Shown: positions 1 through 64,000 of the stretch, in pieces
How positions within the stretch are numbered: position 1 is the first letter of the stretch
Layout: each line of letters opens with the position of its first letter
NCBI RefSeq assembly: GCF_030253575.1
Contig: NC_080557.1
Span: forward strand, 46,404,501 to 46,468,500
Direction of reading: 5' to 3'
Length of the DNA stretch: 64,000 nt
Origin: Rhododendron vialii
Lineage: Eukaryota > Streptophyta > Magnoliopsida > Ericales > Ericaceae
Notes under the pieces: model-generated
Databases searched by the model: none
What the model was told of the DNA's origin: nothing
Seen by the model: only the letters and a program-made list of their open reading frames with translations
Translations under genes and position numbers: made by a program

Positions 1-680
1 GTGTCATTTTTCAATCGATCATATCTTATAATTTATGAAGTATGTAATTTTGAAAACATTATCTTATAGAATTAATTGAGATCTATCAAATAAGATCCAT
101 ATTGGATACAAAATTCATTATCAATTTAAAAATATAACTCATTTCTTATCCGGTTAGAATTGAATGAGTGACTATTAAATCAAGACGGATGGATTACTTT
201 TTAAATTATAGGAAAATATTTTAATTGTAATTATTACTCAGACTTTATATGGCAAAATCGAAGTAATACTCTGCCTCAAATTTTGTTGGTTCTTCAGACT
301 TCAGAGATTCCCTTCTTCATATAATTGATGTTTCAGGAATATTAGACCAATAGTCAAATCAATAGTTGGCTCCCCATGGAATTTTCTTCCCCTTCTTCGT
401 TCCACATGAGAACGTTTGACCCCTTCGAATTACAGTATTACTTTTTGTTGAAGCAAAAGTACAAACAGACACCCAACTAATTGGATTAACAACCTCTAAT
501 TTGCAATTGAAAGCAATTAACTTACGATCAACCAGTTTAAGACAAACATGCGAAATACATAGTACCAGTCATGTATTGATAACATTCATGTGTTAGCGTC
601 AGTTTATACAGAGTTTGATTGTGATTGAATTCCTGTGGTGAGCGACGGAAGTAATAATCTTAATTAGTCAATCCACTGGA
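1..680. other. intergenic, no gene seen
   Basis: AT-rich flank. No open frame with recognisable protein content and no RNA gene was seen on either strand. Confidence 0.5.
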
Positions 681-1292
681 CCAGATATCAAGTTTTATAT
701 ATGTGTGTGTGTGTAACATGGAATGATGGAAAACACTCAAAGAAACAAACCAGAATCCAATAAATTTTAAGGTTTTGACCTAAAGAACAAGGAAATAGAT
801 ACTCTCCAGTAACTGTCTGAAACAGTTGCTGGAGGTGTCTCACAAGTGTGGATCTCACAAGAACACTTTTACTGGTAATAATATGTTGCATAGTGAGAAA
901 AAATGTGGACTATCCGGGATAGTGAAGAGGATACCATTCCAAAGAACAAGTAATCACCCATCCATCTTAAGGTTTTGTCCTTAAAGTTGCCCTGTTTCTA
1001 GTCCTTTTTCTTTGATGAAAGAATAAGCTGTGGTGCCATCACTCCTCACATGAGTTGAGGCCGGTTCCTAACTTTTAGGGAGTGTAAAGTCAAAATTAAA
1101 AATGGGGCTAGCTCTTGTTGCCGGACTATTATAAAGGGTATCAAAATAGGAAAGGTTATAGTTTAAAGCGGCCGCACCTTAGACTCTAACTCACAATCAA
1201 AGGTGGCTCTGAATTTGAAGGTGCAAGAAAATAGAAGCCATCAACTAGATATCAAGTTCAATGGACCAGATATAAAGTTCAAGAAAAAAAAA

Positions 1293-1324
<32 letters not shown>

Positions 1325-1562
1325 ATGTGTGTGTGTGACATGGAAAACACGCAAAGAAATTGTAACACATAAATTCGAGTCACTCCAAAATTAAGTGTCT
1401 AAATAAACAAACCCGAATCCATCTTAGACGTCCTATATGCTGCCCTGCTTGAAGTCCGTTTTCTTTGATGAAAGAAGTAGATAGCTGTGGTGCCATCACT
1501 CGGATGATCAATTGAAGGTGCAAGAATTTAAAATAGAACCCATCAACCAGGCGCAGAGACAT
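680..1562. repeat. degenerate tandem duplication with TG microsatellites
   Basis: Segments at about 675-780 and 1255-1345 both read ggaccagatat, then a TG run, then acatgga and a stretch containing aacac. Segments at about 955-1050 and 1420-1505 both read tttctttgatgaaaga followed by gctgtggtgccatcactc. A (TG)n run of about 35 bp lies near 1303-1338. This looks like an old local duplication of non-coding DNA. No coding function was seen. Confidence 0.6.
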
Positions 1563-1790
1563 ACTACATCATACAATCTCCAATGCCCTGCTTCTACTGG
1601 TATGATTTTAATTCACATCCCTACCATTATTCAACTTTTCGATTTTTTTCGTGAGGCATTTTGAGGGAGAATGCATATGTATCGATCAAAAATCCGGTTT
1701 AATTTTCCATCATGATCAAGTCATTTCGAACGTCCGATATTCATCAATAGCAACTATATATATATATGAGCGATGCTATATGTACCAACA

Positions 1791-2227
1791 GGGGGGAGAA
1801 ATCGTACCGACGACCGCCGGCGGGTCATCTCCGGCCACCGGACGGCTGATCCGAGCCGTCCAAAAATTCTATTAAAAAAAAACCGATGGGGCCTACGTGA
1901 GAATCAACGAAATCCGAGTTGTATAGGGTGCTTGATTCGAGCACCCTTTTTTCGAGTATATACGTATACATGTGTATATACACGAAAAAATGGTGCTCAG
2001 ATTAAGCACCCTACACACCTCGGATGCCGTTGATTCTCGCATAGGCCCCATCGGGTTTTTTACACGAAAAATGGGTGCTCAGATCAAGCACCCTACACAC
2101 CTCGGATGCCGTTGATTCTCGCTTAGGCCCCATCAGTTTTTTTTTTTAGAATTTTTGGACGGCTTGGATCGGCCGTCCGGTGGCCGGAGACGGCCCGCCG
2201 GCGACCATCGGTACAATTTCTCTCCCC
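1791..2227. mobile_element. large inverted-repeat (foldback) MITE
   Basis: The left arm begins with GGGGGGAGAAATCGTACC and the right arm ends with GGTACAATTTCTCTCCCC. The arms remain complementary for about 150 bp, through the ccggccacc/ggtggccgg, gacggctgatc/gatcggccgtc and ggggcctacgtgagaatcaac segments. The right part carries an extra tandem copy of the inner segment (gggtgctcagat...caccctacacacctcggatg at about 1992-2060 and again at about 2070-2130). No transposase is present and no clear target-site duplication was found, so the superfamily is left open. Confidence 0.7.
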
Positions 2228-3549
2228 TCGGTCAGTACTTATATCATTTCTGTATATATATGGCCGACCAAGGATCAGAATCAGAGAGAGAGTTTTTTGC
2301 TCCTTTGGTGTTGGTCATCTTGTTTTATGTTGGGCATGAAAATTTTGACGATTAATCGATGGTGGAAACATGTTCAACCTTCGGTATCTAATTTTTGGAG
2401 TTCGTCTCAGAAAAGACATTGATGAAGTTGATCGATCTCAAATAGTAGTAAACTTTAACCGAGTATATCTAAAACAAGTTGTTCTAATCAGGCGAACTTC
2501 AAACGTGTTCGATTAAGTCAGATATTTGGTTTTCTCAGTATAGTCATGATGGGATTCAAAAGGTATTTTAAATTGGAGTGGTGGATGGAGGAAACAACTG
2601 AGCTCAAATAGTTCGATTTGCTTAAAGTGAGAAAGCAATTTGAGACCATAATGGGAAAAAGGAATGCAGCAATTCCCATATATATAGATATATATTCAGC
2701 GTAAGGCAATTTTTATGGATGGCGTGCTACTTTATTTAATTGCAATTATGTAATTTAAATATCAAACCACGCTTTCTTTTTAAAATTAATTCTCTTTGAA
2801 ATTAACTTAATTTTCTTAGAGAGAGAGAGAGAGCATAAATGGGCTTTATTTTCGTTCAATTTTACATTTACTTTTCCTTTTTTCTTATTTTCCAATTGCA
2901 AATCACAACTTGATTGGATTCCATATTACTCCCGTTTTAATGCATTTCTAAGTTATGGATAGGGATCGAGAACACAGATATTCAATTACTGTCTGTAAAT
3001 GCATTTCTATATTATGGTAGAGAACCTAGATATTCTCTTCAATGCATCCGCTATCAATATAGTAAGGGCGCGCCGGACTTCCGACGAATAATAGGTACTC
3101 CCGGTAGAGTTAGTGAGCAGTATAATAGGCGACCATTTCGTGCCGTTCGGGATGCACTTTAGTTAGCCGCCAGCGTCCGACGTGGTCTTGATCATCATCC
3201 AATTTAAAACCCCGTGTTGCACAAAGTCTTTAGATTTGTCCACAAAAATTAAACGAAAAACAAGTTTAGAAATAACATAATTAGGCCACGAGGTTCAACC
3301 AACACTTAATTAACATAGCAACCCGTTATAGATTGACGTAAACATAAAATCTAACTTTTCTAAATATACGAGATTACAGGGGTAACCCACCTGTCTACTC
3401 GACAGCAAAAAGGAGCGTTAACTTTCTTTCCTTTCTTTTCTATCCTCTCTCAAACTTTCCTGGAAAAGTCGTACAGAATCTTGCCAAGGAAGAAACCGCC
3501 ACAACAGACAGCAATCTGTAAAGCACTTCTACTGAATCGAATCACATAC

Positions 3550-3592
<43 letters not shown>

Positions 3593-3838
3593 GAGTGGAT
3601 TGGGAATTGATTTGATATGTCAATTTATGCTTCATGGTAGCGCAGAGAGACAGAAGGTATCGCAAATTCAATCGGGAATCAGTGGAGAAATTCTATCGCA
3701 GCACTGCACAGTAAGATTTCTTGATCATCAATGGTGATTTTTTGATAGGATGCATATGGATAGAGGAATTCGATTCATGTATTAGAAGATGAAAAGCATA
3801 GAGGGAATTGTGTGTGTGTACAGTTGATTTTGATTCAG
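2228..3838. other. 5' flank of the F-box gene
   Basis: Mostly AT-rich, with a short (GA)n run near 2818-2834 and a longer one at about 3561-3593. The latter lies about 250 bp upstream of the F-box start codon and probably falls in the promoter or leader. No other gene was seen. Confidence 0.5.
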
Positions 3839-6559
3839 ATGTCTCCGCCGTGTTCTTCTTCATTTTCGAGCGAGGAACAACCACAACAGAGAACCCAACC
3901 AGCCCAAACCCTAACCCTAATCCCAGGCCTCCCGAACGACCTCTCCGCCCTAATCCTCGCCTTCGTCCCTTACCCCCACCACTCCCGCCTCAAACCGACT
4001 TGCAAATCATGGCGCATCTTCTTCTCCGCGAAGAAAACCCTACTCTCTCTCCGCCAGAAACACCTCCCTCTCTCTCTCCTCTCCCACCTCCTCTGCATCT
4101 TCCCTCAAGACCCTACAATCACCCCCCCTTACCTCTTCGACCCGAAAACTCTATCCTGGTGCCCGATCCCGCCCATGCCCTGTAACCCCCACGTGTACGG
4201 CCTCTGCAATTTCACCTCCCTTTCGATTCCCCCTGATCTCTTTGTTCTGGGTGGGTCCCTCTTCGACACCCGCTCGTTCCCCATCGACCGGCCTTCCCCC
4301 TCGTCCTCCGCCTTTCGATTCAGCTTCGTTACGTCCTCGTGGGATCGGTTGTCGCCTATGCTTTCTCCCCGTGGGAGCTTTGCGAGCGCGGCGATGACGG
4401 ATTTGAATAGGATTGTTGTGGCCGGGGGTGGGTCCCGGCACACTATGTTTGGGGCGGCAGGGAGCAGGATGAGTTCAGTGGAGATGTATGATGTTGGAAA
4501 AGATGAGTGGGTGGCGTTGGACGGGTTACCGAGGTTTCGTGCAGGGTGTGTGGGGTTTTTGGTGGGGAGTGGAGAGGAGAGGGAGTTTTGGGTGATGGGA
4601 GGGTATGGGGAGTCGAGAACGGTCTCGGGGGTGTTTCCCGTGGATGAGTATTATAGGGATGGTGTGGTGATGGAATTGAGTAATGGTGGGAAGTGGAGGG
4701 AGATTGGGGATATGTGGGGGGAAGGAGAGAGGAGGAGGCTTGGGAAAATTGTTGTGGTTGAGGATGAGGATTGGGATGTTCCTGGCATTTTCATGCTTGA
4801 TGGGGGTGATATCTTCAGGTAATTTCTAAAGTTCTGGAATCTGGGCTATTCATGCTTTGTATTATTGTCGTCCTCTTCAAAAAAAATTGAAAGTGGTATC
4901 TTCGGGTAAACCTTGGATTAAGTGATTCTCTAGCTTAGTTAGCATCTTGTTTGCCTTTGTGAGTAGTTCTTCATTGCAAAGATACCCTCTTATTGGGCTA
5001 TGTAAGACATCAACTTCCATTGATCTGAAATGAGGAATCAGAGTAAAGCATACATATCGCGCTATGAATTTTTGTGCATGTATGTTGTAGATGTGGTTAG
5101 ATTCAGATTACTCCCATTGCTTTGTAGAAATGTTGATTATGTTTGACTTAGAAAACAAATGCCATGGCTTTTGTCTGAGTCATTAAAGGAAAAATAGAGT
5201 TATGGATATGGTATAAAATTTCATTATTCTAGGTATCTAATTACTCGAGAAAACTGACATGAGACTTGAGAGACTGTACCTTGATTGTTCTATGGTTCAC
5301 AAAAGAGATCAATGCCCTTTATTTGGGTAACCAATTAACTATAGAATCAAGACACACAACTACAGAAGAGATACAAAATTGAGTGCGCCAATGAGACTAT
5401 GACTTGATCATTGCAAATCCACTTGCAGTGGTTAAACTCCCCTTTCTGTTGTGCTACTCCACTTAATGACTGCAAGTCTGCAACCATTAACTGATCGCAT
5501 TATGGTTAATATCCTCTCGACCAATTAAATGAATCCCAGCTGGAGATGAGATATCATCATTCTGAATTTCTTCACTTACATATGGCATTTGGAAAAACTC
5601 GACAACATTGAAGGGTGTGAAATAGGTAGTTGCTCATCCGAGTTATGTCACTTTGGATCAATTTTGTGTCAGAAAGTGGAGTTATATGGCCATCTGGGAT
5701 CTTTTCTTCCTATGCATACCAATTCACCTTTTCGGTTTGAACTTGACGTAGTTCAACATGTCAACCACCCTAGTGTGGATTTTCCAACCATCTAGTGCAT
5801 CTGATATTATTCTTGCACAGTTACTTGATGCTTTGGGAAAGTTGTATATTTTTCGAACCTGTTTTGAGCTCTGTGTTACTTTTTTGAAGTACTTCATAAC
5901 TTACTGTTGTGTAAACCAGTTCTTAGAATTTTGGATATATGTTTATACGCATGAATATTAAAACATGAAGATTTCACATACAACACCAAGGGTTATCATA
6001 GTTCATTAGTCATCTACGTTCTGCTACGTGTATGGTGTGCTGATATTCATAACCTGTTCTGTGAAACCAGAGTTGTGATGGAAATTCAGTGTTCCTAAAG
6101 CGTTTTATCTTCTTCTATGCAAGTGTAACACGCACCAAGTTATAGTTTCTATTTCCCTCTCTATCGCTATCACACCTTCAAGTCTTGTATGCATGAGCTC
6201 ATTTTGTACAGCAGATTTCTTGGCTGTTTGGAGATCCTATTTCCATGATCTTTGTACTATATCGCAGGTTCCACATGGATTCGAACCGTTGGTGGAAGGA
6301 GACAAGTGTACCAAGAAAAGCCCTTGATGATTCATCAGTCGGTTTCGTCTCATTGGATGGGGAGTTGTATTTGATGAACCTTGTACATGCAGTGTATTTA
6401 ACAGAGGCCAGAAGACCACGGCAGAACAAGAAGGCAGCATCACTGTTCATACAGATATATAATCCCAGGAACAGGACATGGAGATCCTTGATCACAAAGC
6501 CGCCTCTCAATCACCATTTGGATTTCAAAACTGCAGTTATGTGCACCATCCGACTGTAG
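3839..6559 (+). CDS. F-box/kelch-repeat protein, two exons (3839-4818, 6268-6559)
   Basis: Predicted substrate-recognition subunit of an SCF ubiquitin ligase. The ATG at 3839 starts MSPPCSSSFSSEEQ; upstream in-frame extension would need a GTG, so ATG is chosen. An F-box lies near residues 29-68 (LIPGLPNDLSALILAFVPY, then CKSW). Kelch-type segments follow (RIVVAGGGSRH, SSVEMYDVGKDEWVALDGLP, FWVMGGYGES). Exon 1 ends ...ATC TTC AG at 4818 before GTAATT; exon 2 starts at 6268 after TATCGCAG and restores the frame as DIFR-FHMDSNRWWKE, ending KTAVMCTIRL-stop. The product is about 423 aa. The short kelch part and the F-box spacing resemble Arabidopsis At1g23390 (KFB-CHS, which targets chalcone synthase); that link comes from family memory and is tentative. 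Exon 1 is GC-rich and intron 1 is AT-rich. Exon 2 and the end of the intron were copied into the downstream peptide array. Confidence 0.85.
4819..6267 (+). other. intron 1 of the F-box/kelch gene
   Basis: GT (AG|GTAATT) to AG (TATCGCAG|G), phase 2, 1449 bp, AT-rich. Its last ~310 bp (from about 5955) recur at about 14904-15293 and 21655-22262, marking one edge of the segmental duplication unit. Confidence 0.8.
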
Positions 6560-8489
6560 ACTCAATATGATTTCACTGGTGCGTGTATTGCTGTCATTTT
6601 TACCTGAATATGTTCTTTGTTCATCGGTAACTTCGTTTCTTCTATTACCCTGTTTGTATACGTCCGTGTATAGCTTGATGCAGACAATTGTTTTCGAGTC
6701 ATGTATTGGTTTTTACTTCTATACATGTGTTGCAGACAACTGGAAATAAGTATAAATTGTAAGTTCATACTTTTATGGGTTGATTTCTGTTAGTCCTTGC
6801 AAAAAATTTCGTAGAGCTGGTCAAGAACTTCCATACATCAAATAATGAAGTCCGAAAACATCTTTTAAGCTCAAAGGAAAGGAGTATCAATCAAAGCTCG
6901 TTTGAGAAACTCAAATCATAGTCAAAGCTTGTTTATGCAGAAAGTACGGGCTGAAATGTATCAATCACCCGAGTAATTCCGTGCATGAAATGTATCAAAC
7001 GCGATGCTTCTAGTATTTATGTGTATGGTATAAAGAACCAAGCTTGTTTGAGATTGACTCAAATAGTACAGAAATCAAATCTGGATACATTTTTTAAGCC
7101 CATTTAGTTTCTAAGTCAATCTTTAGCAACCCAGTATTTTGCCTCATGGAGTGATACAGTAAAATGTTACTACTCGAGTTTGCCTCAATTGAAGCTCGTA
7201 TGAGATTTTTTTCAAATGACAAGTCAAGTTTGAACATATTTTTTGAAATTTATTAAGGTATCAAACCGAACTTTAGGTAAAATTATCGTGTCATGCCTGC
7301 AATACAGAATCCCCAAATCCGAACTTTAGGTAAAATGGTCTTATATTAATTTCATTGCATGGCCTACCGGAGACTGAGAGTCATATCCGAGGAATTGAAT
7401 TCCTTTCATTCGTTGGACTGTCGCGTAAAACCTTAGCAGGCACGAACCCACCGACCTAGGCGTGCTTGAAGTATTCAAAGGCCCAAAAGATAAGGCAGAT
7501 AGATACACACTGAGCAAGAATTCAACTTTGTTAAACAAGACTCAAACTCATAGTTATAGAGCTCCTTTGAACCTGTGAAAAACCTTGGTAAAAGTCTCTT
7601 TTTTTTTTTGCCTAATCAACAGGGGTGTTTAACATTTGGGAGAAGAATTCCAAGTCATTGGAATGGGATGACTTTGAGAATCCAATCAAATTAAGGACTG
7701 TGTATCAAGATTACAAATGGTAGGAAACGAAAAGTTGAAAAAAAAAAAGAAGAGATTTCGTTGAGAAAACGACCAAATCAATAAACACACAGCGCGGAGA
7801 AGAATCAAGAATAGAAAACAAAAAAGTAGAAACAGAGATATTTACGTGGTTCCTAACTGTGTAGTTGAGTACATTCACAGCTCACAACAGCTCCACTATG
7901 TAATTCGAACAGAGAAGGTAAAAGTCACATTAGCTGTTGCGTTCAGCACGTACTAAACGATAATTTACATCACAAATTACTGTAATACCTCTATCAAGGT
8001 TTTGGGCCGCTACCCCCGGGCCCTTGCGACCTATCCGGGCAGAGCGAACCCTAAGTCATTAGCGAAGCGCGACCCAAATCAAATCAAATCAGCTTTACAA
8101 AGCTCTACGAAATTCTCATGCTCGTGGTCCAAATGAAGAATCGGTGCTAATTTTCATCCATAGTATTTAAGAATCAGTGGTTCGAAATTGGAACGGAAAG
8201 TTAAACCTGCCAAAGCATTTAACCTACTCCACTTTTCATTGTGAAAATGGTAGCTGTTCGTCCACGCACACCCACAAGGAGAGAGAGAGAGAGAGAGAGA
8301 TGGTTCCATTTTCAGTCTCCAGCTCATGTTACGTACGTGTTTACAGAGGTTGAAAATTGAATGTTTCAAAACTAAATTAAAAATTCAGACTTGTTTAACG
8401 ACCCATTGAATTTTCTAAAAACCTTTATTAGCCGCCGGATTACCACGTTAAACGGTTCCTTCAAAACAGAGAATTTTCAATTAGTTGCA
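6560..8489. other. spacer between F-box gene and peptide copy 1
   Basis: Contains array-unit sequences also found near 16.6, 22.6, 26.7, 41.0 and 44.1 kb (gctggtcaagaactt; ccgaggaattgaattcc; actgtcgcgtaaaacc). About 7.65-8.13 kb holds sequence absent from the other units (tacgtggttcc, gggccgctacccccgggccc), probably a transposon remnant not identified further. A (GA)n run lies near 8278-8300. No gene was seen. Confidence 0.5.
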
Positions 8490-8497
8490 TATAAATA
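8490..8497 (+). promoter_or_regulatory. TATA box of peptide copy 1
   Basis: TATAAATA in the context gcatataaatagcc shared with the other copies. It lies 142 bp from the ATG, farther than in copies 2-8 (about 65-105 bp), because a ~50-bp leader segment (tgtaatccttcacaattcta...) is tandemly duplicated. The AGTCAA box seen upstream of other copies is missing here. Confidence 0.7.
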
Positions 8498-8631
8498 GCC
8501 CTTAGCTCTTTCAAACTGTAATCCTTCACAATTCTAGCTACCACCTCTTAATTTGCTCTTTCAAATTGTAATCCTTCACAATTCTACCACCTCTTAATTT
8601 GCTCTTTCAAATTAGTACTACTATAACAAAG

Positions 8632-8934
8632 ATGAGAACCAGAAACGTTGCCTTGGCCAGTTTAGCCGTACTTTTCCTTCTAACCATATGCAAACCACAT
8701 GAAGCAGCAAGAATCTTGGATGAAGAAGAAGAGGAGTTGATGAAGAGAGAGAGTTCGCTTTTACAGTCTCTGGATCATTCCCCTGTGGACCCCTCGCATC
8801 CAGATCCCGGGACCTTCATCCCTTCCAGCAGCACCCTCGGCCAGAAAGGCTTCGCCGGTCAGGCGATGCCGTTGCCGCCGCCCCCTCCGGCGTACCCGCA
8901 ACACACGGTTCGATTTGGCGTGGCATCCAATTAA
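8632..8934 (+). CDS. secreted peptide precursor, array copy 1 (one motif)
   Basis: 100 aa. The start ATG at 8632 is conserved in position in all copies (MRTRNVALASLAVLFLL...). A hydrophobic signal peptide spans residues 1-25, ending KPHEAA; an acidic linker follows (ILDEEEEELMKRES), then SLLQSL. One Pro-rich motif, PVDPSHPDPGTFIPSSS, is followed by the spacer TLGQKGFAGQ and the tail AMPLPPPPPAYPQHT...FGVASN. No cysteine occurs after the signal region. The layout (secretion signal, acidic propeptide, Pro/Ser/Thr-rich motif) fits a plant signalling-peptide precursor; function is inferred. The T-x-I-P core recalls CTNIP/SCREW peptides. Confidence 0.8.
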   Translation: MRTRNVALASLAVLFLLTICKPHEAARILDEEEEELMKRESSLLQSLDHSPVDPSHPDPGTFIPSSSTLGQKGFAGQAMPLPPPPPAYPQHTVRFGVASN

Positions 8935-9364
8935 TTGTATTCACAAAACCCATCAAAAACCAATGTTGCAAACAGATGCATTTTACCTTAGAAAAGTCAG
9001 AAAATTCAACTGTGATTATTGACTAGAATAAGACTGGTGCAAGTCAAAATTGTAGGCTTTAGAATTTCACCCCATTCATTATACATCTATTTGTTGAGTG
9101 TATAAATACATAGAGCTCTATCTGATGTATACGTAGAACATGGACAGGGCAAGAAGATATGCTTCTAGCTTGTGTTTTGGATTGGTTATGTTGATAAGGG
9201 AAGACAAAAGAAAGAGCAAATGGATTTCCCAAGTCTTTGTTTCTTGCTGTATTGTAGTTGCATGTCACTTTTCTTTTGTATTCAATGAATCAAGATTCAA
9301 GAGCAAATTACATTGTATCGATAATTGTGTATTTCAAATGTTATCTACGAGGCCTATGAAATGA

Positions 9365-10472
9365 CACTACAAGAAAAATGAACATTGGTGACGATAAAGT
9401 GGCAACGAAATTTAATTTCGTCACTAAATGAGTATATTTGTCGACGAAAAAATAAATTCGTCACTATTTTTACAACTTCTGTGACGAAATAATTTCATCA
9501 CTAATTATACCTGTTTAGCGACGAAAAAAATATTTTCGTCACCAAAAGTATCCATTTGCCGACGAAATACATTTTTCATCGCCAAAAGCTTAAAAATTGT
9601 GACGAAATTATTTTTCGTCACCAAAGATAATCATTTGGTGACAAAAATATATTTCGTCGCCAAATGAGACCAATTTAGTAACGAAATATTTTTTTCGTCA
9701 CCAAATGCTTAACTTCGGTGACGAAAAATAATTTCGTCACTATTTTAACGCTTTCAGCGACGAAAAATATATTTTGTCGTCAAATGGGTACCTTTCGTGA
9801 TGAAATTTATGAATTGTGCTTTGTCACTAAATATATTTCGGACATAACTCTTTACTAAAAACTCCGATTGAGATAATTCAAATTGGGTTTGAACAATAAC
9901 TCAATTGCCTACAACTTTCATGTTTATCAAAATTGTTAATTTTATTGTTTAAAGGTTCAAAATTACATTCGAAATACATTTTCATGTTAAACATATATGT
10001 TATATATTAGATATTTCAAATATTTATTGAAAAGTGTATGTGGTGCAGTTGGTCGGAGCTTGTGCGAAAAATTCAAGGGACTCGGATTCAAAACCCAACA
10101 GGAGCAAGAAAAAAGGATTTTTTTCTCATATGAAAACGTCTTTTGCAACGAAAAAATTCGTCACCAATTACTTATATTGGTGACGAAAATTTTCATCACT
10201 TGTGTGACCCATTGGTGACGAATTTTTTCGTCGTCAAATAGCACAATAAGCGAGGAAAAAAATTTCGTCACCAATTATTCATTTTTTGGTGACGAAATAT
10301 TTCGTCATCAAAAGACACTATAGGTGACGAAAAATAGATTTCGTCACCAGGTAGGAATCCTCGACAATCTTTAGCCGACAAATTTTTTTCGTCACCTATA
10401 TTATTTGTGACGAAAAACATACAATTTGTGACGATTTTCATTCGTCACCCAAGGTAATTTTTCTTGTAGTGT
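9365..10472. mobile_element. non-autonomous CACTA element
   Basis: Ends are CACTACAAGAAAAAT and ATTTTTCTTGTAGTG, a perfect inverted repeat. It is flanked by TGA on both sides (9362-9364 and 10473-10475), the 3-bp target duplication expected for CACTA/EnSpm elements. The interior is packed with subterminal repeats in both orientations (GTGACGAAA / TTTCGTCAC). No transposase frame is present. The related flank of copy 3 near 18.91 kb (atgaaatgaatgggaagaatca) is the paralogous empty site, so insertion postdates the duplication. Confidence 0.92.
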
Positions 10473-11637
10473 GAACGGGAAGAATCAGGGCAAAAATTAA
10501 GGGTTAGGAGTGGTATGGAGGACGAGAGTACGGAGATTACCCCTATGTTGTGGGAGACTATGTATCCTTATAAATTTTTGTTATGGCCACACGTAACAGA
10601 CCTCAAACGCGGCTGCACGTGAGGGGGGATGTTGAGGAAATGAATCCCACATTGCTTGGGAATAAAATGGGTGATCACTTAATAACATATGAGACCTCTT
10701 CACTCATTGCCAATTGATTTTGAAATGTATATAAAGTTTCCACATATTTTCTATATATAGTATTGCAGGGGGCTTAATTAGTGGCCTTTTAAATGTTGGG
10801 CTTTTGTCTTAGAGTTTGCTCTCCTTGGTTAATTAGCATCTTGTCAATCAAGAGTTTGAATTTCGGATAGGCACTTGTTACCTTTTTCTTTGCCTTTTTA
10901 GTTTTTGTCATCCTTCAAAGATTAATAAAACTATTCGCTGTTCAAAAAAAAGTTTTTGTGAGAAGCCTCCTAAGTGCGACAAGTGGTGTAATAAAAAAAA
11001 GTCGAATTAGATTTATATATTCATAGGTTTAAATCTAATTGGTTTAAACAAGAAGATAATTTATTAATTTTGAATTTAAACAGAAATTAATACTGTTAAT
11101 TGTGAATTTTACATAGTTAATTGTTACTATTAAGTACTGTTAATAGTGAATTTTCACTGTTACTTGTGAATTCGACAGAAAGTAACATTGTTAATTGTGA
11201 ATTCTACTTTGTAAATTGCTAATTCAACACTAGTATTAATAGTGAATTTGACAATGTTAACTCTGAATTTAGATAGAAATTAAAAGTGTCCAACATAACC
11301 AAAAAAAAATAGATTTTTAGAATTTTACATTCAATATTGATCTCATTTGATAGATATGTGCGAATAGATTTTGAATTAATATATAAATTTTATAAAAACA
11401 TATTAATATTTATCAAAATAAAAGAAGGAGAGAGAGGGGGAGAGAGGACGTACGAAAGAGAGAAAGGAGGGGAGAGCTAAGGCGCCCACGAAAGAGAGCA
11501 CATTAAATGCGCTTGAAGATTATTTTTGGAAAGAATTGATGGACAAGATTTAATGGACTACAGATTTCTTCTAAAATTCGTGGATAAGACCAATTGAGGC
11601 GTTGTCCACCCACATAGGATCAGTCTGAAAGAAGCCC
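10473..11637. other. 3' flank of copy 1 and AT-rich spacer with LTR remnant
   Basis: The shared array flank (gttaggagtggtatggaggacga) continues to about 10575 and then breaks off. At about 10620-10940 a purine tract (gaggggggatg) is followed by TGTTGAGGAAATGAATCCCAC, LTR-like sequence and a rtaataaaa polyadenylation-like region; this looks like the 3' LTR remnant of a plus-strand retrotransposon. The rest, to about 11.4 kb, is AT-rich with repeated ttgtgaatt words. No gene was seen. Confidence 0.4.
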
Positions 11638-11645
11638 TATAAATA
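11638..11645 (+). promoter_or_regulatory. TATA box of peptide copy 2
   Basis: TATAAATA in ccctataaatacccc, 75 bp before the ATG. The upstream region differs from copies 3-7. Confidence 0.65.
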
Positions 11646-11712
11646 CCCCAACTCCCTCAATGAAATTCTTCACAATTCTACCAACTCTTTGCTCTTTCAA
11701 ATTATAACAAAG

Positions 11713-12564
11713 ATGAGAACTAGAAACGTTGCCTTAGCCATTTTAGTCGTACTTTTTCTTCCAACCATATTCAAACCACTTGAAGCAGCAATGGATGAAG
11801 AAGAGAGTTTGCCTTTACGGTCTCTGCAAAGGGGTCCTGTGACCCCCTCGGCTCCAGCTCCTGACACCTACATTCCTGCCAGCAGCAGGGCTCCTGTGAC
11901 CCCCTCGGGTCCAGCTCCTGGGACCTACATCCCTGCCAGCAGGGACGGATCCACTCAGGGGCACATGGGGGCATGTGCTCCCACTCGAAATTAAAATATT
12001 TTTAAAAAATATTTATGTATAAATTAGCATAAATATGAAAATGTGCTAATAAATAAACATACATACTTATATATATTCCGAAAATACACATAGAATTAGT
12101 TTTATGCTTAAATTTCAATATATGGTGCATTTATACTTGTTACTTTACGAGCTGTTAGTCTATTTGAAGCTATTTTTTCTTATTTTTTTGTTTTTAACTG
12201 TCTGAGAGAAATATTTTAAAATAAAGGCATTAAAAAAACTAGCTCTATCATTCTAAAATTTATTGATGTTCATTTAAAACATACTTTAAATTTTTGTCTG
12301 AGATTTTATGCTCATTTTTACCTATTTAACTTAAAGTATGCGTTATAAACTTTTGTAATTAGTAATGCATGCTTTAATTTTGTACGATCTTACTATGGTT
12401 TACTACAAAAAAAAATGAACTTTTACCATTATCATTAACAGGTGCCCCCACTAGGGTATATTTCTGGATCCGTCCCTGCCTGTCAGCGGCACCCTGGCCG
12501 GCCGTTGCCGCCCCCTCTGGCGTACCCGCAACACACGGTTCAATTTGGTGTGGCCAACGATTAA
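11713..12564 (+). pseudogene. secreted peptide precursor, array copy 2, split by a hAT MITE
   Basis: The ATG at 11713 opens MRTRNVALAILVVLFLPTIF, a signal peptide, then a short acidic linker (MDEEESLPLRSLQR) and two motifs, PVTPSAPAPDTYIPASS and PVTPSGPAPGTYIPAS, joined by a very short spacer. At 11940 a 539-bp MITE enters the coding sequence. Reading continues into the MITE for 17 codons (RDGSTQGHMG...) to a stop at 11992-11994, so the present ORF is 93 aa with both motifs but without the conserved tail. The displaced tail resumes after the MITE at 12479 and ends FGVAND-stop at 12564. The copy is either a pseudogene or a gene with a new C-terminus; transcript data are needed to decide. Confidence 0.8.
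11940..12478. mobile_element. hAT-type MITE inside peptide copy 2
   Basis: Terminal inverted repeats CAGGGACGGATCCA and TGGATCCGTCCCTG match perfectly. Flanks CCTGCCAG (11932-11939) and CCTGTCAG (12479-12486) form an 8-bp target duplication with one mismatch, as for hAT elements. The interior is AT-rich and has no transposase. Confidence 0.9.
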
Positions 12565-13782
12565 TTGTACACAAACCCCATCCAAAACCAATGTTACAAG
12601 AGATGCATTTACCTTAGAAGTCAGAAAATTCAACTCTGATCGTGCCTAGAATAAGACTGGTGCAAGTCGAAATTGTTGGCTTTAGTATTATACTCCATTC
12701 ATTATACTTCTATTTGTTGTGTGTATATATGTAGAACATGGACAGGGCAAGAAGATATGCTTCTCGTTTGTGTTTTGGTTATGTTGACAAGGGTAAACAG
12801 AAAAGAGCAAATTGATTTCCCAAGTCTTTGTTTCTTGCTGTATTGTAGTTGCATGTCACTTTTCTTTTGTATTGAATAAAGATTCAAGAGCAAAATACAT
12901 TGTGTTCTTTTGAAATACCTGGGGTGTTTTTTTTTTTCTATAATTGTATACTTCATACTTTAGCAAAACCAATACTTTATCTATGAAGTATAATGATAAA
13001 GTATACTTCATACTTTATCATTGCCGGGATAAGGGCAACAATTAAGAGTTTGGAGTGGTGCAGAGGATAAGAGTATGGAGAGAAGCTTGCCCCTATGTTG
13101 TGAGAGACTGTGAATCCTGGTAAATTTTTGTTATCCCTGAAATTTCTAGTAATCCTTGCAGTCATTGTTATCGCCGCTCTCGGCCTGTAAATCATTACTA
13201 ATTAGTTTTCTTTTTATTACAAGAAGTAGAAGAACACAAGTATCTGAATGGGACACAAGCCTACAATCATATTAATTCCAACCAACAAGGCATTAAGGAA
13301 ACAAATAACTGAACAAATGAACCACATCCGTGGAGATTTGATTCTATTCTTATGTTCTTTTTGGATATTCGTCTGCTGTTGCTTTTTGCTGTTTGCTATG
13401 TGTTTTTGCTGCGGTTTGGATTTCGATTACTTCTTCACCTGGTTTTGCCTTGCTGGATTTTTGGTTGGTGTTTTTGTTGGTCAGAGGTAGTTTGTTGTTG
13501 CGCGCTGTGGTTGTTTTGTTGCTGTTTTCCTGGTGTTTCACTCCCTTTTTTGTTGTAGGGGCTAGGTGGCTGGTTTCAGTTTGTAGGTTTTTTGTCTCAT
13601 CTGTGTGACGGCCATTGTTTTTCATTGGTGTGGCCATGTCTGAGGAGTTTTTTTTCTTTGTTGGTTTCTTGCCAACGTTTTTAAACAAGAAGATAACTAA
13701 GAATTCGAAAAAAACCTTATTAACTAGCTAGGGATCAATAAAATCTCTATCTATTAACCTACTCCTATATTACAGTAAAAAA
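12565..13782. other. 3' flank of copy 2 and unclassified T/G-rich insert
   Basis: About 12565-13330 is the conserved downstream flank (ataagactggtgcaagtc; acatggacagggcaagaag; ccctatgttgtgagagactgtgaatcc). After cacatccg at about 13331 the sequence departs from the copy-3 flank and becomes T/G-rich for about 350 bp, resembling LINE 3' sequence on the plus strand. Long open frames there (for example 13350-13688 minus) are low-complexity and are not called as genes. Confidence 0.45.
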
Positions 13783-14828
13783 TGTAACGCCCCGACCACC
13801 ACTAGTCATTTTGATCCACAAGCCACACCACATGACTCAAAATGCTTAAATTTAAGGTATTAGTAGTAACTCACTGTTGGGAAAAATTCGGCAAAAGGCA
13901 AAAAATCCAGAGAACAATTTCATTGATAACAATTACATGATCGAAACAAATTACAAATACATAACAGTAGATAAATTGTAAGAGCGAGATACAAACAGAA
14001 TTTTCAAAACCAAACCGAGTCCTGTGTGGTACCACAGTCTCCTTAAGAAAGATTCGCCGCCTACCGTCGGTGTTGTAGGTTCGTGTTCGGCGTCTTCCTC
14101 CCAGGGTTGGCTCGGCTAAACCGCAAGCCGTCGGAACACCGCCGTCGACCGCCTTGGCGAACTGACTACCGTCTGCCTTTCTCTCTCAAAAACGAAATTC
14201 AGAATATGCAAGGATTGTGGAATTGCTTGTGTCCTGATCAAAACGGGATGCCTCAATTTATAGAGAGATGAGGGCTGAATAACTCCACACATTGAATTCT
14301 GCACAATGAATTCAGAATTTGAATTCTGCCATCAAGGAGGGAGGTTACGGGATTGATTACACCATCATGGCCAGGGGTTACGAAATCCCACAATTCAATA
14401 CGTCTATTGATTGTGGGGTGTCCAGATACGACGAACCCGGGACTGGTTGCCTCGGTAGACCCTCCAAAATCCCGGTTTCATTCACCTGAAATTTCGTAAA
14501 TTTCCAACACTCACATGGTTTGTAACATACCCAAGATCATCCATGTAGGCTTCCGATGTGAGATGTGGTGTTACAATCTCTGCGAGGGGTTGAGTACTAA
14601 AATCACCAATCCTAACCAAATCAAAAGTCCAAGGCCCACATAGTCTACACGGATCGCTCTGATGCCATTTGTAACACCCCAAGCAGACCACCGGCCCAGT
14701 ATTTTGATTTTGATCCACAAGCCGCAGCACATGGCCCAAAATACGTAAGCTCAAGGTACTAGTAGTAACCCACATGATTTGTTATATATATACTCAAGAG
14801 CATATCCGATGTGGGACGGGGTGTTACG
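13783..14828 (-). mobile_element. TRIM-like miniature LTR retrotransposon, interrupted by a solo LTR
   Basis: Two related terminal repeats, about 13783-13874 plus 14515-14575 (left) and 14670-14828 (right), start TGTAACRCCCC and end GTGTTACR. They share gatccacaagcc, ccaaaatRc and tagtagtaacYcac. They flank only about 94 bp of internal sequence. GCTCTGATGCCA at 14656-14667, next to the right repeat, is a minus-strand primer-binding site for initiator tRNA-Met, which fixes the orientation. There is no coding capacity. The target duplication is imperfect (aaaaa / aaaca). Confidence 0.75.
13875..14509. mobile_element. solo LTR nested in the TRIM left repeat
   Basis: 635 bp from TGTTGGGAAAAATTC to TTTCCAACA, flanked by CTCAC on both sides (13870-13874, 14510-14514). 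It has TG...CA ends and a 5-bp target duplication but no internal domain, as expected after recombination between LTRs. Confidence 0.85.
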
Positions 14829-14903
14829 AAACATAAGCTATTACTGTAAATTCTTTTTTCTTTCAATTGCTATGCACACCGTGGGTTGATGCTAGTATTG
14901 TGT

Positions 14904-15660
14904 AAAGCAAGAAGAGATTTCCGATGCAATACCAAGTGTTATCGTTGCCAATTAGTTGTCTACCTTCTGCTCCATGTATTTGGATTAGAGTGCTGATGTT
15001 CATGATTTGTATTGTTTTGGAAATGAGCCTGTGAAACCAGAGTTGTGATGGAAATTTCATTGTTTCTGATACGTTTTAATTTCTTCCATGCATGCAAGTG
15101 AAACGGACGCCAAGTTATAATTTTCTATTTCTCTGTCTCTCTCTATCCGTGTCCTTATCGCCACCTCCAAGTCTTGTGTGCATGACAGCATATGAGCACA
15201 TTTTGTACAGCAGAAGTCTCAGCTGTTTGGAGATCCTATTTCCATGATCTTTGTACTACTATTCTATGATCTTTGTACAACTATATCGCAGGTACGTGCA
15301 ACATGGATTCAAACCATTGGTGGAAGGAGACAAGTGTACCGAGAAAAGGCCTCGATGATTCCTCAGTCACTGGACCGGGAATTGTACTTGATGAACGTTG
15401 TACTTGCAGTGGATTTAAGTTTTAACAGAGACCAGAAAGGCCACGGCAGAGTAAGAAGGCGGCCGGCATCACTGTTCATACAGATATGTAGCAGTGCTTA
15501 TGTGCACCATCTGACTGCAGACTCAATATGATTTCTCTGGTACCGTGTGCATTGCAGTCATTTTTACCCGAATGATTTCTTTGTTCATTTGTAGCATTGG
15601 TTTTGCTCTTACCCTGTTTGCATATGTCAGGGTATAGCTTGATGTAGACGATTTTTCATT
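14904..15660 (+). pseudogene. decayed copy of F-box gene intron end plus exon 2
   Basis: Parallels about 5955-6700 of the F-box gene: intron tail, acceptor region (ctatatcgcaggtacgtgcaac), then acatggattcaaaccattggtggaaggagacaagtgtaccgag. It has frame-breaking indels and has lost the codons for the last 30 or so residues. Exon 1 is absent, so it is a fragment and not a gene. Confidence 0.8.
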
Positions 15661-15671
15661 TGTATAGCTTT

Positions 15672-16095
15672 TTTTTTAAACGGCAAAATGTTATTAGAGA
15701 AATTTGATAAAGGGTATGTCAAGAGGGTGATAGGGCGGCAATCAACCAAAGGTTGATACCAAAAGGGACTAAGACCAAACTCCAAAAAATGGGCCAAGCC
15801 CGAACACCTAAGGGCCATAAATGCTCAGATCTGAAAATACAGTCCAAAAAACAAAACAGTACTGCAAATGGGCTTCACCCAAACTGGGAATACCACGCCA
15901 TCCGCAGCCTGAGCATCCAACTTGCTGTTAAGCTGATCCGATTATGCCAAGATATAATAATCGGCGGGAGAAGTGAACCTCGCCTAAAACCGAGCCGCCA
16001 GGGAGCACCACGCCGTTAAGCCAAACCGGCGCACCCAATAGTAGCACCGGCGGGCTCCCAGAAAGCCAAGCGTCGGCAAAGCCTGAGGGAGGAAA
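15672..16095 (-). mobile_element. LINE-type 3' end (minus strand)
   Basis: Starts on the plus strand with a T run followed by aaacggcaaaatgttattagag, the complement of a poly(A)-tailed non-LTR 3' end. The same signature occurs at 21759 and 39735. The body is rich in cc/gg codon-like sequence (gagccgccagggagc). No target duplication was established. Truncated, no intact frame. Confidence 0.55.
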
Positions 16096-18070
16096 CGGTT
16101 GTTTTTGAGTCATAGATGTATTGGTTTTTACGGGTTGTATATAACTGGAAATAAGTAAAACCAAAAATTGCAAGTTGATACTACTCTCGGTTCTTTGGTT
16201 GAGGTTGAGATCTGCCAGCCCTTTTAATTTTAGCATGAGAAAGATGAGACCCGGGAGATGTTTTATTGCGAGATGTTGCTGGGTTGTCTGTTTAATAGCA
16301 GAGATGAGAGTTGTTTGTTTAATAGGAGATGAGATGACTCGCAAATGTTATGTTATAAGTGAACAGGGTTCAAATTCTCTGCACCTGTGTTTAGAGGAGG
16401 CTTTTTTTTCCAAACCGCGTGAGCGTTTAAAACAAATAATCGAACAACGCTAGCAAGCTTTGAACCACGACCACAAGCGTGGAAAAAGAAAAAACCCTAC
16501 CACTCGAACAAGACTTCGATCTTATTGTGTTTCAGGAGGGTTACGTGACCCTTTTGTGCCTTAACTGGATCCGCCCCTACAACACGGTATCAATCAAAAC
16601 TCGTTTGAGATATTGGAATCACAAAGAAGTCAAAGCTCATTTATGAAGACAATATATACTCGGGGCTAATAAACTTTTATGCAGAAAGATTATCAAAATA
16701 GTATCAATTACCTGAGCACTTCCATACTTCAAACCGGTGCATTCAATTTTGGTGAAGCCCCAATAACGAACCAAGCTACTCGAGCTCAATAAAAATTCGT
16801 TACAACAAACCAAGCTACTTGGGCTCAATACACCATGACTCGTTAAAAATTTGCTTCAAATTCGTTAAGATTTCAAACTAAATTCCTATTATCATTTCAT
16901 GACATGTGTTCTGTTAAAAGAATCTTCCCCCTTGTATTGCGTGCCCACGAGAGAGACCGAGAGTCATGTGACATGTCCATGGAATTGAATTCTTTACTTT
17001 AGATAGACTGTGACCAAACAAAAGTGGTATGTACAAAAAAATGTTATTCGAAAAAGAACTCGGAATATATTATTTATGATCGGTCATAAATAGTATATTC
17101 CAGGTAAAATTTCTTTGTACGTAACATACCCCGTGACCAAATCGTCCTCAAGCATTCAAAGGCCGAAAAAATGAGGATGGGGATATATATAGAGAGCACA
17201 AATCAAATCCTCAAACAAGACTCAACTCATAGGTTTCGTACCTTTGAAACCTTGGTAAAAGTAATACTCTCCCAATTAGAGAGGATTCCACATTAGGAAA
17301 AGAGTTTCATTGAAAAAATAAATATTCAAAGTCCCGACGTTAGTCGAGGTGCACGTAAGCTGGTCCGTATCCAGTTATCAAAATATTATGAAGTCTCATG
17401 TGGCATAAATAAATTTGTGTATAAGAAATTTCCATGCTCCATCATCCAAAAAAATTTAATTTCAGGTGGTAATTTTCAACTATGGCATTTAAATATCATT
17501 TCGAAATTGGAATCGAAATAGAAACCATTGACCTAGCCTTTTTACTTTCTCAAATTTTCATTGTGACAAGGGTGCTTACATTTTTTTTAATCCTCTCCCC
17601 TAATCCCTGTATGGATGACATACCTTTAACCGGATCAGAAAAATGGATTAGTGGATGTGCGCGACCCCGAACACCCCTTACCGTCGAACTAAAAAGAAAG
17701 ATTCTTACATACTCTGTCTCCTGTCTCCTGCTTTACATGCTTGCATGAGTCATGTTCAAGGAATGACGTGTTCACAAAGGTTGAATATTGAATGTTTCCA
17801 AATTAAATTAAAAACTTCTTCATCAACGGCCCATTGAATTTTCTAAACCGCTTATTTATTTATTTTTTGCCAAAACAATAGCAAGTGATATTATAGATAA
17901 ATAGTATATCAAGAGGAAATTTTATTCCTAAATAAGAAATCAATAAACCAAAATAAGAGGGGACTTAATCCAAAGACTACGGAACTTTGAACTACTAAAG
18001 CACCCAAAGTACCACGTTAACAGTCAAAATCCCTTCAAAATAGACACCAGAAAAACTTCAACTTCTTGCA
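16096..18070. other. array-unit spacer and promoter region of copy 3
   Basis: Carries the recurring unit words ttaactggatccgcccc, caatcaaaactcgtttgagatattgg, catgtccatggaattgaattc, gaggtgcacgtaagctg and caaggaatgacgtgttcacaaagg. A short minus-strand LINE-like remnant (ttattttttgccaaaacaatagc) lies at about 17855-18010. No gene was seen. Confidence 0.5.
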
Positions 18071-18078
18071 TATAAATA
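17764..18078 (+). promoter_or_regulatory. shared promoter block, copy 3
   Basis: TGACGTG at 17764-17770, AGTCAA (W-box core TTGACT on the minus strand) at 18022-18027 and TATAAATA at 18071-18078. The same order occurs upstream of copies 4-7. The TGACG motif is a TGA-bZIP site and the W-box a WRKY site by family knowledge; regulation is inferred. Confidence 0.6.
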
Positions 18079-18156
18079 GCCCCCACTCCCTCCAAGTATT
18101 CTTCCTAATCTACCAACATGGGCTCTTTAATTGCTTTCTCCAATTACTATAGCAAA

Positions 18157-18537
18157 ATGAGAACTATAAACGTTGCCTCAGCCATTTTAGCTCTACTTTT
18201 TCTTCCAACCATATTCAAACCACATGAAGCAGCTAGATTCTTGGATGATGAAGAAGAAGGGTTGAGGAAGAGTGAGAGTTTGCTTTTACAGTCTCTGGCT
18301 CTGCAAAGGGTTCCTGTGACCCCCTCGCATCCAAGTCCCGACACCCACATCCCCGCCAGCATGCACCCTCGGCCAGAAAGGCTTTGCCGGCCATGCGATG
18401 CTGTTGCCGCCTCCGGTGTACCCACAACACACGGTTCATTTTGGTGTGGCCACAAATTAATTGTCCAAAAAACCCACCCAAAGGGCATTGACAATGTTGC
18501 AAGAGATACATTTACCTCAGAAGTCAGAAAATTCTAA
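18157..18537 (+). pseudogene. secreted peptide precursor, array copy 3, frameshifted after the motif
   Basis: The conserved ATG at 18157 opens MRTINVASAILALLFLPTIF. A signal peptide, linker (FLDDEEEGLRKSES) and one motif, PVTPSHPSPDTHIPAS, are intact. Then four extra bases (atgc within gccagcatgcaccctcggcc) shift the frame: the TLGQKGFAGQAMPLPPP tail is lost and a foreign Cys/His-rich tail runs to 18537. The nucleotides of the old tail are still present to about 18460. An upstream in-frame ATG at 18118 exists but is not conserved. If the motif alone is the active part, the gene could still work. Confidence 0.75.
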
Positions 18538-20337
18538 TGTGATTATTGCCCAGAATAAGACTGGTGCAAATCAAAATTGTAGGCTTTAGTATTTCACTCC
18601 TTTCATTATACTTCTATTTGTTGTGTGTATAAATACATAGAGCTCTGATGTATACGTAGAACATGGACAGGGCAAGAAGATATGCTTCTGGTTTGTGTTT
18701 TGGATTGGTTATGTTGATAAGGGAAGACAAAAAAAAGAGCAAATTGATTTCCCAAGTCTTTGTTTCTTGCTGGATTGTAGTTCCATGTCACTTTTCTTTT
18801 GTATTGAATGAATCAAGATTTGAGAGCAAATTACATTGTGTTCTTTTGAAATACCTGTGGTGTTTTATTGTATCGATTATTGTATACTTCAAACGTTTTC
18901 TACGAGGCCTATGAAATGAATGGGAAGAATCATTGCCGGGCAAAAATTAAGAGTTAGGAGTGGTATGGAGGACGAAAGTATGGAGAGGAGCTTACCCCTA
19001 TGTTGTGGGAGACTATGAATCCTTGTCAATTTTTGTTATCTCAGAAATTTATAGTAATTCTTCTAGTCATTGTTATCGCCACTCTCGGCCGGTAGATCAT
19101 TTCCTGGTGTTTTTTCCTATTACAAGCGGTACAAGAATACAAGTATTTGAATTACATCAAGCGGGACATAAGCCTACAATCATATTAAGCTCCACTAATG
19201 GCCCATTAAGGAAACAAATAACTAAACAAACAAACCGGCCACATCCGAAGAACTAATAATCGATCTCTTTTTTTCGCAAATTTGACCCCTTGACCTCCCC
19301 AATAAAAGTACACAAGAGTGACCAATTGAGTTTGGTTAGACCATGACTAATTAGATGCCATGTCGTGTTGGGAAAGAAAAGATTAGGAAAGTAAAACTAT
19401 GGAGATCGAACTAACAAAGGCAGTGGAACTACCCATGTAATTTTGCTATATATAACTAGAGGCAAAATAGCACAAATCCGTGACACGACGGACGTGAGTT
19501 CCACACGATCGAGTAGTGAGGTCCACACACCCGTATATTATACGTTCATGCACATGAATACTGTGTAAAGCAGGAAGAGTTCCCATACAACACCAAGGGT
19601 TATCTTTGTCAATTAGTTGTCTACCTTCTGCTCCATGTATGTGGACTAGTAATTGTTCGTGCTTAAAGGCACGGTGCAATGCTTTTTAATTAGACAGAGT
19701 CTAAATGAAGTATCAAACCCTATTTTTCCGAAGATTTTTTTTGGATACAACGGTTCTTTTTAACGCCATCTCACATGAGGTGAGTCTCGGATATACGTAT
19801 GGTCTCACCTCATGCCAGAACAAATAACCGTGAATTAGAAAAAAATTCCGTCTCCCAACAAAATCTACTTCTCGGAAATTTTTATTTTAAAAATAAGCTT
19901 CAAACATGGTACATCTAACCAAGTTCATAAAATAATCTAACACAACAAATATTACCAAATCTGTTAATTATGTCGGTTGCATTCAGGGATAGCATCATAA
20001 ATATTAATAATGTATAATTATACGGGATTCCAACTCAAATTCAATTTTTTGAACGTCCACTCTCTCAAAAATGACACCCCTTTCGCAGTTGATTCTTTAA
20101 CTGATTTAGAAAAATAGAAGAGCAAAATAGTTCCAAGATTACATATATGATATAACCAAGTAAGGAGCAGAATTTGAAACTCTGTCTACCCAAAAGGCTC
20201 CAACAAAAAACCTACAATCTTCAATCTCAGACAAATCATGAAACTCAAAATCATCTAAACCAACAACTCAAGTTATATTGAACAACATTTTTGTTCTCTT
20301 ACCCATTAGTTAAAAATAAAAAGAATCTAACGCGAAG
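18538..20337. other. 3' flank of copy 3 and spacer
   Basis: Conserved flank to about 19250 (agactggtgcaaatc, acatggacagggcaagaag, ccctatgttgtgggagac), then unit sequence with gcccatacaac-type F-box intron words near 19560-19660. About 19.06-19.75 kb is repeated at 20.87-21.56 kb. The remainder is AT-rich; no gene was seen. Confidence 0.5.
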
Positions 20338-20865
20338 AATTATTATTGACCGCAAAGAATTACTCCTGGCTATGAAGAATTACTAATGGCTACAAAATAT
20401 TACTGCTGACCGCGAAAATTACTCTTGGCTACATCAAATTACTCCTGCCGCGCAGAATTACTCTTGGCCGCTACAAATTACACTTGGCCGCATCTAATTG
20501 CACTTGGCCGCAATTTGATGCGGCCAAGAGTAATTCGTAGCAGCCAAGTTCAATTAAATGCGCCCAAGAGCAATTCAATGCGCCCAAGAGTACTTCGTTG
20601 CAGCTAAGTGCAATTCGATGGGGTCAAGAGCAATTTGAAGCGGCCAGGTGCAATTAGATGCGGCCAATTGCAATTCAATGCGGTCAAAAGTAATTCTGTG
20701 GAGCCAAGAATAATTTAATTGGAGTAATTATTAGCGGCCAAGAGTAATTCGATACGGCCAAGTGCAATTCGACGGGACAAAGTGCAATTCGACACGGCCA
20801 AAAGTAATTCGATGGGGCCAAGTGAAATTCGATGCGGCCAAAAGTAATTTTCGGCCAAAAGTAAT
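20338..20865. repeat. 20-bp minisatellite in inverted halves
   Basis: About 530 bp built from a ~20-bp unit like gcggccaagagtaattcgat. From about 20338 to 20512 the units read aattactcttggccgc; from about 20519 on they read in the opposite orientation. The switch is CTTGGCCGCA, six bases, TGCGGCCAAG. The transcript of either strand would fold into a hairpin. No coding content. Confidence 0.85.
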
Positions 20866-21754
20866 CTTCTAGTCATTGTTATCGCTGCTCTCGGCCCGTA
20901 GATCATTACCTAGAGTTTTTTTCTATTACAAGCGGTAGAAGAATACAAGTATTTGAATTATATCAAGCGGTACATAAGCCTACAATCATATTAAGCCCCA
21001 CTAATGGCCCATTGAGGAAATAAATAACTAAACAAATAAACCGGCCACATCGGAGGAACAAATAATCAATCTCTACTTTTGGCAAATTTGACCCCTTAAC
21101 CTCCCCAATAAAAGTATACAACAGTGACCAACTGAGTTTGGTTAGACCATGACTAATTAGATGCCTTGTCGTGTTGGGAAAGAAAAGATTAGGAGAGTAA
21201 AACTATGGAGGCAGTGGAACAAATTCTTGACACGACCGACGTGAGTTCCACACGATCAAGTAGTGAGGTCCGCTGCACACCCGTATATTATATGTTCACA
21301 TGCACATGAATATTGTGTAAAGCATGCAGGAAGAGTTCCCATACAAGACCAAGGGTTATCTTTGTCAATTAGTTGTCTACCATCTGCTTCATGCATGTGG
21401 ACTAGTAATTGCTCATGTCTAAAAACACGGCGCAATACTTTTCTAAATATAGTATATAAACGTAGTATCAAATCTTATTTTTTCGAATGCTTTTTTTATG
21501 GATACAACGATTCTTTTTAACGTCATCTCACATAAAGTGAGTTCCGGATATGCGTATGGTATTTCTAGTCTTATTACCCATAAATCTCATCTATACAAAA
21601 AAAATGTACAAATCCGATAGTTCAAAATATAAATAATTCAAAAACTGTTGCTCCATATTATATGTGGATTAGTTTGCTGATGTTCATAATTTGTAGTATT
21701 GTTTTGGAAATGAGCCAGAGAAAGTGAAACCAGGGTTGTAACGGAAATTTGATT
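20866..21754. repeat. second copy of the 19.06-19.75 kb unit segment
   Basis: Resumes agtaatcttctagtcattgt right after the minisatellite and follows the earlier segment through cattaccta, ggcccattgaggaaa, tgaccaactgagtttgg and ttgtcaattagttgtctacc. This is a direct duplication about 1.8 kb apart. No gene was seen. Confidence 0.7.
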
Positions 21755-22600
21755 GTTTTTTTTATTTATCGGCAAAAGCAATATTTTATTAGAAAAAGGG
21801 AAGAAATTCCAACCAAAAGTTGGAAAATACAGCCATAGGCATATACACGCCTTTGACGCAATCAATAAGGGCTCGGCTTTCGGGAAATGATGGTAAGGAG
21901 TAAAGCCCAATACAACACTTGAGGGTCTAAAGTGCCTAGATAAAACAAATACAGCTTAAATATCTCAAAAGGCCAAAAACGCAGATCAAACAATAAAGCC
22001 TAGTCCAAAGAAAACCCAAAACCTAGCTAGCCCTAAGAGCGACGTTGCTGCCCACCGATCTGACAGATCAACCACCACCAAAATCCACCTAGCCACCACT
22101 GGCCACCTCAATGGAAATGCATCCCGGAACCCAAACACACCAACGGAAATTTCATTGTTTCAGATGCGTTTTATTTTCTTCCATGCATGCAAGTAAAACA
22201 CACGCCAAGTTATAGTTTCTATTTCCCTCTCTATCCCTATCCCCACCTTCAAGTCTTGCGTGCCGTTGATGATTTATCGGTCGGTTTCGTCTCATTGGAT
22301 GGGGAGTGATGAACCTTGTACGTACATGCGGTGGATTTAACAGAGACCAGAAGGCCACGGCGGAATAAAGAAGGCAGCATCGCTGTTCATACAGATATAC
22401 TTATAATGTAGCAGTACTTATGTGCACCATCCGACTGTAGACCCAATATGATTTCTCTGGTACTGCGTGTAATGTTGGTTCAGCTATTACCCTGTTTGTA
22501 CTCCTATATGTCTGGGTATAGCTTGATCTTGTAGACGATTGTTCATTTGTATATACAGCTTAATGCAAACGGTTTTGTTTCCAAGTCATGTAGGGCTGGT
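21655..22600 (+). pseudogene. second decayed copy of F-box intron end plus exon 2
   Basis: Sequence like the F-box gene intron (gtgaaaccagggttgtaacgg) interrupted by the LINE end, then exon-2-like sequence from about 22262 (gatgatttatcggtcggtttcgtc; ttaacagagaccagaaggccacgg). Deletions and stops remove any reading frame. Confidence 0.75.
21759..22141 (-). mobile_element. LINE-type 3' end with 19-bp target duplication
   Basis: T run, then atttatcggcaaaagcaatattttattag, then coding-like sequence with ccaccgatctgacagatc shared with the element at 39735. Flanks aacggaaatttgattgttt (21740-21758) and aacggaaatttcattgttt (22142-22160) match at 18 of 19 bases. Truncated; it lies inside the decayed F-box intron copy. 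Confidence 0.75.
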
Positions 22601-24161
22601 AAAGAACTTTCGTGCGCAAATATAGGAAGTCCAAACACATCTTTTAAGCTCAACACGGCAACAATCAAAGCTCGTTTTGAGATACTAGAATCATAATAAA
22701 GAAGTCGAAGCTCGTTTATATATGCAGATAATACTTGGGGACAGCTGATAAACTTTTATGTAGAGAAAGGCAGTCAATATCAAATAACAATCATGCACCC
22801 AATCGAATACTTCCATACATCAAACCATTGCATTCAATTTTGGTGTATGCCCAATAAAGAACCAAGCTACTCAAGCTCAACAAGAATTCGCTGTAACGAA
22901 CCAAGCTACTTGAGCTCAATATATCACGACTCGTTAAAAATTTGCTTGAAATTCCTATAATCAAGTCATGACATGGGTTCTGTTACAATTGTATTCCGTG
23001 GCCCACGGGAGACTGAGAGTCATGTGACTCATGTCCGTGGAATTGAATTCCTTTGCTTTGGATGAACTGCCGCGTAAAACCGTAGTACGCATAAACTGTG
23101 ACCAAACAAATCGTCCTCAAGCAGTCAAAGTCCCAAAAAATGATAATGGGGAGATAGAGAGCAGAAAGTCAAATCCTCCAAACAAGACTCAACTCATAGG
23201 TCTCATTCCTACCTTTGAAACCTAATTGGTAAAAGTAATACTAGGAAAAGTTGCTTATCCAAAAAAATACTAGGAAAAGAGTTTCATTAAAAAAAAAAAT
23301 ACGTACATATTCAGTCTTGAAATTTATTTGTCGAGGTGTACGTAAGTGTTGGCCCGTATATCCGGTTATCAAAATATTATGAAGCCTCATGTGGCATAAA
23401 TAAATTCGTGTATAAGAAATTTTCATGCTCCGTCATCCAAACGAATTTAATTTCAGGTGGTAATTTTCCACTATAGCTTTTAAATAGAGAATAACCTATT
23501 CACAGAGGAGTCGTGAATAAGTTTTACGGAGCTCAATTTCGCACGTCTAAAAGTGTTTCGGATGATCCGAATTAAAAATAAACTATTGCCGGTCAGAGAT
23601 ATTTATTACCGGTAAAAGTTTAAAAACATATCTCGATCATTGATTGCCAAGACGGACGAATGTTATTGCGCGCCTCTGTAAATAAGTTATTCTCTTTTAA
23701 ATATCACTTCTAGTTCGAATTTCAAAATTGGAATCGAAATAGAAACCTTTGACCTATAGCCCTTTTACTTTCTTAAATTTTCATTGTGAGAGAGATGCTT
23801 ACATTTTTTTAAATCCTCTCCTCTAATCCCAGCATGGTCCTTCATGGATGATCTGTCTTTAACCGGATCGGAGAAGGGATTAGCCGATGTACGCGGGCCC
23901 GAACAACTTTGACCGTCGAGCTAAAAAAAATTCTTACATCTTTTGTCTCCTGCTTTACATGCTTGCATGCGTAATGTTCAAGGAATGACGTGTTCACAAA
24001 GGTTGAAAATTGACTGTATCCAAACTAATAAACTACTGTAAAAATTTCATCATCAACGGCCCATTGAATTTTCTTAACCGCTTATTAAAACACCCAAGCA
24101 CCACGTTAACAGTCAAAAACCCTCCAAGATAGACACCGCGAAAACTTCAACTTGTTGCATA
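22601..24161. other. spacer and promoter region of copy 4
   Basis: Unit sequence (ctcgttttgagatactagaatc; gtccgtggaattgaattcc; aggtgtacgtaagtg). Contains the MITE at 23486 and the promoter block listed separately. No gene was seen. Confidence 0.5.
23486..23695. mobile_element. Mutator-like MITE in the copy 4 upstream region
   Basis: Inverted ends AGAGAATAACCTATTCACAGAGG and CCTCTGTAAATAAGTTATTCTCT. Flanks CTTTTAAAT on both sides (23477-23485 and 23694-23702), giving a 7-9 bp target duplication depending on where the end is drawn. No coding capacity. Confidence 0.75.
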
Positions 24162-24169
24162 TATAAATA
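23986..24169 (+). promoter_or_regulatory. shared promoter block, copy 4
   Basis: TGACGTG at 23986-23992, AGTCAA at 24111-24116 and TATAAATA at 24162-24169, about 93 bp before the coding ATG. Confidence 0.6.
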
Positions 24170-24261
24170 GCCCCAAACTCCCTCCAAGTATTCTTCATAA
24201 TCTATATACCAACATCAGCAGCTCTTTAATTGCTTTCTCCAATTAGTATAGGCATAGCAAA

Positions 24262-24639
24262 ATGAGAACTATAAACGTTGCCTTAGCCATTTTAGCTCTA
24301 CTTTTTCTTCAAACCATATTCAAACCACATGAAGCAGCTAGAATCTTGCATGAACAAGAAGAAGAGTTTAAGAAGAGTGAGAGTTTGCTTTTACAGTCTC
24401 TGGCTCATACCCCTGTGGACCCCTCGCATCCAAGTCCCGGCACCTACATCCCCGCCAGCACCCTTGGCCAGAAAGGCTTTGCTGTGCAAAGGGCTCCTGT
24501 ACCCCCCTCGCAACCAAGTCCCGGCACCCACATCCCCGCCAGCACCCTCGGCCAGAAAGGCTTTGCTGGTCAAGCGATGCCGTTGCCACCTCCGGTGTAC
24601 CCACAACACACGGTTCAATTTGGTGTGGCCACAAATTAA
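24262..24639 (+). CDS. secreted peptide precursor, array copy 4 (two motifs)
   Basis: 125 aa. Signal peptide (MRTINVALAILALLFLQTIF, ending PHEAA), linker ILHEQEEEFKKSES, then SLLLQSL-like leader sequence. Two motifs, PVDPSHPSPGTYIPAS and PVPPSQPSPGTHIPAS, are each followed by TLGQKGFA. The first spacer ends VQRA, where Arg could mark a processing point; the second leads into the tail GQAMPLPPPVYPQHT...FGVATN. No cysteine follows the signal region. Apart from a few substitutions it is nearly identical to copy 5. Function is inferred as a secreted signalling-peptide precursor. Confidence 0.82.
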   Translation: MRTINVALAILALLFLQTIFKPHEAARILHEQEEEFKKSESLLLQSLAHTPVDPSHPSPGTYIPASTLGQKGFAVQRAPVPPSQPSPGTHIPASTLGQKGFAGQAMPLPPPVYPQHTVQFGVATN

Positions 24640-26147
24640 TTGTCCAAAAACCGGTACCCTACCCGAAGGGCATTGACAATGTTGCAAGAGATACATTTAC
24701 CTGACTGGTGCAAGTCAATATTGTAGGCTTTTGTATTTCAGTCCATTCATTTTACTTCTATGTTGTTGTGTGTATACATACATAGTGCTCTGATGTAGAA
24801 CATGGACAGGGCAACAAGATATGCTCCTGGTTTGTGTTTTGGTTTTGTTGATTAGGAAAAAATAAAAAGAGCAAAACTTATGATTTCTTGGAGAGTTCTA
24901 ACTTAAAATCAATTGACAGTAGGTGAAGTAACTTCTAGACTATACTAACCAAACTTGGATGGCTTAGGTGAGCGATGTGGGATAAAGTCTAATAGTATTG
25001 AATCAAGATTATAGAGCAAATTACATCGTAATCTTTTGAATATTATATTTGTGTTTTGTATCGATAATTCTACGCTTCAAACAACATTATCTAGCTACGA
25101 GGCTATGAGGTGAATAAGTCAGAATATTGCTAGTTATCCAGAATAAGGGCAAATTTAAGAGTTTAGAGGAGTATGGAGGATTAGAGTATGACGAGGAGCT
25201 TACCCCATATTGTGAGGCTGCGAATTCTTGTAATTTTGTTATTATCTTGGAAATTTCTAGTAATCCTTGTAGTCATTCATATTATCGTCACTTTTGACCC
25301 GTAGATCGTTAATGTGTTATTATTTTTATTATTATTATTACAAACAGTAGAAGAATACAAATATCTAAATTACATAAAAACATAAGTCCACTATCTTATT
25401 GAGCCCAATTGATAGTTCATTAAGGGAACAAATTACTAAACAAATAAATCCAGGAAACAAATAATCAATCTCTGTTTTTTGCAAGGATCGACTCTCCAAC
25501 CTGCACTATAGAAGTGTACAAAGGTGGCAACTAAGCTAACTCAAGTTTGTTCGACCATTACTAGTTAAAAGAAACTTTTATATATAACATTGATACTAGG
25601 GTCGTGGTATCCCTTCCAGTCCGTTTCTACTTTTCTGGCCATTTTTCGATTGCATTTGGATGATCGGCTATGTTCATTCTTTAGAGTTCGGCAAGAATCT
25701 TGAACACAATTTTTAGTACAATTAATGTTTTTTGCCGAACTCTAAAAAATGAATGAATCGGAGCTTATCATCAAAATATGATTGAAAAATGACCGAAAAA
25801 ATAGAAACGGACCAGAGGGAATACCACTACTCCTGGTATCCCCGTTATACATAAAAGTTTCTCACTAGTTAGATGCCTTGTTTTGTTGGGAAAGAAAGGG
25901 AAAGAAAAGAGTAGAAAAGTAAGCCAATTTTAACTAAGACAATTACCGCTACAACCTCACACATAAATGAGGAGAGTCAACTCCACATCCAATTAGTCCT
26001 ATGGATGATTTTTCTAGGAAAAAGATCGAATATTTAACAGTATGTACCTTAATTATAAGTCAATTTTGCTAAGGTTTGTGCAAGTTTTGGAGAGGTAGGA
26101 ATGCGTTTACTCTCTTGTTTTGAATTACTAATATTTCCTAAAATTTA

Positions 26148-26383
26148 CTCCCTTTGTCTCATATTCTTGGTCTTGTTTAGCTATAAAAAAATTAGCTATA
26201 TCTTTTAATTTATAAAGTTTTTAATAATAGTATCAAATATGAATCTTATTTGATAGATCTCAAATAATTTTATTAGTCAAGTTTTCGAAATCGTAAAAAA
26301 ATATTATAAACTATGAGATATAGACAATTGTTTACGTAGCAAAAAAGTGAAACAAGACCAAAAATATTATAGGACGGAGGGAG
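26148..26383. mobile_element. Stowaway-type MITE
   Basis: Left end CTCCCTTTGTCTCATATTC..., right end ...ATAGGACGGAGGGAG, bounded by TA on both sides. Inner inverted words ttggtcttgttt and aaacaagaccaa. A degenerate sister copy lies at about 40364-40612. Confidence 0.8.
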
Positions 26384-28061
26384 TACTATTTTTCATTGAA
26401 TGGAATCCAATTCCGCGGATAATACTTCACGCCAGAGACTCGTGCATTGTGCGACAGGGCATAGATAATGCATTTGCATGGCAATCAGACTTTGTAACCA
26501 AAAAAAAAAAAGAACGTTGACACGCATGTATGAAATTTTTTGAAAGAAGATCAACCATTCAACAAGATTCAACCCCTTGTAACAGGGGCAGACGAAGGGG
26601 TGGAGTGGGTGAAACGATCAGTGCTGGACACCGAGTTAAGCAAGGCATGACAGTGACACGATATATATATTTATCACCTACGCGAGATGTTGCTGGGTTG
26701 TTTGTGTAGGGCTGGTAAAGAACTTTCGTGCACAAATATTGGAAGTCCGAACACATCTTCTAAGCCCAACACGGTATCAATAAAAGCTCATTTGAGATAC
26801 TGGAATCACAAAGAAGTCGAAGCACGTTTATGCAGATATTACTCGGGGCTAATAAATTTTTATGCAAAAAGACTATCAAATTTCAATCACCCAAGTACCT
26901 CCATACATCAAACCTCAAACCGGCCGTGCATTCAATTTTGGTGTAGGAAATTAAACACCAAGCTACTCAAGCTCAATAAAAATTCTCGATAACGAACCAA
27001 GCTACTTGGGCTCAATACATCATGGCTCGTTAAAAATTTGCTTGAAATTCGTTAAGGTTTCGAACAAAATTCCTATTATCATTTTCATGACTTGTGTTAC
27101 CAAATCAAACCGAGTCTTATGTCCCAATCATTTTCATGACTTGTGTTCTGTTAAAAAATCTTCCCCTCGTATTGTGTGGCCTACAGGAGACTGAGACTCA
27201 TGTGAGACTCATATCCGTGGAATTGAATTCCTTACTTTGGATAGACTGCCGCGTAAAACCTTGGTAAGCATATATTCAAAGGCCCAAAAATGAGGGTGGG
27301 GAGATAGAGAGCAAAAAATCAAATCCTCCAACAAGACTCAACTCATTCGTACCTTTGAAACCTAATTGGTAAAAGTAATACTATCTCAGGTAGGTAGGAT
27401 TTAACGTTAGCCGGGGTGCACGTAAACTAACCCGTATTCGATTATCAAAATATATACTTTTCACTAAGGAAAATAAGTATTTAATTTTTAAATAAATATT
27501 TATTTTTTGAATTAAATGTGATGTATTGTGAGATAATGACATGTCTCGTAAAGCGAAAAATAATTATTTAAAAAATAAGAACGTAATCGGAGCAGGCCTT
27601 ATTCAGGGTTTCAAAATTAGTTGAGGTGCACGTAAACTAACCCGGATCCGGGTATCGAAATATTATGAAATCTCAAGTGGCGTAAATAAATTTGTGTATA
27701 AGAAATTTTCATGCTCCGTCATCCAAAAGAATTTAATTTCATGTGGTAATTTTCTATTATAGCTTTTACATATCACTTGTGGTTCGAATTTCGAAATTGG
27801 AATCCAAATAGAAACCTTTGACCTAGTCCTTTTACTTTTGCAAATTTACATTGTGAGAGAGAAGCTTACTTTTTTTTCCAATCCTCTCCCCTAATCCCGG
27901 CATGGATGTTCTATTTTTAACGAGATCGAAGAGGAGATTAATTAGTCGATGTGCGCGGGCATGAACACCCCTGACGGTCGAACTAAAAAGAGAGTCTTAA
28001 GTGCCAGCTATGAGATTTCGAAGGCCTAAGACGATCTTCGAAAATGAGGCCTTTAATAGGA

Positions 28062-28206
28062 TTTTGATATTCGCGCTCCATTTTTTGTTGATGGCGCTCC
28101 ACGTACTTTTAACGTGAAGTTACTAACTTTTCGTGATGTTACTAGTAACTTCACGTTAAAAATGGAGTGCCATCAGTAAAAAATAAAGCGCGAAAATCAA
28201 TTTTTC
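28062..28206. mobile_element. foldback MITE upstream of copy 5
   Basis: Long inverted repeat: gattttgatattcgcgctccat ... acttttaacgtgaagttacta / tagtaacttcacgttaaaaatgg ... gcgcgaaaatcaa. The same family occurs upstream of copies 6 and 7 at a different site. Confidence 0.7.
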
Positions 28207-28639
28207 CCTTAATATCCTATCATTTAACGTGTAATTCCTTCTTAGTCAGTTCGTTGGGTTTGTTTGCAATGGAAATTGTCATTTAAGGGGAAAAGATGCA
28301 TCCATGTTAATGATGCACTTACCACACTGAATAATTTTCCCAGAGATCAGCGATCCCGACGTCTCATGATCCAACTTTATTCTTGCTTTATGTTTTTTCC
28401 TCCATTCCATTTTTATTGGGCCATTGGGCCATATGTAAAACATATTCATGGGTAAAAAAATGGGCCCTATAACAACACGTATACTAGGTGCTACTAAAAA
28501 GAAGTAGAATTAAGCTCTAGTTTTTTTTGGACATTTTTTGAGGCTTAAGGCTTGTGCCTCATGAACCTTAGCCCAGAGCCGGCCATATGAGTTTTCTGTC
28601 TCCTGCATTACATGCTTGCATGCCGTCATGTTCAAGGAA

Positions 28640-28816
28640 TGACGTGTTCACAAAGGTCGAAAATTGAATGTTTCCAAATTAAATTACTGTAAAAATTAAG
28701 ACATTGTTTTCTTCATCAACGACCCAAGCTTATTAAACACCCCCGTCACCACGTTAACAGTCAAAATCCCTTCAAGATAGACACAACGAAACTTCACAAC
28801 TTCTTGCATATAAATA
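28640..28816 (+). promoter_or_regulatory. shared promoter block, copy 5
   Basis: TGACGTG at 28640-28646, AGTCAA at 28759-28764 and TATAAATA at 28809-28816, 77 bp before the ATG. Confidence 0.6.
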
Positions 28817-28892
28817 GCCCCAACTCCCTCCCAGTATTCTTCATAATCTATCAGCTCTCTAATTGCTTTCCCCAATTACTATAGCTAGCAAA

Positions 28893-29270
28893 ATGAGAAC
28901 TATAAACGTTGCCTTAGCCATTTTAGCTCTACTTTTTCTTCTAACCATATTCAAACCACATGAAGCAGCTAGAATCTTGCATGAACAAGAAGAAGAGTTC
29001 ATGAAGAGTGAGAGTTTGCTTTTACAGTCTCTGGCTCATACCCCTGTGGACCCCTCGCATCCAAGTCCCGGCACCTACATCCCCGCCAGCACCCTTGGCC
29101 AGAAAGGCTTTGCCGTGCAAAGGGCTCCTGTACGCCCCTCGCAACCAAGTCCCGGCACCCACATCCCCGCCAGCACCCTCGGCCAGAAAGGCTTTGCCGG
29201 TCAGGCGATGCCGTTGCCGCCTCCGGTGTACCCACAACACACGGTTCAATTTGGTGTGGCCACAAATTAA
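28893..29270 (+). CDS. secreted peptide precursor, array copy 5 (two motifs)
   Basis: 125 aa from the conserved ATG; longer readings need a TTG start. Signal peptide ending IFKPHEAA, linker ILHEQEEEFMKSES, motifs PVDPSHPSPGTYIPAS and PVRPSQPSPGTHIPAS, spacer TLGQKGFAVQRA and the standard tail ending FGVATN. The 3' flank also matches copy 4 closely (aaaaaccggtaccctacccgaagg), so copies 4 and 5 are a recent duplicate pair. Function is inferred as for copy 4. Confidence 0.82.
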   Translation: MRTINVALAILALLFLLTIFKPHEAARILHEQEEEFMKSESLLLQSLAHTPVDPSHPSPGTYIPASTLGQKGFAVQRAPVRPSQPSPGTHIPASTLGQKGFAGQAMPLPPPVYPQHTVQFGVATN

Positions 29271-30094
29271 TTGTCCAAAAACCGGTACCCTACCCGAAGG
29301 GCATTGACAATGTTGCAAGAGATACATTTACCTGACTGGTGCAAGTCAATATTGTAGGCTTTTGTATTTCAGTCCATTAATTATACTTCTATGTTGTTGT
29401 GTGTATACATACATAATGCTCTGATGTAGAACATGGACAGGGCAAGAAGATATGCTTCTGGTTTGTATTTTGGTTAGGTTGATATGTATGGGAAAAATAA
29501 AAAGAGCAAACTGATGATTTCCCAAGTCTTTGTTTCTTTCTGTATTCTAATTCTAGTTGTTACTTTTCTTTTGTATTTGTTAGATTTTTTGGAGGGTTCT
29601 AACTTAATTAAAATTACTTGACAATAGGTGAAGTAACTTCTAGACTATACTAACCAAACTTGGTTAGCTTAGGTGAGCGACGTGAGATAAAGTCTAATAG
29701 TATTGAATCAAGATTATAGAGCAAATTACATCGTAATCTTTTGAATATTATATTTGTGTTTTGTATCGATAATTCTACGCTTCAGACGACATTATCTACG
29801 AGGCTATGAGATGAACAGGTCAAATCATTGCTAGTTATCCAAAATAAGGGCAAATTTAAGAGTTTAGAGGAGTATGGAGGATTAGAGTATGACGAGGAGC
29901 TTACCCCCATATTGTGAGGCTGTGAATCCTTGTAATTTTGTTATTATGTAGGAAATTTCTAGTAATCTTTGTAGTCAATCAAGTTATCGCCACTTTCGGC
30001 CCGTAGATCATTAGTGTGTTATTATTTTTATTATCATTATTGTTAGTACAAGTAATAGAGGAATACAAATACCTAAATTATATGAAAACATGAG
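29271..30094. other. 3' flank of copy 5, insertion target of the copia element
   Basis: Conserved array flank (agactggtgc-type words are reduced to gactggtgcaagtcaat, then acatggacagggcaag). It stops at 30094-30099 at the target site tccac and resumes at 39186. Confidence 0.7.
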
Positions 30095-30099
30095 TCCAC

Positions 30100-31264
30100 T
30101 GTTACCCAAATTATGCAACCTAGAGGGGGGGTGAATAGGATTGCTAGTAATAATTACCAATAAAAATTTATCTCTAACAATATATGCAAACAATAAGTAT
30201 GCAATCAAAATAGAGAGATAGAGAGATAGAACCCGTTTATAGTGGTTCGGTCCGGATTTGTCCACGGTCCGGCCCTACTCCACTTCTCCTCAAGCAATTA
30301 CTTGAAGGTTAGACTAATCTTTAAAAGATTACAACTTGTAAGTCTTGCGGGTGCTTACAAGAACCGAATGCCTCTAGCTTTCCCGAGGAGCTAGCACAAC
30401 CGCAAGAATTTTCTCCGAAAACTTCTCAAAAACAATAACACCCAAATTCCAACCCGAATTTGGTCTTCTAAGCTTTCAAGTGTTTGACTCAAACACTCAC
30501 TTAGGAAATACAAGTATGTGAAGAAGGTATGAAAATTATCGCTCACGACTTGTACAAATTTTCTCTCAAGAATAATATGAAAGTGGAAGAACAATGAGAA
30601 TTTTTGGCTTTGATCTTTTGAGAATTTTCTCTTGCAATAATATGGAATGTTGTAGCTTGTGTGTGTACTCATTAATGAGTTCTTGATGCCTTATATAGCC
30701 ATCCATATGCTTCCTAGCCGTTGGAAACTAGCCGTTGGAACTAGCCGTTGGAAACTAGCCGTTGGAAACTAGCCGTTTGAAACTAGCCGTTGGAAACTAG
30801 CCGTTTGAAACTAGCCGTTTGAAACTAGCCGTTGGAAACTAGCCGTTGGAAACTAGCCGTTGGAAACTAGCCGTTTGAAACTAGCCGTTGGAAACTAGCC
30901 GTTTGAAACTAGCCGTTGGAAACTAGCCGTTAGATAGAGTGGTCATCCGGGTGGTCGTCCGGTTGTCACAGCTTTCTGTTCAGACAGCCGGCTTGTCAGC
31001 CGGTTCGTCAACCTGTGGCTCACAATTTCATCTAAATAAATCCGTTAAAGCATGTATTGAGCTCAATAAAGTCTTTGTAAATATAAATCATGAATCCAAG
31101 AGACTTTATGCTATATTTCAAGGTCACGAAAATATTTAGTTCGGGAATCGACTTTTCGATAATTTTGTATTTGCCGAATAAAAATATCATTGAATTAATC
31201 ATCAAAATAATTAATAGAGATGCATATAAATTTTCACAAATTATAATGCATACATTTTTCAACA
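30100..31264 (-). repeat. 3' LTR of the copia element
   Basis: 1165 bp. Same sequence as the 5' LTR except for one more 14-bp unit. Contains a TATA box on the minus strand (CTATATAAGG, 30688-30697). Confidence 0.93.
30714..30932 (-). repeat. tandem 14-bp MSA-like repeats in the 3' LTR
   Basis: Sixteen units of ctagccgttggaaa type. On the element's sense strand the unit is TTTCCAACGGCTAG; ten units match YCYAACGGYY, five have TTTCAAACGG and one is truncated. Confidence 0.85.
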
Positions 31265-31278
31265 ATCTCCCCCTTTTT
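31265..31278 (-). other. polypurine tract
   Basis: AAAAAGGGGGAGAT on the minus strand, directly adjoining the 3' LTR; primer for plus-strand DNA synthesis. Confidence 0.85.
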
Positions 31279-31550
31279 GATGATGACACAAAATGATAGT
31301 TTTTATTCAAGTAGGAGTTATGCCAATCTCCCCCTTAATACATGCACCAAAGCAGTTATCTATGATCAACGAGTAATAGCAATAATCATCAGATCATAGC
31401 AAGCAATTTTTTTAAATTTGCCCAAAATGGCAAGATAGATCAATTAAAACTTGGCTTTTTCTCCCCCTGTGACATCATAAAAAAAAACTAAAAAGAGAAA
31501 AACAATAGGGCCATGGTTCCAGCACCATGCCGCTCTTGCCCTGTAGCACT

Positions 31551-31823
31551 CTATCTTCGTTCATTGAGAGCTTGGCGTCCTTGATTTTCGTATTCTCGAA
31601 TAATGGCTGCTACAACGGCAGCTACAATGCCAATCCAATACCACAGAGTATCCACATTTACATTCCACCCGAACCATGGTGGTATTCTCATTGTAAGTAA
31701 CGCACACAGCAGAATGAAGATAAAGAGTTGCATCCAAATGGTTTGGATAAACAACCTGAACTCTGCTCGTTCGGCATCTCTTTCGTAAAACTCAAACGGT
31801 AACCCTTGCGGTATGTTTGCCAT
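31551..31823 (-). CDS. small two-helix membrane protein inside the copia 3' region
   Basis: 90 aa, starting MANIPQGLPFEFYERDAER. Two hydrophobic segments are visible: about residues 29-46 (TIWMQLFIFILLCALL) and 58-74 (DTLWYWIGIVAAVVAAII), joined by a short RIPPWFGWN loop, with a charged C-terminus (REYENQGRQALNERR). It lies between pol and the 3' LTR, in the position where Sireviruses can carry an extra or envelope-like ORF, but it is far shorter than the envelope-like proteins I know of. It could be a captured host gene fragment or a private accessory ORF. I do not recognise a family and assign no function. Confidence 0.5.
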   Translation of the reverse strand: MANIPQGLPFEFYERDAERAEFRLFIQTIWMQLFIFILLCALLTMRIPPWFGWNVNVDTLWYWIGIVAAVVAAIIREYENQGRQALNERR

Positions 31824-32333
31824 TGCTTGATGAGAGATTTAGGCCGAGAGAGAAGGAAAGATAGATAGATGAAGAGATAGAGAGAGTGTTGTTGAATTTA
31901 TAGAGTATGAGATTGCCGAATTGTTTGAAATGGTGCGCCGAATTGATTGAATTGCTGCGCCGAAAGAGAGATAATAGGGGATGCGGCACCGAATAGAGAT
32001 AGGATAGGGGATGCGGCGCCGAATAGGACAAGAATAGGGGAAGAAAATTGTGTTCGGGTGTTTATTGTTGTGTCCCCTTAATACATGCTCCCCCTAAAAG
32101 AGAGCTTTTTAAAGAATGCGAGGGGTATTACCGAGAATGATTATCCCTGCAAGCTTAGAGACAAGAAATTCATATCGGCGAAGTATATAAGAGACAATTT
32201 AAGCACTAAGCCATGAAGTTCATACAAACTAAGTGTAACAGACTTAATAAATCAGAGTTAGCAACGCAAAAGCTTGAATAAGTCTCAACCTCACGGTTGT
32301 CCGGTTGGACATCCGCTTGGACATCCGACTGAC

Positions 32334-32970
32334 TGTCACGACCCTGACCCGCCCCTTGAGGTCTTAATCATGACAAATGCCAGTGATTTCTAGCAGAGGG
32401 CTCCCAAAAGACAGATTTCCAAAACCCACGAAATTATCAGCATATAACAGATTTGTTCAAGACTCAAAATAAATGATCAAACTTGATTCTTGTACATCTA
32501 ACCAACACTTAAACATGTAAAGAAGGTAGGAGATCCCTACCTCGAGGGTTAGAAGCAAGCCCGAACATGGAGGAAACCTCAAAGTGCTCCGATCATGATT
32601 CTTCTTCGATCAATAGGAAGATCTCGTCGCGTAGAACAACTTTAGTACTTGGGATTTTTCCGAAATCTCATTCTAAGGCGATGAAATCGAAGAGAGAAGT
32701 TTGGACGAGAGGTGAGAAAGAGAGAGAGTCGGTCGAGGGAGTAGAGAGAGAGAAACGTGTGTGTGTCTGCCCGGAAAAGAAAAGAAATATATGTGGGGGA
32801 GAATTATCCCCTACACACACCTTCACTTATACACCCATGCATATTACACTTGCATCCCGAACTTCTAAATTCTAGTACATTCGACATCCGAACTCATTCT
32901 CCATTTTATATCACAACTCATGCCTTAATAAAACATAAAGAATTATGGAAATAAAATACGGGTCTCTACA
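32334..32970. mobile_element. solo LTR nested in the copia element
   Basis: 637 bp from TGTCACGACCCTGACC to GGGTCTCTACA, flanked by CTGAC on both sides (32329-32333, 32971-32975). No internal domain, so it is a recombination product of another LTR element; the superfamily is not determined. Its presence means a second insertion and LTR-LTR recombination after the copia element (or its parent) formed. Confidence 0.85.
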
Positions 32971-33202
32971 CTGACAAATGCAGGTTAAGTCCAGAAAACG
33001 TTTAAGAGGAGTAGCATTAAAGACCATAAAACTGTTTTTCTGCATACCAAACACAGGAAAATGAATCATATGATAAAATGTTTGGAGGGTGATTTCTTTA
33101 TCAAGATCATTTGTACTCTCCATCAAGTATGATATTTACGAATTCAATCAACTCAACATTGAATCCAAAAAAAAAACTTTTGACATCAAGAACACAACTT
33201 TT

Positions 33203-36200
33203 TCATAAATGATTAGACATGCCGAGTTCTCGTCGAATGAAACAAAATTGTTCTTCACCAAGGGGTTTTGTGAAAATGTCCGCCAATTGCTTGTCGGTAC
33301 TAATAAAGTTAAGTTCAATATCCCCTTTTTGAACATGATCTCTTATAAAATGATGTCTAATCTCAATATGTTTTGTTCGAGAATGTTGAATTGGATTCTT
33401 GGTTAAGCTAATTGCACTAGTATTATCACATTTAATAGGAATATGATCATATTGCAAATTGAAATCCTCCATTTGTTGTTTGATCCACAATATTTGGGCA
33501 CAACAACTTCCGGCCGCTACATATTCCGCCTCGGCGGTAGATAGAGCTACGGAATTTTGTTTCTTGCTATGCCAAGACACTAGAGAGTGCCCTAGAAATT
33601 GGCAAGTCCCACTTGTACTTTTACGATCAACTTTGAAACCTCCAAAATCCGCATCCGAATAACCAATTAAATCAAATGCAACTCCACGTGGATAAAACAA
33701 TCCTAAGTCATGAGAACCGGCAACATATTTAAAAATACGTTTAATAGCTTTTAAATGCGATTCTTTAGGACATGATTGAAATCTAGCACACATGCAAACA
33801 CTAAACATTATATCCGGTCTACTTGCAGTGAGATAAAGTAATGAGCCGATCATACCTCGATACATCTTTTCATTGACGGCCTTACCATTCTCATCTTTGT
33901 CTAGCTTAGTTGATGTGCTCATTGGTGTGCTCATTGGCTTTGATCCTTCCATGCCAAACTTCTTAATAAGTTCTTTCGCATACTTGGCTTGGTTGATTAG
34001 AATCCCCTCATTAGTTTGCTTGATTTGAAGTCCGAGGAAGAAGTTAAGCTCCCCCATCATACTCATTTCAAATTCACCTTGCATACACTTAGCAAACTCT
34101 TTGCACATATTATCATTAGTGGCACCAAAGACAATATCATCAACATATATTTGAATAATGAGCATATCTTTACCTTTGGCTTTAATGAAAAGAGTAGTAT
34201 CAATTTTTCCACGAGTAAAGCCATTGTCAAGCAAGAATGAACTAAGTCTATCATACCATGCACGTGGTGCTTGCTTCAAACCATATAGAGCTTTTGAGAG
34301 TTTAAAAACATGATCGGGGTATACATGATCTTCAAAGCCGGGAGGTTGTTTGACATAAACTTCCTCATTTATGAACCCATTCAAAAATGCACTTTTCACA
34401 TCCATTTGATAAAGCTTGAAATTTTTGAAAGATGCAAAGGCAAGCAATATGCGAATAGCCTCTAATCTAGCTACCGGTGCAAAAGTTTCTTCAAAATCAA
34501 TACCTTCTTCTTGATTATAACCTTGAGCAACAAGTCTAGCTTTATTCCTAACAATATTTCCGGATTCATCTAGCTTGTTACGAAAAACCCATTTAGTACC
34601 TATAATAGTGTGATCAAGAGGCTTAGGTACTAATGCCCAAACTTTATTCCTTTCAAATTGATTTAACTCATCTTGCATGGCCAAAATCCAATTTTCATCA
34701 TCTTGAGCTTCCGGAAAGTTTTTAGGCTCAATTTGAGAAACAAAAGCTTGATTTTCACAAAAATTTCTATGAGACGAGCGAGTGGTTACCCCTTTCGAAA
34801 CTTCTCCAAGAATCAAGTCCTTTGGATGGTTTTGCACGAATCTCCAATCCTTGGAAAGATCTTGGTTGTCTCCCATGGCATCTTGAGGTTGATTAATAAC
34901 TTCATCTTCTTTGATTTGAGAGCTTTCTACTTGAGTATCACCATCAACTTTTTCTTGAATTTTCAAGTCATGAATCTCATGTGTAATTTCTAAGTCATCA
35001 TTATCAACAACATCCTTAGTAGCACAAGGATTAGATTCATCAAAGGAAACGTGAATAGATTCTTCAACAAGATTAGTGCGCTTATTATAAATTCTATATG
35101 CTTTGCTAGTAAGAGAGTAACCAATAAAGATGCCTTCATCCGATTTTGAATCAAATTTACCCAAGTCATCTTTTCCATTGTTTAATACATAACATTTACA
35201 ACCGAAGGCATGAAAGTAATTAATGTTGGGTATTCTACCATTCCAAAGCTCATAAGGAGTTTTCTTGAGGATAGGCCTAATTAAAACTCGATTCAAAATA
35301 TAGCATGAGGTATTAACGGCTTCCGCCCAAAAATATTTTGGCAAAGAGTTTTCACAAAGCATAGTGCGGGCCATTTCTTCCAGAGTACGATTTTTTCTCT
35401 CTACTACTCCATTTTGTTGAGGAGTACGAGGTACGGAAAAGTTATGACCAATACCATGTTCATCACAAAACTTTTCATATAAAGAATTGTCAAGTTCTTT
35501 TCCATGATCCGTACGAATGTTAGAAATAACAAAGCCTTTTTCATTTTGAACTCTTCTACAAAGTTTAGTGAAATTAGGATAAGCCTCATTCTTATGAGCT
35601 AGGAACATCACCCATGTATATCTAGAGAAATCATCAACAACAACAAGACAATAATAGTTTCCACAAAGACTTGGAGAGCGAGTTGGTCCAAACAAATCCA
35701 TATGAAGTAATTGCAAAGGTCTAGTAGTTGAAACAACATTTTTGGACTTAAAAGAAACCTTGGTTTGTTTTCCTTGTTGGCAAGGACCACAAAGTCTATC
35801 TTTTTCAAATTTGATTTTAGGAAGACCTTTTACCAAATTTTTTCTAGAGAGTTTTGAAATAGCATCCATACTTGCATGTCCTAGGCGCCTATGCCAAAGC
35901 CAACTATTTTCACTCAAAGCGGAAAAACATTTTATATCACAATTACTTAAATCATTGAGATTAAAAACATATACATTTTCAAGTCTTTGTCCAACGAAGA
36001 GTGTCTTGTTGCTTTTGACATTTTCAATGATACATTTGGATTTTTCAAAGATAACACGATTTCCTCTATCACATAATTGACTTATGCTAAGAAGATTGTG
36101 TTTTAAACCACTAACAAGTAAAACATCTTCAATAATAGGAGAATTACCTATATCACCAATTCCTATGATTTTGCCTTTGTTGTTGTCTCCAAATGTGACA

Positions 36201-36253
36201 TGTCCACCATCTTTAGGCGAAAGAGAATTGAAAGCCCTCTTGTCACCGGTCAT
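33203..36253 (-). CDS. pol: copia Pol: integrase, reverse transcriptase, RNase H (with protease edge)
   Basis: 1016 codons from the ATG of [10 protein letters not shown]. The frame extends about 21 codons further up, through the protease motif [14 protein letters not shown], to a TAG at 36317-36319. GAG-pre-integrase with HRRLGHAS and a Cys pair (C..C) lies near residues 115-160. The integrase catalytic triad shows as [18 protein letters not shown] and [11 protein letters not shown]. Reverse transcriptase runs about 530-770 with the [11 protein letters not shown] active site near 706. RNase H runs about 860-990 with SDADFGG, STAEAEY and [13 protein letters not shown]. The end is [21 protein letters not shown]. 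There are no internal stops. The order integrase before reverse transcriptase is diagnostic for copia. Confidence 0.95.
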
Positions 36254-36329
36254 GTGTCTTGAACATCCACTATCAAGGTACCAACTTCCTTCCTTGAGAG
36301 AACTTTTGAAGCATACCTACAATAGCACA

Positions 36330-37976
36330 TCAATTCTTGACTTTTGGTACCCAAATCATCTTGGGTCCTTGAAGGTTAGCATTGATACGGTTCTTAGGAA
36401 CCCAAACCTTTTTTGCATTAGAAGATGAGTATCCTTTCATAGGACATGTAGGAGAAATATGACCAATTTTACCACAATAATGACATGTCAATTTAGAATG
36501 GTTAGAAGGAGGAACATCTTTTCCAAAAAGATTTTTGTGTTGAGTGGGATTATAACCAATTCCGGCCTTGTGAAAAGAAACCATTTGTTTTCCAAGAAGA
36601 ATGTCTAAACTTTCTTTTCCATTAGTGAGTTTTGAAAGAGAATTAGTTAAATCGTCAATTTGTTTTTCTAAAGATTCGTTTTTGGAAGTATCCTTCAAAT
36701 ACTCTTTTTCTTTTGCCAAAGAGGTTCTTAAACTTTCATTTTCTTCCTCCAAAATATCTTTCTCTTCAATTAAATCATCCATTTCTAGTGAGAGATCTTT
36801 AGCAACCTTTTTAAGAAATTTGTTTTTAGAAACAACTTTTTCAAATTCTACTTTCAACTCTTTATAGGCAATAAACAATTCATCAAAGGAATAGGATGAG
36901 TCGAGATCTACCTCGTTTTCTTCGATGGCCATGAAACACAAGTTAGCGACCTCTTGTTGCTCATCGTCCTCATCGGAGCTACTATCGTCACTATTGTCCC
37001 ATGTGGCCATCATAGCTCTCCTTTTGTCCTTCTTTGAATATTTTTTGGCATATGGACATTCACTTTTGATGTGGCCGGGCTTCTTGCACTCGTAGCAAAT
37101 GATTGGATCCTTTTTGCTACTTTCTTCTTTGCCTCCATCTTTTCTTGAAAATCCTCTACCTTTGCGAGATGCTCTATTTTTGAGGAGTTTCTTGAACGTT
37201 TTTGTGATGAGCGCCATTTCATCATCCTCACTTTCGTTGCTTGAATCCTCCTTGCTTTTTGATTTGCTTGTTGTACTTTTGAAGGCAAGATCCTTAACTT
37301 TCTTCTCTTTTTCACCCTTGAGGTTGTGATGCATTTCCTCCGTCATGAGAGATCCCATGAGCTTGTCCATCGTGTATGTTGAGAAATCTTTGGATTGTAG
37401 GATGATGGAGGTGGTAGTGTCCCAATTGGTTGGCATGGAACGGAGCACCTTCCTTGTCATTTCGGATTGACTGTAAATCTTTCCAAGAGCTTTTAAACCG
37501 TTAGTAATACTAGCAAATCTAGCAAACATTTGAGATATAGATTCATCCGGTTTCATTTTGAAGAGCTCATAGCTATGCACAAGAATATCAATTTTGGACT
37601 CCTTAACTTGACTATCTCCTTCATGTGACATTTCTAACTTATCCCATATTTCTTTAGCCGATTCACATGCGGAGACACAATCATATTCATTGGGAGTAAT
37701 AGCACAAAAAAGAAGGTTCATAGCTCTATAGTTCTTTTCTATTGAAGCCTTTTCCAAATGACTCCACTCATAATCTGGTTTAGGCATAGTCTCTTCTCCA
37801 ACTTTCTTAGTAGGAATAATGGGACCATTTTTGATAATTTTCCATAGATCATAATCCGTGGATTGAATAAAGATCATCATTCTATTTTTCCAATGAGAGT
37901 AATTTTCTCCGGTGAACAAGGGAGGTCTATTGGACGATTGACCTTCGATACAAGAAACATTACTAGTGGTTGCCAT
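36330..37976 (-). CDS. gag: copia Gag polyprotein with two zinc knuckles
   Basis: 548 aa from an ATG at 37976 (MATTSNVSCIEGQSSNRPPL), about 45 bases after the primer-binding site. A UBN2/gag-like region (FTGENYSHWKNRMMIFIQ, ..LWDKLEMSHEGD..) is followed by a Lys/Ser/Glu-rich stretch. The first CCHC knuckle is CYECKKPGHIKSEC (about residue 292), then a coiled-coil-like acidic/leucine region, and a second knuckle CHYCGKIGHISPTC (about residue 495). It ends IWVPKVKN-stop at 36330-36332. Two widely spaced knuckles with a coiled coil between them are seen in Sirevirus Gag proteins. Gag and Pol are in different frames. Confidence 0.92.
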   Translation of the reverse strand: MATTSNVSCIEGQSSNRPPLFTGENYSHWKNRMMIFIQSTDYDLWKIIKNGPIIPTKKVGEETMPKPDYEWSHLEKASIEKNYRAMNLLFCAITPNEYDCVSACESAKEIWDKLEMSHEGDSQVKESKIDILVHSYELFKMKPDESISQMFARFASITNGLKALGKIYSQSEMTRKVLRSMPTNWDTTTSIILQSKDFSTYTMDKLMGSLMTEEMHHNLKGEKEKKVKDLAFKSTTSKSKSKEDSSNESEDDEMALITKTFKKLLKNRASRKGRGFSRKDGGKEESSKKDPIICYECKKPGHIKSECPYAKKYSKKDKRRAMMATWDNSDDSSSDEDDEQQEVANLCFMAIEENEVDLDSSYSFDELFIAYKELKVEFEKVVSKNKFLKKVAKDLSLEMDDLIEEKDILEEENESLRTSLAKEKEYLKDTSKNESLEKQIDDLTNSLSKLTNGKESLDILLGKQMVSFHKAGIGYNPTQHKNLFGKDVPPSNHSKLTCHYCGKIGHISPTCPMKGYSSSNAKKVWVPKNRINANLQGPKMIWVPKVKN

Positions 37977-38020
37977 GGATCTTAACTCTTAGATGGTTAA
38001 ATCTACAAACAAGAGCCGAG

Positions 38021-38032
38021 GCTCTGATACCA
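38021..38032 (-). other. primer-binding site (initiator tRNA-Met)
   Basis: TGGTATCAGAGC on the minus strand, two bases from the 5' LTR end. This is the classical plant copia site for the 3' end of tRNA-iMet. Confidence 0.92.
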
Positions 38033-38623
38033 ATTGTTACCCAAATTATGCAACCTAGAGGGGGGGTGAATAGGATTGCTAGTAATAATTACCAATAAAA
38101 ATTTATCTCTAACAATATATGCAAACAATAAGTATGCAATCAAAATAGAGAGATAGAGAGATAGAACCCGTTTATAGTGGTTCGGTCCGGATTTGTCCAC
38201 GGTCCGGCCCTACTCCACTTCTCCTCAAGCAATTACTTGAAGGTTAGACTAATCTTTAAAAGATTACAACTTGTAAGTCTTGCGGGTGCTTACAAGAACC
38301 GAATGCCTCTAGCTTTCCCGAGGAGCTAGCACAACCGCAAGAATTTTCTCCGAAAACTTCTCAAAAACAATAACACCCAAATTCCAACCCGAATTTGGTC
38401 TTCTAAGCTTTCAAGTGTTTGACTCAAACACTCACTTAGGAAATACAAGTATGTGAAGAAGGTATGAAAATTATCGCTCACGACTTGTACAAATTTTCTC
38501 TCAAGAATAATATGAAAGTGGAAGAACAATGAGAATTTTTGGCTTTGATCTTTTGAGAATTTTCTCTTGCAATAATATGGAATGTTGTAGCTTGTGTGTG
38601 TACTCATTAATGAGTTCTTGATG

Positions 38624-38633
38624 CCTTATATAG
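38624..38633 (-). promoter_or_regulatory. LTR TATA box
   Basis: CTATATAAGG on the minus strand, immediately downstream of the repeat block; transcription would run toward gag. Confidence 0.7.
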
Positions 38634-38648
38634 CCATCCATATGCTTC

Positions 38649-38853
38649 CTAGCCGTTGGAAACTAGCCGTTGGAACTAGCCGTTGGAAACTAGCCGTTGG
38701 AAACTAGCCGTTTGAAACTAGCCGTTGGAAACTAGCCGTTTGAAACTAGCCGTTTGAAACTAGCCGTTGGAAACTAGCCGTTGGAAACTAGCCGTTTGAA
38801 ACTAGCCGTTGGAAACTAGCCGTTTGAAACTAGCCGTTGGAAACTAGCCGTTA
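38649..38853 (-). promoter_or_regulatory. 15 tandem MSA-like elements in U3 of the 5' LTR
   Basis: Fifteen 14-bp units reading TTTCCAACGGCTAG (nine) or TTTCAAACGGCTAG (five) plus one partial unit on the sense strand. TCCAACGGCT fits YCYAACGGYY, the M-phase-specific activator consensus recognised by plant MYB3R factors. Position just upstream of the TATA box fits an enhancer; activity is inferred. Confidence 0.65.
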
Positions 38854-39284
38854 GATAGAGTGGTCATCCGGGTGGTCGTCCGGTTGTCACAGCTTTCTGT
38901 TCAGACAGCCGGCTTGTCAGCCGGTTCGTCAACCTGTGGCTCACAATTTCATCTAAATAAATCCGTTAAAGCATGTATTGAGCTCAATAAAGTCTTTGTA
39001 AATATAAATCATGAATCCAAGAGACTTTATGCTATATTTCAAGGTCACGAAAATATTTAGTTCGGGAATCGACTTTTCGATAATTTTGTATTTGCCGAAT
39101 AAAAATATCATTGAATTAATCATCAAAATAATTAATAGAGATGCATATAAATTTTCACAAATTATAATGCATACATTTTTCAACATCCACAATCTTATTC
39201 AGCCCAACTGATAATTCATTAAGGGAACAAATTACTAAACAAATACATCAAGGGAACAAATAATCAATCTCTATTTTTTGCAAG

Positions 39285-39618
39285 AAAATGGCTGCTCAAT
39301 GACGGAATTAGAGAGTGTAGTTTTTGTTTTATTTCGTTCTTATCCGGATTTAGTCTGGTTTCTATCTGGATTTAATCCGGTTTATGTCCAGATTTTGTCT
39401 GGTGGTTTGTTGGTCATGTGTTTGGTATCAGTTTTATTTTCTACGAACCTGATCTCGCTAGATGAGTTTGAAATAGGACTGCACGTATTGTGCACTGATT
39501 GCCCTCTCGCTAATAGTTTGTCCGGTTTGTGGACGTCCATTTTTCCCATGAGGTTCCTCTCTGTTGTGTAGGTTTTCGCCTCACTGTTGAATACAACTTC
39601 TCACATTTGCCAAAAAAA
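39285..39618 (+). mobile_element. non-LTR retroelement 3' end with target duplication
   Basis: T/G-rich insert ending gccaaaaaaa, flanked by aatctctattttttgcaag (39266-39284) and aatctctatttttttacaag (about 39618-39637). The A tail and long target duplication are hallmarks of target-primed insertion. No intact frame. Confidence 0.65.
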
Positions 39619-39734
39619 ATCTCTATTTTTTTACAAGAATTGACTCTCTGACCTCCAGTGTAGAAGTGTACAAAGGTGGCACCTAGGCTAACTTTAAGTT
39701 TGTTCGACCATTACTAGTTAGATGCCTTGTCTTG

Positions 39735-40125
39735 TTTTTTTTTTTTTTTTTAACGGCAAAAAATAGCATTTTATTAAGGGAGAAGGGAACAATTCCAGCC
39801 AAAAGTTGAAAACACACCCGAGGGCTTAAAGTGTCCAAATAAAACAATAACAGCACAGATACACCCAAAAGGCATGAAAGTCCAAATACAACAATAATAG
39901 CCCAGCCCAAAAGAAAACCCAAAAACTTAACCCGAGAGCTGCCGCCCACCGCATCTGACAGATCACACCACTACCACCGGATTGCCCCACCGACAACCAC
40001 CACGCCTCCACAGGCCACCCATGGCAATGAAACCCGAAAATCCAAAGCAAACCTATCTGTCGCGGATGCTACGTACACCAAGCTGTTAGGCGAGAATCGG
40101 GCCGCCTAACGACGGCCGCGACGGG
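39735..40125 (-). mobile_element. LINE-type 3' end with 15-bp target duplication
   Basis: A run of about 17 T, then aacggcaaaaaatagcattttattaaggg. The body shares ccaccgcatctgacagatc with the 21759 element. Flanks agatgccttgtcttg (39720-39734) and agatgccttgtctcg (40126-40140). The empty site is present in the unit near 21.16 kb (agatgccttgtcgtg). Confidence 0.8.
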
Positions 40126-40140
40126 AGATGCCTTGTCTCG

Positions 40141-42569
40141 TTGGGAAAGAAAAGAGTAGAAAAGTAAGCCAATTTTAACTAAGACAATTAACGCTACAAC
40201 TAGTCCTGTGGATGATTTTTCTAAGAAAAAGAAAATTTACAGTAGTTACCTTATAAGTCAATTTTGCTAAGGTTTGTGCAAGTTTTGGAGAGGTAGGAAT
40301 GCGTTTACTCTGTTCTAACTTCTAAGCCTTCTTGTTTGAATTACTACTATTTCCTAAAACTTACTCCCCGTCTCATATTTTTGGTCTTGTTTACTATTTG
40401 GAAGCTCTAAAAAAATTAGCTATATCTTTTAATTTATAATGATTTTTATATCAAATATGAATCTTATCTGATAGATTTCAAATAATTTTATTAATCAAAG
40501 TTTTCGAAATCACAAAAAAAATATTATTGATTGTGAGATATACACAATTGTTTAAGTGCGCGCACAAAAAATAAAACATGACCAAAAATATGAGACGGAG
40601 TCACGGAGGAAGTACTATTTTGAATATTTTCCATTGAATGGAATCCAATTCCGCGGATAATACTTCACGCCAGAGACTCGATGCATTACCCCTCAAGTCT
40701 CGACAAGGCTTAGATAATGCATTCATATGCATGGCAATCAGACTTTGCAACAAAAAAAAAAACCTTTATACGCACATATACTCTGCAAGACTTCAAAGTT
40801 CAAACATTCAAAATCAAAAAAAGAATATGAAAAATTTTGAAAGAAGATCAACCATTCAACCCTTGTAACAGGGGCCGACGAAGGGGTGGAGTGGGTGAAA
40901 CGATAAGTGCTGGACATCGGATTAGGCTAGGCATGACACGAAACTTAGGCGAGATGTTGCTGGCTTGTTTGTTTAGTAGGATGATCATGACTGGGAAATG
41001 TTTATGTAGGGCTGGTAAAGAACTTCTGTGCACAAATATTGGAAGTCCGAACACATCTTTTAAGCTTGACACGGTATCAATCAAAGCTCTTTTGAGATAC
41101 TGGAATCACAAAGAAGTCGAATCTCATTTATGCAGATAATACTCGATCGGGGCCGGCTGATAAATTTTTATGCAAAAAGACTATCAAATATCAAACACCC
41201 GAGTACTTCCATACATACATCAAACCGGCCATGCATTCAATTTTGGTGTAGAAAAACATGCACCAAGCTACTTGAGCTCAATAAAAATTCTCTATAACGA
41301 ACCAAGCTACTTGGGCTCAATACATCATGGCTCGTTAAAAATTTGCTTGAAGTTCGTTAAGGTTTACCAAACTCCTAATATCATTTTCATGGCTTGTGTG
41401 TTCTGTTAAAAAATCTTTCCCCTTGTATCGCGTGGTCTACAGGAGACTGAGAGACATGTGAGACTCATATCCGTGGAATTGAATTCCTTACTTTGGATAG
41501 ACTGCCGCGTAAAACATTGGTAAGTATAAAATCAAATCCTCCAACAAGACTCAACTCATAGGTCTCTCATTCCTACCTTTGAAACCTAATTGGTAAAAGT
41601 AATACTATCTCAGGTAGGGAGGATTTCACGTTAGTCGAGGTGCACGTAAGCTGACCCGTATTCGGTTATCAAAATATATACTTTCCGCTAAGGAAAATAA
41701 GTACTTATTTTTTGAATTAAAAGTGATGTATTGTGAGGTAATGACATGTCTCGTAAAACGAAAAATAATTATTTAAAAAATAAGAACTTTATCGGAACGG
41801 GCCTTATTCAGGGTTTCAAAATTAGTTGAGGTGCACGTAAACTGACCCGGATCCGGCTATCGAAATATTATGAAATCTCATGAGGCATAAATAAATTTGT
41901 GTAAAAGAAATTTTCATGCTCCGTCATCCAAAAGAATTTAATTTTTGGTGGTAATTTTCTACTATAGCTTTTAAATGGATGCTGATTTTGGCACTCTATT
42001 TTTGTACGCATATGCTCCACTTTTAACATGAAGTTACTAGTAGCTTCACGTACAAAATGGTGCGTCTGCATATAAAAGTGAAGCGCAAAAATCAATTTAC
42101 ATTTTAAATATCACTTGCGGTTCGAATTTCAAAATTGGAATCGAAATAGAAACCTTTGACCTAGCCCTCTTTTTATTGCAAATTGACATTGTGAGAGAGA
42201 TTATTACTTCTTCTTTTTCAATCATCTCCCCTAATCACGACACGGATGTTCTATATTTAACCGGATCAGAGAGGGGATTAATTAGTTGATGTGTGCGGGC
42301 ACGAACACCCCTGATCATCGAACTAAAAAAAGTCTTACATTTTCTGTCCCGTGCTTTACATGGCTTACGTGCTTGCATGCCGTCATGTTCAAGGAATGAC
42401 GTGTTCACAAAGGTTGAAATTGAATGTTTCCAAATTAAATTACTGTAAAAATTTCTTCATGAACGACCCATTGAATTTTCTAAGCTCCTTACTAAACACA
42501 CCCGTCACCACGTTATTAAGAGTCAAAATCCCTTCAAAATAGACACCACGAAAACTTCAACTTCTTGCA
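40141..42569. other. spacer and promoter region of copy 6
   Basis: Array-unit sequence with a degenerate Stowaway copy (about 40364-40612), the shared segment from 40.62 kb (gaatggaatccaattccgcgg) and the AT-rich insert at 41.67-41.81 kb. No gene was seen. Confidence 0.5.
41977..42101. mobile_element. foldback MITE upstream of copy 6
   Basis: Inverted repeat (gctgattttggcactctatttttgta ... tgcatataaaagtgaagcgcaaaaatca) with arms meeting at acatgaagttac / gtagcttcacgt. Flanked by TTTTAAAT on both sides, the same site hit by a different MITE in copy 4. Confidence 0.7.
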
Positions 42570-42577
42570 TATAAATA
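42397..42577 (+). promoter_or_regulatory. shared promoter block, copy 6
   Basis: TGACGTG at 42397-42403, AGTCAA at 42521-42526 and TATAAATA at 42570-42577, 93 bp before the ATG. Confidence 0.6.
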
Positions 42578-42662
42578 GATCCAACTCCCTCCCAGTACTT
42601 TTCATAATCGATATACCAACATCAGCAGCTCTTTAATTGCTTTCACCAATTACTATAGCAAA

Positions 42663-43292
42663 ATGAGAACTATAAACGTTGCCTTAGCCATTTTAGCTCT
42701 ACTTTTTCTTCTAACCATATTCAAACCACATGAAGCAGCTAGAATCTTGCATGCAGAAGGAGAAGAGTTTATGAAGATTGAGAGTTTGCTTTTACAGTCT
42801 CTGGCTCATACCCCTGTGGACCCCTCGCATCCGAGTCCCGACACCAACATCCCCGCCGGCACCCTCGGCCAGAAAGGCTTTGCCGTGCAAAGGACTCCAG
42901 TGATCCCCTCGCATCCAAGTCCCGGCACCCACATCCCCGCCAGCACCCTCGGCCAAAAAGGCTTTGCCGTGGAAAGGACTCCAGTGACCCCCTCGCATCC
43001 AAGTCCCGGCACCAACATCCCCGCCAGCACCATCGGCCAAAAAGGATTTGCCGTGCAAAGGACTCCTGTGACCCCCTCGCATCCAAGTCCCGGCACCCAC
43101 ATCCCCGCCAGCACCCTCGGCCAGAAAGGCTTTGCCGTGCAAAGGACTCCAGTGACCCCCTCGCATCCAAGTCCCGGCACCCACATCCCCGCCAGCTCCC
43201 TCGGCCAGAAAGGCTTTGCCGGTCAGGCGATGCCGTTGCCGCCTCTGGTGTACCCACAACAAACGGTTCAATTTGGTGTGGCCACCAATTAA
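42663..43292 (+). CDS. secreted peptide precursor, array copy 6 (five motifs)
   Basis: 209 aa. Signal peptide (MRTINVALAILALLFLLTIF, ending PHEAA) and linker ILHAEGEEFMKIES, then five tandem 28-residue (84-bp) units: PVDPSHPSPDTNIPAG, PVIPSHPSPGTHIPAS, PVTPSHPSPGTNIPAS, PVTPSHPSPGTHIPAS and PVTPSHPSPGTHIPAS. They are separated by (T/S)(L/I)GQKGFAV(Q/E)RT; the tail is AMPLPPLVYPQQT...FGVATN. The near-identical units indicate recent unequal crossing-over or slippage. Arg at each spacer end gives a regular possible cleavage point, so one precursor could release several nearly identical peptides, as in multi-peptide precursors such as those of some CEP genes. Processing is inferred. Confidence 0.85.
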   Translation: MRTINVALAILALLFLLTIFKPHEAARILHAEGEEFMKIESLLLQSLAHTPVDPSHPSPDTNIPAGTLGQKGFAVQRTPVIPSHPSPGTHIPASTLGQKGFAVERTPVTPSHPSPGTNIPASTIGQKGFAVQRTPVTPSHPSPGTHIPASTLGQKGFAVQRTPVTPSHPSPGTHIPASSLGQKGFAGQAMPLPPLVYPQQTVQFGVATN

Positions 43293-45662
43293 TTTTTACA
43301 CAAAACCCATCCAAAACCAATGTTACAAGAGATTCATTTACTTTAGAAGTCAGAGAATTCAACTGTGATTATTGACTAGAATAAGACTGGTGCAAGTCAA
43401 AATTGTAGGCTTTAGTATTTCACTCCATTCATTATACCTCTATTTGTTGTGTGTACAAGTACATAGAGCTCTGAAAAAGAACATGGACAGGGCAACAAGA
43501 TATGCTTCTGGTTCAAAGAATAATAAGAGCAAACTAATGATTTCCCAAGTTTTTGTTTCCTATATTGTATTCTTTTTTTGACAATACCTATATTGTATTC
43601 TAGTTGTTATTTTTCTTTTGTATTTGTTAGATTTCTTGGAGAGTTCTAACTTAAAACTAATTGGCAATAAGTGGAGTAACCTATAGATCATAATAACCAA
43701 GCTTGAGTGACTTAGATGAGTGATATGGAATGAAGTCTAATAGTATATGTTAAATCAAGATTATAGAGCAAATTACATCATGATCTTTTGAAATATTTTT
43801 TATTTGGGGTTTTGTATCGATAACTCTACGCTTCAGATGACATTCCCTACGAGGCCTATGAGAAATAATTTTTATTTGGGGTTTTGTATCGATAACTCTA
43901 TGCTTCAGACGACATTCTCTACGAGGCCTATGAGATGAACGGGACGGATCATTGCCGGGTATCCAGAATAAGGGCAAATTTAAGAGTTTTGGCTAGGCAT
44001 GACACGAAACCTAAGCGAGATGTTGCTAGCTTGTTTGTTTAGTTGGAGATGATCATGACTGGCAAATGTTTATGTAGGGCTGGTAAAGAACTTTCGTGCA
44101 CAAATATTGGAAGTCCGAACACATCTTTTAAGCTCAACACAGTATCAATCAAAGCTCATTTGAGATACTGGAATCACAAAGTAGTCGAAGCTCTTTTATG
44201 CAGATAATACTCGAGGCCACCATGATAAATTTTTATGAAGAAAGACTATCAAATATCAATCACCCGAGTACTTCCATACATACATCAAACCGGCCATGCA
44301 TTCAATTTTGGTGTAGGAAAGCACCAAGCTACTCGAGCTCAATAAAAATTCACTATAACGAACCAAGCTACTTGGGCTCAATACATCATGGCTCGTTAAA
44401 AATTTGCTTGAAATTCGTTAAGGTTTCAAACCAAACTCCTAATATCATTTTCATGATCGACTTGTGTGTTCTGTTAAAAAATCTTCCCCCTTGTATTGCG
44501 TGGCCTATAGGAGACTGAGAGTCATGTGAGACTCATATCCGTGGAATTGAATTCCTTACTTTGGATAGACTGCCGCGTAAAACCTTGGTAAGCATATATT
44601 CAAAGGCCCCAAAAATGAGGATGGGGAGATAGAGAGCAAAAAATCAAATCCTCCAACAAGGCTCAACTCATAGGTCTCATTCCTACCTTTGAATTAAACC
44701 TAATTGGTAAAAGTAATACCATCTCAGGTAGGGACGATTTCACGTTAATCGAGGTGCACGTAAGCTGACCCGTATTCGGTTATCAAAATATATACTTTCC
44801 GCTAAGGAAAATAAGTATTTAATTTTTAAATAAGTATTTATTTTTTGAATTAAAGGTGATGTATTGTGAGAGAATAACATGTATCATAAAGCATAAAATA
44901 ATTACTTAAAAAATAAGAACCTTAGTAGAACAGGGCCTTATTCAGGGTTTCAAAATTAGTTGAGGTGCACGTAAGCTGACCCGGATGCAGCTATCAAAAT
45001 ATTATGAAATCTCATGTGGCATAAATAAATTCTGTGTAAAAGAAATTTTCATGCTCCATCATCCAAAAGAATTTAATTTCAGGTGGTAATTTTCTACTAT
45101 AGCTTTTAAACGGATGCTGATTTTGGCACTCCATTTTTGTATGCATACGTTTCACTTTTAACGTGAAGTAACTACTAACTTCATGTACAAAATAGAGCAT
45201 CTACATACAAAAGTAGAGAGCAAAAATCAATTTTCATTTCTAATATCACTTGCGGTTCGAATTTCAAAATTGGAATCGAAATAGAAACCTTTGACCTAGC
45301 CCTCTTACTTTTGCAAATTTACATTGTTGCTTACCTTTTTTTTTACAATCATCTCCCCTAATCACAGCATGGATGTTCTATATTTAACCAGATCGAAGAG
45401 GGGATTAATTAGTCAATGTACGCAGACCCGAACACCCCCGAACTAAAAAAAGAGTCTTACATTTTCTGTCTCGTGCTTTACATGGCTTACGTGCTTGCAT
45501 GCCGTCATGTTCAAGGAATGACGTGTTCACAAAGGTTGAAAATTAAATGTTTCCAAATTAAATTACTGTAAAAATTAAGACTTTGTTTTCTTCATACCCA
45601 AGCACCACGTTAACAGTCAATATCCCTCCAAGATAGACACCACGAAACTTCAACTTCTTGCA
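43293..45662. other. spacer between copies 6 and 7
   Basis: Conserved downstream flank with a local repeat (tttatttggggttttgtatcgataactctacgcttcaga at about 43797-43830 and again at about 43870-43905), then unit sequence from about 43.98 kb and the AT-rich insert near 44.79-44.95 kb. No gene was seen. Confidence 0.5.
45111..45240. mobile_element. foldback MITE upstream of copy 7
   Basis: Same family and same position as the one upstream of copy 6 (after agcttttaaa), so it was copied with the unit. The right flank is decayed. Confidence 0.6.
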
Positions 45663-45670
45663 TATAAATA
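45519..45670 (+). promoter_or_regulatory. shared promoter block, copy 7
   Basis: TGACGTG at 45519-45525, AGTCAA at 45615-45620 and TATAAATA at 45663-45670, 99 bp before the ATG. Confidence 0.6.
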
Positions 45671-45761
45671 GATCCAACTCCCTCCCAGTACTTTTCATAA
45701 TCTACCAACATCACCAGCTAGCTCTTTAATTGCTTTCTCCAATTAGTATAGGCATAGCAAA

Positions 45762-46442
45762 ATGAGAACTATAAACGTTGCCTTAGCCATTTTAGCTCTA
45801 CTTTTTCTTCTAACCATATTCAAACCACATGAAGCAGCTAGAATCTTGCATGAACAAGAAGAAGAGTTTATGAAGAGTGAGAGTTTGCTTTTACAGTCTC
45901 TGGATCATACCCCTGTGGACCCCTCGCATCCGAGTCCCGACACCCACATCTCCGCCAGCACCCTCGGCCAGAAAGGCTTTGCTGTGCAAAGGACTACTGT
46001 GACCCCCTCACATCCAAGTCCCGGCACCAACATCCCCGCTAGCACCCTCGGCCAGAAAGGCTTTGCCGTGCAAAGGACTCCAGTGACCCCCTCGCATCCA
46101 AGTCCCGGCACCCACATCCCCGCTAGCACCCTCGGCCAGAAAGGCTTCGCCGTGCAAAGGACTCCAGTGACTCCCTCGCATCCAAGTCCCGACACCCACA
46201 TCCCCGCCAACACTCTTGTGACCCCCTCGCATCCAAGTCCCGACACCAATATCCCCGCCAGCACCCTCGGCCAGAAAGGCTTTGCCCTGCAAAGGGCTCC
46301 TGTTACCCCCTCGCATCCAAGTCCCGACACCCACATCACCGCCAGCACCCTTGGCCAGAAAGGCTTTGCCGGTCAGGCGATGCCATTGCCACCTCCGGTT
46401 TACCCACAACAAACGGTTCAATTTGGTGTGGCCACCAATTAA
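45762..46442 (+). CDS. secreted peptide precursor, array copy 7 (six motifs)
   Basis: 226 aa, the longest copy. The signal peptide is identical to that of copy 6; linker ILHEQEEEFMKSES. Six motif units: PVDPSHPSPDTHISAS, TVTPSHPSPGTNIPAS, PVTPSHPSPGTHIPAS, PVTPSHPSPDTHIPAN, VTPSHPSPDTNIPAS and PVTPSHPSPDTHITAS. The spacer between units 4 and 5 is shortened to TL, an in-frame deletion of GQKGFAVQR and part of the next motif. The others are TLGQKGFA(V/L)QR. Tail GQAMPLPPPVYPQQT...FGVATN. Variation at the G/D and P/S/T positions of the core suggests either diversification of released peptides or relaxed constraint on some units. Confidence 0.85.
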   Translation: MRTINVALAILALLFLLTIFKPHEAARILHEQEEEFMKSESLLLQSLDHTPVDPSHPSPDTHISASTLGQKGFAVQRTTVTPSHPSPGTNIPASTLGQKGFAVQRTPVTPSHPSPGTHIPASTLGQKGFAVQRTPVTPSHPSPDTHIPANTLVTPSHPSPDTNIPASTLGQKGFALQRAPVTPSHPSPDTHITASTLGQKGFAGQAMPLPPPVYPQQTVQFGVATN

Positions 46443-47469
46443 TTTGTACACAAAACCCAGCCAAAACCAATGTTACAAGAGATTCATTTACTTTTGAAGT
46501 CAGAGAATTCAACTGTGATTATTGACTAGAATAAGACTGGTGCAAGTCAAAATTGTAGGCTTTAGTATTTCACTCCATTCATTATACGTACCTCTATTTG
46601 TTGTGTGTATAAATACATAGAGCTCTGAAAAAGAACATGGACAGGGCAACAAGATATGCTTCTGGTTTGCGTTTGGACTATGTTGATTAGCAAAGAATAA
46701 TAAGAGCAAACTAATGATTTCCCAAGTTTTTGTTTCCTATGTTGTATTCTTTTTTTGACAATACCTATATGGTATTCTTGTTGTTACTTTTCTTTTGTAT
46801 TTGTTAGATTTTTTGGAGAGTTCCAACTTAAAACTAATTGGCAATAAGCTAGTGGAGTAAATTACAAATTATAATAACCAAGTTTGGGTGGCTTAAATGA
46901 GCAATATGGAATAAAGTCTAATAGTATATGTTAAATCAAGATGATAGAGCAAATTACATCGTGATCTTTTGAAATATTTTATATTTGTGGTTTTGTATCG
47001 ATAACTCTACACTTCAGACGACATTCTCTACGAGGCCTATGAGATGAACGGGGCGGATCATTGCCGGGTATCCAGAATAAGGGCAACTTTAAGAGTTTAG
47101 AAGAGTATGGAGGATTAGAGTATGACGAGGAGCTTACCCCCATATTGTGAGGCTGCAAATCCTTGTAATTTTGTTGTTATGTTGGAAATTTCTAATAATT
47201 CTTGTAGTCATTCATTCTATCGCCGCTTTTGGCCCGTAGATCATTACTGTGTTATTATTATTATTATTATTGTTATCATTATTAGCAGTAGAAGAATACA
47301 AATACCTGAATTACATAAAACATAAGTCCACAATTATACTAAGCTCAACAGATAGTTCATTAAGGGAACAAATTACTAAGCAAATAGATCAAGGGAACAA
47401 ATAATCAATCTCAGTTTTTTGCAAAGATTGACTCTCTTTGACCTCCAGTACTATAGAAGTATACAAAGG

Positions 47470-47732
47470 GGGAAGTGCTACAATACACACCCCTTATTTG
47501 AATGTATATCATATGTACCATCATTGAAACACACCAAAATGTTATGATTCCCAAAATATTATGAATCTATTGCTAAAAAGTTACGAATTTTTAGTATAAA
47601 AGTTACGATATGAAATAAAATATTATGAATAACCGGTCCTACAAGTAATTTTTTATGAGGTGGCACAATATGAACCATACAATAGGTGCATATAATACAC
47701 ACCTTAAAATAGTGTGTATTGAAGACTTTCTC
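47470..47732. mobile_element. Mutator-like MITE
   Basis: Ends ggaagtgctacaatacacacc and ggtgtgtattgaagactttctc-type sequence are imperfect inverted repeats. Flanks atacaaagg on both sides (47461-47469, 47733-47741) form a perfect 9-bp target duplication. 263 bp, no frame. Confidence 0.75.
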
Positions 47733-47756
47733 ATACAAAGGTGGCAACTAAGCTTA

Positions 47757-47997
47757 GGCCCCGTTCCGGAATGCGAAATAAGTACTTATTTTTTAAGAAG
47801 GCAATTTCAAGCTCAAAAATAATGGGCTTATTGAAATATAAAAATATGCATTATGGATCTTGTTTGAAAGATCTCATTGAGATCTTTAATACGGTGCAAA
47901 AAAATTTGAAAAATTATTTTTCATTTACATTATTTTTGAGTTTGAAAATATGAAATAAGTATTTATTTTTTAAGAAGGTGTTCTGGAACGGGCTCTA
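47757..47997. mobile_element. MITE with GGCCCCGTTCCGGAA ends
   Basis: Left GGCCCCGTTCCGGAATGCG, right GTTCTGGAACGGGCTC, with inner inverted words aaataagtacttattttttaagaagg and aaataagtatttattttttaagaagg near the ends. AT-rich interior, no frame. The superfamily is not resolved. Confidence 0.65.
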
Positions 47998-50545
47998 AGT
48001 TAATTTTGTTCGACAATTACTAGTTAGATGCCTTGTCTAGTGGGGAAAGAAAAAGAGTAGAAAAGTAATCCAATTTTAACTAAGACAATTAACGCTACAA
48101 CCTCATACATAAACGAGGAGAGTCACTCCACATCCATCTTCATGAGCGTGAGCGTGAGCGTTTGCGTTGACTCTTCTCCTTGGGTGGGGGGTGGTTTTTT
48201 AGAGTTTTTCAAAAGGTCCAGAGTCACCGCACGTCTATTGGGGCCTATTTCAGACCCTACAGAAAAATACCCATAAATTTTAAGATAATATTTTATAGAG
48301 CCCTGTAAAAAATCAACTCCAACGGATATCCGTAGGTATGTCTTTTTGAATTTGTAGTGAAACTCCCTACGAATTCAAGAAACATACCTACCGATATCCG
48401 TTGGAGCTGATTTCTTATAAGACCTCATAAAATATTATTTTAAAATTTATAAATATTTTTTTTTATTTTTATAGGGCCCGAAATGGACCTCAATAGGCGT
48501 GTGGTAGCCTACCTTGCGCTGGACGTAGGATTGTCGTTTTACAATTGCCAGTTGGGTTGAGCTGATCGGCTGAGCTAGCTATCAGCTTCTCCTTTACGCA
48601 GTCTGCTCTTTGCTTGATAGAAGGGCATGATGAAATATATATATATATGCTACGAGCACAGATGAAAGTGCACGAATTCTGCCATACATATATGTTTTTG
48701 AAACCGTTCAATGCGTGTGGGCTCCACGTGCGTCGAACGATTTCAAATTAACACAAATGTGTCCAGATCTTTGCACTTTTGTCTTTGCTCATAGCATTGC
48801 TCGATGAAAAATACTACCCGCAAAATTTTCAGAGGAAAGTTCATATTCCATCTCATTCTGTTTGTCCATTTTTTTTTACTTTCTAATGTTGCAAATTGTT
48901 TGTCGATTTTGAACTATCGAAAACGAAATCGTAGAAAAACACCTTGTCATCACTCTTCTAAAGAATTGAAGTGACAAGTGCAACTGAAATTAAATGCCAA
49001 TTTTTTGAAAAGTTTAATTACAACTTTTAATTATTGCTAGTATCTTTGTCTTATTAATTAATAAGTTGGATTTTTTCAAACTACACGGAGGGAGTAGCGT
49101 TTTCCTTTAGCGTCACTTTCTACTACTTTTTCGCCAATTAATTAGTCCGGTGGACGATTTTTCTAGGAAAACAAAAGAATATTTACAGTATTTATTTACC
49201 TTGTAAAAGTCAATTTTGGAGAGGTAGGAATGCGTTTACTCTGTTTTTTCTAACAACTAAGCCTTCTTGTTTGAATTAATAGTATTTATTTTCCATTGAA
49301 TGGAATGAGGAATCCAATTCCGCGGATAATATTTCACGCGAGAGACTTGTGCATTACCCAAATTGTCCCCCTAAAGTCGGACAGGGATTAGATATTGCAT
49401 TTGCATGGCAATCAGACTTTGCAACAAACCCTTTACACGCCTATATACTCTGCAACCAAGACTTCAAAGTTCAAAGTTTACAGATCAAAAAAAGAGACTT
49501 CAAAGTTCAAACATTCAAAAAAAAAAAAAAAAAACATTTAGAAGAAGATCAACCATTCAACAAGATTCACCCCCTTGTAACAGGGGCCGACGAAGGGGGC
49601 GGAGTGGGTGAAACGATAAGTGTTGGACACCGGGTCAGGCAAGGCATGGCACGACATATGTTTATCACCGGACTAGGCAGGGCATGGCATGGCATGACAT
49701 GTGCTTGCCACCAAAATCTTAGAACAAGAATTTATATTTACTCCATTTCATTTTTCTCTCTTTGAACTTGAAAATCCAAGCCATCCAACCAAAACCAAGG
49801 CGAGTGCTGCACGTTGTAGTTAAGATAGATTTGTCCCCGTTGCGGTTCTTACGGTTTACATGGGCATCTATCTCTCAGCAATACTTGATCGAGCGCACCA
49901 CAGAAGCAGCACTACAATCAATGGGTCTGTCGAACCAAACTTGTGTTTGTACTCTCTCAAATGAAAAATCTCTGACTCAATGAAGGCATTCGAAAATCAA
50001 CCCATCCTAAAATGAATAAAGGATGCAATATAGATAGACTAACTGAAGACTTTCTTAATAGTCACAAGAGAAGAGACACATCTATTCATAAAAATAAAAA
50101 ATAAAAAAACATCCGTCTACGGTGAACAAGCGTCGCCAAACACAAGACTCCAAATCTGAGTCAATTTACCTCTGCACCCAAAACAAAATACTTATACTCC
50201 ATTCTAAAAGTATTTGCAAAGACAGTGAACAAACACAGGTCATCAAAAGGACCTCGGGTAGCGCGCGCAGAGAGAGAGAGAGAGTGCGGTTTCATTTTCT
50301 ATTTTGACGTCCCCACCTTGCATGCTGCAGTCATGTTCAAGGAAATAGAGGAATACGTGTTTACAAAAAGGTTGAAGAAATGGAAGTCTCAGATTAAAAA
50401 TTAGAAAAACTTTGCGACCCATTCAATTTCTGAACCCCATGTTTAATCCAATTAACGAGTCAACAGTCAAAATCCCCTTCCAACAAATTTTAAAAAAAAA
50501 AAACACGTAAAAACTCCAAGTCCTACCCCTTGATATCTTGCACCC

Positions 50546-50553
50546 TATAAATA
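50546..50553 (+). promoter_or_regulatory. TATA box of peptide copy 8
   Basis: TATAAATA in caccctataaatacccc, 67 bp before the ATG. AGTCAA lies at 50465-50470; a TGACGTG box is not seen at the expected place. Confidence 0.65.
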
Positions 50554-50612
50554 CCCCAGGCTCCCCTGCATGAATTCCTCAACTCTTTATTTGCTTTCCT
50601 ATAACAAACAAG

Positions 50613-50879
50613 ATGAAACCCATAAACAAATCTTTGGCAATTCTAGCCCTCCTGTTTCTTCTAAGCATGTTCAAACCACATGAAGCTGCTAGAGTCTTAA
50701 GTGAAGAAAACCTGAGTTTACAGTCTCTGAGGGCTGATGTCCCCCCGTCGGCAGGAAGTGGGGGGACGCACATACCACATACTAGTACCCTCGGCCAGAA
50801 AGGCTTTGCCGGTCATGCTATGCCGCCGCCGCCGCCGCTGCCGCAACTCATGGTTCCAGTTGGTGTCGCCACAAGTTGA
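50613..50879 (+). CDS. secreted peptide precursor, array copy 8 (divergent, one motif)
   Basis: 88 aa. Signal peptide MKPINKSLAILALLFLLSMF ending KPHEAA, short linker RVLSEENLSLQSLRA, then a single motif DVPPSAGSGGTHIPHTS, spacer TLGQKGFAGHA and tail MPPPPPLPQLMVPVGVATS. It is the most diverged and simplest member, and lies at the array edge next to the bHLH gene. Its leader, T-H-I-P core and tail confirm homology. The VPPS...G.THIP form looks closest to known single-copy phytocytokine precursors, so this copy may resemble the ancestral state. A (GA)n run lies upstream at about 50268-50284. Confidence 0.82.
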   Translation: MKPINKSLAILALLFLLSMFKPHEAARVLSEENLSLQSLRADVPPSAGSGGTHIPHTSTLGQKGFAGHAMPPPPPLPQLMVPVGVATS

Positions 50880-52277
50880 TTCTAAACAAAACCCGCCCAA
50901 AAGCCCTTCTTATTACTCATTTACTACCTTAGTAAGTCAGAGAAATCAACCGTAACTAGGGGCTAGAATAAGACTGGTGCAGACCCAGGCAAATAGCATT
51001 TTTGATCTTCATTCTTTTTTATCTTTTGTGTGATGTAAGTATGCTAGTTCTATAGAATATGGAAAGAGCAAGAGTTTTCTCTTGGTTTATGTTTGGATGC
51101 TGATCATAATAGAAGGAAAAAAGAAAAGGAAAGAAAAAAAGGAAAGTGATTCAGGTCACTTTTTGGATCAACATTATTTAACACTTTCCTCCCCAGTTCT
51201 GCTACTTCATCTACAGACTTCTCATCGGATTTAGATACACAGGTGAGCAAAAAAAATGAAAAACAAGAATTAGAATGCTACTGAAAGGAGATAATGCTAC
51301 ATTGGTAATTCTATTAATTAAGGTCTAATTTTACTGACAAGACTAGGATAATTTATGTCTTTGTTATCTTAGATTTGAGTTTACCTACATACTACTTCTG
51401 CACACTAATATTTAGAAACAATACGTGGCTTAAGTTAACCACGAAGTTGGGAGCCAAAAGCAAGTTCCTTATTCATGTTTGATTTGCAGAATTCAAATTG
51501 GCGAATAAAGAAGGGATAAGGTACTTTGGGATATCTAATCTGTAACCAAACAAAGAGAAATGAAATCCCACATAATTTAATTCCCTTTACTCTCAATTCC
51601 CAAGTTCCAAGCAATTCTGAATGATCTTACATGGAAGATGGAGAGAGGCACTTTTGTAATGTGTACTTGACCATGGCTGATATTGCTAATACCAACATAG
51701 GCTTCCAGGAACTTATAGAGCTTTATGTGTTTAGTGACTAGGGTCCTTGCTCTACTGTTGAATAAGTTTAGGTTGATTCAACTCAGGTTCTGCTTGAAAA
51801 TCTGCATCAGAGTACTAGTTCTCATTCTCAGGAACTTCAAATGAAACACCAAACCTACCACCCCCTTCTAAGTTCTTACTGTCTTCAACAGGAATGTGAA
51901 GTCAGACAAAAGACTATAGCGACACGGATCAGTAATCCTCAAGTTTTAGATCCAACCCATCAAAATTTCATTTACGGTTAATATCCAATCCTCGTTGCGG
52001 GTTGTTTTATGGCTTTTCCACTCTTTTATATGCCAAACACAACAAAAACTCAACAGAACTATCCTGATGAATTTAACTATTAAGTAGCTTCAACAATTGT
52101 AAGTTCGAGGATACATACTCGAAGCAAATAAAACCAGATAAGCAACAACAAAACGTTCCCAGTTTTCAACAAGGATTGCACAATCCTAACTTGAGCAAAT
52201 ACGACCACTTCTTGAACAGCGAGACACGATATGCAACAAGAGACTAACCTTCGAAATACAACACCAAAAGCCAGATC
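50880..52277. other. intergenic between copy 8 and the bHLH gene
   Basis: The first ~200 bp keep the array flank (aataagactggtgca; atatggaaagagcaag). The remainder includes the 3' flank of the convergent bHLH gene. No gene was seen. Confidence 0.55.
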
Positions 52278-53753
52278 TCACCTTGAAAGAGCAGTAACAA
52301 GCTTCTCCTTCAAATGCTCAGCAGTGCCACCTTGAGCCCGGATAGAGAATGTATGAACAATCTCACCTTCTTCTGTTGTGGAAACTTTAGACTCCTGTGC
52401 TATAACTTGATGCTCCCTGAACGCCTTTATAACCCTTGAAACCGGGTGAGAATCCAATGGGCAACTCACTCGTACAACTGCATCGTCGTGCCTCGCTTGA
52501 AAATCAATTTCTGGGACACTGCCCTGCTTTTGCTTATAGTTAACCATATCCTTTTCAGCTTCTAGAATCCTTATCTTTCCTTGAAGATCATTGATATACG
52601 AAATGGCATCGCCAAGAAGAGAGGCCTTGTCCATTTTGGAGATATTAGGAACAACAGCTCGCAATGCATAAAACCGTTGGTTGAGCTTCTCTCTCCTCTG
52701 TCGCTCTGCTTCCACATGATTCAATGGTTCCTCTCTCCCATTGGCAGGCTTTCTCCCTCTCTTTCTAGGTTTCCTCTCATCAGATTGAATCAACAAGTCC
52801 TCGCGACCTTGTTCCAAACCCCCCAAATTCATGTGTGGAAACAATTTTGCTTCACCCTCATCACTTCGACACCCATTTGAAGAGTTCCCATAAACTTGAT
52901 TAGAGCCCACACCTTGCAATTCATAAGATTCTGATGCAAACCCAGAATCATCTTCCACTTTGGGTGAGAAGCTTATAGTCATGGCACGCGATTTTGTGCC
53001 ACCAAGACTAAGTTCATGCCCAAATATCTTTGGCACCAGTTTTCCCTGTGAAGGCAGAGGTCCCCCAAATGCAGTTTTAACCACTTGAACCAAATTCTGT
53101 TCTTCAGGGACCGTTTTTATTGAGCCAATCTCCACTACTCCTGATTTTAGTGGGACAAAAACTACTGTCTCGAATCGAGCCAAATTTGCTAAATAAGATC
53201 TGGATTGGTAGTGTTCTGAACAATTTTTTGTATCTGAAGCCCAAATCACTCTACCAGTATTGAATGCCTGAGAAGGTGTAGAGGGCTTATCAAATGGGAA
53301 TGAGTAATACATAGATGTGAGATAGAACATCTCCACATCTGAAACCAAATCCAAATTCAATGCACAATTATCTTCCTCAACCCCTCCAAAACAGGCATGA
53401 AGCTTCTGCAACACCCTCTTTTTCCTATCTCCTCCCTCATACTTCCGATCCTGTGACCCGTTCCCAGTCCCAACCTCACTCCCTTTCGCCTCTCTACAAT
53501 ACCCATCACCCCAAATCAAGGCCGAATTTCCCGATTTCGACTTAGAAACCTGCCAGAAAATTGCATAGTTCCAATTTGAGCCCTCAACAATCTTGGAAAG
53601 CCCTTTCTGTAAACCTAGATCTCCGGCCGACGATGCAAACTCCGACAACACATTGCCAGAGGCCGAAGCAACCAAGAATTCAAAGGCTTCACTGCCCAAC
53701 ACGGATTCCACCATACCCTTGTCCGCTTCATTCAGCCAAAACTTTTCCCCCAT
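52278..53753 (-). CDS. bHLH transcription factor, JAM3/bHLH3-like (subgroup IIId)
   Basis: 491 aa from the ATG at 53753 ([20 protein letters not shown]); the frame is open 7 codons further up but only from a TTG. No intron. The N-terminal bHLH-MYC_N region spans about residues 5-190 ([49 protein letters not shown]). A Lys/Arg patch [16 protein letters not shown] leads into the basic helix-loop-helix at about 343-392 ([39 protein letters not shown]). A C-terminal ACT-like region follows ([20 protein letters not shown], ending [11 protein letters not shown]). In Arabidopsis, members of this clade repress jasmonate responses by competing with MYC2 for targets and bind JAZ proteins; that role is transferred from family knowledge. 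Length and intronless structure fit. Confidence 0.93.
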
Positions 53754-55990
53754 CTCTCTCAAGCAATTCAACAAATACTAAATCTACAACAACAACAACA
53801 ATTTCTTTAGGGTCCAAGATTCTCACAGACCATACAACACACAGCTACCTATATATGTCCAATTTTAGGGACTTGGGTGTTTTCTTTTTCTTACGAAAAA
53901 GAGTCGGAACCTCTTTCTCTAGAGAGATTGACACAAAGGCAATCCCATGTTCTTGTAAACGTCTGTGTGCATATGTGTATGCATATGAATCATAAAAGAT
54001 GCACGAAGAACTGCAATCGGAGCAAGAAAGAACAGTTACCTGGGTTATTTAGGATAAGGTAAACTCGTGTTTCATGTGACCGCAACAAAGACTTGAGTGG
54101 TTTTTGTTTTTTTCCTTGGTCAGAAAAAAGACTTGGGTGGCTGGTTGTCTGTTTTCGTGTAGATCTGAGAGTTCTTTTTTTACACTGTAGATACACTGCA
54201 CCTGGGATCTTTCCTATGGGTGTTGACCGAAGGAAATTATCAGCAGAGATGCTGTGCATGGAAGGAGCAATGCCCAATTTCAATTCCAACAAAAATCGTA
54301 CAGAAGTGGAACGGACATGTGCACACTATATCGTTTGATATGCGTAGGTTTCACGTGTGTCGTGTGGGAATCATGTGTTTCGGACGGTTTTAAATATATC
54401 ACGTGTGTCGTGTGGGGATCATGTGTTTCGGACGGTTTTAAATATATCAGATCCATACACATGCATCCAAGTGAATTGCATACTCTAACAGCAAACATCA
54501 ATTGTCATGACTTAAGTCACGTAATGCTTGAACATGAGCGAAAGTGAAAGCGCAATGGTGAAAACATCTATAGAACGTTTCAAATTATAAAATTTCTAAG
54601 AGCAAGGATGGAGAGCAAGATGGTAAAATAGGATTGAGAGCGAATAATGGGACCAAGAAACTCATGTGCCTTACTATTTCATTTTAAAAAAATATTTGAT
54701 TACAAATCGAACCCTCCTTGTGAAGACAGAAGTAATCAAATTTAAGATGGACATCGCGTGGCAAAGTATTACATCCAACAACACGTAATGCCTACGCGAT
54801 ACGGTTTGAACAATTTATATTTAACTATATATGCACATTAACGTTGATAACATTTCCATTGGTATTGAAAGTATCAATCGAAGTTTAGATGAAAAAAGAA
54901 TCAAATCTCAGTAATCGTCAAAATTATGATTTTTCAATCAATTTCACTTTTCTCCTATAGATCCACAAAAAATCGGAAGTTCATCGGATCTTCAATCATA
55001 GGGATCAATCACGTAGTCACCGAGATTCTGCGTAATTTGATGATCAAGGTGGAAACTTCATTTTGTCGGTCTCAAGAGAGCTTCTCATGAACAATCGAGC
55101 TCAGCAATCTAGCCCGTGGCACTAGGGCCGTGAATTACCCGAGTCTAATCAGTACCTAATCACTTGAGTTCTTACAATTTTACTATAACAATGTGAGAAT
55201 ATAGTTAATATGCCACTACATAACACTATTTCTTTGCTCAAATACCATTTATTTCTTTGATTTCTCTCCTCTTAACTAGTGAACTCATAGTTGATCGATG
55301 AACACGAGTTCATCGATGAACACATAAGCCGGCGGCCCCGATAGCTCGTTAACATGATTTAATCAAAGGAACGTCAACTGATGAATTTCATTGAATCATT
55401 TTTTCGACCCCACACATTCTAATAATACTCCTATTCAATTGTTGTTCCCACACATTCTACTTTTTTCTTCTGGGCCAGCGTTTCTCCTCGTCATTTGCAG
55501 TCTGGTGCATTGGGCTTAAGCTGATTTGCTGTATGAATCACATGCAGCGTCATTTGGACATATTTATAGGACTCCCAACGATTGGGCCACGGAATTTTAA
55601 CTTGAAATTGGGAAGGAGCCACGCGAACACAGGCCTCCACTAATACAAATTATGACGTAAACTCCACCACCACTTGAACAGACCTTAATCAAACACCCCT
55701 CCTAAGTGCAATGAAAGTTTCCAGCCTAGGCCATAGGCCTCACCGCCTCAGTGATCGCATATGGACCCCGTCCAGGTAAGTACTCCCTCCGTCCCGATTT
55801 GTATGAATTTTATTTGATAAATCTCAATTAATTTTATTATACAAAATTTTCAAAATCATAAAAATATTATAAAATACAAAATATAAATATATTTTTAAAA
55901 TACAAATATTTCGATAATTGGACAAACAAATTGAAACGGAAGAAATATAATTCAATGAGCAACCCAACGTTATTTTATAGCCCCCAATCC
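53754..55990. other. bHLH promoter side and AT-rich intergenic
   Basis: The bHLH leader and promoter are expected just above 53753 (for a minus-strand gene); a tatatatg-like stretch near 53850 may hold the TATA box. A 48-bp tandem duplication lies at 54353-54448. A degenerate Stowaway-like left end (ctccctccgtcccgatttg) is at about 55785. No gene was seen. Confidence 0.5.
54353..54448. repeat. 48-bp tandem duplication
   Basis: acgtgtgtcgtgtgggRatc ... ggacggttttaaatatatc occurs twice head to tail (54353-54400, 54401-54448) with one base difference. Each unit contains CGTGT words. Upstream of the bHLH gene by about 600 bp. Confidence 0.8.
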
Positions 55991-56118
55991 TCCCCGTGTT
56001 GTTGTACTCACTCGACGTGGGACTAATACCAAATACCCCTACAAAGGCACCAGGCGCAAAAGCTTCAGAAGATAGAGAAAACTGGTTGAGAGTTTACTTC
56101 AAGATCGGTTCAAGAATG

Positions 56119-56160
<42 letters not shown>

Positions 56161-59100
56161 ATTTATCAAGATTACTGTTATGCGTGATGTGGGTTCTTGT
56201 TTAGACGCTTCATTTGGGCATATTTTCCAGACTTAAGGGTTTCTTGCCAGCGTTAGCAGGCATTTATGCTACTGGGTTGAGAAAATTTTGTGTGTTTAGA
56301 GCCTTTAGGGTTCTTTGGTGTGTGGTTTACGGTCTGGTGATTTGGTTTTAGCTGTCTAAGGTTTTGCCTTTTGTGGTCCTTGATCAAGAATTGTAAAGAT
56401 GTACTCCTCTATGGGTTGCCTTCTAGAGAATCAAATTGATGGAGTTTTCATCACCCTGAAAAAATATACTACAAATGAACTGGTTTCGTTTGTGGGTTAA
56501 CAGGTTAAGGCAAATTTTGTCTCGCGGGTTCTCACTTGCTTTCCTTTTATGATTCTTGGTTAAGATTTCGAACATCAGATATGGGTAGCTCATAACCGTT
56601 TACACAAGGTTTTTGGGTGGAATAAGCAGAGTAATGACCATTCTTTATGTAAAGATGTATTTCAGCTAATACTATTACATGCCGAGCCCGAGAAAGTTTC
56701 ATCCTTTTTCTTCCCCTTTCTATTGATATTAGGTTCTGCTGGCAGAGTGTGTCAACCATTAGTTCATGTCTTATTTTGTCATTTATATTTGAGTGGATAT
56801 CATACTAAGTGGGAATGTTCTTGTGGACAACAAACACAGTTGCGGGCAGTACTTACTTTAAAGTTTAGTGCAAAGAGTGAAATTTTTCCTACAGCTTATG
56901 ATGTTCGTTACTATATGAGATGCAACTCAGCACACGCAAGGAGCGAGGCATGGGCAATTATGTATAGTTACTTCATAGTTTGTATGTATCATCATGTAGT
57001 TTTCATTTATCCATGTTAAAGTCATTGAAGTGATTTCTGAATTTCTTTTCTTAACAGAGAATGAAGATGTAGCTCTATATCCTTGTCTGGAATCCGCAGT
57101 TGATTTAGCAATGGCACTGGCCCAGAAGTGTTAACTAAATTCTATAAGGTTGCTTGATGTTGACGGGAATGAGGTGAAAGTCATTGGAGAGCCTGAAGTG
57201 AGGGGAGGCGATGCATCTGAAATCTCAACTGTTTGCTTCCTTTTACCAGTTTAATCTCCTCATCTTGCTCATTTTCAGCTACAAAATTCTCTAGTGTTCC
57301 TTCCTTTCCTCGGTGTATATGCTTGGTCGAAGATTTGTGCTTCAAATTGTTTATTCCTTTTGAAGGATTTTGGTTGATTGATTTGTTTAAGCTTATCTCG
57401 TAAATGAATGTTCACATTCATTCATTTCTTTTAATCGGCAAAAGAAAATCATGTTAACATTCATCGTTGTCTTGGACAGACATCAAGAGGAGTTGATTGT
57501 GGGAAACTTGATATAATGCTCAGATATGTATTTCTCAGAGGCTGCAATTATCAGGTTGATAGAAGTGTATGATCACAGTTTCAGACCTTTTAGTGCTTCA
57601 ACTTGATGATCAACAGTTGGCAATGCCAGAGGGAAGTAAATGTAATACATAACTGGCTTAAGGGCTCAACTTTTCTTAGACTCGCGCCTCAGGTCTGTGT
57701 CAATTTTGAGTGCACAAGTCAAATTACTTGGGAAACTGAGATTAAGCAAGGGCCCAAATACCTTAGGAAGATACTAATTGGAATCAAGTTCAGGTTGCTA
57801 CAAATGTTACTCTACTTATCAAAAGAGAAAGGAATAAGCAATGCTTCATTAGAATATCACATTTGGAAAATTATGCATCCTGTAGCTAATGCAGGGAGTT
57901 CCATATTGGATGTTTTGGGGGATTTTGTTGTTTTTGTAAATGACTATGGTTTGTGCGCAGACTTCTGTCACTTCCTAAGTTTCCAATTCTAAAGAGTTAT
58001 TCATGTTTCTCTGCGACTTAATGGCATCAAACATCCCCCTTTCTCGTGTTATTCATGCACACTCAGTCACTTCCTCTCTCATGGCATGTAGGCAGACACT
58101 TGCACTATGCAACACCAATATCTCCTTGACAAAAACCAGACAGTGAGCACGGACCTATGGTTTGGGATTATGTCTTAACAGTTGAACTTTGAGATGTATC
58201 AGATGCCAATTGAAGAGATCAGAACTGCTGATGAAGGTGTCCCTACAGTAATATGAGCACCCAATCCTCCTGTCTCCATAGCATATAGGGATATGGCTCT
58301 GTGAATCGTTGGCAATCTCCTACAAAAAGAATGACAGAAGAGCAACACTATCCTGCCTTTGTAGTTGGACCTTTCAACAGATAACTTAGTTTCTTTTCTG
58401 CAGCTTCTGTGGGCATTCAGATATCCATTTTGTTCATTCTTTGTCTTGGTAAATGACGTTAAGCTGTGTATGTTTGGAGAATTTCTGGACAAGGAAAATA
58501 CTGTATTTGTACTTGTGTGGAAACAGTGATGGATTCTGTATAGTTGTTTTTCCTGTTTTAACCAAAACCTCTCACTCCATTGTCCGTCATCATCGATCCA
58601 CATCTTGATTGTGAAACCTTCATCAGTGTGCTTGATTGTTTGATATTTGAGGCCTAGACTGCTACTTCTTTACGCCGATTGAGGTGTTTAAAAATATAGT
58701 TCTACATTCCGCGAGAAGAAGTTCAGAGAAAGAGCATTGGATTGTTTCCACTTCTTGGTTCTCTACCTTGCTAGTTCTAAATCATGTTAGTGCAAATCAT
58801 AGCAAACTAAACATGAGGGCTTTTTTCCTCAGTTAATTTTCATTTTGTATGCAGGGTATTTGCCCAAGTTATCCCAGGATATATAACCAAGCCAAGAATA
58901 AAGAGCTCCATAAATATATACTTGTGGATACAAAAACCAATCAGGCTAATTAAGCTCGACTAGTCAAAATCTCATTTTAGCGCTCGTTATGCAAGTGAGC
59001 CATGGTTGAAAATATGTCAAACTCGTTCAACTTTTAAGCATTGTTCAAAATCAACTTAATAAACCTATGTGCACTACAGGGCTACATAGAAAAATAACAG

Positions 59101-59486
59101 CTCAAATAGATCCAATCAAGTTTCGAAAGTTATTTTATCGGTGTTGTTCAAACCGAGATATTAGCTAGTGGATAAAGATTTATTCGTTAGCTTCAAATTC
59201 TACCCAAAAAATGCTACGTACACATTTTATTTTCATGTCTCCTCTTATAAAAGATGGAGTAATACATTTCGTTTTGTAACATGGATTCCACTGTCACCCT
59301 ATGTAAAATAGTCTAAGAGTGATTATGACAATGGATGTGTCTTTTATCCTTGAGTACAAGGTAATGTAGTTTGTTCGGGTTTTTTTTAAAAGTCGAGAAT
59401 TGATTTTGCTACTTCTCTTTTTTTATATCCACACTCTTTTTTTTGCTTTTAGCAAAAAAAATTACATAACACTTACACCACCAAAA

Positions 59487-59560
<74 letters not shown>

Positions 59561-60000
59561 TAAAAAAGGGAGTATGAAAATTAATTTCCAAAAAGACTCT
59601 TTTTACTTTGTTTTTTGGTTGGGGGACTAAGGTAATGTAGATTGGAACGTCCATGTAAATTGTAGAGTACAAATAGGACTCACAATCACTTCAATAGTCC
59701 AGCGGAACTAGGTTTTATGCCGGATTTTCATCATCTAAAATCTCATCTAGAAATTGATCTAGATTATCTTCTGGAATATCCGCTGGATTTGTGTTATATT
59801 GCAACAAAGATTTCCTAAACAAAATTCGTAATCCAGCCTTGGGAGGTAAGTGTAATTTCCCGAAAATATTGAGCTCAGAAGTATATAGTCCGAACGAGTA
59901 CTGCTTGGACTAGGAGTATAAAAAAAGATGACGTAAATGCCCTCTTTTTTATTGCATTCTGCCCTAGTTTTTTGACCTTGGAATTCTCCGATAACCCTCT
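55991..60000. other. intergenic with possible decayed gene remnants
   Basis: A (CT)n run at about 56118-56157 and a (GA)n run of about 65 bp at 59490-59554. Scattered exon-like patches (about 57055-57240 after ttaacag; 57620-57800; 58200-58380) contain stops and no consistent frame. No intact gene was seen. Confidence 0.4.
58200..58390 (+). pseudogene. possible remnant of a P-loop (Mrp/NBP35-like) gene end
   Basis: Plus-strand reading gives MPIEEIRTADEGVPTVI, a stop, APNPPVSIAYRDMAL, a stop and IVGNL. The pattern IR...DEGVP.V...P.SPVSKAY.D.A recalls the C-terminal part of Mrp/NBP35 (INDH-type) ATPases. Two in-frame stops and the absence of upstream exons make it a pseudogene at best; the family call is weak. 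Confidence 0.25.
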
Positions 60001-60095
60001 GCCCTTTTGCCCCTCCGAGATTCTGCCTCCTCCTTCTCTCTACCCTCTCTCTCTCTCATCTCTCTGGTAATTTCATCACTCACACCCGCCAAAAT

Positions 60096-60137
<42 letters not shown>

Positions 60138-60344
60138 GATTTCTCATCTTTCTATACGTTTCAGATTATTGATTATGAGCCGTCGTTTTAGAATAGTTGT
60201 TTGATCAGTGATCTCTGCATTGATAATCTGATTCTGTTTTATCCCAATTGTTCGCAGGTTTCCTCGGTTTTCCAAGCCGTGATGGGAGCTCTTTATGTGC
60301 ATTCTTGATTAGGGTTTTGCGGCTTCTTCTTCGGATGCCTCCAG
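60001..60344 (+). other. probable leader exon of the MUSTANG-like gene
   Basis: CT-rich sequence, including a (CT)n run at about 60098-60135, as is typical of plant 5' leaders, ends in a good donor CCTCCAG|GTGAGC at 60345. A further small intron (about 60066-60258) is possible. Confidence 0.45.
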
Positions 60345-61687
60345 GTGAGCTGTTTTTGATTGGTCTAGTCTAGTTATGGTGATCTTTGTTACAGTATTAA
60401 TCGCCGTTTTGGTGGTTGAGAAAACGTCGTAGTACGACCAGGCTTAGTTAGATGAGTGACGTAATCGGGAATTCTATAAAGGGGCATCGGCTGTGCTGGG
60501 CTGTGGGCTAGTGACGTCAATTGGGCCACTCAGACTTTGAAACACTCTGTTTTTGTCCATAGTAGTCTCCATTCTCCCTAAGTTTTTTGTCCGGTAGTTT
60601 CTACTTTTTGTTTAGCTTTTTATCGTAATTTTTGAGATTAATGATTAGTTAGAGAAATTATAAAAAGTTCATATAGGACGACAGAAATACCAGAAATATT
60701 GATTGTAATGTTTGTTATTTTTTCATCTTTAGTTTTTTTTATTTTTTGCTTTAGTGATTTTTTTCTCTGTTTTTATTTTTTCTTAAAAGGGCCCAAACAG
60801 GAGTTCCAGAAATGAGATTTTCCGAATTTGATTATCGCAACAATTTGGCTCCTTATATTTGTTAATGGAACACTATTTCTATCTAGGGGACCTAGTTTTT
60901 TCAATTGGCCCCTCATGATTTTTCAGTTGCTTCTTTAGATACTCTCATTTGATTAATGTAGTGAAGTTTGGGTCTGTCCAATTCTACAATTTAGATTGGG
61001 GTTCAAAAAAAAAAAAATTTTTTGGGAAAAGGCAATATAGTAAAGGAACCCGGGGATACCCTTGAGAACAGTAACACCCACTCTACAACCAAGACAGCCA
61101 CAATACAACCAAAGCCATAGCTCCAATGCCAGAAACCCAGACAGACTAGAAACGAAACTGCAACATACCTCAAGAGCTAGGCTTAGAGTTTCAAAAAATA
61201 AAGTCAACAATTCCCCAAGCCATACAAAGACTCATGTTATCCACAGACTTGCACATTTCTCCAAAAGCAAGCACAGGCTTTGAGCTCTTCCACCACCTGC
61301 CTTTCAACGAAGCAGACTCATGGCCAATCTGCTGAAAGATTCGACAATTTCTTTCTTTCCAAATAGAGGGGGGGTTCAAAATTTTGACTTAATTTGATTG
61401 TATTAGCCTAGAAACCCAATGCATCGTTTACTCTTATTCTTTGAGGATGGCATGTTCTTACCATGTTCTTGAGCCAATTCAAAGTTTGCTTGGCCCTGCA
61501 GATTTGCTAATTTATTGAGAAAGTAATGAACAAGGGGCAGTAACATTCACTATGTTAATTTGTTGGTGTTTGTATCGTAGATTAAGTTTGGATAAAAAAT
61601 TGTATATCCTTTTTTTTTTTTGCTTGTTTGGAGTAGTGCAAAAAAAAAAAAAGGATGCTTATTGATGCCTAATTTCCATTTGAACAG
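60345..61687 (+). other. probable leader intron of the MUSTANG-like gene
   Basis: GTGAGC donor at 60345 and ..tttgaacag acceptor at 61687. It contains T-rich intron sequence and a LINE remnant. Confidence 0.45.
61008..61372 (-). mobile_element. LINE 3' fragment in the leader intron
   Basis: On the minus strand, the frame starts with NPPSIWKERNCRIFQQ, the WKERN.RIF signature at the end of plant LINE reverse-transcriptase proteins (zf-RVT region), and runs toward gccttttcccaaaaaa at the 3' side. Truncated and inactive. Confidence 0.6.
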
Positions 61688-61796
61688 GCTTTCTGGGACA
61701 TAAGGAGCAACATAGAGTTTTGAGTGTTTCTTGAGTGCCCTTTTCGCCTTCTTATTTGGGTATTTAGTTTGCGTGTGAAATTTGAGTGGATTACTC

Positions 61797-64000
61797 ATGG
61801 CAAACCATGACATGATCATTGGGCAAAGACAGGATTTCCCAATGTTACAGAACCAGAATTTGGGACTTGTGGATGATCATGATCTCATTAGGGGAGAGGG
61901 TCATAATTTAGGACTTGGACAGACGCATGAGCATGATGATTTAGGTTTAGTTCAGGCCCATGATCACAAGTCGGTGCTAGGTCAGCCGACTGAAGCCCAT
62001 GACCATGAAATGGCTCCACAAAATACCCATGTTCCGAGCGACGAACAACAGAACAGGTTAGAACAAACCGACAGCAATGGAATAAACCCAGGTAAGATCA
62101 ATGACCCTGCTATTGATGAAGATGATACTGCCCCTGAAAATCACGAGCTGGGTGCGTTGGAGAATAATGAATTGACTGCCATAGAGAACCATGATATGGA
62201 TGAGAACTTGGACCACAACCAGGAGTTGAGTATTGTAGCTTCCCCAGATATGTCTATTCAGCAATCCCACTATGAAATCACACCTATCCGTCAGTCCAGA
62301 TCGGTAGCTCTTGCTCCAACTCATGAGTTGACTGTTGGCCAAGAGTTTCCTGATGTCAAGAGCTGTAGGAGGGCATTAAGGGACATGGCTATTGCTCTTC
62401 ACTTTGAGATACAGACTGTTAAGTCCGACAAGACCCGTTTCACTGCCAAATGCGCTAGTGAGGGATGCCCTTGGAGGATTCACGCTGCAAAGCTGCCAGG
62501 TATCCCCAGCTTCACAATTAGGACTATCCATGAGCAACACACCTGTGGTGGAATTACCCATCTTGGCCACCAACAAGCTTCGGTTGAGTGGGTTGCGAAA
62601 TCCGTGGAACAAAGTCTTAGGGAAAACCCACATTGCAAACCAAAGGAGATATTGGAAGAAATTCATCGCGTTCATGGGATCACACTATCCTACAAGCAAG
62701 CCTGGAGAGGGAAAGAACGGATCATGGCCTCCGTTCGTGGGTCATTTGAAGAAGATTATCGCCTCCTTCCTCAGTATTGTGACCAGATTAGGCGGACAAA
62801 TCCTGGAAGTATTGCGTCAGTTTATGTGAATCCAGCAGATAACTGCTTCCAACGGCTGTTTGTTTCGTTTCAAGCATCAATTTATGGGTTTCTGAATGCG
62901 TGTCGCCCCCTTCTTGGGCTGGATAGAAGTGTTTTGAAAAGCAAATACCTTGGGACATTGCTTTTCGCCACTGGCTTTGACGGAGATGGTGCCCTATTCC
63001 CTTTGGCATTTGGGGTGGTTGATGAGGAAAATGACGATAATTGGATGTGGTTCCTCTCTGAGCTCCATACATTGCTTGAAACCAACACAGAAAACATGCC
63101 AAGGCTTACAATCTTGTCCGACAGACAAAAGGGGATTGTAGAGGGTGTGGAAGCAAACTTCCCTACCGCTTTTCACGGGTTCTGTATGCGCCACCTCAGT
63201 GAAAGCTTCCGGAAGGAGTTCAACAACACGGTCCTTGTCAACCTTCTCTGGGAATCTGCAAATGCTCTCACCGTAATTGATTTTGAAGCAAGAGTCCTCG
63301 AGATTGAGGAGATATCACAGGAAGCTGCATATTGGATCCGCCGGGTTCCACCTCGCTTGTGGGCCACAGCATATTTTGAAGGGACAAGGTTTGGGCATCT
63401 TACTGCCAACATAGTGGAATCTTTAAATTCTTGGATTCTTGAAGCCTCTGCGCTTCCGATAATCCAAATGATGGAGTCCATCCGTCGGCAACTCATGACT
63501 TGGTTCAATGAGCGACGAGAAGCAAGCATGGAGTGGGGATCCATACTTGTTCCTTCTGCCGAGAGGCATGTTTCTGAGGCTCTTGACAGAGCGCGGACCT
63601 ACCAAGTGCTCAGAGCAAATGAGGCAGAATTCGAAGTCATTTCCCATGAAGGAACAAATATAGTTGATATAAGAAACCGTTGTTGTCTTTGTAGAGGGTG
63701 GCAGTTGTATGGGTTGCCTTGCGCTCATGCTGTGGCGGCACTGCTTTCATGTAGGCAGAACGTGCATCGCTTTACTGAGGGGTGTTTCACTGTGGCTACC
63801 TATCGAAAGGCGTATTCTCAAACGATACACCCAGTTCCGGATAGAACCCTTTGGAAGGAGATGTCGGATGGTTTTCTGACTGATGGCAGTACCAGCTTTC
63901 TGGCTGAAGGCAGTACCGGCAGTAGTATTGAGATTGTTATAAACCCACCAAAATCCCTTAGGCCACCAGCTAAGCCGAGGAAAAGGCGAGTTCGCGCAGA
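61797..64000 (+). CDS. MUSTANG (MUG)-type domesticated Mutator transposase, 3' end beyond window
   Basis: At least 734 codons are open from the ATG at 61797 (MANHDMIIGQRQDFPMLQ) to the window end; no stop is reached. The N-terminal ~175 residues are rich in His, Asp, Glu and Asn with NHD/AHDH-type repeats. The Mutator DNA-binding region is at about 177-245 (LTVGQEFPDVKSCRRALRD, FTAKCASEGCPWRIHA). The MULE transposase core is at about 330-520 (LGTLLFATGFDGDGALFPLA, ILSDRQKGIVEGVEANFP, FHGFCMRHLSESF). A SWIM zinc finger lies near 625-650 (CCLCRGWQLYGLPCAHAVAA). The sequence is typical of the MUG-A clade, kept as host genes in angiosperms and linked to growth and flowering phenotypes in Arabidopsis mug mutants. 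No terminal inverted repeats are seen around it. Good codon integrity supports a functional host gene. Confidence 0.9.
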   Translation, partial: MANHDMIIGQRQDFPMLQNQNLGLVDDHDLIRGEGHNLGLGQTHEHDDLGLVQAHDHKSVLGQPTEAHDHEMAPQNTHVPSDEQQNRLEQTDSNGINPGKINDPAIDEDDTAPENHELGALENNELTAIENHDMDENLDHNQELSIVASPDMSIQQSHYEITPIRQSRSVALAPTHELTVGQEFPDVKSCRRALRDMAIALHFEIQTVKSDKTRFTAKCASEGCPWRIHAAKLPGIPSFTIRTIHEQHTCGGITHLGHQQASVEWVAKSVEQSLRENPHCKPKEILEEIHRVHGITLSYKQAWRGKERIMASVRGSFEEDYRLLPQYCDQIRRTNPGSIASVYVNPADNCFQRLFVSFQASIYGFLNACRPLLGLDRSVLKSKYLGTLLFATGFDGDGALFPLAFGVVDEENDDNWMWFLSELHTLLETNTENMPRLTILSDRQKGIVEGVEANFPTAFHGFCMRHLSESFRKEFNNTVLVNLLWESANALTVIDFEARVLEIEEISQEAAYWIRRVPPRLWATAYFEGTRFGHLTANIVESLNSWILEASALPIIQMMESIRRQLMTWFNERREASMEWGSILVPSAERHVSEALDRARTYQVLRANEAEFEVISHEGTNIVDIRNRCCLCRGWQLYGLPCAHAVAALLSCRQNVHRFTEGCFTVATYRKAYSQTIHPVPDRTLWKEMSDGFLTDGSTSFLAEGSTGSSIEIVINPPKSLRPPAKPRKRRVRA

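Follow-up and report, generated by a model that had tools for sequence, protein, structure and literature searches.

The window analyzed here, a 64,000-nucleotide stretch of Rhododendron vialii DNA, carries eight genes on one strand between positions 8632 and 50879 (Table 1). Common to the eight genes are a signal-like N-terminus, an acidic linker, the Pro/Ser-rich motif PVxPSxPSPGTxIPAS, which occurs 20 times in the array, and a QKGFAG...FGVATN tail. A TATA[AT]A box is located 67 to 142 bases 5' of the ATG in every gene. Location, orientation, and shared precursor layout agree with an earlier sequence-only reading of this DNA. That reading also called six of the genes open, which is correct for the copies that bear the tail as well (g1 and g4 to g8); the g2 and g3 frames stop without it.

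Table 1. Features of the array in window coordinates; each gene starts at its ATG
Feature	Position	Strand	Description
g1	8632..8934	+	complete 100-aa precursor with tail and a single motif
g2	11713..11994	+	two motifs; frame enters the insertion and stops without tail
Insertion inside g2	11940..12478	.	539 bp; 14-bp terminal inverted repeats, 8-bp flanking repeat (7/8 identical)
g2 tail, displaced and shortened	12501..12564	+	PLPPPLAYPQHTVQFGVAND
g3	18157..18537	+	one motif; tail in another frame at 18353-18460
g4	24262..24639	+	complete precursor, 125 aa, two motifs
g5	28893..29270	+	complete precursor, 125 aa, two motifs
Copia LTR retrotransposon in the g5-g6 interval	30100..39185	-	LTRs 30100-31264 and 38035-39185
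g6	42663..43292	+	complete precursor, 209 aa, five motifs
g7	45762..46442	+	complete precursor, 226 aa, six motifs, five QKGFA modules
g8	50613..50879	+	complete paralogue of 88 aa, divergent, with a single motif

Chance resemblance of the copies was excluded, because pairwise tblastn gave E-values from about 1e-9 (g2-g8) to 1e-121 (g6-g7) and the spacer DNA was duplicated along with the genes (40922-43863 versus 43988-47044, 86.5% over 3.1 kb). The g4 and g5 proteins are 97.6% identical, and g1 is 92% identical to R. griersonianum P0003. As a correction to the earlier reading, g8 is the most divergent copy (MKPINKSLAILALLFL; motif VPPSAGSGGTHIP); it clusters with Vaccinium P0023 and Rhododendron P0010 in the tree. 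The insertion in g2 appears to be hAT-like, judging from its terminal and flanking repeats. The LTRs of the copia element are 98.8% identical to each other, and the element is flanked by the repeat TCCAC. Roughly 4 Mb from the array, at C1:42332580-42332985, the genome contains one more copy, whose tail is out of frame.

When the precursors were searched against plant proteins, as the sequence-only reading had proposed, the best sequence kin were CTNIP/SCREW precursors. An hhalign comparison of five window proteins with five canonical CTNIPs gave a probability of 99.3 and an E-value of 4e-20 over 94 columns, end-to-end. With a canonical CTNIP as the query, the window genes were matched in the genome at E-values of 4e-5 to 0.1. 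The GPV.PS.P..xTxIP region is homologous to that of canonical members according to hhalign, alignment, and trees, and the hydrophobic N-terminus aligns with theirs. Like the canonical proteins, the window proteins are small, probably secreted precursors, and the two groups share R[IV]L behind the putative signal peptide, an LQSL-GPV-PS lead-in, the xTxIP motif, and FAG; many canonical relatives (e.g., Davidia, Cephalotus, and soybean) also have the YP...V.FGVATN tail. The CTNIP/SCREW peptides are published ligands of the receptor kinase HSL3, with CTNIP1-5 in Arabidopsis and the receptor HSL3/NUT encoded by AT5G25930 (PMC9191895). The label of a scarcely known type is not supported, since the parent family has been described (PMC9191895). 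The analysis does support a tandem expansion, specific to the lineage, of genes for secreted peptide precursors. A role in defense or stress had been suggested with no family named; it fits insofar as the sequence kin belong to a stress-signaling family.

In a library of PDB chains of at least 20 residues, canonical relatives matched the peptide 9w1s_C at an E-value of 1.4e-5 and a mixed profile did so at 9.5e-7. PDB entries 9w1s and 9wum contain the HSL3 protein AT5G25930 as well. The profile of the five window proteins alone gave no significant match to 9w1s_C (E = 0.81), with an unrelated viral chain ahead of it at 0.46. The peptides are short and probably disordered.

No Pfam model reached its cut-off in seven window proteins (g1 to g4 and g6 to g8) and ten relatives. 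In the protein database, several canonical relatives as well as P0025 and P0177 carry the precomputed label PF27884.1, but our direct scan of P0025 found no match. HypSys precursors are secreted, wound-induced proteins that each yield several Pro-rich peptides, which are hydroxylated and glycosylated, and IDA/IDL, PIP, CEP, and CLE peptides end C-terminally in GxGH, GH, or HN. The Pro/Ser-rich repeats, the HypSys-like multi-peptide layout, and the likeness of PPSAPN to IDA might suggest a proline-rich structural protein of the wall or a different peptide family (HypSys, IDA, PIP, or CEP). However, no Pfam family, including any wall family, was matched at cut-off in these scans, and the best kin are CTNIP precursors. 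By inspection, the window proteins lack the SPPPP blocks of extensins, and their units lack the GxGH, GH, HN, or RHN endings. We consider such an identity highly improbable. HypSys is reported to be confined to Solanaceae (PMC13157962), and another source groups IDA/IDL, PIP, CEP, and CLE together with CTNIP as proline-rich peptides with a PSGP-like core (PMC11331138).

The window genes differ from canonical CTNIP/SCREW genes in standing in a tandem array, in often carrying the motif two to six times with QKGFA spacers, and in lacking the cysteine pair. Two cysteines 9 to 11 residues apart, which served as the filter of the published confident CTNIP set, are absent from every motif unit encoded in the array. 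Among the matches listed, the pair occurs in 117 of 120 canonical relatives; it occurs in 1 of 99 other proteins compared. In Arabidopsis CTNIP4 the cysteines are reported to be essential, and the C58S/C68S version loses receptor binding (PMC9191895). For this reason, and with the pair absent here, there is very little likelihood that these are ordinary CTNIP/SCREW genes signaling through HSL3 exactly as in Arabidopsis, even with the same precursor layout and motif and with HSL3-like genes in the genome.

In an unrooted tree of 77 columns, for which a subset of proteins was picked by hand, the cysteine-free proteins from Ericales and Fagales grouped together in 27 of 28 cases (support 99/99), apart from 21 canonical CTNIPs; Populus P0037 fell outside this group. 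With Populus left out, the group recurred on the N-terminal columns alone (93/85) and on the motif columns (99/92). Given the CTNIP kinship without the cysteines, and with two to six peptide copies in several genes, the window genes look like an overlooked sister branch. We favor, with reasonable rather than strong confidence, the reading that the eight genes encode a sister branch of the CTNIP/SCREW prohormones, cysteine-free and multi-copy, that would act via an HSL3/HAESA-type receptor. A two-cysteine family definition can overlook such a branch. Our literature search, with bioRxiv and most subscription papers outside its scope, returned no account of a cysteine-free CTNIP branch, and CTNIP together with Rhododendron gave no match.

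The tail and the QKGFA spacers are under the greatest constraint (pN/pS of 0.12 each, upper limits 0.33 and 0.47), and the motif is not clearly constrained (0.73, 95% interval 0.31 to 1.59). The signal peptide gave 0.33 (0.07 to 1.58) and the linker 1.32. By the yardstick of the sequence-only reading, a dN/dS near 1 across signal peptide and motif, these two values count against its interpretation, the motif not being clearly below 1. In a second codon comparison that added g8, g2, and g3, pooled pN/pS was 0.67 in the N-terminal part, 0.28 in the tail (six genes, including g8), and 0.71 across 18 motif units, and the parts ranked in the same order.

These values bear on two other explanations. 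If function had gone with the cysteines, the tandem family would be a set of decaying duplicates that persists by expanding and breaking, in line with the broken g2, g3, and C1:42.33 Mb copies, the values for motif and linker, and the reportedly essential cysteines of CTNIP4 (PMC9191895). However, the constrained tail and spacers, the six complete copies, and the extension of the cysteine-free group across Ericales and Fagales make decay unlikely. The missing cysteine pair, the values for motif and linker, the nonsignificant match of the window profile to 9w1s_C, and the broken copies, two of eight plus the one outside, were also counted against the sister-branch reading. Alternatively, activity might reside in the QKGFA module or in the tail at the C-terminus (GFAGQAMPLPPP..YPQHTVQFGVATN), with the motif repeats as spacers. 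Spacer and tail are indeed the most constrained parts, and YP...V.FGVATN recurs in canonical precursors from Davidia, Cephalotus, and soybean; nevertheless, the motif is multiplied while the tail is single, and it is the motif that the window proteins have in common with the peptides of the HSL3 PDB entries and with the bioactive peptide of Arabidopsis. We regard this alternative as quite unlikely.

For the favored sister branch of CTNIP/SCREW prohormones, the signal peptide would route each precursor into the secretory pathway. Cleavage would occur within the linker and at the LGQKGFAVQR spacers, which are basic. Each precursor may thereby yield between one and six short peptides rich in Pro and Ser, of the PVTPSHPSPGTHIPAS type, and these may retain a QKGFA module. 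The array would show a plant prohormone multiplying its peptide by internal repeats. By homology, the freed peptides would act extracellularly on a HAESA/HSL-clade receptor kinase with leucine-rich repeats, and signaling would probably still proceed through an HSL3/HAESA-type receptor.

Canonical CTNIP genes are kept on C4 and C5 of the same genome, and C11 carries three HSL3-like genes in tandem (19.63-19.77 Mb) that are reciprocal best to AT5G25930. One of these three would be the likeliest receptor. CTNIP/SCREW-HSL3 is a recently described angiosperm stress-signaling pair whose cysteine pair is reported to be essential. A conserved cysteine-free branch beside canonical genes and a tripled receptor would be a natural test of what HSL3-type receptors actually read. 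It is conceivable, though rather doubtful, that a CTNIP duplication before the Ericales/Fagales split gave rise to a cysteine-free family, missed by the two-cysteine filter by construction, and that its multi-copy prohormones are read by the duplicated HSL3-like receptors as a new agonist or competitive antagonist of CTNIP/SCREW in stomatal and stress control.

Several other receptor candidates were set aside. The idea of a linked cluster of LRR genes near a canonical CTNIP (C5:34.86-35.0 Mb) was dropped because L053, the member inspected, reads as a receptor-like protein. As HSL3 candidates, L028, L054, L057-L061, L064, and L075 were rejected by inspection only, and L027 and L036 by PDB ranking.

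The array comprises eight plus-strand genes (g1 to g8) at 8632-50879. The sequence-only reading had described eight same-strand genes with a common signal-like N-terminus, acidic linker, motif and tail, and all of these were found in this interval. The complete precursors (g1 and g4 to g8) start with a signal-like N-terminus (MRT[IR]NVALAILALLFL...KPHEAARIL in most), followed in order by an acidic linker, LQSL, one to six copies of the motif PVxPSxPSPGTxIPAS and the tail LGQKGFAGQAMPLPPP..YPQ.TVxFGVATN. From g1 to g8, the motif occurs 1, 2, 1, 2, 2, 5, 6, and 1 times, and the 28-residue repeated unit of g4 to g7 consists of the motif plus an LGQKGFAVQR spacer. A TATA[AT]A box lies 67 to 142 bases upstream of the ATG in every copy. 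When all eight genes served as tblastn queries, no extra copy was detected in the window beyond the displaced tail of g2; weak matches at 3868-4005 (E 0.05 to 0.2) and 32730-32780 (E 0.7) were put down to chance in Pro-rich sequence. Units were duplicated together with their spacers as the array expanded, with 86.5% identity between 40922-43863 and 43988-47044 and 89.7% between 23941-24887 and 28594-29521. The repeat genes are also overlapped by long antisense ORFs of up to 197 aa (e.g., 42769-43362, minus strand), which were taken as by-products of the repeat codon make-up.

Two copies are broken. The insert in g2 is probably hAT-like, judging from its terminal and flanking repeats, and the g2 tail downstream of it is shortened as well; the g3 tail sits in another frame. 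The copia LTR retrotransposon within the array looks young.

Insertions and neighboring genes in the window
Feature	Coordinates	Strand	Size	Details
Insert in g2	11940-12478		539 bp	14-bp terminal inverted repeats; 8-bp flanking repeat, 7/8 identical
copia LTR element between g5 and g6	30100-39185	minus		LTRs 98.8% identical; flanking repeat TCCAC; open gag and pol frames/domains
MYC-like transcription factor (bHLH-MYC_N + HLH)	52281-53774	minus	498 aa	directly past the array
F-box/Kelch protein	3812-4819	plus	336 aa	F-box score slightly below the Pfam cutoff

The array is real, and its place is beside a known hormone family, not in an unknown one. The earlier assignment to a scarcely known type is not supported. 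Five window proteins and five canonical (two-cysteine) CTNIP/SCREW precursors aligned end to end in a profile-profile comparison (probability 99.3). Kinship to CTNIP is displayed by the Davidia protein P0032 (LQSLQKGPVTPSDPSGCTNIPGGGGTSCPIKEMNFAGDALARGTAHPHLTVPFGVATN), which matched PDB chain 9w1s_C (E 1.4e-5). A mixed profile of 18 proteins also matched this chain (E 9.5e-7), and the window-protein profile alone gave no significant match to it (E 0.81). We regard a relationship between the array and the CTNIP/SCREW family as almost certain. The AT5G25930 protein is also present in PDB entries 9w1s and 9wum; passages of the respective papers give AT5G25930 as HSL3 (PMC9715534) and HSL3 as the receptor of CTNIP (PMC9191895) and of SCREW (PMC13056886).

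Three protein searches (59 matches at E<=1 from 3762 candidates; 224 at E<=0.01 from 2535 candidates, the best 120 being used; and 66 at E<=0.01 from 7992 candidates scored) yielded 219 proteins, 120 canonical among the matches listed and 99 others. Among named proteins, those of Rhododendron came closest, with annotated relatives in R. griersonianum, R. williamsianum, R. molle, and R. simsii; the last two carry chromosome 1 locus tags, and R. simsii P0174 holds five motifs within one predicted protein. Ericales matches came from Rhododendron, Vaccinium, Actinidia, Camellia, Sarracenia, and Bertholletia. Outside Ericales, the window profile matched Fagales proteins lacking the cysteines (Carpinus P0019, Castanea P0044, Lithocarpus P0045, and, in the third search, Juglans P0185), as well as Davidia, Cephalotus, and soybean proteins with a literal CTNIP or CTYIP and both cysteines.

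CTNIP/SCREW membership is tested by two cysteines 9 to 11 residues apart, whereas the window motif units have G or D at the first-cysteine position and have lost the second. They therefore fail this test, and the published two-cysteine filter would discard such a branch. Among the matches listed, 117 of the 120 canonical relatives carry the pair at this distance, and in the remaining 3 the spacing of the two cysteines is 12 or 14; the pair occurs in 1 of the 99 other proteins (P0194), some of which are fragments. A single motif cysteine is kept in Quercus P0046 and Carya P0181.

The same genome (532.6-Mb assembly, 13 contigs; window at C1:46404501-46468500) contains an additional family copy at C1:42.33 Mb, with its tail out of frame. 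The interval C4:37021267-37034810 (loci L009 and L016) contains a canonical two-cysteine CTNIP gene with short ORFs close to it; the canonical CTNIP gene of this genome shares 98% identity with R. simsii P0140. The short ORFs, without cysteines or tail, read PSGSNPSTYIPGGK and PSGSNPGTNIP and stop at ...SGSNPGTNIP and ...SGSNPSTYIPGGK; cysteine loss has thus occurred outside the cysteine-free group as well. A third match nearby (C4:37030869) contains a stop. A second two-cysteine CTNIP-like gene, L010, was observed at C5:34831025-34831231 (RGPVTPSGSNPCTYIPGGTRGRC), with several LRR genes 30 to 170 kb away; of these, L053 appears to encode a receptor-like protein.

For tree building, 21 canonical and 28 cysteine-free sequences were hand-chosen from the 120 and 99 proteins plus five window genes, and both Cys columns were removed. 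Twenty-seven of the 28 cysteine-free sequences formed one group (support 99/99). Populus P0037 fell outside it on a long branch, and a single clade of all 28 was not rejected (p 0.29). With Populus omitted, the same split was recovered from the 47 N-terminal columns (93/85) and from the 30 motif-to-FAG columns (99/92). The group covers Ericales plus two named rows from Fagales (Carpinus P0019 and Carya P0181), the Castanea/Lithocarpus type being left out. Since canonical genes are also present in R. simsii, Actinidia, Camellia, and Carya, the simplest reading of this unrooted tree of few columns would be a duplication predating the Ericales-Fagales split.

Pooled over g1 and g4 to g7 (95% codon bootstrap), pN/pS was 0.12 for the tail (0.00 to 0.33), 0.12 for the ten spacers (0.02 to 0.47), 0.33 for the signal peptide (0.07 to 1.58), 0.73 for the 16 motif units (0.31 to 1.59), and 1.32 for the linker (from 0.39, upper limit unbounded), values that are rough because the pairs are non-independent and gene conversion is likely. 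Constraint on tail and spacer stands out, and the motif is not clearly constrained. This pattern speaks against the motif being the hormone by itself, which would be the simplest view.

A genome search with an HSL3 ectodomain stretch, in letter-for-letter agreement with 9wum_A, found three adjacent HSL3-like genes (L076 to L078) at C11:19628140-19773376, with 53 to 54% identity (375 to 389 bits) and a mutual identity of 88 to 90%. The next-best genes reached 43 to 44% and 254 bits and were also the top matches of a HAESA query. In the reverse search, L077 found AT5G25930 first (649 versus 410 bits). Two of the three genes reach the kinase domain; the L076 frame stops past the membrane segment. 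What is new here is a cysteine-free multi-copy branch together with a tripled HSL3-like receptor within one genome. Rhodes et al. (PMC9191895) describe HSL3 as expanded in Poaceae, a family in which no clear CTNIP turned up; duplication of a receptor whose ligands have diverged or been lost thus has a parallel.

The precursors would be secreted and cleaved near the R-[IV]-L that comes after the signal peptide, the R of which is invariant in 18 of 18 aligned proteins; RRIL is a subtilase site reported for RALF23 in an excerpt of PMC13157962. Further cleavage at the QKGFAVQR spacers would release Pro/Ser-rich peptides, to be perceived by a receptor of the HSL3 or HAESA type together with a SERK co-receptor. 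From sequence, a working signaling role of the array peptides seems somewhat probable, and the HSL3-like receptors are a tentative candidate for their target. The QK module ends in FAGHN in P0015, P0019 (Carpinus), and P0173. The C-terminus of IDA-type ligands is -HN, and the FAGHN ending might be relevant to receptor choice.
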